A stretch of 64,000 bases of DNA. Origin: Liolophura sinensis. Its lineage: Eukaryota > Mollusca > Polyplacophora > Chitonida > Chitonidae. Below the pieces are notes generated by a model. That model was not told where the DNA came from, did not search any database, and saw nothing but the letters and a program-made list of their open reading frames with translations. Location: the NCBI RefSeq assembly GCF_032854445.1, contig NC_088304.1:4154001-4218000 (forward strand). Direction: 5' to 3'. Below are positions 1 to 64,000 of the stretch, piece after piece (the first letter of the stretch is position 1; every line of letters begins with the position of its first letter). Position numbers and translations under genes: made by a program.

Positions 1-203
1 AAACAACTAGAGCCTCCAAATTGCCCTTGATTCGATTTCGCGAGATTAGTTGTGTGTTTAAGGTATAGAGTAGCGAAAAGAATCGAAACAGAGATTTCAA
101 CACCTTGACTGCAGTCATGTGACATTAACAGTTGCGATGTTTACAAGATTCCCTTCAACATTGTGCAGTGATTATTTCACCAAATGAGCAATTAATCTGA
201 AAT
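1..203. other. unassigned flank before the first array
   Basis: About 200 bases with no coding similarity, RNA gene or repeat that I recognise. It ends where the 36-bp tandem array begins. It could be intron or intergenic DNA of the KCTD-like gene or of a neighbour outside the window. Confidence 0.5.
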
Positions 204-2141
204 GTCACCTCCCTCTGGAAGCACAAGAACATAAGGTGTGTCACCTCCCTATGGAAGCACAAACACATAAGGTGTGTCACTTCCCTATGGAAGCACAAGG
301 ACATAAAGTGTGTCACCTCCCTATGGAAGCACAAGGACATAAGGTGTGTCACTTCCCTATGGAAGCACAAGGACATAAGGTGTGTTGCCTCCCTATGGAA
401 GCTCAAGGACATAAGGTGTGTTGCCTCCCTATGGAAGCACAAGGACATAAGGTTTGTCGCCTCTCTCTGGAAGCCCAAGGACATAAGGTTTGTTACCTCC
501 CTATGGAAACACAAAGACATAAGGTGTGTCACCTCTCTATGGAAGCACAAGGACATACGGTGTGTTGCCTCCCTATGGAAGCACAAGGACATAAGGTTTG
601 TCGCCTCTCTCTGGAAACCCAAGGAAATAAGGTTTGTTACCTCCCTATGGAAACACAAAGACATAAGGTGTGTCACCTCTCTATGGAAGCACAAGGACAT
701 AAGGTGTGTCACTTCCCTATGGAAGCACAAGGACATAAGGTGTGTTGCCTCCCTATGGAAGCTCAAGGACATAAGGTTTGTCGCCTCTCTCTGGAAGCCC
801 AAGGACATAAGGTTTGTTACCTCCCTATGGAAACACAAAGACATAAGGTGTGTCACCTCTCTATGGAAGCACAAGGACATACGGTGTGTTGCCTCCCTAT
901 GGAAGCACAAGGACATAAGGTTTGTCGCCTCTCTCTGGAAACCCAAGGAAATAAGGTTTGTTACCTCCCTATGGAAACACAAAGACATAAGGTGTGTCAC
1001 CTCTCTATGGAAGCACAAGGACATAAGGTGTGTTGCCTCCCTATGGAAGCACAAGGACATAAGGTTTGTCGCCTCTCTATGGAAGCACAAGGAGATAAGG
1101 TTTGTCACCTCTCTCTGGAAACCCAAGGAAATAAGGTTTGTTACCTCCCTATGGAAACACAAAGACATAAGGTGTGTCACCTCTCTATGGAAGCCCAAGG
1201 ACATAAGGTTTGTTACCTCCCTATGGAAACACAAAGACATAAGGTGTGTCACCTCTCTATGGAAGCACAAGGAGATAAGGTTTGTCACCTCCCTATGGAG
1301 GCACAAGGACATAAGGTGTGTCGCCTCCCTCTGCAAGCACAAGGACATAAGGTGTGTCACCAACCGATGGAAACACAAGGACATAAGGTTTGTCACCGCC
1401 CTATGGAAGCACAAGGACATAGGTGTGTCGCCTCCCTGTGGAAGCACAAGGACATAAGATGTGTCACCTCTCTATGGAAGCACAAGGACATAAGGTGTGT
1501 CCCCTCCCTATGGAAGCACAAGGACATAGGTGTGTCGCCTCCCTGTGGAAGCACAAGGACATAAGGTGTGTTGGCTCCCTGTGGAAGCACAAGGACATAG
1601 GTTTGTCGCCTCCCTATGGAAGCACAAGGACATAAGGTTTGTCACCTCCCTATGGAAGCACAAGGTCATAAGTTTTTTTACCACCCTATGGAAGCACAAG
1701 GACACAAGGTTTGTCACCTCCCTATGGAAGCACAAGGACATAAGGTGTGTCGCCTCTCTATGGAAGCACAAGGACATAAGGTGTGTCACCTCCCTATGGA
1801 AGCACAAGGACATAGGTTTGTTGCCTCCCTATGGAAGCACAAGGACATAAGGTTTGTCACCTCCCTATGGAAGCACAAGGACATAAGATTTGTTACCACC
1901 CTATGGAAGCACAAGGACATAAGGTTTGTCACCTCCCTATGGAAGCACAAGGACATAAGGTGTGTCACCTCTCTATGGAAGCACAAGGACATAAGGTTTG
2001 TCACCTCCCTATGGAAGCACAAGGACGTAAGGTGTGTCACCTCCCTGTGGAAGCACAAGGACATAAGGTGTGTCACCTCCCTATGGAAGCACAAGGACAT
2101 AAGGTGTGTTGTCTCCCTATGGAAGCACAAGGACATAAGGT
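204..2141. repeat. 36-bp tandem array, about 54 copies
   Basis: Units of 36 bp contain the core CTATGGAAGCACAAGGACAT followed by AAGGTGTG and a TCACCTCC stretch. Variants alternate (GTGTG/TTTGTC, CACC/CGCC, CAAGGACAT/CAAAGACAT). A rare variant with ACATACGG recurs at 553 and 877, 324 bp or nine units apart, and the surrounding variant order also repeats, so part of the array has a nine-unit higher-order period. Because 36 is divisible by three, several frames stay open for hundreds of codons on both strands. These frames are not treated as genes. Confidence 0.95.
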
Positions 2142-4778
2142 GTCCAAGATTTTACAGGTATCCATGTCACCATTCTTCTCAGACCACTCCAACAAAACTC
2201 AGCTGAGACATTGTTTTATGGACTGCTGTCTTTATATTTTCAAGAAAAATGTAGGAAAATGTATTTAAGACTTCCCAAGTTTAAATAGTTCTATTGTTAG
2301 GTGAATTTTTGGGGCAGATTTGTTGCTTACATTGGACCCTGAAATAGAGTGCTGTCCAGTAAATATTTGAGCCTCAGTGGAATGGTAAAGGATTGCTAAA
2401 TGCCAAAAATGGCTACTTCATCCAAACTCAAGCCAATTCAAAACAGATTTTGACCTCCCATAAATCAATCAGTATATCAATTAGTCCATTGTTTGGTCAG
2501 TCCACCTCTGTTCTAGATCAATTAGCCTTCCGTTTGAACAGTCTGAAATCATGTTGATCTGTAGATACAAGATTGCCTGCACACTGTATGCAGAGAACAT
2601 TTTGACGCAGGGCATGTCAAACTTCTGATTTGGCCTGAAGCTTGATTCCCAAGAGGCTGGCAAGCTTTCATGAAAAAAAACATGGTGTATGCAGTTCAGG
2701 ATTTTGGGATCCACAAAGAACAAGAGAACATCACGATCAGCAAACTCGTCAAATTCCCATGTAAAAAGTTCACACTGTGGCAGAATTCATTAGCGACTTC
2801 AGCTGATACATGAAAAAGTGCATGTATGTCAGCTCAGCTCACTAAGAATGCACAGTATCAAGTGATAACGTTGGAAACTCATAGAGTGAGATTTTCAACC
2901 TTGTTGTCATTGGTTCAAAACCAACTGTAGTAAGCCATTTTGGTAACCAACCGACTTGTCAGCAGCAGTGACATACTTTATTCAGGTAATAGTTTTCTAA
3001 ATTTACAATTGAAGTATTCCAGTAACATTTTATATCAGGGATAGAACAGTATATCAGCCTTGAAACAGGCTTCTTTTATAATCTTAACTTGACATAAATT
3101 AGTTTTTATGCCCAACTGAGAGAAAAATGGAAAGTATTAAGACGAGTGTGGTGTTTATCTTTAGAATTACTTTAATACTTCAGTAGCACGGAATATTGGG
3201 ATATATACATACTGTACATAATACAAAAACTGACCTTTTCAGAAACACATATATCCCACAGAACTGAGAGTGTTGTGATTATGGAACCTGATAATTTTTG
3301 TAGGCTAAAAATTCAACTCATGTACAGTTTTCCACAGTTACATGTGAAGGGGTAGGGGTACAACTCCAGTGGTAAGATACCTGTACCTGTCTATCTGTTG
3401 TGTGGATACATGGGGTACCTGAAGAGATTTTTGTCCCGACACAAAGCCTCCATTGTTCTTGGGATCTTGAACACAAACATTTGTGGTTGTAGATTTATTT
3501 TGTCTTACATGCAGATCTTTGGATTTGCTATTCCACAACATGGAATATATGTTACACATTGAAAAGTTTGTCAGTTACTTGCCAATGGTCAGTGGTTTAC
3601 TTCACCAACAAAGCTGGCTGTGCAGCCCTATAAATCCAATTTTCTTGAGTACACGTACAGGTAAAGTGCTCCAGGTGCTAAATACATAATAGCCTGTGCT
3701 TTGTAGGAGTCGCACAGCTATAGTTCATGCTTTTGTAGTTAAAATTATATATTTCTAGGAGACATATCAAAGAGAAAGCAGTAGACGACTAACATGCATA
3801 GGTGATACCATTGAAGGATGTGAAGTCTTTTTATTTCCAAGTTGACATGATAAAACCTAGCAAGACAGCCCTGCCACAACAACCCTGGACCACACCAGAA
3901 CATGGAAGTACAGTGATATATTTGCACATGTATATTGTAACGGCCAGGGTTTATTAATAGTATTACAGCCCCTGATATTATGTCCTGATCATGCAGTGTG
4001 GCCTAACGTACAGTATGAACCTGGCTACTTCTCGTGACTGGAACTGTTTCGGCAATAATTGGAACAGCTTCATTAAGTATGTATTCCCTTAGGAACTTTT
4101 ATGTACACGCACTCGGCAAAGGGTTTTTTTTTTTTTTCACATTAGAACTCCAGTGTGGAATAATGAACTGGAAAGCATTTTGTGGCTGGTCTCCTGCTCT
4201 AACTTTTTTATACTGTTCTGTCTGTCTGTCTGTCTGTCTGCACTGCCTCTATTTGACATTGTACAATACAATTAGGCTGTGGTTTGTTGGGGTACAGAGT
4301 ATGGAAGCAATACCCCTTCTGACTGCACTTTTATGCATCCTTTATGATAGAATACAGACTTGAAGCATGCTACAACTTGCCGAAATTCCTGAAAAAAAAA
4401 AAAACACCCATTATTCTATAAATGACTGAGAAATTAATTTGACCTTGCTGGCTTTCACAGGTGCTTAGCAAAAGAATTCGGTTTCCTCAGGGCACAGAAT
4501 TCCTCAGTGTACTCTGGTTTCCTCATGGCATTCTTGTTTCCTCCACCCATTAAGTCATAAATCTGACTGCCATCATGTATTAAATTGATCTTGACCTCAT
4601 TTGACCTCCATCAAGTAAATAATTAAATATCAGTGAATTTGAAATGGATCACAAATGCTCGTTATTCTGACTTTTGCTCTTCTCGACAAAAAGTCGTTCT
4701 TGTGTAAAGAAATACCTGAAATTCATTGATGGTATTAATTTTAAATCTTGAGAATCAATCTTTATTTTCTGTTCATAG
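2142..4778. other. unassigned region upstream of the KCTD-like exon
   Basis: No coding exon is recognised. It holds a T-run near 4124-4137, an A-run near 4393-4404, a short TCTG microsatellite near 4219-4240 and a few TTTCCTC-type short repeats around 4480-4540. The KCTD-like exon starts with a splice acceptor (AG at 4777-4778), so this stretch probably contains an intron and perhaps a non-coding first exon of that gene. I could not locate that exon. Confidence 0.45.
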
Positions 4779-4781
4779 GGC

Positions 4782-5471
4782 ATGCCGGAAAAGTTTCCTC
4801 CAATCATTCGGTTGAACGTTGGCGGGATGCTGTACATGACCCGTCTCTCAACGGTGTGCAAGTACCCAGACTCCATGCTGGCAGCCATGTTTAGTGGTCG
4901 TCACCATGTCGACAAGGACCAAGATGACAACTACTTCCTCGACAGTAATGGCTCTCTTTTCGGATACATTTTGGATTTCCTCCGGTTTGGACAGTTGCCA
5001 CCCAACACTCATGCCCTGCCAGTGTATCGTGAGGCGAGTTACTTTGGTTTACACGCTTTGGTAGAACGTTTGCAGCTCAATCCGGAAATAGCCAAAATGA
5101 CAGTCAAGGAAGCTCATCGTGCACAGTTTCCCAATTATTCTGAAGTTAAAGAAAATGTCATTAAAATGGCCATCGACAACGCCACTATAAATAAAATTGG
5201 AGAGGTGATAATTTATGTGTTTCGAACGGAGTTCGTTGCTAAGGCACCCAGCTTTAATCCCAATCATGGGTGTGTCACTGAGCTGGCGCATGTTTCCATT
5301 GGTCCGTGGACTTCAATGGCAGATGAAGAAACTTTTATGCGTTGCCTGGAAACAGATTTGCTCGAGGAAGGGTTCACGATTCGCCCTCATGATACGAAGA
5401 GAAAATGTAAATATTATTTTGGACAGACATGTCAGAAATTTGTGTACAGACTTCAGTTTATATTTGACTGA
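4782..5471 (+). CDS. KCTD7/KCTD14-like BTB (T1) domain protein
   Basis: A 229-aa reading frame begins directly with a potassium-channel tetramerisation-type BTB domain at residues 8-97: LNVGG at 11-15, SMLAAMFSGR at 31-40, DSNGSLFGYILDFLRFG at 54-70, and a YREASYFGL helix near 82-90. The C-terminal part carries GPW followed by a CLETDL..GFTIR stretch. This matches the KCTD7/KCTD14 branch better than KCTD6/21 or KCTD10. Family members act as soluble oligomeric adaptors, often binding cullin-3, and not as channel pores; that role is known for the family and only inferred here. The exon opens at a splice acceptor (AG at 4777-4778) with GGC just before the ATG. Either a non-coding exon lies upstream or a short N-terminal extension does; human KCTD7 has about 40-50 residues before the BTB domain. 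The coding part after the acceptor is uninterrupted. The gene is convergent with RBM19. Confidence 0.85.
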   Translation: MPEKFPPIIRLNVGGMLYMTRLSTVCKYPDSMLAAMFSGRHHVDKDQDDNYFLDSNGSLFGYILDFLRFGQLPPNTHALPVYREASYFGLHALVERLQLNPEIAKMTVKEAHRAQFPNYSEVKENVIKMAIDNATINKIGEVIIYVFRTEFVAKAPSFNPNHGCVTELAHVSIGPWTSMADEETFMRCLETDLLEEGFTIRPHDTKRKCKYYFGQTCQKFVYRLQFIFD

Positions 5472-6016
5472 CAAATATACGACCCTAGCGATTTCTTCAT
5501 CACAGACCTCTCATTATGATAGTTTTGTTGAAAAAAGGAAAGCTGTATTCCACGGTATTTAATTGTTTACCTATATTTATTGTCGCATGATGTGTTGTTT
5601 TATGTGCGTTTATCTCAGTATGGCATGTCATGGTGAATTTTTGGGGTCCCAAGAGGTAAAATTGTCACAGTCAAAATCATGATATCTTTAAACCATTAGG
5701 GCAACTACACTGGTGGATGAGTTATGGCAGGTTTGACTTCTTTGCTGTGCCCTTCTACTCCTAAAGCAACTTGCATAAATCTCTACCATTTACTTGCACT
5801 CAGCTACCATAATTATCAATAGTGAAGACCGAATGCTGCACTAGTACATGTAGTTACATGTAAATGAAAACAGGATGGTACATCACTTCTTCTGTGTGAG
5901 GCTTCCACAAGTTTTCAGTCTTACATGCACATAAAGAGTTATTAAATTACAGTGTCTGTATCTATTAAAAACGTTCAATTGAAACGTAGCATTTCCTACT
6001 CTCTGACCTTCAGTAC

Positions 6017-6068
6017 ATGAATATTCTTGAGTACGGCATAAAACACCAATCAAATAAATAAATAAACA
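6017..6068 (+). mobile_element. SINE tail fragment
   Basis: It carries ATATTCTTGAGTACGGCATA, then AAACACCAATC and an (AAAT)n tail. This is the 3' end of the tRNA-headed SINE family found complete at 34206. Head and body are missing. Confidence 0.75.
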
Positions 6069-6460
6069 ATCCAGTACATGTAAACTGCAGACTTTAAAGT
6101 GATGTGCATCTTGGTAGTGTCCAGGAATTACCATGGGCAATACACTGAAAACCTTTCTGTAAGCTAGTATTTATTGTAGTTTCTACGAAAAGCATAATCA
6201 ACTATAACAAAAAGGCATCTTCAAAGTGTGTAAAAGAAAGGTAATGAATAATATAACTTGAGTTATTCAGGAAGATGGGACGTAACAGACCTGAACAGCC
6301 ACAGCCATCTTTTTTTTTTTTTTTATGGATGTTCTTGGTAACTCAGTAAATCAGTTTTAATCTAGAATTCTGGAGGCCATCGGTTGTGCCAGGTGAAAAC
6401 AACTGTCCACATGATGTCGTATCACTATGATGTTGCACCCCATGTAGATATAGTTAAAAG

Positions 6461-6689
6461 GCAAACCAGGATTCAGGTGATGTAAGTGAATTCAGCAGCT
6501 TTTTCAAGGTATAAAGATAACTCTCACCTGGTTAATTAACATTGACAAGATGGCAGCGCATTCGATTTTCCTTTTCATGGCAAACCAGGATTCAGCTGAT
6601 GCAAGTGAATTCAGCAGCTTTCTCAAAGTAAAGAAATAACTCTCACCTGATTAATCAACATTGATAAGATGGCAGGACATTCGATTTTC
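6461..6689. repeat. two-copy direct duplication of about 110 bp
   Basis: Copy 1 at 6461-6570 and copy 2 at 6580-6689 share GCAAACCAGGATTCA, GAATTCAGCAGCTTT, ACTCTCACCTG and CATTCGATTTTC in the same order with about 10 percent differences. No coding content is seen. Confidence 0.85.
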
Positions 6690-7983
6690 TCAGTGTGTGC
6701 AATTTTGCTTACTTTGAACAGTGATATTTCAGGTATACAATTTCGGTAAGACAGAGTGTATGCTTTTGAAACTTCATGAGGGATACCTAATCAATGCATA
6801 TATACCTTTAATCTGGTATTGTCTTTTCTTTTGAACAGTAACCCGAGAGAACCTGTCTTTCCTCAATGCATGTCTGCGCCTTAATAGTTAATTTATTGAG
6901 CCACTCCTATGGTCTTTCCAAACTGACCAGTTTGTTAAATCCAGTGTAATGCTCAGGATTATTGGACGGCCATTTAATTCATCTTTTTCTGGTATTAAAG
7001 CAAACAAGAAAACCAGCAGGAAGATGTTGACAACTGTGGTATTTCATAAAGTGTATTGGTTTTTAATCAACACGTTCTTTGGTCTGTCATTTTCTTAAAT
7101 TTGAAGATGTGAAGCTCAATGAAAAGCAGCAAGAGGAAATATCTTTTGTAGTAAGATTTTTATTTTTTGCTCTACTGATACAAGGAAAAGTACGAAAACA
7201 TCTAGATGTTCAGCTTCCACACACTTGTATGTATCATCCGTAATGAAGCAGTTACGTGCTAAAGTGTATGTGAAAAAACCAGATCATGTTGAGAACATGT
7301 ATTTTTGTTCGTTGTAAGTTTAAGTTGTGTTGACAGATCCCTACATGTATGTGCAGCATACATTCACATGCATTTAAATGCAAAATAACTGAACAATATC
7401 ACTGGTTTTTGAACTTTCAAAATGATTGTGTATTTTCGATAGAAATTATTTTTGTATTATGATGCACTTAGGAAAATCTTGACATTTTACTTAATATTTG
7501 CTAGATTTAATTGTTATATGTTGGAATTACCGTTCCTTATTTATTCCACAAATGTATACACTGCTGAATTTATGCATGTATGATATCACTGGACATTTTA
7601 ATATCTACTACTTGTATATATTCCTGTATTGTTCTTTTCTTGTGACTTTACAGAACATAGATATACAAGTATTTTTTTATTCATGGCCAGGGTTTTTTTG
7701 TGACTTTACAATACATAAATGTACAAATATTGTTTTACCCACACTATGTTTTGGGGCGTGGCTAGGTTTTTTTTTTGGTTTTTTTTTGTGTAAAAATTCA
7801 TCACAATTTTATGGCACTCTAGCTACTTTTTTAGGCAAGTGCCATAGGTCTTAAATCGATGTAAAGGGTAATTTACTCGTGTACTATGTGATATAGTGCT
7901 ATTAATATGGTTATTTGTTGTAAAATGTCTTTTTATAGATAGATGTGTGTTGATTTACGTATATTTTGCCTCTTGGTACCTTG

Positions 7984-8438
7984 TCTATTCAGTGTGTGGC
8001 TACTCAGTGTTGGCTATTCAGTGTGTGGCTACTCAGTGTTGTCTATTCAGTGTGTGGCTACTCAGTGTTGTCTATTCAGTGTGTGGCTACTCAGTGTTGT
8101 CTGTTCAGTGTGTGGCTACTCAGTGTTGTCTGTTCAGTGTGTGGCTACTCAGTGTTGTCTGTTCAGTGTGTGGCTACTCAGTGTTGTCTGTTCAGTGTGT
8201 GGCTACTCAGTGTTGTCTGTTCAGTGTGTGGCTACTCAGTGTTGTCTGTTCAGCGTGTGGCTACTCAGTGTTGTCTATTCAGCGTGTGGCTACTCAGTGT
8301 TGGCTGTTCAGTGTGTGGCTACTCAGTGTTGTCTGTTCAGTGTGTGGCTACTCAGTGTTGTCTATTCAGTGTGTGGCTACTCAGTGTTGGCTATTCAGCG
8401 TGTGGCTACTCAGTGTTGGCTATTGAGCATGTGGCTAT
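7984..8438. repeat. 29-bp tandem array, about 15 copies
   Basis: Each unit consists of two related halves, CTATTCAGTGTGTGG (15 bp) and CTACTCAGTGTTGT (14 bp), so the 29-mer is itself a diverged dimer. CTATT/CTGTT and TGT/CGT variants are spread along the array. The three open frames across it exist because all forward frames of this unit lack stops. Confidence 0.95.
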
Positions 8439-10905
8439 GACTCTACTGTAATATTTCAGTCTTCAACACTCCAGTATACATGTATGTCTTCAGTTAGAGG
8501 ATATGGGTTATTAGCACATTATACCTGTAGCATACACATGTATATTACAATTCGTTGTGATTCCCCTTTGGTTTTTTTTGTTTGTTTGTTTTGTTTTTGT
8601 TTGTTTGTTTGTTTTGACCAACACACAATGACCAAAATACTATACAGTGTATTTAGTATAAAGAAAGTATTGTGATTTGTTGTGGTCTAGTCCAGTAAAG
8701 CAATGCATGTTTGGTGCATTGTATTTCCCCTAACACTTTACCCCTTTTCAGGTGACACATTTTGCCTTACCTGATTCATCTACTTTGTAGGGCAACTTAG
8801 AAGAGTTTTCAGCGATGTTAAAGTTTGTATGAGAAAAACTAAACTATTGGCATCAGAAGTATCATTTTAAGGCCTTATGTTCTTCTGCAAGAGCATTTTT
8901 ACGTAGGGTTTCTAACTTTTGGTGAAATGCAGTATTTGAAGATTTTTTTGTTAAACCATTACCCTAAATTTGCAAGGTACATGCACCCAACAGATTTTAA
9001 GTTAACACTGCAACTGAACCAGTGAGAGTGTCTCTTTTTTTTTTACCAAGATCTCGCTAGGGTCTTTATCATACAGTTGCTATGAATGAATACTTACGAC
9101 TTTGCACCACTTTGTGCTATGATATTAAATGCTATGATATTAAATGTAAGTTTATGAACAGTATTTATAGAACTTCATATTGTTGTGGTGGTTAAAACTC
9201 ACTTAAAGGGAGAGAGAGAATTGTCAGTGATTGATTATTTGTGAAATAGTGAAGCCAAGGCTAAGCCGAATTGTACTGCAGTTTTATTTGGCATGCACCC
9301 AAGTGCGACCATTGTTTAACATTCCAGCGTTTAGATCCACTATCAGCCTGAATTAATGTTGAATCAGTAGATTATCCCCTGTGAAGTCATGTGAATCACG
9401 TGAAGTCATGTGAAGTCAAAAGTCATGTGAATCATGTGAAGTCGTGAATCATGTGAAGTCATGTGAATCATATGAAGTCATGTGAATCACGTGAAGTCAT
9501 GTGAATCACTTTGTGGTAATGTGCTGTTGTTGCTTTGAGTACCCCAATTCTTCAACGTTTTAAAACCACCTCTGCAATCAATATTTTGAAACATTCTGAG
9601 AGAGCTATGAGGTGTGGAGAAATAATTTGCATAGTTAAAGAAGCTCGCATTGTCAGTGACACAATGCATGAATTCCACTGATCAGCACTGTTTTAGGGGT
9701 TAAGGTTCCAGATACATGTATTCTGTAGTGTTATACTGACCTTGTCGCATGCTTGCAAGGTATTTATTTAAGCACATTCTGAAGGCATTACTCTGTTGAA
9801 ATTATACTTTTTTGAAGCAGAGAAACTGGCCAGTGCAACCAATATAGTTTTGTCTCCAAAATCAAATTAAAAGTGTGCATAAATTGCACTGAAAGTTTAT
9901 CTTTCATGTGCGAGAAGGTTGATGAATTAGGGCACATAAATTACCTTTATTTTACTTAAGATTGTGGTTGAAGAAGTGCTGCTTCAGCTTTTGAATTATG
10001 TGAGATGATGAGAGAAAAGATATGGGAAAATCATGACACGATATTCTGAGAATTACTAGTATGCCGAATAAGTAATTACTGGAAATTACAACAGGTAGAG
10101 ACATCAGAATTGTCTACAAATGGTATTTAAATGGTGAAAGTCAAGAAAGTTTTGGACTTTATAATCATTGTGTCACCGTGAAACAGACTTTTGTATTAAC
10201 TTGGGACGTTTTTTACACAGTGTATTCACCCCTATATCTGTGAGTAAAGCCTGTTGACTTGAGTAGAAAGTCAGATCTGTCATCTCGGATGGAGAGTTGA
10301 GAACATTATTGCATCTCTTCAGGGAGGAAAAAGTGTACATTTGATTTTCTGTTTTCGCTGTCTTCAAGAAAAGATGTATCGCTATACTGTTGTATAAATG
10401 TGTGATATAAATGTGTGATATAAATGTGATTCAGGGTACAGCTGCTATAATAGTGTTCATATTTCGGAGTTCAATAATCATGCTTCTAAAGGCAGACAGG
10501 AATGATTGTGGTTGGCAGATACAGGAGGTATGTGGTGTGTAGTTTTAAGCTAAGGTACAAGTCACACTTTTAAGTGCAAGCAAACTGAACAGAAGTATCT
10601 ATTTAGAGTTCACCATTACCCACATCTGTGTCTTCTCACAACGGTCAATATTCTGTTAAAAAAGCTAGCCGTTACACATGGGTAAATTAGGTGTAAGTTT
10701 TTCTATCTTGAAAAATGAGGACATCTTAGTTGTAATGTAAGAACTCTGTTACATATGTGTAATAAATGATACAGAATATTTAAAACAGATTGTCAAATTA
10801 GCAGTGCATAAATTTGGTGCATGAGACACAATGCTGTTTGTCATCCTTTGTCTTAAGAACACCTAAAATCACTGCAATTTAGATAAAAGGTGTTTGTGAT
10901 GATTG
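8439..10905. other. unassigned region with minor repeats
   Basis: No exon is recognised. It includes a (TTTG)n-rich stretch near 8572-8614, a short GTCATGTGAATC array at about 9380-9508 and AT-rich unique sequence. It may be 3' UTR of the KCTD-like gene or intergenic DNA. Confidence 0.4.
9380..9508. repeat. short 18-bp-type array
   Basis: Alternating GTGAAGTCAT and GTGAATCA(C/T) blocks repeat about seven times with imperfect spacing. Confidence 0.8.
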
Positions 10906-11187
10906 TTAAATGTCAAAAATAATCATTGTTCACATTACTGGTGCACAAGTACATGTACCACACTGTCGTCACGTTAAATGTCATAAATAATCATTGTTCG
11001 CATTACTGGTGCACAAGTACATGTATCGCACTGTCATCACATGTTAAATGTCACAAATAATCATTGTTCACATTACTGGTGCACAAGTACATGTACCACA
11101 CTGTCGTCACATGTTAAATGTCAAAAATAATTATTGTTTACATTACTGGTGCACAAGTACATGTATCGCACTGTCATCACACTTTAA
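10906..11187. repeat. 70-bp tandem repeat, 4 copies
   Basis: Four consecutive copies begin TTAAATGTCA and contain TTACTGGTGCACAAGTACAT and a CACTGTC(G/A)TCAC end. Copies 1 and 3 share ACCACACTGTCG while copies 2 and 4 share ATCGCACTGTCA, so the duplication probably proceeded as a 140-bp dimer. Confidence 0.92.
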
Positions 11188-11469
11188 ATATCAGAAATTC
11201 CAAATCCAAAAAGTACCATATTTACAAATAACTTCTTGCGCTATCTGAAATTTGCATCGGTTTATGTTTTCTTCAACATTACCAACTCTGTCTGTTTTTC
11301 ACAAGGAGAAAAAATGTCACTGCTTAAGAAACAGAATTATGCAAACTAGTTTTGTATGTTCGCTGTTTAACACGTCTATGTAACTGGTCTCAGAGTAAAC
11401 ACAGGGTTGTGATAGAGCATGTTATGTGCAACCTCACATTGTCCATGGTATAAAATGTCTTAACTATAA

Positions 11470-11475
11470 AATAAA
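11470..11475 (+). terminator. candidate polyadenylation signal AATAAA
   Basis: AATAAA is followed within about 20-40 bases by GT-rich sequence (TGTGATTGTAGTG, then TTGTGGTTTC). It is the best such context on the plus strand between the KCTD-like stop codon and the convergent RBM19 gene. If used, the 3' UTR would be about 6 kb. Confidence 0.35.
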
Positions 11476-11687
11476 ACTGTGATTGTAGTGTTCAGCATTG
11501 TGGTTTCATTATTGTACTCTCTTAAATGTGAAGTAACATGGAATCATGCCAAATTAAAAGGTTTCTGTGAAATCTGGACATGATTTTTGGATAGCCTTAG
11601 CATAGATATGCATATTTTTTTCAGTCAATATTTCATTTATACAAAAGATAAGAACACGCAATGTACAGCCTTGTCCACGGTTCCTCT

Positions 11688-11900
11688 GCCATTGTGTAGT
11701 GTCTCCACTGACATTGTTTGGGGTTTCCACTGATGTTTTCCAGGGTATCCATCAACATTTCCCAGGTTTTCCACTGACATTGTCTCCAGTTTCCACTGAC
11801 ATTGTGTAGGTGTTTGACTGACATTGTCTATGGTTTCCACTGACATTTTCCAGGGTGTCCACTGACATTTTTCAGGGTTTCCACTGACATTGTCTAGGGT
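11688..11900. repeat. 24-bp-type tandem array, about 9 copies
   Basis: Copies of TTTCCACTGACATTGTC with variable 6-8-bp linkers (CAGGG, TAGGG, TGGGG). No coding content. Confidence 0.88.
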
Positions 11901-12225
11901 TTAATTCTCAGGAATGTTGCGCTTGCACCCCTGTAGTAAGTGTGTCACGTGTGAAGGAAACCAGCCTGTAACATGAACGTGACAAACTTTCCCCCACACA
12001 ATGCTGATACTGTCATCTGCAAAGCAATGACGTATTCTGGACTGATGGAAATGACAAACGATGACAAAAATGACAAACTTCATGTACAACTAGGACCTCC
12101 TAAACAGCACAATGGCTGCTGTCTACCACATTTTGCCACCAAGGGCTCCCTCCAAGAGCAGTGCAGGAAAGAGAATCTCCAAGATTTCCTTATCCAAAAA
12201 GTTGAATTTGACAAACATTCACTTA

Positions 12226-12312
12226 TTTGATTGGTGTTTTGTACAATACCCAAGAATACTTCACTTACATGACAACAGCCAACATTATGGTTGAAGGAAA
12301 CTGGACAGAGCT
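12226..12312 (-). mobile_element. SINE 3' fragment
   Basis: Reverse-oriented and diverged tail: TGATTGGTGTTTTGTACAAT, then AAGAATACTTCACTTACA and a CAGCCAACATTATGG block. It corresponds to the 3' third of the element at 34206. Confidence 0.75.
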
Positions 12313-12529
12313 CAGACTGACAAATACATTAACACAATAACTTTTCATGTATAAATTTAGACTTTTATTAAGACAAAAACCTAACACGCATTTTCTACAT
12401 TTAATAATGTAGCAAAAGATATCAAGACTATTGATATTCACTGCACTTCTTACACAGCTAGTATGAAACTTTCTGCACAGAAATTTATATAGTGTAAACA
12501 GCCACGTATTTGTTTTTTACTTGAATGAT

Positions 12530-12726
12530 ATATTATGCCATACTCTAGAATATTTCGCTTTTACAAAGGCAAACATTATTGTGAAAAGCAACCGAGTAGA
12601 GCCCAGGGGAATACTACGACCATCAGCAGGTTGCTGACAGAGCAAACCAACATAAGCTGAACTTGATCTTACAGCGACCTCATTGGTTAGAGGCTCCTTT
12701 GTCATTCTGCTCGCCAGCGCGTTATG
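12530..12726 (-). mobile_element. old, nearly complete tRNA-headed SINE
   Basis: Diverged reverse-oriented copy with the tail-proximal GAATATTTCGCTTTTAC, the central CAGCAGGTTGCTGACAGA and the head-proximal GCGACCTCATTGGTTAGAGG blocks in the family order. It no longer has a clear (AAAT)n tail. Confidence 0.75.
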
Positions 12727-12812
12727 CCCATAGAAAAAAGCTGAGAGGTTTTTCTTGCACTTCTGTGTGTTGGGCCAAAACACACACTCCGTATTCAGAC
12801 ATAAAAATCAAG

Positions 12813-13955
12813 CATTTCATGTATCCTTTAAGATATAATTTGGAGACATGATCACCACTGAATCCTTCTAGTCACCAGGGTTTATGTGTAACTTTCACAC
12901 CATTCTAGACCACACACATTTCATGTATCCTTTAAGATATAATTTGGAGACATGATCACCACTGAATCCTTCTAGTCACCAGGGTTTATGTGTAACTTTC
13001 ACACCATTCTACACCACACACATTTCATGTATCCTTTAAGATATAATTTGGAGACATGATCTCCACTGAATCCTTCTAGTCACCAGGGTTTATGTGTAAC
13101 TTTCACACCATTCTAGACCACACACATTTCATGTATCCTTTAGGATATAATTTGGAGACATGATCTCCACTGAATCCTTCTAGTCACCAGGGTTTATGTG
13201 TAACTTTCACACCATTCTAGACCACACACATTTCATGTATCCTTTAAGATATAATTTGGAGACATGATCACCACTGAATCCTTCTAGTCACCAGGGTTTA
13301 TGTGTAACTTTCACACCATTCTACACCACACACATTTCATGTATCCTTTAAGATATAATTTGGAGACATGATCTCCACTGAATCCTTCTAGTCACCAGGG
13401 TTTATGTGTAACTTTCACCCTATTCTAGACCACACACATTTCATGTATCCTTTAAGATATAATTTGGAGACATGATCTCCACTGAATCCTTCTAGTCACC
13501 AGGGTTTATGTGTAACTTTCACACCATTCTAGACCACACACATTTCATGTATCCTTTAAGATATAATTTGGAGACATGATCACCACTGAATCCTTCTAGT
13601 CACCAGGGTTTATGTGTAACTTTCACACCATTCTACACCACACACATTTCATGTATCCTTTAAGATATAATTTGGAGACATGATCTCCACTGAATCCTTC
13701 TAGTCACCAGGGTTTATGTGTAACTTTCACACCATTCTAGACCACACACATTTCATGTATCCTTTAGGATATAATTTGGAGACATGATCTCCACTGAATC
13801 CTTCTAGTCACCAGGGTTTATGTGTAACTTTCACACCATTCTACACCACACACATTTCATGTATCCTTTAAGATATAATTTGGAGACATGATCTCCACTG
13901 AATCCTTCTAGTCACCAGGGTTTATGTGTAACTTTCACACCATTCTAGACCATAC
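12813..13955. repeat. 104-bp tandem array, 11 copies with a three-unit higher-order pattern
   Basis: Copies start at 12813 and every 104 bp to 13853, each opening CATTTCATGTATCCTTTA. They are very uniform. Diagnostic variants (GATCACC/GATCTCC, CTAGACC/CTACACC, AAGAT/AGGAT) show the CACC plus CTACACC type at copies 2, 5 and 8, that is, every third unit or 312 bp. The array lies between the two convergent genes. Confidence 0.95.
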
Positions 13956-15428
13956 ACAAGCTTGGTACTTTTTCTGGTCTCCCTCAATCCGACCCCAGTC
14001 ATTGCTTTACCCAAATGTTCAAGCCGTGCGACACTACGGTCAGATGAACATTGACTTTGAAGCTAGTGCAGAATCATATCCAACCTACATCACCATAAAC
14101 CCACCGCCACATCACCACATCATTCACCCAAAGCACTCAGCATTTCTGATTTCTTTAACCGCTTTCTGGGGGAATCTAAAACAAAATAAAACACCTGTCA
14201 TCATTAAGTCATGCATAAGACAGAGATGGCCATTGGGTTTTAAGGGCAAAGAACATACCAACATGAAATAAATGTCAGATGAGAGAGCATTAAACAATGA
14301 GTATAAGACTAGTGCAATTTATTATTTCAAAATTGGCCTATACATGCAATAAAAAATGCATTTACGTAACGATTGATAAATGCAATTACAAAGCTTAAAG
14401 GAAACCTTAAAAGAAACTATTTCAAGCAAAAAGAAATGATCTGACCACAATGATATCCTCTGGGTCACTACAGATCACCAAAGAATTAAACCATTTTAAA
14501 CTATTTTATTCAGCAAAATTATAAAAAAAAGTGTTCAAACTATTTTCCTTGCAGTGTACAATGGTTTTTTTCATCTGATATATACTTTATTTTAGTGTTT
14601 TCTTTGCCTCCAGTAGTGAGAACACTTTAGGTCTGTAAGCCAATGAGCCCAAACAGATTCAATACATACAGGACAATACATACATCACAAATAATTTTTT
14701 TTTTTTTTTCGCTATATCTCTGATGAAAAACAGAGGTACCAACTGGATGGTGGCTAACAAAAATGATGAGATTAGCAAACAGGTTCATTGCTTGCTACCC
14801 GGTTTCTTCCCATCATAATGCTGGCCACCACCATATAAGTAAATATTGGTGAGTACGACATAAAACACAGATCAAAAAATAAATAACTTGACTGCTTGGT
14901 TGTTTGACATGGGTAATAATTGATTGGTTGACAGAGAATCCTTACTTGAATGACTAACAGACCTTGATTGGTTAATTAGTGTGAAATGACCTGTGGGTTT
15001 AAGGTGGATTAAAACCCTAATAATTAATATTGTCCAATATACAGGTAAGTTAACCACAAACCAACGCCAGTATTATAACTCTTCAACATTTTCACATGTT
15101 TGCAAGGTGTTTCAAGGATATTCGAAAACCATTATTCTGTGTTGACTGATAAAATTATACTTTTTGTGAAGCCCTGAAACTGGACAATCCAACCAATGTA
15201 GTTTTGTTTTCATATGCGAAAAAACCCATTACTGAGCCTTCAACAAACTGCTCCTGTTTGAATGTTTCCTTCTCATTTCGTACTTTATATACTGTCTTAG
15301 TTCTTTGGTGCTTTGTGTGCAACATCACCTTGGGAATTGATCTTGAAATAACTTACTGACGCATAATGTTCATTTTGGTTCACGGCTAGTTTATGAATGT
15401 TTGTTTCAATGTAGGGGTTCTCCTACCA
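13956..15428. other. gap between the convergent genes; possible RBM19 3' UTR
   Basis: No exon is recognised. It holds a T-run at about 14695-14709 and a SINE fragment. Reverse-strand AATAAA motifs (TTTATT on the plus strand, near 14510 and 14585) could end the RBM19 transcript, but none has a context strong enough to choose. Confidence 0.4.
14790..14886 (+). mobile_element. SINE 3' half
   Basis: Forward-oriented fragment with CCCATCATAATGCTGGCCAC, TATAAGTAAATATTGG and a GACATAAAACAC block followed by an A/T-rich tail, corresponding to the end of the element at 34206. Confidence 0.75.
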
Positions 15429-15548
15429 TCATGAAATGCTCCGCCGTTTTTTCCGCAGATCTTCGATATTCTCCTCAGCCTCTGCCCACTCCAGGACAAG
15501 ACGACGCCCGTACAAATGGGTGCTGTGGCAAAGCGCATTAAACGCCCT
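15429..15548 (-). CDS. RBM19: RBM19 exon 25 (last coding exon)
   Basis: Codes [16 protein letters not shown] and [18 protein letters not shown], the end of RRM6, then RRSIS and a TGA at 15431-15429. Family members usually continue as a TAxHF-type tail. Here that tail is visible only in a shifted frame after the six-A run (15447-15452 on the plus strand). Either the protein ends early or one base is missing from the run. Confidence 0.85.
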   Translation of the reverse strand, partial: RAFNALCHSTHLYGRRLVLEWAEAEENIEDLRKKRRSIS

Positions 15549-18500
15549 CTGGTGACAGAATCAGACAGACAATCATATCTCCATATTGCACGCAAACTGC
15601 TTTATGTATTTTATTTACTTATTTGCTTGGTGTTAAATGTCCTCCTCAAGAGTGTTCCATTTATCTGATGATGGACAGGTTTATGTGTGATGTAAACCAC
15701 AAACCTGTGCCGCAACAGTGAACCTGCAAAGTTAACATCAGTAATCATCACAAATATTAATCCTTAAAAACCAACAATTTTTAATCATGTTTGGCTTTAA
15801 TTCACAAATAATTCACATAATAATGCATTTAAAAAAAAACTTATGTGAAAACCATATATGCCATTCTCACAAATTGGCCATAAAAATGCTGTCAGTGAAT
15901 ATATTAAAATTCTCTGGTAAGTGCTAAGGCAGTCTAAACAATTTACCTTCGCATCTTGTTTGGTGAGAAAATCCACAAAAACCAAATCCCCGATGCCGTG
16001 CAGTCCCACCAAGCTTTTTTGGTAAACGAACTGATTTCAATTCTCCAAATACTCTACAAAATATAAATCAAAATCAAAATAAGTTGGAATTACCCAGGAT
16101 TTGAACCATACCATTATAGGTGAATTTAACACTAAAGAATATTTCACTAGTATAATGACAGCAAGCATAGTCTGACGTTAAAATTATTACAGATAATTTT
16201 TTTCTTTCACCAATACAAATATAATACAAGGTTAATCTTAATAAATGTGATATGGAGTTAATTTAAGCAAATGTAATACGAGGTTAATTTAAGCAAATGT
16301 AAATACGAGATTAACTTAAGTATATGTAATAAAAGGTTAATTTAAGCAAATGTAATACGAGGATAATGTAAGAAAATGTAATACGAGGTTAATTTAAGCA
16401 AATCTAATATGAGGTTAATTTAAGTATATGTAATACGAGAATAATGAAAGAAAATGTAATTTGAGGTAAAGTTAAGCAAATGTAATATGAGGTTAATTTT
16501 GTCCAACAAAGGGATTTTGCGTCACAAACAAGCATGGGAAATGCCACTATAAACATACAGGCTGTCAAGGTTTGAAGATCAGTCCTTACTTGAACAGTTC
16601 CAAAATTTCAAGGGACTTGGCTTCAAACGGAATATTGCGGATAAGGATTTTGGTCGATTTCTGCTTCACATCTTTTTGTTTCTTTCTGCCTGTACCTTCT
16701 GGTTGTCTGTAAAATCAGTAAACAGATACATGAGAACAACATAAATATACAATATACAGCTATAATAGTGATATGTCAGGATTTCCTACACCAAATCATC
16801 ATATTATCAAATTATAAATAACGCAAAGAATACTACACAATCAAGTTGAATACCACTTATATTGCTCCCATGAAAGGTGGAAATGACAACCCACCAGATG
16901 CGATTATCATTTCCACCTCTGATACGACCCGCCCAGTTTCCTCCCACCATAATGTTCCCACCACAACACACAAATCAAATAAATTAATATTTAATTCAAT
17001 GTTATTTGACTACACTTCACTGATCAAGGTATACCCTCAGTCGATGTTTGACAACACTTACTGTACTCAAAGTATACCTTGAGCCATACTCAAGGTATGG
17101 CACATCTGATCTTTGACTACGCTTGCGGTACTCAAAGCATAACTTACTCAATGTATGACCGCACTTACGGTACTCAAGGCATAGCAAATCTGATGCTGGA
17201 CTACACTTATAGTGCTGAAGGTATACCTCAGATGATGTTTGGCTGCAGTTGTGGTACTCAAGGTATACCTCAGCTGATGTGTCACTGCATTTAAATGCTC
17301 AAAGTATACCTCAGCTGATGTGTCACTGCATTTAAATGCTCAAAGTATACCTCAGCTGATGTTTGACTACACTTAAATGCTCAAAGTATACCTCAAACGA
17401 TGTTTGACTACACTTTATGTGTTACTCAAGGCAGATATATGCCTACTGACATTTTCGCCTATTTTTTGTGCTTACAGGGTACTTCACTTACATGTCAGCT
17501 TTATAACTGGAGGAAACCAGCAGAGACTGGAGGAAACCAACAGGTACTAAAAGAAACCAGCAGGCACCAGTGGAAACTGGCAGGGGATGGAAGAAACTGG
17601 CAGGGACTGGAGGTAACTGACAGGAAGTGGTGGAAACTGGCAGGGGCTGGAGAAAACTGACTGGGACTGGAGGTAACTGGAAAGGACTGGTGGCACCTGG
17701 CAGGGACTAGAGGAAACTGGCAGGGACTTGAGGAAACTGATAGGGATTGGAGGAAACTGGTAGGGACTGGAGGAAAATGGCAATGACATGAGGAATCTGA
17801 CAGGGGCTGGAGGAAACTGGCAATGACTGGAGAAAATTGGTAGGGACCGGAAGGAAACTTACAGGGACTGGAAGGAAACTATGTCAGCAGTTTCCACAAA
17901 TCATACGATGTAAAGTCAAAGCCAAATCAAGGGTCAAGGTCTAGGGGTCTTAACTTGGGTGCAAAAGACACAAGCATGTGAAATCACTTACAGCGTCACT
18001 CTATTTGAGACCTTCAGCGCCACCTGGTGGCCATCCAGATCAGCATACTGCAATTCCTTCAGTGCTTTTTGAGCGCCAGCTTGTGTCTTGTACTCCACAA
18101 ACCCATAACCCATCGACAGGAACTCACCTGGTGAAAAAGTATTTTACATAATGAAAGATTTTTACACAATGAAAAAGAATATCGCATAATGAAAACGAAT
18201 TTGACATAATGAGAAAGAATTTTGCATAATAAAAACATAAATTTGACATAATACAATATATACAAAATACAAAAAACAATTTCACTTCTATTTAATATAA
18301 GAAGACACAAACCATAACTGATCGTGACTGTAGGACATTAAACCAGAGCTAACTGATCTAAATGTCTGAAGTATTTATCCACATTCCTGTATCTTCAGAA
18401 TTTAACTTTTAAACCACTTTCAATACCACTTTACATTTATTTATTTTAAAGAAATGAAAAACAACACATCCAAACAATCTTTATTACCTGGGTTTTTCAT

Positions 18501-21500
18501 GTCTTTCTTCTTTGCCACAGTCACACTTCTTAGTGGACCACATTTTTCAAACAACTGAAGTTTCAACGAATATTGAATTAGATAGAATTAGCTCATCATT
18601 CTGGAATCTTAGATAAAACTACTTTTCGGAGGATGAAGAAACAGAGCTGAATCATACCACTCATTTATCAACAAAAACAGAATTATAACTACAAACGTTA
18701 TACAATAGTTACTGAATGAAGTGACCATTTATTACCTTACATAATAACATTGTAGATGTCCAGTTTATAAATAGTTTCTAACTATATATTTCTTTGTGAT
18801 TTTCAGAATCATTCTATCAAAGAAATGAGTACATTATTTTATGATTTATATCCTCAGAGCATTTTTCTGAACCAAACCTTTCTCAATCCATCCTCTCGTG
18901 TTTCAAAATTCAGATTTTTCACGAACAGAACATTTCCCTGGGGCGTGGCCTCCTCTTCACTATCGCTATCATTGTCCTTCTTTGTCTGTCAATCAAAATC
19001 GTACAGTGAATGACTGAGACATCCCCTGAGAGATATCACTATAGCCTGATATCACTATGACCTGTATTTAAGTCTTTGCTTTGATTTTCTCAGCAGCCAT
19101 TCCACCAATCTAACTGCCGACAGACCCAAGGAAATACAGTATCCAGTATCCAAATATTGCACATGCAAACCAGATAATCGTGACATCAAAAATCTTCTTA
19201 ATTTTCTTATGTTTTACATACTAGTTTGTACACCAACCGTACATGTACACCCATTACATCTCCAAAAGGATTTAGTGACAGTGCAGTGTCCAAATACCAG
19301 ACACTGTTAAATATTTAATTTGTTAATTATGGTTGTACTCCGGAGTATTTCTCTTACTCACTCAGTTGTCGTAGTGGAGGAAACCAGAGTGGCAAGAGAA
19401 AACTGGAGTGCTCAGAGGAAACCAGAGTGCCTGAAGAAAAAAGGGATGGCTGAAGGAAACTGGAATTCCATGAAGGAAACCGGAGTTCCATGAAGGAAAG
19501 TGGAGCGCCTGAAGGAAGCCAGAGTGTCAGAAAGAAACTGGAGTGCTGGAAGGAAGCCGGAGTACCTGGAGTGCCGGGAGAAAACCTATGCTTGGCAAGA
19601 AGGTGAGACTTTTCATGTGACGCATTGATTTTCATCCAAAAGAGAATTATTATGGAATACTAACGGAAGTATATAAAACCACCCAAAACATCCTAATGAG
19701 ACGTGACAAACTTTCATTGCCCACTAAAGTTTTTAGACCAAATGGAGACAAAGGGTTCTATAAAAATTAAAACTGAACCTTGTGTGTCCCACAGTTGCAG
19801 GGCAAGCACTTCAAATGCATGGCTTTGACTTGCGCCTTCTTTCAAATAAATTTCCTCCCACCATAATGCTGGTGATTGTCCTACGAGTGAAACAGTCTTG
19901 AGTACTGCATAAAACTCAAATCAAACAAATAAATATATCTTACAAAGAGAATGATATGGAAAGGGCAGTTTGTTCAAAAAGCTGACATCTCGGCTATTTG
20001 TCACATCTTTTCTTTTGAGACAGGACTTTTGCCTGAAGTTCATGGTCAGAACTTTACCTTAGCATCTTCTACATCTATGTTCTTCCCTTCCTCGTCTTCA
20101 CTCTTTGTACTTGTTGATGGTTGTGAATTTGGTCTTGGTTTCAAAGCTCCCATTGGTGCCCATTCTAAGTACAAGGGAACATGCTTGAACTGTGGAACAA
20201 AGAGTGAAAAGTGTCAATGGTACAAAGGAACATGCTTGAACTGTGGAACAAAGAATGGAAAATGTCACTGGTACATAGGAACATGCTTGAACTGTGGAAC
20301 AAAGAGTGAAAAATGTCCATGGTACGAAGGAACATGTTGAATAAAGAGTGAAAAATGTCAATGATACACAGGAACATGCTTGAACTGTGGAACAAAGAGT
20401 GAAAAATGTCACTGGTACACAGGAACATGCTTGAACTGTGGAACAAAGAAGGGAAAATGTCACTGGTACATAGGAACATGCTTGAACTGTGGAACAAAGA
20501 ATGGAAAATGTCACTGGTACATAGGAACATGCTTGAACTGTGGAACAAAGAAGGGAAAATGTCACTGGTACATAGGAACATGCCTGAACTGTGGAACAAA
20601 GAATGGAAAATGTCATTGGTACACAGGAACATGCTTGAACTGTGGAACAAAGAATGGAAAATGTCACTGGTAGAAAAGAAAATGCTTGAACTGTGGAACA
20701 AAGAAGGGAAAATGTCACTCGTACCCAGGAACATGCTTGAACTGTGGAACAAAGAAGGGAAAATGTCACTGGTACACAGGAACATGCTTGAACTGTGGAA
20801 CAAAGAATGGAAAATGTCACTGGTACACAGGAACATGCTGGAACTGTGGAACAAAGAATGGAAAATGTCATTGGTACACAGGAACATGTTTGAACTGTGG
20901 AACAAAGAATGGAAAATGTCATTGGTAGAAAAGAACATGCTTGAACTGTGGAACAAAGAAGGGAAAATGTCACTGGTACATAGGAACATGCTTGAACTGT
21001 GGAACAAAGAATGGAAAATGTCATTGGTACACAGGAACATGCTTGAACTGTGGAACAAAGAATGGAAAATGTCACTGGTACACAGGAACATGCTTGAACT
21101 GTGGAACAAAGAATGGAAAATGTCACTGGTAGAAAAGAACATGCCTGAACTGTGGAACAAAGAATGGAAAATGTCACTGGTACATAGGAACATGCTTGAA
21201 CTGTGGAACAAAGAATGGAAAATGTCATTGGTACACAGGAACATGCTTGAACTGTGGAACAAAGAATGAAAAATGTCATTGGTACACAGGAACATGCTTG
21301 AACTGTGGAACAAAGAATGGAAAATGTCACTGGTACAAAGGAACATGCTTGAACTGTGGAACAAAGAATGAAAAATGTCATTGGTACAAAGGAACATGCT
21401 TGAACTGTGAACAAAGAGTGAAAAATGTCATTGGTACAAAAGAACATGCTTGAACTGTGGAAAAAACAATACCGTATTTCCGCAGCCTTTTCACAAGCAG

Positions 21501-22945
21501 AGGGCACTAAAACTTTCAAAGAAGTCTTGGATGAATCCATGACAGGGAAATGGGGAGACTGGGCGTAATCCAGCTCGTGTAAGACACACATCTCGCACTG
21601 CCGGAGGTCTGACATGTAAATGCCTATGTGCCAAGCGACCTTGTACAACATCTGTCGGTCATCCAGCATTGCTGTGTGCTTGTGACTGTGTTTGGAAGTA
21701 GATGACCAATACTGGTCACTCATTTACCAGAAACATCAAGTCCAAGACAATTACAGACAACACGTGGTTGCCGTGTTCATTTCTCGATATAACAGCAATC
21801 GTATATTCTCGTGGCTGCATATGTATAAGGAGAATTACACAGCTGCCAAGCGCTTGCCGGCAAGGCGTTATTGTGTTGATCGCCCCAAAATTCACACCAG
21901 CTTATATCTCAAGTTCTAGGCGCGTATGCCTTAATTGACACAGCGTGTACATGCACTTACCTATGGCATATGACTGAACAGTCAGCCGGTTGAGCAAATA
22001 CATGTAGAATGTGATCCACCTAATCAAAACAATGACTCAAAAGTCAAGAGCTTTAACCAGCGGACTAGAACGAAACTCAAGTCTTGCTTGCTGTGTCATT
22101 CATTTCCTTTTTCAAACGAATATAAATAAATTATTTGAAATGTAACAGTTGGAGACTTTAGACCATGTTGTACGGTCTATAGCCACAGTTAAATGCGAGA
22201 TTGTTGTCACATTACATGTTATGCAGAGTTGAAAATACCTCACTGTGTGTACTAACTCAGACTAAGAATTTGAATGAAACTTGTCAGCCGTGTAGGCCTA
22301 AACCCGAGGGTTTCAAGCAGTCAATCTTTGTAGTCATGTAATCCTCAACAACAGACAGGTGTGGTGATGGGTGTGATCTTTAGCAGGATATGGGGATTAA
22401 GACAGACTTGTTAATCAAAGGCAGGATTAAACACTCATCTTTAATCTCTTAATCTCTATAGGAGTAGTTCTGACGCATGCATTCTGAAAAGCACACTCTT
22501 TATGCTTGGACTTTTTCATCTTTTCTTCGGAAAATAGTTACAAGATGCATGTAGAAGGAAAAGTTTCTAACCTGATTTATTTATTTATTTATTTGATAGG
22601 TGTTTTACGCCGTACTCAAGAATATTTCACTTATACAACAGCAGCCAGCATTATGGTGGGAGGAAACCGGGCACAGCCCAGGGGGAAACCCACGACCATC
22701 CGCAGGTTGCTAGCAGACCTTCCCACTTACGACCGGAGAGGAAGCCAGCATGCGCTGGACTTGAACTCACAGCGACCGCATTGGTGAGAGGCTCCTGGGT
22801 CATTACGGAGGCCAAACGGATGTGATATTTTAAAATTTCAAAATCCCCACTTACCTTTCCCAACCTGCGGACAACTTATGATATATACATAATGTATTAC
22901 AAAAATTTAAAGAAATCAAATGAAGATAAATGCAAAGCAAATTTT

Positions 22946-22994
<49 letters not shown>

Positions 22995-25900
22995 TATATA
23001 GATATATATATCAGATTGTCATATCAAATACATGAACATAACCATGGCTCTATTACTGATTTAATGAAGACAACTTTTTATACAGAAAACAAACTGGTAT
23101 TACTTAGTGTGTTTCACCTTAAGTTTGCTCTGACACATCAAAATGATAGTTTTAATGCCAACATTTAAGTTTTTTCTGACAAGAAATTTTAATCAAACTT
23201 CCAAATAAAGTCTTAAGTGGAGAATATGTCACTTTAAAAATGCAAAATTTTATGTGAAACACAGTATATTAGTTTTGAATGATATATTAACAAAATTCTT
23301 CGCTTTCTGTCCTTACTTCTAACAGATACATGACACCGACTCCAGAAAATCACTATACCTTGGTGTATGCAAGCTTTGTGAATGCTGCTCTAGCTTCTGA
23401 AGGTTCCAGGAATTCGACAACAGCCGTGATGCCAGAGGGAGGTAAAACTACTCGCCCAACACCACCATATTTGGAAAACACATCTCTGAGCTCTTCTGAC
23501 CTTGTGCCCACTGGCAAATTCTTCACAAGGATCACAGTTTTACTCCGAGCAGCAGACGGCTGAAAAAGCGTCAAAACTGGAATTAAATGCTATAAGTGGG
23601 CCACTTTTTAACTCAGAGTTGAAAAAAAACTCTTCTTAGAGCCTGATTCAGGTGTTTTTTGAAACCTTCTCAAGGGTTAGGGATGAGAAGTCTGGGATCC
23701 CAAAAGATAACATTTTCATATTTTTTGTGTTATTTGCATAAATGTACATACAAATGGTATAATTGAAAGTTTGCGAATCGAAAGGGTACCCATATTATTC
23801 ATAAAACTTAATCTTGAAAATCCTCTTAATTGTGGAAATTGCAGACGATTCCAGAAAGTATTCCTCTTTAAGTTATATTTACATGACGAGAAAGCCTAGA
23901 AACACAAAAAATCATTAACATTTGGCAAAACAAAAAGGTGTACTATTAGGGGTATTTCAAATTTCATTTTTGGATCTTTTAGTGTCGTCCAGCCCATAAA
24001 AGAGAAAATAAAATGATAATAAGTGAGGAATTCCTAAGGAAATGCAATGAATATGCTTTTGCACTTTTTCTACTTCTCACCTGGTTACTCGAGCCCAACT
24101 TTCTAATTCTAGATACGTTCAGTCTATGTCTATATGTACCTTCCCCTTTATATATGGAGAAAAACAAACTGATGTCAGTCAAAAAAAAATTTGCACTCTC
24201 TGGAGCAGTATCCTAAAGAGGCATTTATCAAGCTGCTTCATCGAATCATCAATATGTACCTCCATGTCCAGAGAGCTGGATCTGTGATCACCTTCAAACC
24301 CACATACCTGGCTGAAACAGTCCAGCTGTACACCGTTCTCTGTCAGGAAATCTCGTGTTTCTGAAACAACCTGCGTCTCCCCCAGGGCCATCCTCACCCC
24401 TAAACTCTGACTGGTGTCCTGAGAAAGAGGACAGGTAAATAACTACCTCACAGGCTTCTTGATTTGCATGCCACAGAAATGATGGCTACACAGAATTTTG
24501 AACCATTCTACAAATTTCTTAGCGAATACAGATAATTGTTAATTATAGATGTAACGAAATCCTTATTAGACAAACTCCAGCCTTTTAAAACAAAAAATCA
24601 GGAAAATAACAACAAATGACTGATGATTACAATTAATTGTTAACTGTTTTAAACAAATTTCTTAACTGATTATAAAGATCTTTAAAAATCAATATTGGGC
24701 ATAATCCAGCTTATTTTTTGTTTAAACAAAAAAAAATTCCGACATATAAAAAAAAGCTTGACCTACCACATTTAGAATTTGACTTTTAGAAGTGCCATAT
24801 TTGTCTGCCATAACATCTGCAACTGCATTAGCTCCCAGGAAAAGGGCATTCCAATTGTGTGAGCTGTGGATAAGTTACAGTTTTCAACTTACTCCGGTTT
24901 CATTTTTAACTTCTTGTTACAACAAATAAAACCTTCTGTCTTTATGATTAAAAGGGACATTGCATTGTCGCATATTCTTGAATATGGCATGAAACACTGT
25001 TTTATAAATCAAAAGGAAGATTCAAATTGCAATACACATTCTTGGTTGCTACACCTATTTCTTTAAACCTTTTCCCTTTTTGTTGTTAATTTCAATTTTT
25101 CAATAAAAATCTCCACTTTAATGACAACTGGTCTCCTAGGTTTATACCCTAGGAAAATAAGCTATAAAATAACCCATTTGACAGGCATGTTGTAAAGATT
25201 TTGAGTCTAAATTACCAGAAACAAATCAAAGCATCTTACATGTCATAAAAATGATTTTGCACTTACCTGTTTGCTGTAGCTTTCTGCTTTGCTGCCTTTT
25301 GCTTCTTATAAGATGAGTTTTCTAATGTAGTAATAAAAAAAAGATCAGTCAGTAAAGCCTGATCATCACATTTTGACTTCAATTATTACAATCTAATTGC
25401 ACTTACGTAGCGTGTGATTTTTGAAAGTGGACAGAAGTATATGTACCTCTATGTATGTATAGTGCAATGGCGTTACTACTGTTCTTCAACATTCAGTCAA
25501 ATTTATACAAATCATTAACAAGGACACTCAGAGGACATAATGTAACACCATTGTTATATCTATCACATTTTTGTTACAGTAAGTTCTAGATCCAATATCT
25601 CCATTAAGTGGCTTTTCAAATGAAGGACAAATTAAAATACTGACATTCAATTTCCTTTGTCACAGTTTGTCACTGTTGGCCTGAAATTATCACAAATGTC
25701 ACAGAAATGTTTTTTATTTTTAGGTGGGAGAGAGGGGATCAGATTTTTTCAATAACACTGAAATGATATAACAGTAATAGTGCTGCCTCTCTGATTCATC
25801 ACATCCAGACATATCCCACAAAGTCACAGTAAACTGACACTTATTTCGATCAGTCAGTGTATCGTACAGGTAGATTGCACTTATATAATTATCTACCTGA

Positions 25901-28900
25901 CTGGTGTTTTAGCCTACTTATTCCACTTATACAACAGCAGCCAGCATTATGGTGGAAGAAAAGCTGGCAGACGCCACAGGAAACCCACAACCATCTGCAG
26001 GTTGCTGACAGACCTTCCCACGTTCGACCAGCGAGAAGACTTGAACTCACAGCGATCGCATTATTGACAAGTTTATTTATTTATTTATTTGATCTTTTAC
26101 GCCGTACTGAAGAATATTTCACTTTTACGATGGCGACCAGCATTATGGTGGGAGGAAACCAGGCAGAGTCCGGGGAAACCCATGACCATCCGTAGGTCGC
26201 TGCCAGACCTTTCCACTTACGACCGGAGAGGAAGCCACATGAGCTGGACTTGAACTCAGGAACTCAGCATTGGTGACAGGATCCTGGGTGAATGTGATGT
26301 ACTTGCACGCTATCCATCACATTGGTTCCAAGTAGATTGTATATTGGGCACGTTGGTTGCATGTAAAATATGTATATTGGACACGTTGGTTGCATGTAGA
26401 TTGTATACTGGACACATTGGTTGCATGTAGATTGTATACTGGACACATTGGTTGCATGTAGATTGTATACTGGACACGTTGGTTGCACGTAGATTGTTTA
26501 TTGGACACGGTTGCATGTAGATTGTATACTGGACACGTTGGTTGCATGTATAATATGATCTGATTTGATCTGATCTGATCTGATCTGATCGGTGTTTTAT
26601 GCCGTACTCAAGAATATTAGCCAGCATTATGGTGGGAGGAAACCAGGCAGAGCCCGGGGGAAACCCTCGACCATCTGCAGGTTGCTGGCAGACCTTTCCA
26701 CTCGGGGTGAGTACATGCTGCCAAAATGCTGCTGCCACGGAGGTATCGTGCTGAAGACACCAGACATGACACCTGACCCACTCACATTATACTGACACCA
26801 GGCCAACCAGTCGCGTTTCCTAGCTTCTCAGTGCTGAGCGCCAAGCGAGGCAGTACTTTTTTAAGTTTTTGGTATGACCCGGCCTGGATTTGATCCCGGG
26901 TCTCCTAACTTCATGTTAGGTAGGATGGGTATAGCTAAGAATTTCAGTTTGGAACAGTTCCCATGGGGAGTCTGTCCAATGAAAGTTTGTACTGAAAGCT
27001 TTAAATTCACCTGTAATTTGTGTGTCTTCTTTCTTTGGCTTGCCTGGTAAAATATGCATCATTCTCCCCTGAAAAGTGAACATCACACACTGTCAATGAA
27101 TGTTTACACTCAAGTCCATCCTTACATATCCACACCCTTTACTGCCTTTAGTTAATACGGTCAAATCTGCTGTGGACCTACATGTAAGTTACATACTTTT
27201 CTTCACGTCAATCCTGACATGGCATAATGATTGCTGACAATTATTTTGATTTACAGTACTTTTGACATTTATTTATTTATTTTATTACATTTTAGCCGAT
27301 ACAAGATAAACATGATGTCAAAACTAATCAATTACTTTGATTTACCGCACTTTTAATTTTATTTATTTATAATTATTTATTTTATTACATTTAACACTGT
27401 AAACAATTTTTTTTGTTTCTTTTATCACATTTAAACACTGTAAACATATTTTTTTATTTATTTCCTTAAATTTAATCAATGTATACATCAATTTTTCTTT
27501 TAATGGGTGTAGTAAACCAGATTTCCTTGAGTAAACCATCGCCCTTTCTCACCTACCAGACAAACCCCATTTTAAATTTAAAAGCTACAGCCAAACAAGA
27601 ATGTACAAGCAAATGATGTACGTTTTATTATTAAGAATAAATTAAAATATTGCGGTGAGAACATGTTAAAGCCTGCTAAACCGGTAAGAGTTAGTTTCAA
27701 CACTGCGACCTCAATGACCAAGGTTTTAATCAACAGCAGGAAGAAGAATGTTGCAGCTTAATGAAACAGAAAGGCAGACCCATTCTTTAGGCGGTACAAA
27801 AGACTCGAGTAACTCACCAAGAACACTGTTCCATCTAGCTCAGTGTAAGCCTTTACAGCATTTTCTGGGATCATGAAGGTGATGTGAGCAAATCCTTTGA
27901 TCTTCTTTGTTATCTTGTCCACAGGTAGATTGACTTCTGTCAGCAGGCCTAACATAGAGAAGAGAACGGGAGGATGAGAATTGATCAGCATTCAGAAAAA
28001 CCATAACCCAGTGAGAAAATTTAGGGGGACCAACGAGCACCAGTCACACACCCAGCTGCAGCACCCTGGCATCATTTAACTGACATCAAATGTTTCTTTC
28101 TCACCTCATCATGATGGCAATGTTACAGTTGATGTATATATATTTTAACACTGCAGACGTTGCACTACAACCCATTTTTTACACAACCCTGGCTCAACGT
28201 CCTACTTCACACTACTGACACCTCAAGGAATTAAAAAAATAGACCACCTTCCCATTTGGTCTGTAAAACTAAGTTTTCCTGATAAGCTATATTTTGCACA
28301 AGCACATTAATGATAGTAGACATATCCCTGGCCAAGACAATGGCGAAGCAAACCAGGTCATTTGTTACCGGAAATCATTCATAGATGGTGCCAGAAGAGA
28401 TCACATTACTTCCTGGTCTGGCTGTGATTTTATGATTTTCACACTTCAGATTTCCCCACGTGAGCAGGCGAGAGCAAAATTCCGCGAAGGTTTTGGGCTG
28501 GAATTTTTCATCTTACATGCTACATGACAACAAAACATGGCAACATACAAAAAAGATTTGACGAGACTAAATTCACTATAAATCTCACACAATTTGGCCC
28601 TAATATACATATACAAATGTGAACAAATTTACCGTATTTGCTGAAGAGTTCCTCCAGCTGCTCCTCGGTGCAGACATACGCCAAATTCCTGACATACAGG
28701 CGACCTGACTCTACAATACCTTCTTCTTCTGTTCCATCATCAGATTTCTACATTATGCAGAAAAACGATAAAGAAATATCAATAACTGATCATTACTTAT
28801 GTTCTTTTCCCTGTAAGATGATAAATTTTTTTTTCCTTTTCAATTTTTAGCTGAAAGGACAGCATTGTTGTTTGTTGTTGTTGGAGATTTCTTGTTTGTG

Positions 28901-31900
28901 GGTTGCATTTCTGAAATATACATTAATCTCAGTTTGTGACTACACATTTGTCTTTTTCTTTCTAAGCCCTATATACCTACCACAAATGACAAAGACTGAA
29001 AATAGACAAACTTTATCCAAAATACAAGGGTAAGTTCAAATATGTCTGTATTAAAGCATAACGACATGGTATAAAGTAGGCAAAAGGTTTCAAAATCAAT
29101 GACTTGTATTATTCAAACTGTGGTTTTGGGGAAAGACAAATCCTATTACCTTCAGTTCCCAAGGACGAGGTTTTTGTGTCCGTGGTGTTTCTACATCTTG
29201 TATGATTTTATTCAAGAAAACTCTTTTCCCACCTGGAAACAAAAACATGTTTGATATAGGATAAGTTTGAAAAGTCACTCAGCAGCTATATGTAACAATA
29301 GGAATTTTACTTCTTTTTCGAGTGTCCACAGTAAACCACTTGCCTTTGGCAATTTAGTGACAAACTTTCCCACATGTGGCACGCATTTCCACACAAAGAG
29401 CAAAGGTCAATGTGTCTACCACATTAGTGAAAGGAAAGTGAAAATAATTTCTAATGTGCTTCATGTAAGACAAATTTAACCACTTTCAAACAGCATAGAA
29501 CACAGCAAGGCTACTGACTCCAATAAAACCAGGCCGCCAACAGTACACAACACAGCAAGGTTACTGACTCCAATAAAAACCAGGCTGCCAACAGTACACA
29601 ACACAGCAAGGCTACTGACTCCAATAAAAACCAGGCCGCCAACAGTACACAACACAGCAAGGCTACTGACTCCAATGCAACCAGGCCGACAACAGTACAC
29701 AACACAGCAAGGTTGCTGACTCCAATAAAAACCAGGCCGACAACAGTACACAACACAGCAAGGCTACTGACTCCAATAAAAACCAGGCCGCCAACAGTAC
29801 ACAACACAGCAAGGCTACTGACTCCAATGAAACCAGGCCGCCAACAGTACACAACACAGCAAGGCTACTGACTCCAATAAAAACCAGGCCGACAACAGTA
29901 CACAACACAGCAAGGCTACTGACTCCAATAAAAACCAGGCCACCAACAGTACACAACACAGCAAGGCTACTGACTCCAATAAAAACCAGGCCGCCAACAG
30001 TACACAACACTGCAAGGCTACTGACTCCAATGAAACCAGGCCGACAACAGTACACAACACAGCAAGGCTGCTGACTCCAATAAAAACCAGGCCGACAAAA
30101 GTACACAACACAGCAAGGCTACTGACTCCAATAAAAACCAGGCCACCAAAAGTACACAACACAGCAAGTTTCCTGACTCCAATAAAAACCAGGCCACCAA
30201 CAGTACACAGCACAGCAAGGCTACTGACTCCAATAAAAACCAGGCCGACAACAGTACACAACACAGCAAGGCTACTGACTCCAATAAAAACCAGGCCGCC
30301 AACAGTACACAACACAGCAAGGCTACTGACTCCAATAAAAACCAGGCCGCCAACAGTACACAACACAGCAAGGCTACTGACTCCAATAAAAACCAGGCCG
30401 CCAACAGTACACAACACAGCAAGGCTACTGACTCCAATAAAAACCAGGCCGACAACAGTACACAACACAGCAAGGCTACTGACTCCAATAAAAACCAGGC
30501 CACCAACAGTACACAACACAGCAAGGCTACTGACTCCAATAAAAACCAGGCCGCCAACAGTACACAACACAGCAAGGCTACTGACTCCAATAAAAACCAG
30601 GCCACCAACAGTACACAACACAGCAAGGCTACTGACTCCAATGAAACCAGGCCACCAACAGTACACAACACAGCAAGGCTGCTGACTCCAATAAAAACCA
30701 GGCCGACAACAGTACACAACACAGCAAGGCTACTGACTCCAATAAAAACCAGGCCACCAACAGTACACAACACAGCAAGTTTCCTGACTCCAATAAAAAC
30801 CAGGCCACCAACAGTACACAACACAGCAAGGCTACTGACTCCAATGAAACCAGGCCACCAACAGTACACAACACAGCAAGGCTGCTGACTCCAATAAAAA
30901 CCAGGCCGACAACAGTACACAACACAGCAAGGCTACTGACTCCAATAAAAACCAGGCCACCAACAGTACACAACACAGCAAGGCTACTGACTCCAATAAA
31001 AACCAGGCCGCCAACAGTACACAACACAGCAAGGCTACTGACTCCAATAAAAACCAGGCCGCCAACAGTACACAACACAGCAAGGCTACTGACTCCAATG
31101 AAACCAGGCCACCAACAGTACACAACACAGCAAGGCTGCTGACTCCAATAAAAACCAGGCCGACAACAGTACACAACACAGCAAGGCTACTGACTCCAAT
31201 AAAAACCAGGCCACCAACAGTACACAACACAGCAAGTTTCCTGACTCCAATAAAAACCAGGCCACCAACAGTACACAACACAGCAAGGCTACTGACTCCA
31301 ATCAAAATCAGGCCGACAACAGTACACAACACAGCAAGGATGCTGACTCCAATAAAAACCAGGCCGACAACAGTACACAACACAGCAAGGCTGCTGACTC
31401 CAATAAAAACCAGGCTGCCAACAGTACACAACACAGCAAGGCTACTGACTCCGACAACAGTACACAACACAGCAACGCTGCTGACTTCAATAAAAACCAG
31501 GTCGACAACACTACACAACACAGCAAGGCTGCTGACTCCAATAAAAACCAGGCGGACAACAGTACACAACACAGCAAGGCTGCTGACTCCAATAAAAACC
31601 AGGCGGACAACAGTACACAACACAGTACGGCTGCTGTCTCCAATAAAAACCAGGCCGACAAAAGTACACAACACTGCAAGGCTGCTGACTCCAATAAAAA
31701 CCAGGCCGACAACAGTACACAACACAGCAAGGCTACTGACTCCAATAAAAACCAGCCCGACACTGTTACAAGCTTACCTATAAAGTTTTTGTTTTTCCTC
31801 AAAGCTTGGTCCAGGTCTTTGTCTGTCAGAAATTCAATAAATGCTACACCTGAAAAAAAGGCATATCACAGGTATTAGAATAGTAAACAGTCTTATTATC

Positions 31901-34900
31901 CGATACCGATGCCTTTATTATATTAAACGATCCTGGATGGAAAAATTTCCTACCACAAAGAATCCACATATATTCAAATATTCACATTTGCAAATAGATA
32001 TCAAGGGTTTTGAAATAATTTATTTATCTGACTGGTGGTTAATGTCATACTTAAATAAATTTGGTGATCCAGCCTATGGGTGGAGAAAGCTGTATTACAC
32101 ATTTCAAGAGGCTTTCAAAGGCACCACACTCTTTTTTTATGTGCAAGTTAATGCACTCACCCATTGGTCGTCTTTTGGCATTCTTTGGAACTTTGACTTC
32201 CTTGACTTTGAGCGGCTTAAAGAATTCTGTGATGGCTTTCTGGAAAATGAAGTTGTATAACATTTTGTCAAAAGTTCTGAGGAGCCGGTGGTGAATGAAG
32301 TTGACCTCTCATCACTATACACATATAATTCCGAATACAGTTCAGTTTATCCAAAAATTTGAGTACTTGTACCACAAAAACACAAAATTGAGTTGTTTTT
32401 TTTTACCTCAATATTCAGTTTTTAACGGACTTGTACCATCGAATACCGGTGTCTAAAATCCACGTGTATGAATCCCTAAGTTTCTCTATTCACATCGTTC
32501 TATAACTTGACATAAAAGGATTCTCTTGTTTGTATGAAATACTATATATCATAATTACTTAAAAATTAACATTACGCAGCCATGACAGAACTTTTCAGCT
32601 CACGTCACGCAATACTCACCTCACCCACATTGCTTGGAAAGCCTCTCATTTTCACAACAGTCTTCTGAGCTGGCGCCCTCTCCTGCAATATAAAAAACAC
32701 CCGCTAATTTTACGGTCAGTGTTTAAAACGTACACATTGTAAAATCTTAAGGCCTTTATCCTTGATGTAACATGATCCAACATGATGTCAAAAGTGACTC
32801 ACTTCAATAAAACAAAACTAGCGACAACATTGAGAAATTAGGTTTCCGGTCACTTATCCGTTGTGTTCAGCCAAATTATTGTATAAACTACCATAGAGCA
32901 TTCAATGCATTATACAGCATATTCTCCACAGAAATGCCTAAAAAGTAACAGGGAATGTGCCACAAGAAAATATAACTTTACTTTACTTTACCAAAGCTTG
33001 TATATGCATTACGTGTGCCCTTGAGTCACACATGCAAGTGTGCTAAATGTTACTTATTCTAAATCAACTTGCTACACAGTTAACAATAATTCTGACCAAA
33101 AAAACTGGTCTGAAAGCCAATACATACCTCTGTCTTACTTCTCGCTTTGTCTTCAGCCTTTTCCTTGACTGGGTTCTTGCCCTTTGTAGATGTCTGCACT
33201 TTATCATTATGATCAACATCATCTTCTGAGGAAGATGAGGATGATGGCTCGTCATCAGGTTTATTCCCAGATGTGTTACCTCCCTTTGGTGAGCTCTCTT
33301 CTTCCTCATCTGATGATGATGATGACTCATCCAGCTCATCAGACGCCATCTTGGATTTGAGGTACTACAATGTAAAAAACAAAAAATAGTACTCATAATG
33401 ACTTTTGACACATTAAAACAGAGGTGTAGGCACATTTTATTACTGACACATGCACATAACATTCATTTTCTTAAAACAAACAATTTATTTCTTTACAAAT
33501 AAAGACATGCACACACTTACAATGTTGCAGTCTGGCAATATCCACAGCAGCTTAAAGTGCTACTTTAGTCCTCAGAGAAGCTAGGTGGGAATATTGAAAT
33601 CATATGAAGGATACCCTTGGGAACAGAGCTAACACCAGGGTTCAAAAAGATTTACGACTTAGATTTAGAAGTCTAGCAATCTTTGACGGGTCATTATTTA
33701 AGATAACATAAGGCCATGCCAATTTGTGAGAAATGTGGGCTGTCCCAGCAACTGTTCCCGATAAAGATATATCTAAGTGATCGAAAAGCCAAGAATTCCA
33801 TTTTTGAAATTTTATAGCATACGTGGCACTAGAAGAAATGTACTAACTCTGGGATTGTAATTCTGGGATTCTTGTATCTGACGTTTTCCATCATTTCTAC
33901 ATGTAACCTCTTGGCAACTAAACCTTACCTCTAAGTCAGAAAGTCCCTTTTTGTTTGCTTCTTTGTCTTCCTCTTTGTTTGACTTATCTGCAGTAAAATT
34001 AAAAGTATTAAACCATGCCTTTTCCAACATTCAAGATTTTTTAAAATTTAAGACTTGTCTTATTTCAATTTTTTTTAAATTGTGTTATTTATCTGAATTT
34101 GGCATTATCCATTATCCATTATGAGAATAAAATAAGAGATTTGCCTGTGAAGAGGTTCAAGAAAATTCCATCTCATATCAGTTTCTGATCATTTCATTTC
34201 CTTCTGGGGCCTCCGTGGCTCAGTTGGTTAGCACGCTAGTGCAGCGTAATGACCCAGAAGTCTCTCACCAATACAGTCGCTGTGAGTTCAAGTCCAGCTC
34301 ATGCTGGCTTTCTCTCCGGCCGCATGTGGGAAGGTCTGTCAGCTACCTGCGGATGGTCGAGGGTTTCCCCCGGGTTCTGCTCGGTTTCCACCCATCATAA
34401 TGCTGGCCGCCATCGTATAAGTGAAATATTCTTGAGTACGGCGTAAAACACCAATCAAAAAAAAAAAAAAAAAATCATTTCCTTCTCTGACAAAAAGACG
34501 GTGGTTAGTTCTGTGCAGATAAACAAAGTGCCCTGTGTCGGTTTGAATAAGTAGAGCTGGATCTATCATCTCAACTTATACACCTCAATATTAATGTAAA
34601 ACAAATGTCTGGAATAAAAGTTGTTTTACCTTTAGTCTGTTTGTCTGCAGTCATTGGCTTTGCTTCCATTTCTCTGTCACTCTCGTCTGACGAATGACCA
34701 GAGTCATCGTCCACATCCATCTCAACTGCAGTTGTCTCCCCTTTCGTTTGCTGCATTGCCACTGTGTCATTTCCCCATGTCGATTTAACTCCTAAATTTT
34801 GATGAATTGTCAGAAATTCCTCAAATCCTGGATCGTCTTTTAGCTGTAAAAAATTTGAAATGAGTAAAATGAAATAATTAAGGGCATAGACACGAAAAGC

Positions 34901-37900
34901 CATTTTAACCAGGGAACAAGCATCTACGCAGAAAACATCTTATGTGCACACAATCATTTCAGCAAAAAAACTAAATTTTCAAAAACTCGATCAAAATGCT
35001 TCGGACAGGACATACTTAAATACATTGGGATACAAAATTATAAAAGACAAAAATTCTTCACTTACATCACCTAACATTTCCTTTATTCTTTCTTCTTTGG
35101 CTTTTTTCTTTTTTTCCGCTTTACTCTGAAAAAGAAGAAATCAACACAGATGAAATACAAGTACTAAGAGTAAATATGTCTCAATCTACCCACCACACAG
35201 ACGCAACGGATGCAAAAAATGTCTCCGCTCTTATAATACTACATATTTTAGGTCATCTTATTTATTTAGTCATCTTTCTTTTTCCGGTTAGGTTTAGGAC
35301 AGGAAGAATAAAAAATAGAATTTCTTTACCAGACATTTTAAATCATGTTTTGTGTATGGTCATTAATTATTTATCAAGGTCAAGTATGGTCATTAATTTT
35401 TTAGTCAAGGTCAAGTGCAATTTTTGGACACCTACCCTAAATGACCTAAAATTTCGCCCACAAAAGTTCACTTGAAGAGACAAACAAATGTCAAAAAATT
35501 ATTTTTGGTGCTGAAACTTAAAATTTTCCAGTAGGATATCATTCCATATCCCAAGCAAACCTCAAAACACCTTTCTAAAATCAATACAACTCTTAGAATC
35601 AGAAAAAATGGGCAAATTAGTCATGGATGAAATTTTATGGTCATTTACGGTAAGACAAATGTGAACAAAATTATGGCCAGCTTCTTGAAGTTCATTTTCC
35701 AAAGTGGTTTACTGTCCTGATTTACTGTTCCACCATAACAAGTTACAGATTAACTTCGAGTGTAGGGCTGTGTTCTCCATTTCAACAAAACTACAGCCAT
35801 TTTTCTTCTGTTGTGGACTTGGATGCTGTTTTTCAGATTGCTGGTATGGGACATGCTGTAAGCTGAATCAACATATCAGGAGTCCCGCGAGTTCATGCAC
35901 ATATTGACGAGACAGGCGGTGGCTCTCGCAAACTAACGTAGCTAAAAGGCGAGATTTTGTGGTTCTTGCTAGACTGAATACACATTTTGTATGTTCGGCC
36001 AACTGGCCGTAAGCAGTTACCAGAAAATCCCGCCTTTTAGGCCTGCTAGTTCATGAGAGCCCCCGCCCTGTTTCGTCTCAATCTGCGTGAACTCGCAAGA
36101 TTCATGAAATGCCAACTCGACATATACGTGTACTTCCAGAAAGCTTATTTATTTCAATGGTGTTTAACAAGGTATTCAACAATTTTCCCTTAATACACTG
36201 CTGCTGTCACGTATATGGGTGGATGTGACATTAGAGTAAACCAACCATCTCACAAACCTCCTGACTTAAAGTTGCCACCTGAACTGAGATAGCTGGATGA
36301 CAGCCGAGGGCCTGACAGTCATGGCCAGCCAGCATTTCAGCCAGCACGGCCACCTGAACTGAGACAGCTGGATGACAGCCAAGGGCCTGACAGTCATAAC
36401 CAGCCAGCATTTCAGCCAACAAGGCCACCTGAACTAAGACAGCTGGATGACAGCTGAGGGCCTGACAGTCATAGCCAGCCAGCCAGCATTTCAGCCAGCA
36501 AGGCCACCTGAACTGAGACAGCTGGATGACAGCCGAGGAATGATAATCATAGCCAGCCAGCACTTAAAATATTTCAGCCAGCAAGGCCACCTGAACTAGG
36601 ACAGTTGGAAAACACCCGAGGGTCTGACAGTCATAGCCAGCCAGCATTTCAGCCAGCAAGGCCCCTGTATAGTCATTAATGTCCTTACCAGAATTTCTGC
36701 TTTGCCCGTTTGTTTGGCATCTTCCTCTGCTTGGTGTAGAGTCTTAAATGCTGAGCTGTCTTTAGCATATTTACTCCATGCTCTTGGCTTTTCTTTGTCA
36801 CCGAAGCTTGAGGCCAAACTGACCTGGAATGTGAAGAATATGGGTATGAGAAGCTACAAAAGCATTTTCTAGTAAGGTCACAACAATTTTATTTTGTGTT
36901 TTACCCTCAGTGTTAAAAAATCCAAACATGGACAAAAGGAAAAGGCAACAATAGACATAAGTATGACTGTATCAAAATTCTGGCATAAAATAAAGATATC
37001 ATTACAGTCACAAATAAAAGTGCATATCACATGATTTATTTATTTGATTGGTGTTTTAGCCGTACTCAAGAATATTTCACTTATACGATGGCGGCCAGCA
37101 TTATGGTGAGAGGAAACCGAGCAGAGCCCGGGGAAAGCCCACAACGATCCGCGGATTGCTGGCAGATCTTCCCATGTATGGTGAATATCACATGAAAGAT
37201 AAACAATCATATCCTGCAAATGTTACACATCATGAAGGCATAATGCTTTTATGAAGTAATGCTCTTTGAATAAAGTTCTTGAGAACTTATCACATGAAAC
37301 AGTAGAACAGCACTGATTTTCCTTACAATGTGTCACTGCCAAAATGACCGGACTCACAAACACAAAGGACAACAAAAGATACAATTACCTGAATTTTTGA
37401 GGTGTTGATGAATGATTTATCAAAATATTTCTGAGCATTCCTTGCTTCCTCCTCATTTTGAAATCCAATAAAGGCAAACTTTCTGAAAACGCCATCTTTG
37501 GTGTACTTCAGTGAGCAGTCAGTAATATTACCTTGAGTTGAAAATAAGGTCTTGAGCTTTTCCTCCTTAATCTGAATTACATAAGAAAAAAAAGAAATCA
37601 ATGTGAAATCTAACTATTACTCAGATCAATTATCATCATGGGGTCATTCCACATGAGCTAACCCAATGGGTGTAGTTTCTGAAAATGGATTTATTTTGTG
37701 AATTTGGGTAGTTGTCATGGATTGTTTTAGGTTCGGCGAGGCTCAGACAAGATTTGTAGATTATGCAATCACTCGGCTGACATCGATTTACGCTGGGGAA
37801 GACTTCATGCCTGTACGAAGATACGGTAGATGTGGCTTACCGTCGAGCAATACATTAGAAACAGTTACTCTCCGTAACTCTCCCAACACACAGTGTTGTT

Positions 37901-38227
37901 CGATACCAAGAGTTACATTCCACAACTACCAAGCAATCTTCAGAAATTTTGTGCCTATCTTCAAATCAACACAGTCATCCTGTTATCAGGACTATATTTA
38001 CTTTTGCATAGTGCTTCTTACTCCAATATTTGGTTTAATTTATGTAATATCACAGCTCTTGGATATTGTTTCTATCGACTGTTTTTAAGCCAAGCAAGTA
38101 GGCATGTTATGGTCACGAAAACTGGCTCTTTCATAATCTCCCTTTGTACATCTTCGGGGGTCACAGATGCAGGTTATTTGCTCTTTCTTACCCCTTTAGG
38201 AAGATTCTTCACTATCAATCTTGACAT
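15429..38227 (-). CDS. RBM19: RBM19 homologue (MRD1-type six-RRM protein), 25 exons, complete
   Basis: Spliced model of about 924 aa (human RBM19 is 960). Exons 5' to 3' on the minus strand: 38227-38192, 37571-37389, 36823-36689, 35125-35066, 34843-34630, 33987-33929, 33364-33128, 32682-32620, 32239-32161, 31849-31778, 29232-29150, 28747-28633, 27948-27818, 27068-27011, 25321-25267, 24863-24767, 24418-24308, 23559-23359, 20189-20058, 18985-18878, 18554-18488, 18127-17992, 16706-16590, 16053-15947, 15548-15429. All junctions are GT/AG and phases agree. Six RRMs appear: RRM1 2-79 ([15 protein letters not shown]), RRM2 about 315-390, RRM3 422-495 ([14 protein letters not shown]), RRM4 603-675 (ILVKNL), RRM5 724-805 ([14 protein letters not shown]), RRM6 829-910 (ILIRNI, RGFGFVDF). 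A serine/acidic linker lies at about 240-285. The family works in the nucleolus on pre-rRNA processing toward the small subunit; this is family knowledge. Exons 24 and 25 each show a one-base frame problem (see findings). The gene is head-to-head with UBE3B. Confidence 0.94.
15608..15740 (-). mobile_element. possible decayed SINE
   Basis: TTATTTACTTATTTGCTTGG followed by TGTTAAATGTCCTCC resembles the tail layout of the SINE family ((AAAT)n then GGTGTTTTAC), but the body is too diverged to be certain. Confidence 0.35.
15947..16053 (-). CDS. RBM19: RBM19 exon 24 (RRM6 core, frame broken by one base)
   Basis: Codes [20 protein letters not shown] and then RGFGF in one frame, and [10 protein letters not shown] in the next. 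The break falls in a run of five T on the coding strand (15977-15981). The exon is 107 nt, while 106 nt would keep the frame. Both halves of the RNP1 motif RGFGFVDF are conserved, so the exon identity is not in doubt. Confidence 0.9.
16231..16500. repeat. RBM19: 26-bp tandem array, about 10 copies (RBM19 intron 23)
   Basis: AT-rich units of the type GTAATACGAGGTTAATTTAA plus GCAAAT, with several diverged copies (AAAAGG, GAGAAT). It lies between exons 24 and 23. Confidence 0.85.
16590..16706 (-). CDS. RBM19: RBM19 exon 23
   Basis: Codes a basic linker ([15 protein letters not shown]) and the start of RRM6 ([20 protein letters not shown]). Acceptor TTTTACAG, donor AA|GTAAGG. Phase 2 in, phase 2 out. 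Confidence 0.93.
16890..16992 (+). mobile_element. SINE fragment
   Basis: CCCAGTTTCCTCCCACCATA, then ATGTTCCCACC and a CAAATCAAATAAAT tail match the 3' part of the SINE family. The sequence between is shortened. Confidence 0.6.
17026..17415. repeat. RBM19: 42-bp-type tandem array, about 9 copies (RBM19 intron 22)
   Basis: Units combine CTCAAAGTATACCTCAGC, TGATGTTTGACTACACTTA and a short variable linker. The last four copies are most alike. Confidence 0.88.
17508..17880. repeat. RBM19: 21-bp tandem array, about 17 copies (RBM19 intron 22)
   Basis: Units of the type GGAAACTGGCAGGGACTGGA with many substitutions. The motif resembles the GGAGGAAACCGGGCA stretch of the local SINE body and may have grown from it; that origin is an inference. 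Confidence 0.88.
17992..18127 (-). CDS. RBM19: RBM19 exon 22
   Basis: Codes the second half of RRM5: [20 protein letters not shown] and then [19 protein letters not shown]. The exon starts CCAG|GTGAGT, so the acceptor junction also reads as a near-perfect donor. Confidence 0.94.
18488..18554 (-). CDS. RBM19: RBM19 exon 21
   Basis: Codes [18 protein letters not shown] and MKNP in the middle of RRM5. Acceptor ACTTCAG, donor CCAG|GTAATA. Ends in phase 1. Confidence 0.93.
18878..18985 (-). CDS. RBM19: RBM19 exon 20
   Basis: An acidic stretch (DNDSDSEEE) is followed by the RRM5 start [19 protein letters not shown]. Acceptor TTGACAG. The donor AAAG|GTTTGG is weak but keeps frame and family match. 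Confidence 0.92.
19372..19580. repeat. RBM19: 21-bp-type imperfect array (RBM19 intron 19)
   Basis: About ten imperfect copies built on GGAAACCAGAGTGCCTGAA, with GGAGTTCCATGAA variants. It resembles the SINE-body motif also seen in the array at 17508. Confidence 0.8.
19852..19936 (+). mobile_element. SINE tail fragment
   Basis: CCTCCCACCATAATGCTGG, GTCTTGAGTACTGCATAAAA and an AAACAAATAAATA tail in the family order. Confidence 0.75.
20058..20189 (-). CDS. RBM19: RBM19 exon 19 (abuts the 51-bp array)
   Basis: Codes [20 protein letters not shown] followed by a Ser/Thr and acidic linker ending NIDVEDAK. This is the end of RRM4 and matches the [12 protein letters not shown] stretch of vertebrate RBM19. 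The acceptor TTCCACAG and the first 21 exon bases form the terminal unit of the tandem array that fills the upstream intron. Confidence 0.94.
20176..21462. repeat. RBM19: 51-bp array made of RBM19 exon-19 acceptor copies, about 25
   Basis: On the minus strand every unit reads TTTGTTCCACAG followed by TTCAAGCATGTTCC and about 25 bp of intron-type sequence (CAGTGACATTTTCC). The first two parts are the acceptor and first codons (F-K-H-V-P) of exon 19, which is the last unit. Most copies keep the CCACAG acceptor. In a decoy copy the exon frame runs FKHVPVYQ and then meets TGA, so use of any upstream copy would truncate the protein. Long open frames on both strands are by-products of the 51-bp (17-codon) period. 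Confidence 0.95.
22575..22813 (-). mobile_element. tRNA-headed SINE with a deletion in the head
   Basis: Reverse-oriented. It starts with (ATTT)n, GGTGTTTTACGCCGTACTCA and AGAATATTTCAC, and has the full body to TTGGTGAGAGGCTCCTGGG. It then jumps from CATTACG to GAGGCC, so about 30 bp of the tRNA A-box region is missing compared with the copies at 34206 and 52222. Confidence 0.88.
22953..23010. repeat. (TA)n microsatellite
   Basis: About 18 uninterrupted TA dinucleotides followed by TAGATATA variants. Confidence 0.95.
23359..23559 (-). CDS. RBM19: RBM19 exon 18 (RRM4)
   Basis: Codes most of RRM4 in 67 codons: [15 protein letters not shown], then [31 protein letters not shown] and FTKLAYTK. 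Acceptor TTTTTCAG, donor CCAAG|GTATAG, phase 0 on both sides. Confidence 0.95.
24308..24418 (-). CDS. RBM19: RBM19 exon 17
   Basis: Codes the conserved linker before RRM4: [20 protein letters not shown] and [13 protein letters not shown], matching vertebrate VRVALGETQLVQEVRRFL. Phase 0 on both sides. Confidence 0.94.
24767..24863 (-). CDS. RBM19: RBM19 exon 16
   Basis: Codes [20 protein letters not shown] and [12 protein letters not shown], the family-specific HNWN..F.G.NAVAD block between RRM3 and RRM4. Acceptor ATCCACAG, donor GTG|GTAGGT. Confidence 0.94.
25267..25321 (-). CDS. RBM19: RBM19 exon 15
   Basis: A short basic exon coding [17 protein letters not shown], matching the SSSYKKKKE block of human RBM19. 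Phase 1 in, phase 2 out. Confidence 0.9.
25890..26068 (-). mobile_element. diverged SINE copy
   Basis: CTGACTGGTGTTTTAGCC, ACAACAGCAGCCAGCATTAT, CTGCAGGTTGCTGACAGACC and GAACTCACAGCGATCGCATT in family order. The tRNA head is missing. Confidence 0.82.
26069..26292 (-). mobile_element. SINE copy adjoining the previous one
   Basis: Reverse-oriented, with (TTTA)n, GATCTTTTACGCCGTACTGA, GGCGACCAGCATTATGGTGG and the head-proximal ATTGGTGACAGGATCCTGGG. It inserted directly next to the copy at 25890. Confidence 0.85.
26318..26553. repeat. 31-bp tandem array, about 7 copies
   Basis: Units TTGGTTGCATGTAGATTGTA plus TACTGGACACG. It lies between two SINE copies. Confidence 0.9.
26556..26706 (-). mobile_element. 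SINE fragment with an unusual (TGATC)n tail
   Basis: The tail position holds repeated CTGATCTGATC in place of (AAAT)n, followed by GGTGTTTTATGCCGTACTCA, AGCCAGCATTATGGTGGGAG and CTGCAGGTTGCTGGCAGACC. Confidence 0.78.
27011..27068 (-). CDS. RBM19: RBM19 exon 14
   Basis: Codes [19 protein letters not shown], the last strand of RRM3 (human GRMLHVLPS) and a lysine-rich linker. Phase 0 in, phase 1 out. Confidence 0.93.
27818..27948 (-). CDS. RBM19: RBM19 exon 13
   Basis: Codes the RRM3 core: [34 protein letters not shown] and [12 protein letters not shown]1 is KGFAHITF. Acceptor TATGTTAG, donor TTG|GTGAGT. Confidence 0.95.
28633..28747 (-). CDS. RBM19: RBM19 exon 12
   Basis: Codes [20 protein letters not shown] then [18 protein letters not shown], the first half of RRM3. 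Human has EESGRLFVRNLPYTSTEEDL. Ends in phase 1. Confidence 0.95.
29150..29232 (-). CDS. RBM19: RBM19 exon 11
   Basis: Codes [19 protein letters not shown] and KPRPWELK, the end of RRM2 and the following linker. Acceptor TTTCCAG, phase 1 in, phase 0 out. Confidence 0.9.
29497..31768. repeat. RBM19: 51-bp tandem array, about 44 copies, filling RBM19 intron 10
   Basis: Units read CAGTACACAACACAGCAAGG, CTACTGACTCCAATAAAAAC and CAGGCCG(C/A)CAA. Blocks with GCAAGTTTCCTGACTCC recur at about 30167, 30776 and 31231 and blocks with CCAATGAAACCAGG recur every 4-5 units, so there is higher-order structure. The array starts within about 10-20 bases of the exon 10 donor (GT at 31777-31776). No exon sequence is seen in its unit. 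Open minus-strand frames of up to 300 codons are repeat by-products. Confidence 0.96.
31778..31849 (-). CDS. RBM19: RBM19 exon 10
   Basis: Codes [20 protein letters not shown] and NFI, the RNP1-like strand and second helix of RRM2. Donor ATAG|GTAAGC, with the 51-bp array starting almost at once. Confidence 0.92.
32161..32239 (-). CDS. RBM19: RBM19 exon 9
   Basis: Codes [20 protein letters not shown] and AKRRPM, the first helix and second strand of RRM2. Acceptor TTTTCCAG, donor ATGG|GTGAGT, ends in phase 1. Confidence 0.92.
32620..32682 (-). CDS. RBM19: RBM19 exon 8
   Basis: Codes [20 protein letters not shown] and E, the first strand of RRM2 (human HTVKLRGAPFNVTE). Acceptor ATTGCAG, donor GAG|GTGAGT. 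Confidence 0.92.
33128..33364 (-). CDS. RBM19: RBM19 exon 7 (acidic/serine linker)
   Basis: Codes [20 protein letters not shown] followed by acidic, serine-rich and lysine-rich stretches ([25 protein letters not shown]). The YLKSKM start matches the human LSDMDYLKSKMV block. A disordered, probably phosphorylated linker; the phosphorylation is an inference. Confidence 0.93.
33929..33987 (-). CDS. RBM19: RBM19 exon 6
   Basis: Codes [19 protein letters not shown]. The LSDLE end joins exon 7 YLKSKM to rebuild the conserved LSD..YLKSKM motif. Phase 1 in, phase 0 out. Confidence 0.9.
34206..34474 (+). mobile_element. complete young tRNA-headed SINE with target-site duplication
   Basis: The head carries an A box (TGGCTCAGTTGGTTAGCACG) and a B box (GAGTTCAAGTCC). 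The body has CTGCGGATGGTCGAGGGTTT and CATAATGCTGGCCGCCATCG, and the tail ATTCTTGAGTACGGCGTAAA plus an A-run. The 12-bp sequence TCATTTCCTTCT lies directly before (34194-34205) and after (34475-34486), which marks a retroposition event. It is in RBM19 intron 5, opposite to the gene. The family looks molluscan by its tail, but I cannot name it. Confidence 0.95.
34630..34843 (-). CDS. RBM19: RBM19 exon 5
   Basis: Codes [20 protein letters not shown] (human LKEDTEFQEFLSVHQ), STWGND, and an acidic stretch [18 protein letters not shown]. Acceptor TTTTACAG, donor AAAG|GTAAAA, ends in phase 1. Confidence 0.94.
35066..35125 (-). CDS. RBM19: RBM19 exon 4
   Basis: A lysine-rich 20-codon exon coding [20 protein letters not shown], a likely nuclear or nucleolar basic stretch. 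Acceptor TTTTTCAG, donor GAT|GTAAGT. Confidence 0.88.
35486..35652 (+). repeat. dispersed repeat, copy 1
   Basis: Shares AAATGTCA, GTGCTGAAACTTA, ATTTTCCAGTAG, TTTCTAAAATCAATA, AAAAATGGGCAA, TTAGTCATGGA and TATGGTCATTTACGGTA in the same order with 62302-62460. About 160 bp, no coding content. Probably an unnamed dispersed element. Confidence 0.85.
35873..36110. mobile_element. fold-back (inverted-repeat) element, MITE-like
   Basis: The left arm (core 35887-35970) and the right arm (core 36012-36096) are imperfect reverse complements of about 84 bp, roughly 78 percent alike by eye. Matching pieces are GCGAGTTCA with TGAACTCGC, GGCTCTC with GAGAGCC, and CTAAAAGGCG with CGCCTTTTAG. The similarity extends outward to about 35873 and 36110. 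A loop of about 40 bp contains CGGCCAACTGGCCG. It is GC-richer than its surroundings and lies in RBM19 intron 3. No transposase is present. Confidence 0.8.
36144..36232 (-). mobile_element. possible SINE tail fragment
   Basis: TTATTTATTTCAATGGTGTT, TAACAAGGTATTCAACAATT and a decayed body. Weak similarity to the SINE tail. Confidence 0.35.
36272..36664. repeat. RBM19: 84-bp-type tandem array, 5 copies (RBM19 intron 3)
   Basis: Units contain GGCCACCTGAACTGAGACAG, CTGGATGACAGCCGAGGGCC, TGACAGTCATAGCCAGCCAG and CATTTCAGCCAGCA. Unit length varies (about 74-94 bp). The array ends about 20 bases from the exon 3 donor, but its unit shows no exon sequence. Confidence 0.9.
36689..36823 (-). CDS. RBM19: RBM19 exon 3
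   Basis: Codes [20 protein letters not shown] then [20 protein letters not shown]. The FGD..KPRAWSK block matches human SFGDPAKPRAWSKHAQ just after RRM1. Phase 0 on both sides. Confidence 0.95.
37032..37176 (-). mobile_element. SINE 3' half (RBM19 intron 2)
   Basis: (ATTT)n, GATTGGTGTTTTAGCCGTAC, GGCGGCCAGCATTATGGTGA and GGATTGCTGGCAGATCTTCC in family order, with the head missing. Confidence 0.85.
37389..37571 (-). CDS. RBM19: RBM19 exon 2 (RRM1)
   Basis: A 61-codon exon coding [40 protein letters not shown] and [20 protein letters not shown]. It contains RNP1 and the NKSFI-type end of RRM1. Phase 0 on both sides. Confidence 0.96.
37572..38191 (-). other. RBM19: RBM19 intron 1
   Basis: No repeat is recognised. 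A plus-strand open stretch at 37717-38088 has no domain and is taken as chance. Confidence 0.5.
38192..38227 (-). CDS. RBM19: RBM19 exon 1 (start codon)
   Basis: A twelve-codon exon coding [12 protein letters not shown], nearly identical to the human start [12 protein letters not shown], then donor GGG|GTAAGA. It is too short to show as a long frame but is fixed by the match and by phase with exon 2. Confidence 0.96.
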
Positions 38228-38356
38228 CTTCTTGTGTTCCCGTAACGACTGTGACAGTGACAGCTGACATAAGCTGATATCACAGAAACAATTACTCCAG
38301 TATTTCTACTCGACTCCACATGGCATTACCATGTGACAACACAGATTGCAGGCTCC

Positions 38357-38366
38357 TGATTGGCTG
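38357..38366 (-). promoter_or_regulatory. RBM19: candidate CCAAT box for RBM19
   Basis: The minus strand reads CAGCCAATCA about 130 bp upstream of the RBM19 start codon, a usual CCAAT-box position for a housekeeping gene. No TATA box stands out. One short motif, so only suggestive. Confidence 0.35.
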
Positions 38367-40508
38367 ACTGATATCACAGTCGACTAATAAAGCGTTACGA
38401 ATATATAGTGTTTTGTCCATGCAAATTCTGGCCAGCTTTCCAAAGTGACATATTTGGCCACTTGGGATATTTTATCTTCAAACAAAACATAGCAAAAAAA
38501 TATTTTATTTAATTTAGAGCTTATTTCGTTTTCCTGAAGCAAATAGCTGTTTTTGGTATGTAGTTCTTAACTTTCTGCAATGATACTTTTTCAAATTTTC
38601 GGTCCAATTTACAATTTCTCGTTCTCTTTTCTTCAAATTTTCGTCTCTTTCATTTTTTGCTTGTTTGTGAGTGAGCGAAAAGAAATAAAAAATCACAGAA
38701 CAACAATTTTTTCTACCTTTTAGGTATTTTTTTTTTCTTTACAGCTGTACAATGACATCTAAAGCAATTTCAGTCTACTCCTGATGTGGATCATTAGTTT
38801 ATGGCCAATCAGATCTCAGCTTTTCCACAAGTGCGGGGAAAATTCAGCATGGAAGTTATTTGGGAAAACAACTAAGTACCTCGCTATGACATTTAAACTA
38901 GATAGAGAAGATAAGTGTAGATTTGCGAAACAAGATACCTGAAAAACGGTAAGGATGTACTCATGATCCAATAGTATGCCTTGCACTTTTCGGATGTGTA
39001 CACTTTCTGTTGTTTTCGACGTTTGCCTATTGCATTCAACAACAACAACGATATTGATGGGAGACTGACGGAGCTGCAAATGTCAAAGTGTCAAGGCGAA
39101 AACAAAAGCGCTCTTTTGTGCTATCCGTATCATCAAGAACTTCTATGTTTGTACCAGGTGATGTGTGGCCAGTTCTCTGGTATATTGACAAATTTGGGCT
39201 GCGGAAAGTCTGAAAACTGTCGGATTGAGAGTCACAGTTATAACATTTTTGATTCCGCATCCAGCTACTTTGAAACAAAAACAACAAACCTTTGGCTCTT
39301 GTTTCTCCCTACAAGTTGGGACTAATACAACAGTTATAGCAGTTATATTAGTTACATCTATAAGGGACATTTGCATTTCCAGCGTTCTGCCTGGGAAACT
39401 CTGAGTTGTGGGCACCAATTTCTGAATCAGAGAAGCGAATGAAAGAGAGTGCGCAAGTGAGGAGTGGGGTATGTGAGGGGGGACACATCCCCCTTTGCGT
39501 GGCAGAAATTTAGAAAAAATTACTCATCTAATGGTGCTCTGAGTGTGCATCTGAAGTAACTCATGAAAGACAAAAAGAAAGCTGGGAAAAAATTTGTTGA
39601 ATTGTATATTATGAAACTACACTGATCAGAAGAAAAGGATAGCTCTTCCCTCCCAGAGGAAAATAAATACAAAAACAAAAGCAGAATATTAGACTACATG
39701 TGCTTCTATGTAACTGTCAATTTGATAGGGTTATGCTCAGACTTACCTTCATTAGTTTGACACTTCAACCACCGGTTGTTGCTTGTCTTTATCATAGAAA
39801 ATGACTTTTAGAACACTAGTGCTATATGGTAGTTTTTGGGGCAAACTGGTGAAGTGAGGTTACATGATAGACTCTGTGTGTACATGAGCAGAAATGTAGG
39901 ATGCAAAATAATGTACACTGTAGAGAGTAGACTAGCGTGTAAATTCAGTGTTGTAGTTGCATTTTAGCTAGTTTGACGCTGTCTACATGAAAGTTTGCAA
40001 TGCATTTTATAGGAATTTGTGACAACTCCGTTTTTGTTTCCTGTCTTAATTGACTTTGGGCTTGTTTCTGTTGTTTCAATAGCTTTCCTACTTGAAAAGA
40101 ACTGAGAGTAGGCTCTCCTTTCATGGTTCATTATTTACATTTGCATTTGCTGCTGTGAACGAACATTAGACACATAAATCATCGTAGTGACAGTCTAGTT
40201 GGTTCATTTTGATCCTTGGGAATTAGGCTTATGGAAGGCAGTGTCGCGAACATCTGCATGTGCCACTTTTCAGCATTGTTTATGACATTTGCAATCACTT
40301 GCGGCAGTGTGATCGCTTATGAGAGACAGTGGTCATGAGCAGTAGCCAAAGTGAACATTACAATCAGTTGTTAAATCTACTGTCCCTTCCACAAATTATG
40401 AGTGAAGCTATCTTGATTTTGGAGTGCCAGGGACATCAAGATTTCTTTTATGACACTGGCGGAACAATTCTAGTGCCTGGAGCACCTGCCCATCGTCACC
40501 CACTATAT

Positions 40509-40537
40509 AATATTAATAATAATAATAATAATAATAT
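40509..40537. repeat. (AAT)n microsatellite
   Basis: About eight ATA/AAT trinucleotides. Confidence 0.9.
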
Positions 40538-41408
40538 CTTTATTTATTGAAGGTAGCTCGTAATTAAAGTGTTCTTCCCCAAGGCCTTCACAGAGAAAAC
40601 ATAGGAAGCATGTCCTTCAGAGTCCAATCAAGAAATACATGAATGGATATAAAACAAGATAAAGTATCGTGTAGTTTGAAAAATGAAGGTATATACATTC
40701 ATGCATACAAAAAGCAACAACAAAACCAATAGCAATGTCCCCACATCTGTCCCTACCAGCAGGGGAGGCAAGGTAATGGGAGACTACCCATTACCAACCC
40801 CTTCCAAACCCCCTACACACATGTACAGAGAACAAACCAAGTGAGTGGGAGATGGCCCCTTTGCCATCCCCTGTTTGGTTTGAACAATGCACATGTGTAC
40901 AAGAGGGACTTAGCCTTTTGAAAAGGCAGAACTCCGCATTTCAGTATGCGTGCCATTACACTCGCCACAACAGAGCAGCCGTTGTCAAATTAGCACCCAT
41001 TCATGGACTGCGAGAGAATTCGCAACATTTCTGTTACTAAAATGGCAGCCATCTGAATTGCGAAAGTGGCTTATTCCCAAGAACTGCAGTATCCCTCTCA
41101 CTATTTGTAGGTGGCCTGATGACTGGCATCAGTGATTGAAACTCAAGTGAAGACAAATCTAACCACCAATCTTTGTGTTTTATAGTTTTGACTTGACACT
41201 GTGCCATATCTCTCCCAGGCCACACTATTGTAGCCTGGTGAAAACTACTTACCTCTCAAGAAACAGTGCATATGCCCAAGCTATTGCCCAAGCCAATATC
41301 AAATTAATATATAATAATTTCCACCAAAAGGAGACTGAAATCTGTCCATTGTGGCAGGAAGACGGAATGTAGAATCGTAACAGTAACAATTTTTGTTGTC
41401 AGACTACA

Positions 41409-41522
41409 ATGTTTAGTCGTTTGGACACAACAAAGAAGAACCAGTTCCTGGAGCAAACAAAAAGTGCTCGAGAGGAGAGGGCCTATGAGAAAAAACGAGA
41501 GGTGGCAGCCACTAAACTTCAG
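41409..41522 (+). CDS. UBE3B: UBE3B exon 1 (start codon)
   Basis: The acceptor TTGTTGTCAG lies 6 bases before the ATG, so an untranslated exon lies upstream. Codes [20 protein letters not shown] then [18 protein letters not shown], matching the AREERLVQKERERAAVVIQ start of human UBE3B. Phase 0 out. Confidence 0.93.
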
Positions 41523-44500
41523 GTATGGTCTATAATTAGTCCTCCATATCATACTGTCACATGTCAAGGCATACTGTGGAATATTTGCGGCAGATACAGT
41601 GTATATGCTGTCTTTTTTTGTTGCATAATTAAAGTATTTTCATGGTGCATCGATGCGAATTTTTTAAGTATTATTTTAGTTTTTTAAAACTTTTTTCATA
41701 GGCCTTCATATTACTATAGATACTACATTAAAAAAATTTGCAACAGAATGCATGTAATTCTGAAAAATTTCCCTACACCTGAAGTTAAAATAGCCCACAT
41801 GTTATAAAATGGCATCTGAAAGAAGTGTCTGGCTTGGAATGTCTCCTGCCATGGTTGTTATGACTTAAATTGCCACAAAACAAACTTTTAAAGGACATTA
41901 AAGGTAGGCTATCTGTGAATGAATGAATGAATGACTGGCTGAACGCCTTGTCAGCAATATTGCAGCCATATTGTGGCGATAGGCTTGCTGCATCTTTGTA
42001 CCAGTCAGGAGATAGTGACTTAAACTGTTGTGATTCATTTCAAATCGTGCAATAATTCATGTTACAAATGTATGACCTTTCAGGCATGGATCCGTGGCAA
42101 CTTGCACAGAAAACACTTCAAAGCAGATATCAGGTATGATTAAATTCTGTGTATACAGATTGTTTTCTACCGATACTTTAAAAAAATGGTAATTTGCAGG
42201 CAATTTTTGTACCCACCATTTCCCAAAATATGCCACAGACTAATGTAAAACAAAAGCAAGTTGAACTTAAGAAAGAAAGAGAATTTCAATAATATGTGTT
42301 AAATTTGTTTAATTTGAAGTTACAAATGATGATGTAAGGGTCCGACACAATATTACTTATAAATCTAGCTCAACATTCCTCTACACATTCGCTAACGTTA
42401 CGGGGTAGGGCTACACAACATTCTATTTGAATTTCTTGGAGTAGTTCCAGAGTTCTGCCAACTTGCACCTCAGGCACTTGAATTATGTCTCCTGCAAAAG
42501 TACAGACCAACACAAATATGCACATTACAATTTCGGCTTCCTCACCTTCATTCCTCCGGAGATTGCCGCGTCGAGGATTGTTGCCTCATGTTAAAGGAAA
42601 CCAATCAGTCATGATGGCCGTGGCAAGTGTAAAGAATGTCACCTCCCGTGTGTACAGATTTCCCACTGAAGCTACCTTAACATAGTTCATTTTGAAGCCT
42701 ACAACTGCTGCATTATTTCAGTGACACTGATGAGAACTGCTAGCCAAAAAAACTGGTCCACTTGTGTGATCAAAAGTCACTGATTCAATCCTGTAAAATT
42801 TTAAACGGTACCAAATATTACGAAAGTCACTAGCCATTGCCTACATACAGGACCTGGTCACCATCACCATTTTTAAGATGAGGCGGTGATCTTCGAGGCC
42901 GGCAATGAAGGTGAGGTTGCCGAAATTGTAGCACGCATTTTTTTGTTGGACTGTACTTTTGCAGGAGACACCACTCATAAGAAAATCAAATGGAATGCTG
43001 TGTAGCTCTACCCCATAGTGTTAGCGAAGCTGTTCAGGTACGTGGAGCTATTATAAATCTTTTGTTTATAGTGAACTGCATATTTATCCAGATATAGATA
43101 TTTGTCTGCATTTTATCAACTTACCCAAATTGTGCAACTCTAAAAGTGGAAATTAGAGATTCTCTGTTTGATCCTGATGATTAACATGTGTCTAATATAG
43201 CGCAGTGATTTATGGCTGAGAAGTTAAAGGTGCTTGCTTTTCAATCACTGTCACACAAGGTAGAGGTTCAAGCCCGGCACATGGAATTTGTAAATTCTCT
43301 CACTTTCACTGTGCATGGAGCCGAGGTGGCAATAAACAGTCAGTAATGTTACTGGCACTTGTCTTTCACCAGTGTGATGTGCATATCTGGAAATTCACCA
43401 GTGTCTCGCCAAACGTTACCCTGATCACTCTGATTTTTCTTCGCCCATGAAACTAACTACCATTAAATAAGCGAAAAATTCTTTAGTATGATGTTAAACA
43501 GGAATCAACTAAATGAATAGATATATGTAATATGTTCGCAGGAAAGCCTTGGATGAGCTCCTAAATGTACCTTCTGATGCAGAACAAGAGTATAAACCCC
43601 AGCTTGCCCCAGGTACGGTTTTATATATTCCATTACCCTAGCTTGTCCCAGGTACGGCTCTATATTGTCCATTACCCCAGCTTTGTCCCAGGTATGGCTC
43701 TATATAGTCCATTACCCCAGCTTTGTCCCAGGTACAGTTTTATATATTCCATTACCCTAGCTTGTCTCAGGTACGGCTTTATATAGGCCATTACCCCAGC
43801 TTTGTCCCAGGTACGGTTTTATATAGTACATTACCCTAGCTTGTCCCAGGTACGGCTTTATAAAGGCCATTACCCCAGCTTTGTCCCAGGTACGGTTTTA
43901 TATATTCCATTACCCTAGCTTGTCCCAGGTACGGCTTTATATAGGCCATTACCCCAGCTTTGTCCCAGGTACGGTTTTATATAGTACATTACCCTAGCTT
44001 GTCCCAGGTACGGCTCTATATAGTCCATTACGCCAGCTTTGTCCCAGGTACGGTTTTATATAGTACATTACCCTAGCTTGCCCCAGGTACGGCTTTATAA
44101 AGGCCATTACCCCAGCTTTGTCCCAGATACGGCTCTATATAGTACATTACCCCAGCTTTGTCCCAGGTACAGTTTTATATATTCCATTACCCTAGCTTGT
44201 CCCAGGTACGGTTTTATATAGGCCATTACCCCACCTTGTCCCAGGTACGGCTCTATGTAGTCCATTACCCCAGCTTTGTCCCAGGTACAGTTTTATATAT
44301 TCCATTACCCTAGCTTGTCCCAGGTACGGCTTTATAAAGGCCATTACCCCACCTTGTCCCAGGTACGGTTCTATATAGTCCATTACCTCAGCTTTGTCCC
44401 AGGTATGGCTCTATATAGTCCATTAAATTCTATGAGTTTGTGTTACAGCTCATATTTTATTACATGTGCTAACATATTTTCTTTAATGAAGGGGAGTAGG

Positions 44501-47500
44501 TCATTGCAGAGCTGTTCAAATCGCTTGTCTTTCCATTGTTAGGACACATGATGTAGATGCTCAGTTCACAAAAAGGAACAGTCGATGGTCATATGACATT
44601 GATTTCTGCAGTGTAATTGAAGACCAGTTGTCATCCACTGGGCTATCTGGTTTCCTCCACTGCCATAACATTGACCTCTGATGTTTAAGTCAAAAAGAAA
44701 AAAGAAATATTCTTGAGTGTGGTATTAAAAAAACAATAAATAAATAAATTATTCTTTAATAAAGGACTTGAAATAACGAAAAACAGTACTGTTTTTTGGT
44801 ATTGAATAGAGCTTCACTTGAATCCGTCGTCACTGATTTCAATCCTGTTGTCTTTTTGTGAAGCATTGGGAGTTTATCAACTTATCAAGAGGCTCTTATT
44901 TATCTACAACTACAAAGAAGATACACAGGTTTGTAGTAAAAACCTGATTTGAATGTGCCATTTTTAAGTGAGAATATACAAGTTGAAAAGAAGTTTCCGT
45001 TCTTTTCTCATTTTTTTTAAATATAACTCCATATCTGATAATTATATATCTGGTGTACAACTTTCCATTTAGAGGTTTCAGTGATGTCATTATTTAAAAC
45101 GTGGACAGATTAATTGCTTCCTGCAGGTTTGTCACAATATGGCTGTAAATGGCATCAATCCATAGACCTAATTATTCATTCATTCCTATGTGGCAGTCCA
45201 TCCAGGAATCCAGGGGGAATCCCCAGTATTAAATCCATTCTTCTGTCCATATGTACCTGAACATTGTATCACACATATTTTATGCCCTGTTTATGTTCAT
45301 TTATATCGCTCTACAATTTTTAATGAATATTTGTACGAATTTTTAAATATTTTAAATTCACATTCTCATATATTAAGCTATCCAATTTTTTTTTTTACTC
45401 CAGAGATTTATTTTTCTGTGCCGGTACCTGCTGGCTGGGATGAACTCTGACAACTTAAAGGTGTGTCTTGAAGGCAACTGCTTACAAATTAACACTGGCT
45501 TGCATAGTACCTGTGCAAAACTTTTTGTAATGGGTTCTTTATGACGGCTAAATTTAGCTGAATATGTGGTAACACTTCTTATATGAAAAGCTGTCGGTTT
45601 CACCATTTATTTATGCAAGTAACACAAAAATTTGAGAAACCTTCTGGCTGCCAAACCTTATTAACGGGTTTATATATGCCCTGGATCAGTGCCTGTTTAT
45701 ATACATACTCAACGATTTGTGTTTGAAAATTGAACCATTCAAAGGTTGGACTTATTAAGTAATTATAAGTAAATAAAAAATAAAAATGGTAAATGATAAT
45801 ACTTGTGTGTAATATATAAATATTTCATCAAAGTGTATGATGTATATGTGTGTAGAGGTTAAATATTCAAGGTCGCCACCAGATGGCTGCAAAATTGTCA
45901 GTGTGGCATTAAGCCTTTAATCATTCATTCATTCAACTTCAAGAGAAATATTCCTCATTTCAGGAATGTTATGTTTCCATGGCATTGCTCAAAGCCCATG
46001 TGTTGTCATGGATAAAGCAGCTCAAAGATGTCCTCATGCTTTGTTGTGATCAGCTTAGGACCTTAAGAGTAAGTTATTTCCTGGTTATCAACTGATATAA
46101 TGGTACTCAGTGGTTAAAATTATACCAACCCTGTAATATACCAGTCACCAAGTCACAGTCCAGCTGCACATGCTCATCTCATCTCCTTCATGCTCTTCTC
46201 CTTCACACCTCCTGGTACTAAACATGCAATACTACTGTACATGACTGTCCCACCCAGACATGAAGGCTGTCACTGTCCACCTCCACATGCTCTTCTCCTT
46301 CACACCTCCTGGTACTAAACATGCAATACTACTGTACATGACTGTCCCACCCAGACATGAAGGCCGTCACTGTCCACCTCCACATGCTCATCTCCTTCAC
46401 ACCTCCTGGTACTAAACATGCAATACTACTGTACATGACTGTCCCACCCAGACATGAAGGCCGCCACTGTCCACCTCCACATGCTCTTCTCCTTCACACC
46501 TCCTGGTACTAAACATGCAATACTACTGTACATGACTGTCCCACCCAGACATGAAGGCTGTCACTGTCCACCTCCACATGCTCTTCTCCTTCACACCTCC
46601 TGGTACTAAACATGCAATACTACTGTACATGACTGTCCCACCCAGACATGAAGGCCGTCACTGTCCACCTCCACATGCTCTTCTCCTTCACACCTCCTGG
46701 TACTAAACATGCAATACTACTGTACATGACTGTCCCACCCAGACATGAAGGCCATCACTGTCTACCTCCACATGCTCATCTCCTTCACACCTCCTGGTAA
46801 TAAACATGTAGTGTTAATGTATATGTCTGTCTTGTTTACAGGCCGAGTCCCACTCAGACATGAAGGTCATCACTGTCCACCTCCACATGCTCTTCTCCTT
46901 CACACCTCCTGGTACTAAACATGCAATACTACTGTACATGACTGTCCCACCCAGACATGAAGGCCGTCACTGTCTACCTCCACATGCTCTTCTCCTTCAC
47001 ACCTCCTGGTACTAAACATGCAATACTACTGTACATGACTGTCCCACCCAGACATGAAGGCCGTCACTGTCCACCTCCACATGCTCATCTCCTTCACACC
47101 TCCTGGTACTAAACATGCAATACTACTGTACATGACTGTCCCACCCAGACATGAAGGCTGTCACTGTCCACCTCCACATGCTCATCTCCTTCACACCTCC
47201 TGGTACTAAACATGCAATACTACTGTACATGACTGTCCCACCCAGACATGAAGGCCGTCACTGTCCACCTCCACATGCTCTTCTCCATCACACCTCCTGG
47301 TACTAAACATGCAATACTGTACCGTACATGACTGTCCCACCCAGACATGAAGGCCATCACTGTCCACCTCCACATGCTCTTCTCCTTCACACCTCCTGGT
47401 ACTAAACATGCAATACTACTGTACATGACTGTCCCACCCAGACATGAAGGCCGTCACTGTCCACCTCCACATGCTCTTCTCCTTCACACCTCCTGGTACT

Positions 47501-50500
47501 AAACATGCAATACTACTGTACATGACTGTCCCACCCAGACATGAAGGCCATCACTGTCCACCTTCACATGCTCTTCTCCTTCACACCTCCTGGTACTAAA
47601 CATGCAATACTACTGTACATGACTGTCCCACCCAGACATGAAGGCCATCACTGTCCACCTTCACATGCTCTTCTCCTTCACACCTCCTGGTACTAAACAT
47701 GCAATACTACTGTACATGACTGTCCCACCCAGACATGAAGGCTGTCACTGTCCACCTCCACATGCTCTTCTCCTTCACACCTCCTGGTACTAAACATGCA
47801 ATACTACTGTACATGACTGTCCCACCCAGACATGAAGGCCGTCACTGTCCACCTCCACATGCTCTTCTCCTTCACACCTCCTGGTACTAAACATGCAATA
47901 CTACTGTACATGACTGTCCCACCCAGACATGAAGGCTGTCACTGTCCACCTTCACATGCTCTTCTCCTTCACACCTCCTGGTAATAAACATGTAGTGTTA
48001 ATGTACATGACTGTCCTGTTTACAGCACAAGTCCCACCCAGACATGAAGGCCATCACTGTCTACCTCCACATGCTCATCTCCTTCACACCTCCTGGTAAT
48101 AAACATGTAGTGTTAATGTATATGTCTGTCTTGTTTACAGGCCGAGTCCCACTCAGACATGAAGGTCATCACAGTCCACCTCCACATGCTCTTCTCCTTC
48201 ACACCTCCTGGTACTAAACATGCAATACTACTGTACATGACTGTCCCACCCAGACATGAAGGCCATCACTGTCCACCTTCACATGCTCTTCTCCTTCACA
48301 CCTCCTGGTAATAAACATGTAGTGTTAATGTATATGTCTGTCCTGTTTACAGCCCGAGTCCCACTCAGACATGAAGGCCATCACTGTCTACCTCCACATG
48401 CTTATCTCCCTCACAACACCTGGTAATAAACATGTAGTGTTAATGTATATGTCTGTCCTGTTTACAGGCCGAGTCCCACTCAGACATGAAGGTCATCACA
48501 GTCCATCTCCACATGCTCTTCTCCCTCACAACACCTGGTAATAAACATGTAGTGTTAATGTATATGACTGTCCTGTTTACAGCCCGAGTCCCACTCAGAC
48601 ATGAAGGTCATCACAGTCCATCTCCACATGCTCATCTCATTTACAAGTCCCAATACCTGGAAAGTTCTGAAGGGAAAGGCAGGTAAGCATAAATTAAAGA
48701 AAAATTTCCTATGTGTTTCATTTTCCATTCTCTTGTTTATATCAGCTAGACAATGCTATCAGATTTTTTATTTATTTATTAGATTGGTGTTTTACACAGT
48801 ATTCAAGAATATTTCACTTATACAACGGTGGCCCGCATTACAGTGGAAAGAAAGCGGGCAAAGCCCATGTCAAACCCACAACCATCCACAGGCAGACCTT
48901 CCCATGTGTGTTGTCGGTGACTGTCCTGTGGAATATGTAGAGGTGATAATTTTAATAACAGATGAGTACTGTTTTACATTATTGATGAAATAAAAATTCA
49001 GTCATATATATAACAAGTTTATTTTGACCTGTATGTAGTGTCCTTTGAGTACTCCTAGGGTGTTTTGGTTCCCATGCATTTTACACGCACACTAAAATGT
49101 TTTGCCAGGGGAGCCCCTGAAACCGGGAATGAACCAGCTGTGCAATAATGTGATGGGACACCTAAATAGCAAAGGACTTTATACTCTGTTACAGGTAAGC
49201 TATGAGTAGCAGTAGAATTGTAGCATCTTTTCATAAACGTGAAGCAAAAATCTGAATGTGAGAAAGTAGAAATTTCCTAAAAAGTATTTACATATCACTG
49301 CTATAAATCAGTCTGTTAATGTCATCATTTTTGTTGTGTAAATGGAGATTATTTTTTCCTTTGTAAAGGTTGTGCATTTTAACCTCCAGAGTTATCTCTA
49401 TTGTTTCAGGATGTTCTCACCAGGGGTCTCTCAAGGTCCAGGCCTGTTTTCAAACATGCTACCTTATCAGCAATCATGACGTTAGCTATGAGGTAATTTT
49501 GTAGCCTAGTAATATTTTGTTACCTAAGCATAGACACAGTGACCTGTGAATAATTTAGTGGTTTTTTTACACTGTGTGACAGAAAACGAGAATTGCCAAG
49601 GAAAGATATGTACCAACACACAAAAAATTTGTGAAACACTGCGATGTTACGTGTGACATATAGCTGACGCTCACCCAACCTTTTAGTCCATTTAGTCCTG
49701 TAACAGGTATATTAGCGTGCTTTTATATTTCTACTTTCTGTAGTTGCTGTTTTCTCTTTCTTTTTTTTTTTTTTCATAGAAACTCTGGTCTGTGTTTGCA
49801 TATCACATATTCCAATATCAACTCATTCTACTACATTCATATTGTCTCAATGTTTCAGGCTCCTTTTAGCAACTGATTATAACCTGTTTGCTTCTGTTAA
49901 CCGCCTATTTCTATGTTTCAGGCCCCTGTTAGCCGCTGGATTTTCAGACAATCTCCTCTCTGCGTATCTCTTACACATCCTGTCTGTGCCTGCCATCATA
50001 CACCATGTGGCTGAAGTTGCTCCTGAGGTAAATTGTCCAAGGGAAAATCAGCAGCCTGCGGATGGTCATGTGTTCCCCCTGGGTGTGCCTGATTTCCTCT
50101 CACCATAATGCTGGCTGCCATCATATAAGTGAAATATTCTTGAGTAAGGCGTAAATCACCAATGAAATAAATAAATAAATGGAATACTCCAGACTCCTCT
50201 GCCCATAAACCTGGCTGCCATCATAGTATACCCTGTTCATACAGACACGGAGTTGAGCTGGTTTAAACACGCAATTCGCTTTGGTGGTGAGTGGTGCTGC
50301 TCATGTGATACATTTAATCTGATTCATTTGCCCTAGCTGTTGAAGTGGCTTTGACTGTATTAAAACTGGCTTGGCCAGATGGTCATGTAGACACACACGT
50401 TTTTATGCCTGGGTACAATTTAAACCAGTTTTATAAGTTTGATCCAGATTTAATTGTGGCCATGTGAACAGGTTAATGTTGTCTAATATCGTGGCATATC

Positions 50501-53500
50501 ATGTGAGGGATTGATGTTAAAAACCAAAGGGATAAATAAATTCCCCCCTAGCATCAGCATCATATCAGAGAACTAATCCTGTAATCTTAGAAGATTGCGG
50601 TAAAAACCTCTAACCAACAAAAAACAAACCGTCTAATTGAAATATTAAAGTATTTTCAGTCTTGTTACTCCATGCAAATGTCTGCTTTCAGTGCATGGAT
50701 CAGCTGGTGACAAATCGAGTCTTTATGAAGTGTCTTAATCTGTTAGCTAATGAGCAGAGCACGAGGATCATTTTTAACTCGCTAGAGGGAAACTACGCTC
50801 TGTGCATGCTGGGTAAGTATAGCAATGTCAAATATTTACTCTACATGCTGAAAATTCACCTGAAAAAGACATTTTTTAGGTAAGTAAGGGTTCCAAAGTA
50901 AGCTAAAATTTAAAATTTTTCAACAGAATATTATTTTGTTTTCTCTTAAAGACCTTAACACATATTTGTGAGATGAAATAAACTGTCAAAATCAGACAAA
51001 ATGAGAAAATTGACTATGTTCAAAATGTACAGTCAAATATTGTTATTTGTTTATGAAAATCGTATATTCTTAAAGCACTGTTCACACAGTTTATCTGTCA
51101 TGTCAAATCATCAAAATCAGACAGACACTATTTTAGAGGCAGAATTTGATTTGCCGAAATCTGTAACACGTATGAAATAATATTTGTCATGACTTCATAT
51201 GACTTATCCAGTTAGATACATCAATATGACAGATTGATTCGTGTGCACGTGTCTTAAGACACTACTGCGCACAGAGGTGAAGTTCATTCCTGAGGGGTTT
51301 TGATGGAAGGACTATTTTCCAGCACAACTTTTATAACAGAATATGTTGATATATTCTGCTTATTATTGTTAGATTACAGGAAACAAAAGTCAAGAACTGT
51401 TTTGTTTTTTCTTTTTTTTTTTAAAAAGAATTGATTTCATTTCTGTTTTAATTAGCCAACCTGATTCAGCTAGGGGAGACAGAAATGGAGGTAAGTGTCA
51501 GGAATCAATTTCAAGTTATGAACCTCATTTTTTTACTGGCTGTCACTGGATTGCTCTCATCTATCTCAAAAATTATGAGACAAGTTTATAATTAAGAGGT
51601 TTGACTAGTTCATTGAGCTACAGGTGAAAGTAATGTTGAGATGCCTAGAATCAGCCCCTGATGTAGAAAATACATGTTTTCTTAACTGAAAGCCACAAAA
51701 TCAAGATATAAGTGATTAATTAATCAGAATTGACTTGTGCTTGTGTTGCTTGTGGAAAATAAATAGAGGGACAGTTTTCTGTGTTTATTGTGCTGTACCT
51801 GAAATATTAATATTGAGAACTAAATTTCTCTGATTTGTTTTGTTTGATTGTTATTTTATGTGCCTGTATATTTTTTCCAGGGCCTTGTGGACAATGCAGC
51901 ATATTTTATGGTAAGAAAGTCGAAGTCATAAAACAATGATCTGTTAGAAAAGCTTTCAGATGAGGATATCTGAGAAAACCATTTGTATGACAATTTGAGA
52001 AAAACATTAAAATGAGGATTTGTAAGAAATTTTCGTAAATTAGAAATTGTAACAAAACCAATTACATGACCGATGAAAAGAACAATCAAGAGTTTATAAT
52101 ATTAAATGTCTTCTTGATAAGTAGTCGTATTAATGCCACCAATAGAATAAATTTCATGTAGTGGCTAGCTGGCTCGTTCAGCTAACTGTAGCGCTTGTCA
52201 TAACAGGTTGAACCAATGATTGATTTGTTTATTTATTTATTTGATTGGTGTTTTACGCCATATTCAAGAAAATTATGACAGCAGCCAGTATTATGGTGAG
52301 AGGAAACTGGGCATAACCCGGGGGGAACCCATGGCCATCCGCAGGTTGCTGGCGGACCTTGCCACTGACGACAGGTGATCAAGTCAGCACAAGCTGGACT
52401 TGAACTCACACGGACTGCATTGGTGAGAGGCTCCTGGGTCATTACGCTGCGCTAGTGCGCTAACCAACTGAGCCACGAAGGCCCCCTGAGCATTGAGATT
52501 GCAGGCTTCATATATGATTTCAACTTATTTTTTTCAGACAACAGTTGTGCGTTTATTAGACTGTTGCCAGACATATGTCCAGAATAAGAAGTCTAACCTC
52601 ACCCACTGGCATCCTGTACTAGGTTGGTTCTCTCAGAGAACTGACCAGTGGTGAGTAAAACAACTGGGCCAGGCTGCTCAAAACCGTTTTAAGACCTAAT
52701 ACCAGATTTGAGTTTCAGCCAAGTTTTCAGTTTTGTACTTAGCCCAAACGTAATTGTGTAACAGTACATTAAATATGAACAAAATCTGCTGCTGTTATTC
52801 TGTTGACTTCGGACAACTGCATCGGCTGCTGAATTTGGCTAAAATCTCAAATATAAAAAATGACTTCAAACTAGTTTTAGCTAATTCACTTTCAAACAAC
52901 TGAGCCCAGTTGTCCATTTATTGGATGGTTGCCAGACATACAATATACAGGCCTCCTATGTGTATAAAGATCTCCTATGGTGGGCAAAAGTGTGCTTCTA
53001 CCACAAATGGTTGATCCAAATTTCACCAGAGCACAGCTTTAAAAGGAATGGTTTCAATTAGTTTAGATAAATCATCAACTTAGATTTGCCTTGTTGTCAG
53101 TTTGTGGAATTTAACCATGGAATTCATTTGATAATATTTAGACTCAGCCAGATTTAATGTTCATCTGTTAAAGGTATCAAAATATTAATCGATCAGGATA
53201 AAAAAAGTGTTAAATTTATTTAAGCATTTCTTAAAGTTCCTGGTTCCCTTTCAGCCTTCATGAAGCTATGCCTTACGTGTCTCGCCAACTACAACTACTC
53301 TGGGGCAAAAAGATGGTGAGAATTTTATTTTCTGAGATGTTTGCTCATGTAAAGGCTGCCAAGGAAACAGCTCAGAGAATTCAAACCACATCTCCATCCA
53401 AAGGTAAGGCTGTCTTGAATAAAAATGCTACCCAGGCATTTTTGGGCAAAAAAAGAGATCTCCTTGTTAATTTGTCTGTGAAACTTTCGCTCTATTTTTT

Positions 53501-56500
53501 TGTGAATTTAGATCTGTGCTCCAATACAGGAAATTTAAAAAGAAAAAAGCCTTTATTTTGAAAACAAACTGAAAGGGTCTTACGCTGTAATTCCTGAATT
53601 CTGCTTCTTTTGCCAGGAATTCTCAAAAAGGCAATAGAGAAAGCATCAACGAAGAACAACACGACGAGGGTAAAATTGGCCAGCTCTGTAGTCACGGCAA
53701 CCTGTTTACCATGTTCCATGTACCAGACAGCATTAAAGACTCTCACAGGACTCCGTTTGGATATCCTTGGGGGTATGGGAATTTTAGTTTCCATCTCTAT
53801 AGCATTAGGCAAATGATGATTTAGATGTTCCCATAATCCGATAGATTATATGTACATGTGTATATTTGTTCTGTTACAGGACTGAGTTATCAAGAGGACC
53901 TGTTACCTAACCTGTGGTATTTTCTAGAGGACCTGGTCCCCTCCTGTGGTCTGTGCTCAGTGTGTGTATATTTGTTCTGTTACAGGACTGAGTTATCAAG
54001 AGGACCTGTTACCTAACCTGTGGTATTTTCTAGAGGACCTGGTCTCCTCCTGTGGTCTGTGCTCAGTGTGTGTATGTTGTGTTACAGGACTGAGTTATCA
54101 GGAGGAACTGTTATTTAACCTGTGATACTTCCTACAGGACATGGTCCCCTCCTGTGGTCTGTGCTCAGTGTGTGTATGTTTGTCCTGTTACAGGACTGAG
54201 TTATCAGGAGGACCTGTTACCTAACCTGTGGTACGTCGTACAGGACCTGGTCCCCTCTTGTGGTCTGTGCCCAGTGTGTGTATGTTTGTCCTGTTACAGG
54301 ACTGAGTTATCAGGAGGACCTGTTACCTAACCTGTGGTACGTCGTACAGGACCTGGTCCCCTCTTGTGGTCTGTGCCCAGTGTGTGTATGTTTGTTTGTT
54401 CTGTTACAGGACTGAGTTATCAGGAGGACCTGTTACCTAACCTGTGGTACTTCCTGCAGGACCAGGTACCCTCCTGTGGTCTGTGCCCAGTGTGTGTATG
54501 TTTGTTTGTTCCGTTACAGGACTGAGTTATCAGGAGGACCTGTTACCTAACCTGTGGTACGTCGTACAGGACCTGGTCCCCTCTTGTGGTCTGTGCTCAG
54601 TGTGTGTATGTTTGTCCTGTTACAGGACTGAGTTATCAGGAGGACCTGTTACCTAACCTGTGGTACGTCGTACAGGACCTGGTCCCCTCTTGTGGTCTGT
54701 GCCCAGTGGGTGTATGTTTGTTTGTTCTGTTACAGGACTGAGTTATCAGGAGGAAGTGTTACCTAACCTGTGGTACTTCCTGCAGGACCAGGTACCCTCC
54801 TGTGGTCTGTGCTCAGTGTGTGTGTTCGTTCTGTTACAGGACTGAGTTATCAGGAGGACCTGTTACCTAACCTGTGGTATTTCCTACAGGACCTGGGCTC
54901 CTCCTGTGGTCTGTGCTCAGTGTGTGTGTGTTTGTTCTGTTACAGGACTGAGTTATCAGGAGGAACTGTTACCTAACCTGTGGTATTTCCTACAGGACCT
55001 GGGCCCCTCGTGTGGTCTCAAATCGTTCCTGGAGATGCTATACCAAGCCCCTAACTCCACCATCCATCCTGCCTTTAGCCTGTTAGGGCTCTTCTGTGAT
55101 CTGGCCTCCCACCTCATCACGTAAGATTTTCCCCTCATCTATTTTGTGATAAGTGATCTTTCCTTTTCCTTCGGCATGCAGTATTGAAGTTAGAAACATG
55201 TATTTCTATATTATTTTTTAAGATTTGTTTAAAATCTTAAGAGGTCAAGAAAACTTTCAGCCAGCACTGTTTGGCAGGATTTAGACCTTTATTAGAATTT
55301 TTCCCTGAAAAAGAATTTAGGAGAATCTGCAAATGTGGTTATATTATGTCATTTTGTGCATTTTGATGGATGCTTTGTTTTGTGGACCTTTTTGGTAGGT
55401 ATTTTTATAAATATTTTGTTTTATAACTAAGACATTTTACAACATTGGAAGTTGTAAGCTTGTTTTATGGGGGTGGATGGCGGGGGGGAGGTTGTGGAAA
55501 TTTAGAGGGATGTTTTGAATTAGTAATATTTATCATTATGTACAGGATTTTAGATGAGGTGGGAATTCTGCGAACTTATGTTCATTTCATGTTGGAATTT
55601 AAATTAATCTTTTGTTTTATAAACCTTTGTCATTATGTACAGGATTTTAGATGAGGTGGAAATCTTTGAGCAGCAGAAACCTTTCTCTGTGGAAGATTAC
55701 ACTAAGATGGCCGCCTTCCTTAACCAGTTTGTCTTCAGGGTCATCTGGTCCAACCTCATGGGTATGTGTTGGCAGTTCAATGGGGCATCACCGGGGCCCA
55801 ATCTAGCCCCCGAAATGCAGGGGGTGGGGGCACCTCATTGTTGTATATTTTCATTCTTATTCATTTTTACCCTTCCGATAGCGCAGTTGGTGGAGTGTCC
55901 ACTTCGGGAGCAGTAGATCCAGGGTCAATCCTGGGTCGAGTCACACCTGAAACCTTAAAACAGGAAGTTGTAACTTCCTCGCTTGGCGTTTAGCATGAAG
56001 AGGATAGTGTAACGACTGGTTACTCTTCATCAGTATAATGGCACGGGCAGGGCAGCTTACATGCTTTTGGTAAGGTGTCCCATTGAAGTAGCACTTTATG
56101 AAAGGGCGGTGGAAATCTGTCCTGCAACAAGGAGGCACATTACATGCGCTCCCTGGATTCCTTCATCGTCATATGACTGAAAAATTGTTAAGTACGACAT
56201 TAAACCCCAAGCACTCACTCATGCACTCACACATTTTTAGAGGTTTTGGCCCATACTGGTGAGCTCCACTCCATGTGTACACCACAACACCAACCCTTAT
56301 TTAGTCCTTAGTCCCAGTTTGCTCTGACATTAGGTTTGGCAAAATTTTGATTGGTCATTATACATAGCATGACCCCAAACCACCGTCAGAGCATGCTCCA
56401 TTTAAAAATGTTGTGCAACCTCCTTGCAATTTTTACAAGGCATTTGAACCAAAATTAGCCCTTATAAACTGATATAAGCTTCAGTCAGTAATGTTCCTTA

Positions 56501-59500
56501 TCTTGTTCGACTGTGCTCAACCACGAGCAGGGAGCCTTGCTTCACCGTCTTCCACTGGCTATAAACAGTTAGGGACAAAGTGGTGATGTGTCTTGAGTGA
56601 CCACATGGGGAGTCCCACAGCAACTGTAAAATATAAACACCAGGGTCAGATCGCGAGACGGGAATCATGACAATAACAAATGTGATAAGCAGACAGTGCA
56701 GTAAGCACTCATTACCGGTATATAGTGCAGCCGGCAACACAAATATTCCAAGTTCCCATAGACTGCATTTTCCAAATTAGTTTGTGTTTATTTATCTTCA
56801 CTTGTACGGATAATATATTCAGGTTGGAATTACCGAAATACCCTAAATTCTCAACCAGTAAAGTATATCTTTAGATACAATTTGAAAACATAATTCCAAG
56901 GACTAGAATTTATTTTTCAGACAGGAGTACATGTGAACTACACAGACATTATAAAGTAACATCTTTAAATGTAGATCAGATAATGTTTCTCCCATGTACC
57001 CAAACATGCACATAGATCGGCTGACGTTCCTCCCATGTACCCAAACATGCACCTAGGTTGGCTGACGTTCCTCCCATGTACCCAAATATGCACCTAGATC
57101 GGCTGACGTTCCTCACATGTACCCAAACATGCACCTAGATCAGCTGACGTTCCTCCCATGTACCCAAACATGCACGTAGATCGGCTGACGTTCCTCACAT
57201 GTACCCAAACATGCACGTAGATCGGCTGACGTTCCTCCCATGTACCCAAACATGCACGTAGATCGGCTGACGTTCCTCCCATGTACCCAAACATGCACCT
57301 AGATCGGCTGACGTTCCTCGCATGTACCCAAACGTGCACCTAGATCGGCTGACGTTCCTCGCATGTACCCAAACGTGCACCTAGATCGGCTGACGTTCCT
57401 CGCATGTACCCAAACGTGCGCCTAGATCGGCTGACGTTCCTCCCATGTACCCAAACATGCGCCTAGATCGGCTGACGTTCCTCCCATGTACCCAAACATG
57501 CGCCTAGATCGGCTGACGTTCCTCCCATGTACCCAAACATGCACGTAGATCGGCTGACGTTCCTCACGTGTACCCAAACATGCACCTAGATCGGCTGACG
57601 TTCCTCCCATGTACCCAAATATGCACGTAGATCGGCTGACGTTCCTCCCATGTACCCAAATATGCACCTAGATCGGCTGATGTTTCTCTGATGTACCCAA
57701 ACATGCACCTAGATCGGCTGACGTTCCTCCCATGTACCCAAATATGCACGTAGATCGGCTGACGTTCCTCACATGTACCCAAACATGCACCTAGATCGGC
57801 TGACGTTCCTCTTATGTACCCAAACATGCACCTAGATCGGCTGACGTTCCTCCCATGTACCCAAACATGCGCCTAGATCGGCTGACGTTCCTCCCATGTA
57901 CCCAAGCATGCACCTAGATCGGCTGACGTTCCTCCCATGTACCCAAATATGCACGTAGATCGGCTGACGTTCCTCCCATGTACCCAAACATGCACGTAGA
58001 TCGGCTGACGTTCCTCCCATGTACCCAAACATGCACCTAGATCGGCTGACGTTCCTCCCATGTACCCAAACATGCACCTAGATCGGCTGACGTTCCTCCC
58101 ATGTACCCAAATATGCACCTAGATTGGCTGACGTTCCTCACATGTACCCAAACATGCACCTAGATCGGCTGACGTTCCTCCCATGTACCCAAATATGCAC
58201 GTAGATTGGCTGACGTTCCTCCCATGTACCCAAACATGCACCTAGATCGGCTGACGTTCCTCCCATGTACCCAAACATGCACGTAGATCGGCTGACGTTC
58301 CTCCCATGTACCCAAACATGCACGTAGATTGGCTGACGTTCCTCCCATGTACCCAAACATGCGCCTAGATCGGCTGACGTTTCTCCGATGTACCCAAACA
58401 TGCACCTAGATCGGCTGACGTTCCTCCCATGTACCCAAACATGCACCTAGATCGGCTGACGTTCCTCCCATGTACCCAAACATGAGCCTAGATCGGCTGA
58501 CGTTTCTCCGATGTACCCAAACATGCACCTAGATCGGCTGACGTTCCTCCCATGTACCCAAATATGCATCTGTTGCAGATTTCGGGTAATATTGTATGCA
58601 AAAATACTTCTTAAACAGTCAATCCGCCAGAATACATCTCAATCTTGAACAGTCAGTCCACCAGTCCAAACAAATCATTGTAGCATCAGTTTGTTATTAA
58701 TTGTATACTTAAATTCCACTGAAAAAAAGTGCTTTAGTGGTTGAAAAGGCTGATGATTTACAATATGTTCTCACTTCACGGCTCTGAATGCTTTTTATTT
58801 TGATGCCTTACTTTGACTCCTGATGATAACAATTACTGTATTTTTAAGTGTTATTTTGTAAATTTATTCGTCAAAGTTTTTGATGTGTGCAATTTGACAT
58901 TGATCAGATGTGAAGACAGCCGCTCAGAATGACGTATTCACAGCCGTCCACACCCTGCTTATGGTTCTCTATGAGAGAGATTGTCGACGAGCTTTCACCC
59001 CTGGCGATTTCTGGATGATCAAGTGAGTCTGTGTCAAGGGGCAAATGTTTGTACCAGGGGTTATGGTATGCTGACATCTCCAACAAAGGGCTTTCAAAGC
59101 ATAGAAGTTTAAAACTATAGAGATAAGGTGAAGACTAATGTTTGGAACATTTGTGTACCTTTTGCATTTAACAAAGTACAGCCATCTTAAATATTTTATG
59201 CTGCTCTTAGATTTGCACTAACGTTTTTCTAACACATTTACTAGCACGGGTATTTAATAATTTTAGTCTTATCATATGGGATAAACTTTAAATCTGTTTG
59301 GTATTGAAGTGGTCCTTATTTGAGAGAAACTAGAGTGAATTTTTTAGAAATAGGAAGGAAATCTTCCAGGACAGAGTGGATATGATATAAAACACTATTG
59401 CTTGGAGTATCCTCGAAAACAAAATCATTTGTAGCTTCTGGCAATATGCCTGATGTGATATTGAATGAAGGAGACTTGATATTAACATCATAAGTCAACG

Positions 59501-62500
59501 TAAAAAGTTCTCAGAGGATCTCCAAAGACTGTGCTAATTTCCAGTCATACCCTCTGATATCTGTTACTTTCTTCCTCAGTTTACGAGCATCACAAAGTCA
59601 GCAACTGTTTGTCTTTGTAGGGAGGTGAAGATGAGCGTGTTTGTTTCGGAATTGGAAAAGGGGAGAAAGTCTGTCCAGTTTTTGATGCAGAGGGTACCTC
59701 ACGTGATTCCATTCAAAGAAGTAAGTATAGGGGTTAAGTGGCTGAGATGAGTTAAGTGGATGAACAGAAGTCGGGAGATTGTCCACGTTCTCCCTTTCTT
59801 AGCTGCTGGGCGGCAGTAATTGGGTGACACTGCTCATAAAGCCATTCAAGTGGTGGTACATGAAGTTTGCAGGAGATGACTTGCCTTACACTTATCTAGC
59901 AATACATATGGGAAAGCACACCAGTTACTGGGCCCAGCACTTCATAGTTTCCCAAAATAAATCAAATATTCTTGAGTACAGCTCCAATCACTAATCAATG
60001 AAATCCAATCAAATCCCAGGCTGAATTTTCATCTTACAAGGCAGCTATGAGGCTTATTGATTGAGGAACCTGAAGAAAGAATTTTAAAAAAACCCACTTT
60101 TCTATGGTCCAGATTAGGTTGCACCAAAACAACACTTTAAACACCCAAGTGTTAAGACAGCAACTGAATTTGATTAACAGAGGCAATTATGTTGAAACAG
60201 AATCCATGAATAACCACACAATTTGCTTTGATTTCAAGCGGTTTTATGACAATGTTTTATTGGTACACGTATTTAGTGTTTCAGTGCATCACGTATTTAA
60301 TGGTTTCTTGTGTAGAAATTCATGTAACATGCCATGAATTACTCTCTTCGATTGTGGAGGTACTGTTTGCTAATGCAAATCATACAAGGTTACACTGATA
60401 TTGCATGTTTGTTTCAGCGGGTGATAATGTTCAGGAAGAATGTAGCCAAAGAGAAGGACTTGTTGGGTCTGACAGAGAGTGCGCACGTGTCCCCTCAGTC
60501 TATCCCTGTCACTGTCCACAGGAGCAGGATCATTGAGGTTCGTGAGGCTCAACAGATAAACACTGTAGTATCCCGCCCCCCCACCCCACCAATCTACCGC
60601 CATCACTCTCCACAGGAGCAGGATACGTAACTTGCTTCTCTCATTACTGTACCTATATTTGTAATATTTTGATTTCTTTTGTTTGTTTGTTCGAAAAATC
60701 TGATATATATTTTTTCTCTTGTAGATATGAAATTTAATTGATTTCCATATTTCTGTGTGATTAAGGGAGAAGTTGGATTGGTATGTGTTACAAAAACCTC
60801 CAGATAACTCTTTAACGTCAAGGACTCTGTGAAAGACTACAACAACTGGTTGATGTCAGCTGCTTATTTAGAGTGGAATATTAATTTGGTAAAATGAAAT
60901 TTAATTCACATTTAGTCATCAACACAGAGTTATCTGATTTAATTTTCTTTTTCAATTTCAGGATGGTTACAGACAATTAGCCTTACTGAACCCAAACACT
61001 CTGAAGGGTATCATTAGAGTCAAGTTCATTAATGAGCAGGTGAGATAATGTTAAATAGAAGAAATTTTGAATGGATTCTTTATTAGCTTTTGAAGTTGAA
61101 AATTGTTTGTGGTAATAATTAATATGGATTTTTTAAGTACTGGAAAGTAGCTACGTCAGTACAGTTTGAATTGTGTTGTCTTTGGACTCGTCACATCATG
61201 TTCATGTGTTTTAACTGTTACTGTTGTAATGTTGTTTGCTAAGTTTGAATGATATCATGACATAAAGTTTATGTTGTCCTTTCTTTTAGTATCCTGAATG
61301 GCGTCTTGGCTTATTTCTGTTTGATTAACCCTAGTATTTGATGTTAGTATACTAAAGATATACTCTCATGTTTACTGGTCCTCACATGCACTGCTATTGA
61401 CATACTCCCTTGTGATTGGCCAGGGTCTTGATGAGGCCGGTATTGATCAGGATGGTGTGTTCAAAGAGTTCCTGGAGGAGACCATCGCTCGGGTGTTTGA
61501 TCCCTCCCTTAATCTGTTCAAAGTAAGTACCTGTCTAACATTCGTAGGCAAAGAAATACAGGTAGCTATGTCTGCAACGTAAAGGTAGTTCACTAAGGTA
61601 TAAAATGTGTGTTTGTTTTACACTTTTGATGTGTATATTGATGTTGATAACCACGACAACTGATGTCATGACCAGTGATAACCACGACCACTGATGTTCA
61701 TGACCATTGATGTCCATGACCACTGATGTCATGACCATTAATGTCCATGAACACTGATGTCATGACTGTATATGTCATGATCATTGATGTCATGACCACT
61801 GATGTCATGACCATTAATGTCCATGACCACTGATGTCATGATCATGAATCTCAGCATTGTGTTTGTGTGATACAGCAGTTATACATTTGACTGTGGCCTT
61901 GATTTAGACATTGGCATACAGTAATGGAACAGAAATAGTGAAGAAAGTAACATTAAACCCAAATTATAGAATTTGGTACCAATATATAAAATGAATACTC
62001 TCATAAACAAATATTCCCAAACTCAAAATCCTTTGTAAGCAAAAGTAATGTGGTTCACCTTGCAATTTATCTCCCTTTTTCCATAACTAAAGAAAACATG
62101 AACACAAAATAAAATCTGTCGTTAGCAAAATTGCCATATCCAGTATTACAGGGATGAGTATGAAATATTTGCATTGTAGGCCACCAGCGAGCAGAAGTTG
62201 TACCCGTCCCCGACCTCCTATATCCAGGAGAACCACCTATGTTTGCTGGAGTTTGTGGGCAAAATGCTGGGCAAGGCTGTGTATGAGGTAATCATGGAAA
62301 TAAATGTCACAAAATATTACTTTCAGTGCTGAAACTTACGATTTTCCAGTAGAATATCATCCCATGTTCCAAGCAAACTTCAATGTACCTTTCTAAAATC
62401 AATAGAATCAGGAAAAATGGGCAAGTTAGTCATGGACGTAATTTATGGTCATTTACGGTACATGTAGAAATCACAAGAGGTCTGTGGAGGCAGGTATTTT

Positions 62501-63543
62501 GACATCTGTCAAAGAGGTGATTTTTTTTATGGTCGTTCATTCCTTTGTCAGTAACTTCACAGAAATAGTTACACACCGATTTAGACGGCACTTTTTGCAA
62601 GGCGCAACTAAGGCAGTGCACCACTTCATTACATTTTCGTGGTGATCTGTACCTTCAAATTCAAATGCCTCATTATGAAAAAATTTGTAGGGTGAAAGTA
62701 AAAGAAAGCTAAATATGAAGTAGGTAAGATAATGGAAAACTATGCATAAAAATACTTTCACTTATTTTTTAAAGATTTTTTTAAGAGTGTTAAAAGGCAT
62801 ACAAATATTTGAATACTATGGTGGGCTTTTTGAGAAATGTGGACAGTGTCTAGGATATCTGACGTCCCATCACCTTTTTGTTTTCTGATGTTTACCAGAA
62901 GGAAGGAATTTTTGAGAACATTATTTCAGTAATCTTTTACTCGTGGGTAAAAAGAGTTATTCCAACATTCAGTGTGGTGATTAGAGTTGGATAAACTATC
63001 GGTGATGTCAAGAGCTCCTAACTTTTGATAGTATCATTCGTAAAGCCCACCTTAGAATTCAGTTGTTTGAGCACCTTTAACTCTTTTCACAAAAAGCTAA
63101 AACAATAAATGAAAGCTTATTTATGCATAGTTTTAAGTGGTCTATTTAGTGATGCCTACTTCGATTTTTAGAGGTCTTTTCCTTGAATGGTTTACAGGTG
63201 GTATACTAATGTCAGATTTGACATTTAGTTTCTTGTTTTGAAAACATGTCAGTATAAACCAGAGATAAGAATTGAAAACAGCCTTTGGCATCTTTCCTAC
63301 ATATGTTTAGTGACATTAATTTCCACAAAATGTGTTTGCTAAGCACCATGATATAGTCTGAGCAGATTTGAGACACCTGTGGTAAGTTTCTGGTTCTGGT
63401 TTCAGGGTATTGTGGTGGACGTCCCGTTCGCCTCTTTCTTCCTCACCCAGATCCTGGGCCACCAATTCAGCATGAACTACAGCTTCCTGGACGAACTGCC
63501 CTCTATGGACTCAGAGCTGTACAAAAGTCTTACCTATATCAAG
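41409..63543 (+). CDS. UBE3B: UBE3B homologue, HECT-type E3 ubiquitin ligase, 25 coding exons, 3' end beyond window
   Basis: 831 codons in frame. Exons: 41409-41522, 42084-42133, 43542-43612, 44864-44928, 45404-45460, 45964-46068, 48583-48682, 49109-49194, 49410-49492, 49922-50027, 50692-50812, 51456-51490, 51881-51910, 52538-52650, 53255-53403, 53617-53772, 54946-55120, 55643-55761, 58908-59022, 59621-59720, 60418-60537, 60962-61039, 61424-61522, 62180-62287, 63406-63543. The protein starts with a helical basic stretch and an IQ-like motif (residues about 33-50) as in human UBE3B. A long alpha-helical middle follows ([12 protein letters not shown] at 362-373, [13 protein letters not shown] at 599-611). 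The HECT N-lobe begins near 708 ([43 protein letters not shown]). The C-lobe with the catalytic cysteine (human total 1068 aa) is outside the window. HECT ligases pass ubiquitin from an E2 through that cysteine to substrate. Several introns hold arrays built from neighbouring exon edges. Confidence 0.95.
41915..41990 (-). mobile_element. short SINE-type tail of a second family
   Basis: (ATGA)n followed by GCTGAACGCCTTGTCAGCAA, TATTGCAGCCATATTG and GGCGATAGGC resembles a GCAATATTCCAGC-type repeat tail common in gastropods. A fragment only; the family call is from memory. Confidence 0.5.
42084..42133 (+). CDS. UBE3B: UBE3B exon 2
   Basis: Codes [16 protein letters not shown], completing the IQ-like motif begun by TKLQ of exon 1. 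Acceptor CTTTCAG, donor TCAG|GTATGA, ends in phase 2. Confidence 0.92.
42134..43541 (+). other. UBE3B: UBE3B intron 2
   Basis: Mostly unique sequence with a diverged SINE at its 3' end (43202). A plus-strand open stretch at 42485-42685 has no recognised domain. Confidence 0.5.
43202..43524 (+). mobile_element. diverged tRNA-headed SINE, second family
   Basis: A head-like TAGCGCAGTGATTTATGGCT with a B-box-like GAGGTTCAAGCCCGGC, a body of about 200 bp, and a tail GCGAAAAATTCTTTAGTATG then ATGTTAAACAGGAATCAACT and AATGAAT. The layout matches the element at 55868. Confidence 0.65.
43542..43612 (+). CDS. UBE3B: UBE3B exon 3 (its donor edge seeds an array)
   Basis: Codes [20 protein letters not shown] and LAP. 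Acceptor TTCGCAG, donor CCCCAG|GTACGG, phase 2 in, phase 1 out. Its last 16 bases plus donor form the first unit of the array that follows. Confidence 0.93.
43596..44427. repeat. UBE3B: 40-bp array made of UBE3B exon-3 donor copies, about 20
   Basis: Units of 39-41 bp read CCCCAGCTTTGTCCCAG then GTACGG and CTCTATATAGTCCATTAC. The first part copies the end of exon 3 (CCCCAGCTTGCCCCAG) and the GTACGG copies its donor. Nearly all copies keep CAG|GTACGG or CAG|GTATGG; one has CAGATACGG. The real donor is the first unit. A 40-bp unit would shift the frame if a later donor were used. Confidence 0.95.
44630..44752 (+). mobile_element. SINE 3' fragment
   Basis: GGTTTCCTCCACTGCCATAA, GAAATATTCTTGAGTGTGG and an (AAAT)n tail. 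Body diverged. Confidence 0.65.
44864..44928 (+). CDS. UBE3B: UBE3B exon 4
   Basis: Codes [20 protein letters not shown] and Q, matching human [20 protein letters not shown]. Acceptor TTGTGAAG, donor ACAG|GTTTGT. Phase 1 in, phase 0 out. Confidence 0.88.
45404..45460 (+). CDS. UBE3B: UBE3B exon 5
   Basis: Codes [19 protein letters not shown] (human RFEKLCRSILSSMDAEN). Acceptor ACTCCAG after a T-run, donor AAG|GTGTGT. Confidence 0.92.
45865..45935 (+). mobile_element. tail fragment of the second SINE family
   Basis: AAAATTGTCAGTGTGGCATT, AAGCCTTTAATC and (ATTC)n mirror the tail of the element at 55868. Confidence 0.5.
45964..46068 (+). CDS. UBE3B: UBE3B exon 6
   Basis: Codes [20 protein letters not shown] and [15 protein letters not shown] (human [34 protein letters not shown]). 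Acceptor ATTTCAG, donor AGA|GTAAGT. Confidence 0.95.
46160..48582. repeat. UBE3B: array of about 25 partial copies of the UBE3B exon-7 acceptor edge
   Basis: Long units (about 115 bp) read TGTCTGTCCTGTTTACAG, then GCCGAGTCCCACTCAGACAT, GAAGGTCATCACAGTCCACC, TCCACATGCTCTTCTCC and TCACACCTCCTGGTAATAAA. They copy the acceptor and about 65 bases of exon 7 ([16 protein letters not shown]). Short units of 97 bp dominate and lack about 17 bp covering the acceptor. Acceptors survive in copies ending at 46841, 48025, 48140, 48352 and 48467, then in the real exon at 48582. The array fills intron 6. Confidence 0.95.
48583..48682 (+). CDS. UBE3B: UBE3B exon 7 (terminal unit of the exon-derived array)
   Basis: Codes [20 protein letters not shown] and [13 protein letters not shown] (human [28 protein letters not shown]). 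Only this copy continues into TWKVLKGKA and the donor GCAG|GTAAGC; upstream copies stop at the CACCTCCTG stage. Ends in phase 1. Confidence 0.95.
48766..48913 (-). mobile_element. SINE 3' half
   Basis: (ATTT)n, GATTGGTGTTTTACACAGTA, AAGAATATTTCACTTATAC and ACCATCCACAGGCAGACC, reverse-oriented, head missing. Confidence 0.82.
49109..49194 (+). CDS. UBE3B: UBE3B exon 8
   Basis: Codes [20 protein letters not shown] and KGLYTLLQ (human [27 protein letters not shown]). Acceptor TTGCCAG, donor CAG|GTAAGC. Confidence 0.96.
49410..49492 (+). CDS. UBE3B: UBE3B exon 9
   Basis: Codes [20 protein letters not shown] and AIMTLAM (human [26 protein letters not shown]). Ends in phase 2 with ATGAG|GTAATT. 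Confidence 0.95.
49847..49885 (+). repeat. UBE3B: decayed duplicate of the UBE3B exon-10 acceptor edge
   Basis: CAATGTTTCAGGCTCCTTTT followed by AGCAACTGATT lies about 64 bases upstream of the real junction CTATGTTTCAGGCCCCTGTT with AGCCGCTGGATT. Acceptor and about 22 exon-like bases are shared imperfectly. Confidence 0.6.
49922..50027 (+). CDS. UBE3B: UBE3B exon 10
   Basis: Codes [20 protein letters not shown] and [15 protein letters not shown] (human [29 protein letters not shown]). Phase 2 in, phase 0 out. Confidence 0.96.
50047..50181 (+). mobile_element. SINE 3' half
   Basis: It follows the exon 10 donor by about 20 bases: AGCCTGCGGATGGTCATG, ACCATAATGCTGGCTGCCAT, ATTCTTGAGTAAGGCGTAAA and (AAAT)n. 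Confidence 0.85.
50692..50812 (+). CDS. UBE3B: UBE3B exon 11
   Basis: Codes [20 protein letters not shown] and [20 protein letters not shown] (human ESLEGCHTLCLMGNL). Acceptor CTTTCAG, donor CTGG|GTAAGT. Confidence 0.94.
50813..51455 (+). other. UBE3B: UBE3B intron 11
   Basis: AT-rich unique sequence; I see no repeat or exon. Confidence 0.5.
51456..51490 (+). CDS. UBE3B: UBE3B exon 12 (micro-exon)
   Basis: 35 nt coding [11 protein letters not shown], corresponding to human GNLLHLGSLSPRVLEEE. Acceptor TTAATTAG, donor GAG|GTAAGT. Phases agree with both neighbours. Confidence 0.9.
51881..51910 (+). CDS. UBE3B: UBE3B exon 13 (micro-exon)
   Basis: 30 nt coding [10 protein letters not shown], corresponding to human GFVSLLTQTL. 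Acceptor TTTTCCAG, donor ATG|GTAAGA. Phase 0 on both sides, so skipping it would keep frame. Confidence 0.88.
52222..52487 (-). mobile_element. complete tRNA-headed SINE
   Basis: Reverse-oriented: (TTTA)n, GATTGGTGTTTTACGCCATA, CCGCAGGTTGCTGGCGGACC, GAACTCACACGGACTGCATT (B-box side) and GCGCTAACCAACTGAGCCAC (A-box side), ending GGCCCC. Same family as 34206, in UBE3B intron 13. Confidence 0.93.
52538..52650 (+). CDS. UBE3B: UBE3B exon 14
   Basis: Codes [20 protein letters not shown] then [17 protein letters not shown], almost identical to human [20 protein letters not shown]. Ends in phase 2. Confidence 0.96.
52651..53254 (+). other. UBE3B: UBE3B intron 14
   Basis: Unique AT-rich sequence, no repeat or exon seen. 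Confidence 0.5.
53255..53403 (+). CDS. UBE3B: UBE3B exon 15
   Basis: Codes [40 protein letters not shown] and RIQTTSPSK (human [25 protein letters not shown]). Acceptor CTTTCAG, donor AAAG|GTAAGG. Confidence 0.95.
53617..53772 (+). CDS. UBE3B: UBE3B exon 16
   Basis: Codes [40 protein letters not shown] and [11 protein letters not shown] (human [20 protein letters not shown]). Donor GGGG|GTATGG, ends in phase 1. Confidence 0.94.
53868..54945. repeat. UBE3B: 106-bp array of 10 decoy copies of the UBE3B exon-17 acceptor edge
   Basis: Each unit has TTTGTTCTGTTACAG then GACTGAGTTATCAGGAGGAC, CTGTTACCTAACCTGTGGTA and a stretch to CCTGTGGTCT. It copies the acceptor and about 75 bases of exon 17 ([18 protein letters not shown] type), followed by a TGTGCTCAGTGTGTGTATG spacer. 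Exon-like starts fall at 53880, 53986, 54088, 54194, 54300, 54410, 54520, 54626, 54736 and 54840, then the real exon at 54946. All ten acceptors are intact. Unit lengths of 102-110 bp are mostly not divisible by three, so reading through from an upstream acceptor soon meets a stop. No good donor is seen inside the units. Confidence 0.96.
54946..55120 (+). CDS. UBE3B: UBE3B exon 17 (terminal unit of the exon-derived array)
   Basis: Codes [40 protein letters not shown] and [17 protein letters not shown] (human [25 protein letters not shown]). Only this last copy runs on into LKSFLEML and the donor CAC|GTAAGA. Ends in phase 2. Confidence 0.96.
55530..55561 (+). repeat. UBE3B: single upstream duplicate of the UBE3B exon-18 acceptor edge
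   Basis: TCATTATGTACAG then GATTTTAGATGAGGTGG is repeated exactly about 100 bases downstream at the true junction (AG at 55641-55642). The duplicate continues GAATTCTGCG where the exon has AAATCTTTGAG. Confidence 0.85.
55643..55761 (+). CDS. UBE3B: UBE3B exon 18
   Basis: Codes [20 protein letters not shown] and [19 protein letters not shown] (human [35 protein letters not shown]). Ends in phase 1 at ATGG|GTATGT. Confidence 0.96.
55868..56222 (+). mobile_element. tRNA-headed SINE of a second family
   Basis: The head has CCGATAGCGCAGTTGGTGGA (A box) and GGGTCAATCCTGGGTCGAG (B-box side). The tail reads GACTGAAAAATTGTTAAGTA, CGACATTAAACCCCAAGCAC and (TCAC)n. About 350 bp, in UBE3B intron 18, same strand as the gene. 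Confidence 0.85.
56985..58566. repeat. UBE3B: 41-bp tandem array, about 38 copies (UBE3B intron 18)
   Basis: Units read CATGTACCCAAACATGCACC, TAGATCGGCTGACGTTCCTC and C. Variants are mostly CpG-related (CACC/CACG/CGCC, ATCGG/ATTGG) and CCCATG/ACATG/GCATG. No similarity to exons 18 or 19 is seen. Confidence 0.96.
58908..59022 (+). CDS. UBE3B: UBE3B exon 19
   Basis: Codes [20 protein letters not shown] and [17 protein letters not shown] (human [22 protein letters not shown]). Phase 1 in, phase 2 out. Confidence 0.96.
59023..59620 (+). other. UBE3B: UBE3B intron 19
   Basis: Unique AT-rich sequence, no repeat or exon seen. Confidence 0.5.
59621..59720 (+). CDS. UBE3B: UBE3B exon 20
   Basis: Codes [20 protein letters not shown] and [13 protein letters not shown] (human LILQYIPHVIPHKN). 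Acceptor TTTGTAG, donor GAA|GTAAGT. Confidence 0.95.
60418..60537 (+). CDS. UBE3B: UBE3B exon 21
   Basis: Codes [20 protein letters not shown] and [20 protein letters not shown] (human [20 protein letters not shown] and ITIRRSRMLE). The donor GAG|GTTCGT is weak; it keeps phase 0 and the family match. The frame would stay open past it for about 30 codons with low-complexity sequence. Confidence 0.92.
60962..61039 (+). CDS. UBE3B: UBE3B exon 22 (HECT start)
   Basis: Codes [20 protein letters not shown] and KFINEQ (human [27 protein letters not shown]), the start of the HECT domain. Confidence 0.96.
61424..61522 (+). CDS. UBE3B: UBE3B exon 23 (HECT N-lobe)
   Basis: Codes [20 protein letters not shown] and [13 protein letters not shown], nearly identical to human [19 protein letters not shown]. 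Phase 0 on both sides. Confidence 0.97.
61640..61850. repeat. UBE3B: imperfect CATGACCACTGATGTC array (UBE3B intron 23)
   Basis: About 12 copies of an approximately 16-18-bp motif with ATTAATGTC, ATTGATGTC and ACTGATGTC variants, right after an AACCACGACAACTGATG start. Confidence 0.85.
62180..62287 (+). CDS. UBE3B: UBE3B exon 24 (HECT N-lobe)
   Basis: Codes [20 protein letters not shown] and [16 protein letters not shown] (human [30 protein letters not shown]). Phase 0 on both sides. Confidence 0.97.
62302..62460 (+). repeat. dispersed repeat, copy 2
   Basis: Second copy of the approximately 160-bp element at 35486-35652, in the same orientation, in UBE3B intron 24. The rest of that intron (to 63405) is AT-rich with nothing recognised. 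Confidence 0.85.
63406..63543 (+). CDS. UBE3B: UBE3B exon 25 (HECT N-lobe; donor edge seeds an array)
   Basis: Codes [40 protein letters not shown] and SLTYIK (human LPSLDSEFYKNLTSIK). Donor TCAAG|GTACAA. The last about 24 bases are the first unit of the array that follows. Remaining exons lie beyond the window. Confidence 0.96.
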
Positions 63544-64000
63544 GTACAAAAGTCTTGTCCACACTTCACCTCTATTTTCAAATGTCTCACTTAAATCAAG
63601 CTTAGTACAAAAGTCTCACTTATCTGAAGAGTACAAATGTCTCACTTATCTCAAGGTACACAAGTCTCACTGATCACAAGGTACGAAAGCCTCACTTCTC
63701 TCAAGGTACAAATGTCTCACTTATCTGAAGAGTACAAATGTCTCACTTATCTCAAGGTACACAAGTCTCACTTATCACAAGGTACGAAAGCCTCACTTCT
63801 CTCAAGGTACAAATGTCTCACTTATCTGAAGAGTACAAATGTCTCATTTATCTCAAGGTAAACAAGTCTCACTTATCTCAAGGTACAAATGTCTCCCTTA
63901 GCTCAAGGTACAAATGTCTCACTTATCTGAAGTGTACAAATGTCTCACTTATCTCAAGGTAAACAAGTTTCACTTATCTCAAGGTACAAATGTCTCCCTT
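63519..64000. repeat. UBE3B: 25-bp array made of UBE3B exon-25 donor copies, about 18, running off the window
   Basis: Units TACAAATGTCTCACTTATCT then CAAGG copy the exon end TACAAAAGTCTTACCTATAT then CAAGG. Many copies keep CAAG|GTAC, like the real donor. Others read GAAGAGTAC or CAAGGTAAAC, altering or losing it. The far end of the array is not in the window. Confidence 0.94.

Follow-up and report, generated by a model that had tools for sequence, protein, structure and literature searches.

Genes and tandem arrays at the locus

The window, that is, the whole stretch of 64,000 nucleotides that was analysed, carries the genes RBM19 and UBE3B on opposite strands (Table 1). The spliced UBE3B model matches the annotated protein P0002 of Liolophura sinensis, a chiton and the host of this DNA; the UBE3B edges were set by spliced alignment of this annotated protein, and the end of exon 25 by the protein continuing in exon 26. 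RBM19 was first found with a human protein query; no L. sinensis RBM19 is among the best 120 proteins listed, and the edges of the gene come from the spliced alignment of three orthologous proteins.

Table 1. Genes, exons and tandem arrays in the window (positions counted from its first nucleotide)
Feature	Position	Strand	Description
RBM19 gene	15447..38227	-	model of 25 coding exons; the end of the last one is approximate
Abutting array	18132..18253	-	stops 4 bp before RBM19 exon 22; units resemble acceptor pyrimidine tract
RBM19 exon 19	20058..20189	-	acceptor edge (20189) is the terminal unit of array 1
Array 1	20169..21470	-	51-bp unit: acceptor and 21 exonic bases of RBM19 exon 19
Abutting array	29499..31762	-	begins 15 bp past RBM19 exon 10 donor; without homology into the exon
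Abutting array	36274..36667	-	begins 21 bp past RBM19 exon 3 donor; without homology into the exon
UBE3B gene	41409..64000	+	exons 1-25 in the window; exons 26-30 beyond it (locus L019)
UBE3B exon 3	43542..43612	+	donor edge (43612) is the first unit of array 2
Array 2	43596..44425	+	39/40-bp unit, 79-bp dimers; 17 bases of UBE3B exon 3 and donor
Array 3	46189..48638	+	97/115-bp units: acceptor and 56 bases of UBE3B exon 7
UBE3B exon 7	48583..48682	+	acceptor edge (48583) is the terminal unit of array 3
Array 4	53857..55018	+	~106-bp unit: acceptor and 73 bases of UBE3B exon 17
UBE3B exon 17	54946..55120	+	acceptor edge (54946) is the terminal unit of array 4
Counter-example array	56985..58568	+	1.6 kb, 41-bp unit, in a UBE3B intron
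UBE3B exon 25	63406..63543	+	last 25 bases homologous to array 5 unit; donor at 63543
Array 5	63519..64000	+	25-bp unit, 101-bp higher order; UBE3B exon 25 donor

Arrays were called with TRF, and their exonic overlap was taken from the gene models. The counts cover arrays within the spans of the two genes whose smallest period is at least 10 bp, which sets aside one TA run and one 5-bp array. Nineteen minisatellite arrays were counted on this basis, and for five of them the homology of the consensus across an exon edge exceeds that at random positions, with edge scores of 49-150 against maxima of 18-29 for 300 random positions. TRF and the gene models agree that these five arrays lie where the first-pass annotation had placed them, at RBM19 exon 19 and UBE3B exons 3, 7, 17 and 25; three acceptors and two donors are affected. 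In the exon 25 array the TRF core (63579-64000) starts 36 bp inside the intron, the homology of its units reaches 25 exonic bases, and the array extends about 74 bp beyond the end of the window.

Junction copies are numerous, with 25 found at exon 19 (AG in 25/25), 21 at exon 3 (GT in 20/21), 11 at exon 17 (AG in 11/11) and 13 at exon 25 (GT in 13/13). The description of each unit as the splice site plus 16-75 exonic bases was right in its range but does not fit exon 7, where only 6 of the 24 units keep the junction and the other 18 lack 18 bp. It had further been emphasized that the functional edge is always the terminal unit and that the copies always lie on the intron side. The terminal units as exon edges agree with the annotated UBE3B protein, but these regularities carry no evidential value, since they are forced by geometry and a gene that carries an array of this type could not function otherwise.

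The remaining 14 of the 19 arrays cross no exon edge and belong to the ordinary intronic minisatellites, which are likewise tandem and show higher-order periods in both genes but, unlike the five edge arrays, have no cross-edge homology. Three of the 14 abut an edge; an excess of such merely abutting arrays finds no support (1.27 expected, P 0.12). For the long counter-example array in UBE3B, none of the edges within 3 kb scores above the random-position maximum.

Decoy splice sites

A total of 71 decoy junctions were detected in the five arrays, and the AG or GT is intact in 70 of them, which bears out the proposed ladders of decoy sites; as the copies were detected by junction similarity, however, this intactness is partly built in. 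With matrices from the other edges of RBM19 and UBE3B, 58/71 decoys equal or outscore the functional site. For 70/71, use of the decoy is predicted to lengthen the exon by sequence that introduces a stop codon; the upstream coding sequences in this prediction are themselves stop-free. That the detected decoys are nearly all intact and strong, and that their use would add stop codons, could be taken to mean that the ladders have a function, either in adjusting how UBE3B and RBM19 are spliced or in sending their transcripts to nonsense-mediated decay. We hold this to be very improbable, given that many other unit columns are invariant too (from 5/22 to 31/38) and that the units are unrelated between genes, besides the share of intactness owed to the detection method.

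In the four arrays tested, those of exons 25, 19, 3 and 17, the terminal unit stands out as most divergent at exon 25, ranks third lowest of 25 at exon 19 and is unremarkable at exons 3 and 17. Since it is thus most divergent in one of four arrays, and since neighbouring units are hardly more similar than distant ones, the data lend homogenisation little weight.

Excess over chance

All statistics for the window, which was chosen because of its pattern, are post hoc. Random-seed nulls predict 1.0-2.3 crossings where five are seen (P between 0.002 and 0.07, depending on the null). GC content was rejected as the cause of this excess, which persists under GC-weighted nulls (1.45-2.01 expected, P 0.005-0.04).

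A second sample was drawn from 22 other gene stretches that were not chosen for arrays, and was limited to arrays between the first and the last anchored exon, again with periods under 10 bp set aside. A splice edge is crossed by 6 of its 25 arrays, against 1.3-2.1 expected (P 0.001-0.012); two of these six crossings were seen only by exact alignment or inspection and missed by HMM match ends, most of the remaining edges were left unrefined, and the strict count of 4/25 gives P 0.036-0.14. Window and second sample together have 11/44 crossings against 2.6-3.8 expected (P 2e-5 to 7e-4). The HECT loci alone, under a fixed overlap rule, show 5/17 crossings including one stop codon (P 0.0026). The stop-codon array concerned, at locus L021, counts as a crossing here and not among the 6/25, and the stop-codon array of locus L023 lies outside the limits of the second sample. 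None of the three arrays in the reliably aligned part of UBE3C crosses an edge; the N-terminal alignment of this gene was forced and therefore went unused, as did one array overlapping a forced exon there.

The first-pass annotation considered the five arrays unlikely to be accidents, and the comparison with the nulls sustains that judgement, more weakly in the second sample under the strictest count. Its suggestion that arrays grown from exon edges are the rule is contradicted by the fractions found, 5/19 in the window genes and 6/25 elsewhere. Mere coincidence, in which random duplications in gene-dense DNA are filtered by selection without any excess at edges, would be compatible with the most lenient null for the window (2.3 expected, P of at least five crossings 0.07), with the way the window was selected and with the strict second-sample count. 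It nevertheless appears quite unlikely to us in the face of the full second-sample count, whose fraction is similar to that of the window, and of the HECT loci counted by a fixed rule.

Misassembly is a well-known risk with tandem arrays. The assembly is described as 609.5 Mb in 632 scaffolds, built from HiFi reads with a mean of 8.3 kb at 14x (PMC11068029). The mean read is longer than any of the five arrays, which reach at most 2,450 bp, the copies are told apart by variants and are organised in higher-order periods, and the pattern repeats at other loci, so that an artefact is hardly credible.

Origin of the units and the possible role of the junction

Across 24 related proteins, the 60 residues encoded by the exonic bases of the UBE3B units have an identity of 0.629, compared with 0.609 at other exon edges (0.50-0.75 for single edges). 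Because these residues are conserved like those of other edges, a direction from exon edge to array is supported by sequence comparison for all four UBE3B arrays, and homogenisation of the arrays leaking into the protein was rejected on the same grounds. The conserved residues in the exonic unit parts likewise suggest that selection holds the terminal unit, as had been proposed. A shared mobile element or transposon was also rejected: the units of 13 arrays, compared pairwise, are mutually unrelated, with a best local score of 23 that lies within the random-position maxima.

The splice junction had been put forward as the specific seed of the arrays. Features such as shared AG|GT words, RNA-DNA hybrids or co-transcriptional repair would then promote duplication there. 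The excess of crossings over random seeding, which in the window remains after GC weighting, speaks for such a role, but several observations point elsewhere. Stop codons, which contain no splice site, lie inside such arrays in 2 of 15 HECT genes, and their per-edge rate is not below that of splice edges (11/237, Fisher P 0.18); splice signals therefore seem not to be required. In addition, 33 of the 44 arrays cross no splice edge, the exon 7 units are numerous even though most lack the junction, and several arrays, three of them in the window, adjoin an edge without containing the junction. Junction seeding is thus unlikely in our view, while retaining some plausibility.

A proposed tolerance and anchoring model

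We consider it probable that these arrays are mirage-type minisatellites, which arise widely, survive wherever a single outermost coding copy is enough, and are anchored by that selected copy; the stop-codon cases behind this explanation number two. Short segments would often be duplicated in tandem in the chiton genome. Duplication of a segment straddling a boundary between coding and non-coding sequence, be it an acceptor, a donor or a stop codon, would be harmless, as no copy needs to work except the one that adjoins the remaining coding sequence, and duplications entirely within an exon would alter the protein and be removed. Arrays may then grow by slippage or unequal exchange. The spliceosome would be expected to choose the copy that gives the shortest exon, through exon definition and proximity; correct splicing is presumed at the RNA level, where nearly every decoy found would bring a stop codon.

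Tolerance cannot be the whole account, because the random-seed null alone yields no excess. As selection always retains the outermost copy, an edge array would never be fully lost and could re-expand, and it is this anchoring that may render edge arrays longer and over-represented. Edge arrays are indeed longer than others (median 830 vs 192 bp, P 0.0006), a difference that is confounded because their units are longer as well (median 51 vs 26.5). A broader proposition, toward which we remain more sceptical than convinced, is that chiton coding edges serve as permanent minisatellite anchors genome-wide, and that a large share of long genic arrays are ladders anchored at exons or stop codons and kept alive by selection on one terminal unit. 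If so, these ladders would continually make cryptic splice sites, extended exons and new introns available.

Up to 25 near-identical acceptors beside one conserved exon, most decoys matching the real site in score, amount to a natural experiment in site choice by the spliceosome. Gene models and RNA mapping may fail at such edges.

Comparison with known systems

The first-pass annotation knew of no region with such a pattern, yet 'mirage' minisatellites of amphioxus have already been described in the globins BflGb6 and BflGb9 (PMC3087553) and in Adh3 (a 2002 paper cited in PMC3087553). PGBD5 is described in PMC3902484, which also recounts Adh and troponin C. According to these accounts, they likewise consist of minisatellite-like tandem copies over 5' and 3' intron-exon boundaries, with AG or GT in many, not all, units and a single authentic unit contiguous with the exon. 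They differ in host, a cephalochordate instead of a mollusc, and in copy number, with 6 and 3 units in the two BflGb6 haplotypes as against up to 25 junction copies in the chiton. In amphioxus the boundary unit was reported to be exempt from homogenisation, which is clear in only one of the four chiton arrays tested. Regular splicing of the amphioxus genes was suggested by RT-PCR.

Variable internal tandem repeats have also been reported in human segmental-duplication genes, some of them at exon-intron boundaries (PMC2812944). They are minisatellites as well, with average units of about 30 bp, but that report concerns recent primate paralogues with about four copies on average, not long ladders beside conserved genes; its 27 intron modifications are reported to create novel introns, for most of them with alternative transcripts. 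The Rogers model (cited in PMC3087553) derives intron gain from AGGT proto-splice sites duplicated in tandem, so that extra splice signals arise at exons as they do here. Its outcome is new introns, whereas for UBE3B the exon structure modelled here is in accord with the annotated protein.

Finding the pattern again in a mollusc suggests that frequent minisatellite birth and one-copy selection may generally lead to mirages, beyond lancelets, and the proposal that mirages can give rise to new introns becomes testable in a second lineage. The kind of array is thus known from amphioxus; what the chiton adds is a mollusc host, an estimate of enrichment and the cases in which stop codons are affected.

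Gene models and assembly

RBM19 and UBE3B are arranged head to head. The spliced UBE3B model (828 residues) matched 'ubiquitin-protein ligase E3B-like [Liolophura sinensis]' with 100% identity and coverage as printed, the next matches in the protein search standing at 66%; alignment of the annotated protein restored three residues that our first model lacked beside the acceptor of exon 4. The assembly holding the window (contig C10, 4,154,001-4,218,000) comprises 609,464,459 bases in 632 contigs, and chiton assembly GCA_032854445.1 is given as 609.5 Mb in 632 scaffolds in the available excerpt of its report (PMC11068029), its species name having later been corrected to L. sinensis (PMC12441733). 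The contig of the annotated UBE3B protein is listed with 36,638,032 bases and C10 has 36,632,598, therefore this protein may stem from another version or assembly than the window. No L. sinensis RBM19 is present among the best 120 proteins listed. In RBM19 exon 24 the conserved frame shifts by one base beside a T run, so that the modelled exon drops conserved residues which can still be read in a second frame; this shift may reflect a sequencing error or an allele, or may be genuine.

Coordinates of genes, arrays and side observations
Stretch	Position	Strand	Feature	Detail
Window		plus	UBE3B	exons 1-25 in window, 26-30 past window end
Window		minus	RBM19	25 exons modelled
Window	about 15977-15981	minus	RBM19 exon 24	frame shift
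Window	4779-5468	plus	KCTD-like gene	BTB and KCTD C-terminal domains (Pfam) in one exon, single open frame
Window	203-2143		long minisatellite	36-bp unit, outside both genes
Window	12813-13958		long minisatellite	104-bp unit, outside both genes
L019 (UBE3B exons 26-30)	6874-7401		TRF array	ends about 5 bp before acceptor of last UBE3B exon
L013 (UBE3A)	2278-2939		TRF array	ends 25 bp before UBE3A exon acceptor
L021 (HECT gene)	6428-6631		array, 66-bp unit	spans C-terminal coding end and stop codon
L023 (HECT gene)	8039-8715		array, 98-bp unit	spans C-terminal coding end and stop codon

Arrays at exon edges

After merging, the TRF arrays of the window number 33, and 19 of these are minisatellites within the RBM19 and UBE3B spans. 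When array consensuses were aligned to exon edges within 3 kb, with 300 random positions each as control, homology across an edge was found only at RBM19 exon 19 and UBE3B exons 3, 7, 17 and 25 (scores 49-150; random-position maxima 18-29). These are the five arrays named in the first-pass annotation, and the pattern that it read from the raw sequence is borne out as real. Its further claim, that such arrays are the rule in this region, does not hold, as just 5/19 genic minisatellites cross an edge; 11 neither cross nor abut one, and three stop short of an edge by 4, 15 and 21 bp, an excess of edge-abutting arrays in the window that was not significant. Two near-acceptor arrays in other stretches (L019 and L013) are placed like the array at RBM19 exon 22, and no homology into the exon was found for either.

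Excess over chance

Chance was modelled by placing array units randomly in gene spans, excluding placements wholly within an exon or covering a whole exon or whole intron. The five window crossings compare with 1.0-1.7 expected when the map is taken as it stands (P 0.0017-0.021), 1.4-2.3 once its arrays are collapsed (P 0.0068-0.068), 1.45-2.01 with GC-weighted seeds (P 0.005-0.039) and 1.2 when only the nine arrays from about 350 bp upward are counted (P 0.0024), all of these statistics being post hoc.

A second sample, not picked for arrays, comprised 20 stretches around the 62 HECT matches in the genome, UBE3A and UBE3C upstream DNA and three myosin gene stretches (from 81 myosin matches). 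Under a fixed rule that asked for 8 bp or more of overlap between array and exon match, 5/17 arrays at HECT loci cross, one at a stop codon, vs 1.11 expected (P 0.0026). Once the UBE3A edges had been set exactly and one myosin donor inspected, 6/25 arrays cross a splice edge vs 1.3-2.1 expected (P 0.001-0.012) over 22 stretches, 93,268 bp and 140 splice edges, namely at the UBE3B exon 28 acceptor, two UBE3A acceptors, one acceptor and one donor of a single HECT gene (L024) and one myosin donor. One UBE3A acceptor and the myosin donor escaped the fixed rule, most other sample edges being unrefined; leaving out the two later-recognised cases gives 4/25 (P 0.036-0.14), and the second sample by itself is therefore suggestive rather than firm. 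Window and second sample together give 11/44 crossings vs 2.6-3.8 expected (P 2e-5 to 7e-4). Chance is an unlikely source of the pattern, as the first-pass annotation held, the excess being less strong in the second sample under its strictest count than in the window (5 vs 1.0-2.3 expected).

Part of the original argument against accident has to be given up. When a unit of intron end plus exon start is repeated head to tail, the final copy alone adjoins the remainder of the exon, so a functional terminal copy is bound to be found wherever the gene works, and acceptor arrays lying upstream and donor arrays downstream are equally forced. Both patterns are present, but they are useless against chance because any working gene must show them.

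Splice junctions as the specific seed, as first suggested, are not supported, since 2/15 HECT stop codons examined also lie inside an array whose unit spans the coding end (the L023 case is less certain, as in-frame reading is the sole basis for its coding tail past the HECT domain). Stop codons are not fewer in arrays than splice edges (2/15 vs 11/237; Fisher P 0.18), and splice sites seem dispensable for such arrays.

Junction copies and decoys

Searching with up to 10 mismatches in 28 bases, we found 25, 21, 6, 11 and 13 junction copies in the five arrays, that is 5 functional sites and 71 decoys. AG or GT is intact in 70/71 decoys, an intactness partly built in, since copies that lost the junction escape the count; 18/24 units of the exon 7 array are missing 18 bp including the acceptor. 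Scored with matrices from the other RBM19 and UBE3B edges, 58/71 decoys equal or exceed the functional site. If used, 70/71 are predicted to give an extended exon that contains a stop codon, the upstream coding sequences behind this prediction being free of stops. Proximity and exon definition would be expected to favour the terminal copy.

Conservation was assessed for the 60 residues under the four UBE3B arrays in 24 related proteins, mostly molluscan by name, the remainder being unnamed or from other phyla. Because these residues are conserved like those at other UBE3B exon edges (0.629 vs 0.609; 0.56, 0.50, 0.70 and 0.75 at the four single edges), the coding edge is, in UBE3B, the older sequence and the array derives from it.

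Array growth

Compared across 13 arrays, the units show no relation to one another, so no shared element was seen among them. Arrays may have grown by slippage and unequal exchange, and the higher-order periods (79 = 2 x 39.5, 101 = 4 x 25) fit this. Neighbouring units are hardly more alike than distant ones in two arrays (0.924 vs 0.905 and 0.889 vs 0.864) and the reverse holds at exons 3 and 25; the terminal unit is distinct in just 1/4 arrays tested. A selected terminal copy would block total array loss, and the greater length of edge arrays (median 830 vs 192 bp in others; P 0.0006) is as expected, in a comparison confounded by their longer units.

Comparison with known arrays

Minisatellites spanning intron-exon boundaries are already named, as mirages in amphioxus (PMC3087553), so the kind is not new. 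The available part of PMC3902484 adds PGBD5 as a further case and mentions Adh and troponin C, while that of PMC2812944 describes variable tandem repeats at human exon-intron boundaries in segmental duplications, with novel introns. Our literature searches on minisatellites at splice or intron-exon boundaries and on chiton genomes, as far as the retrieved texts extend, found no mirage-like report in molluscs. The pattern is real, but not the norm for the region and not clearly tied to splice sites; new compared with the known cases are the mollusc host, the share of a quarter of sampled genic arrays, and the inclusion of stop codons.
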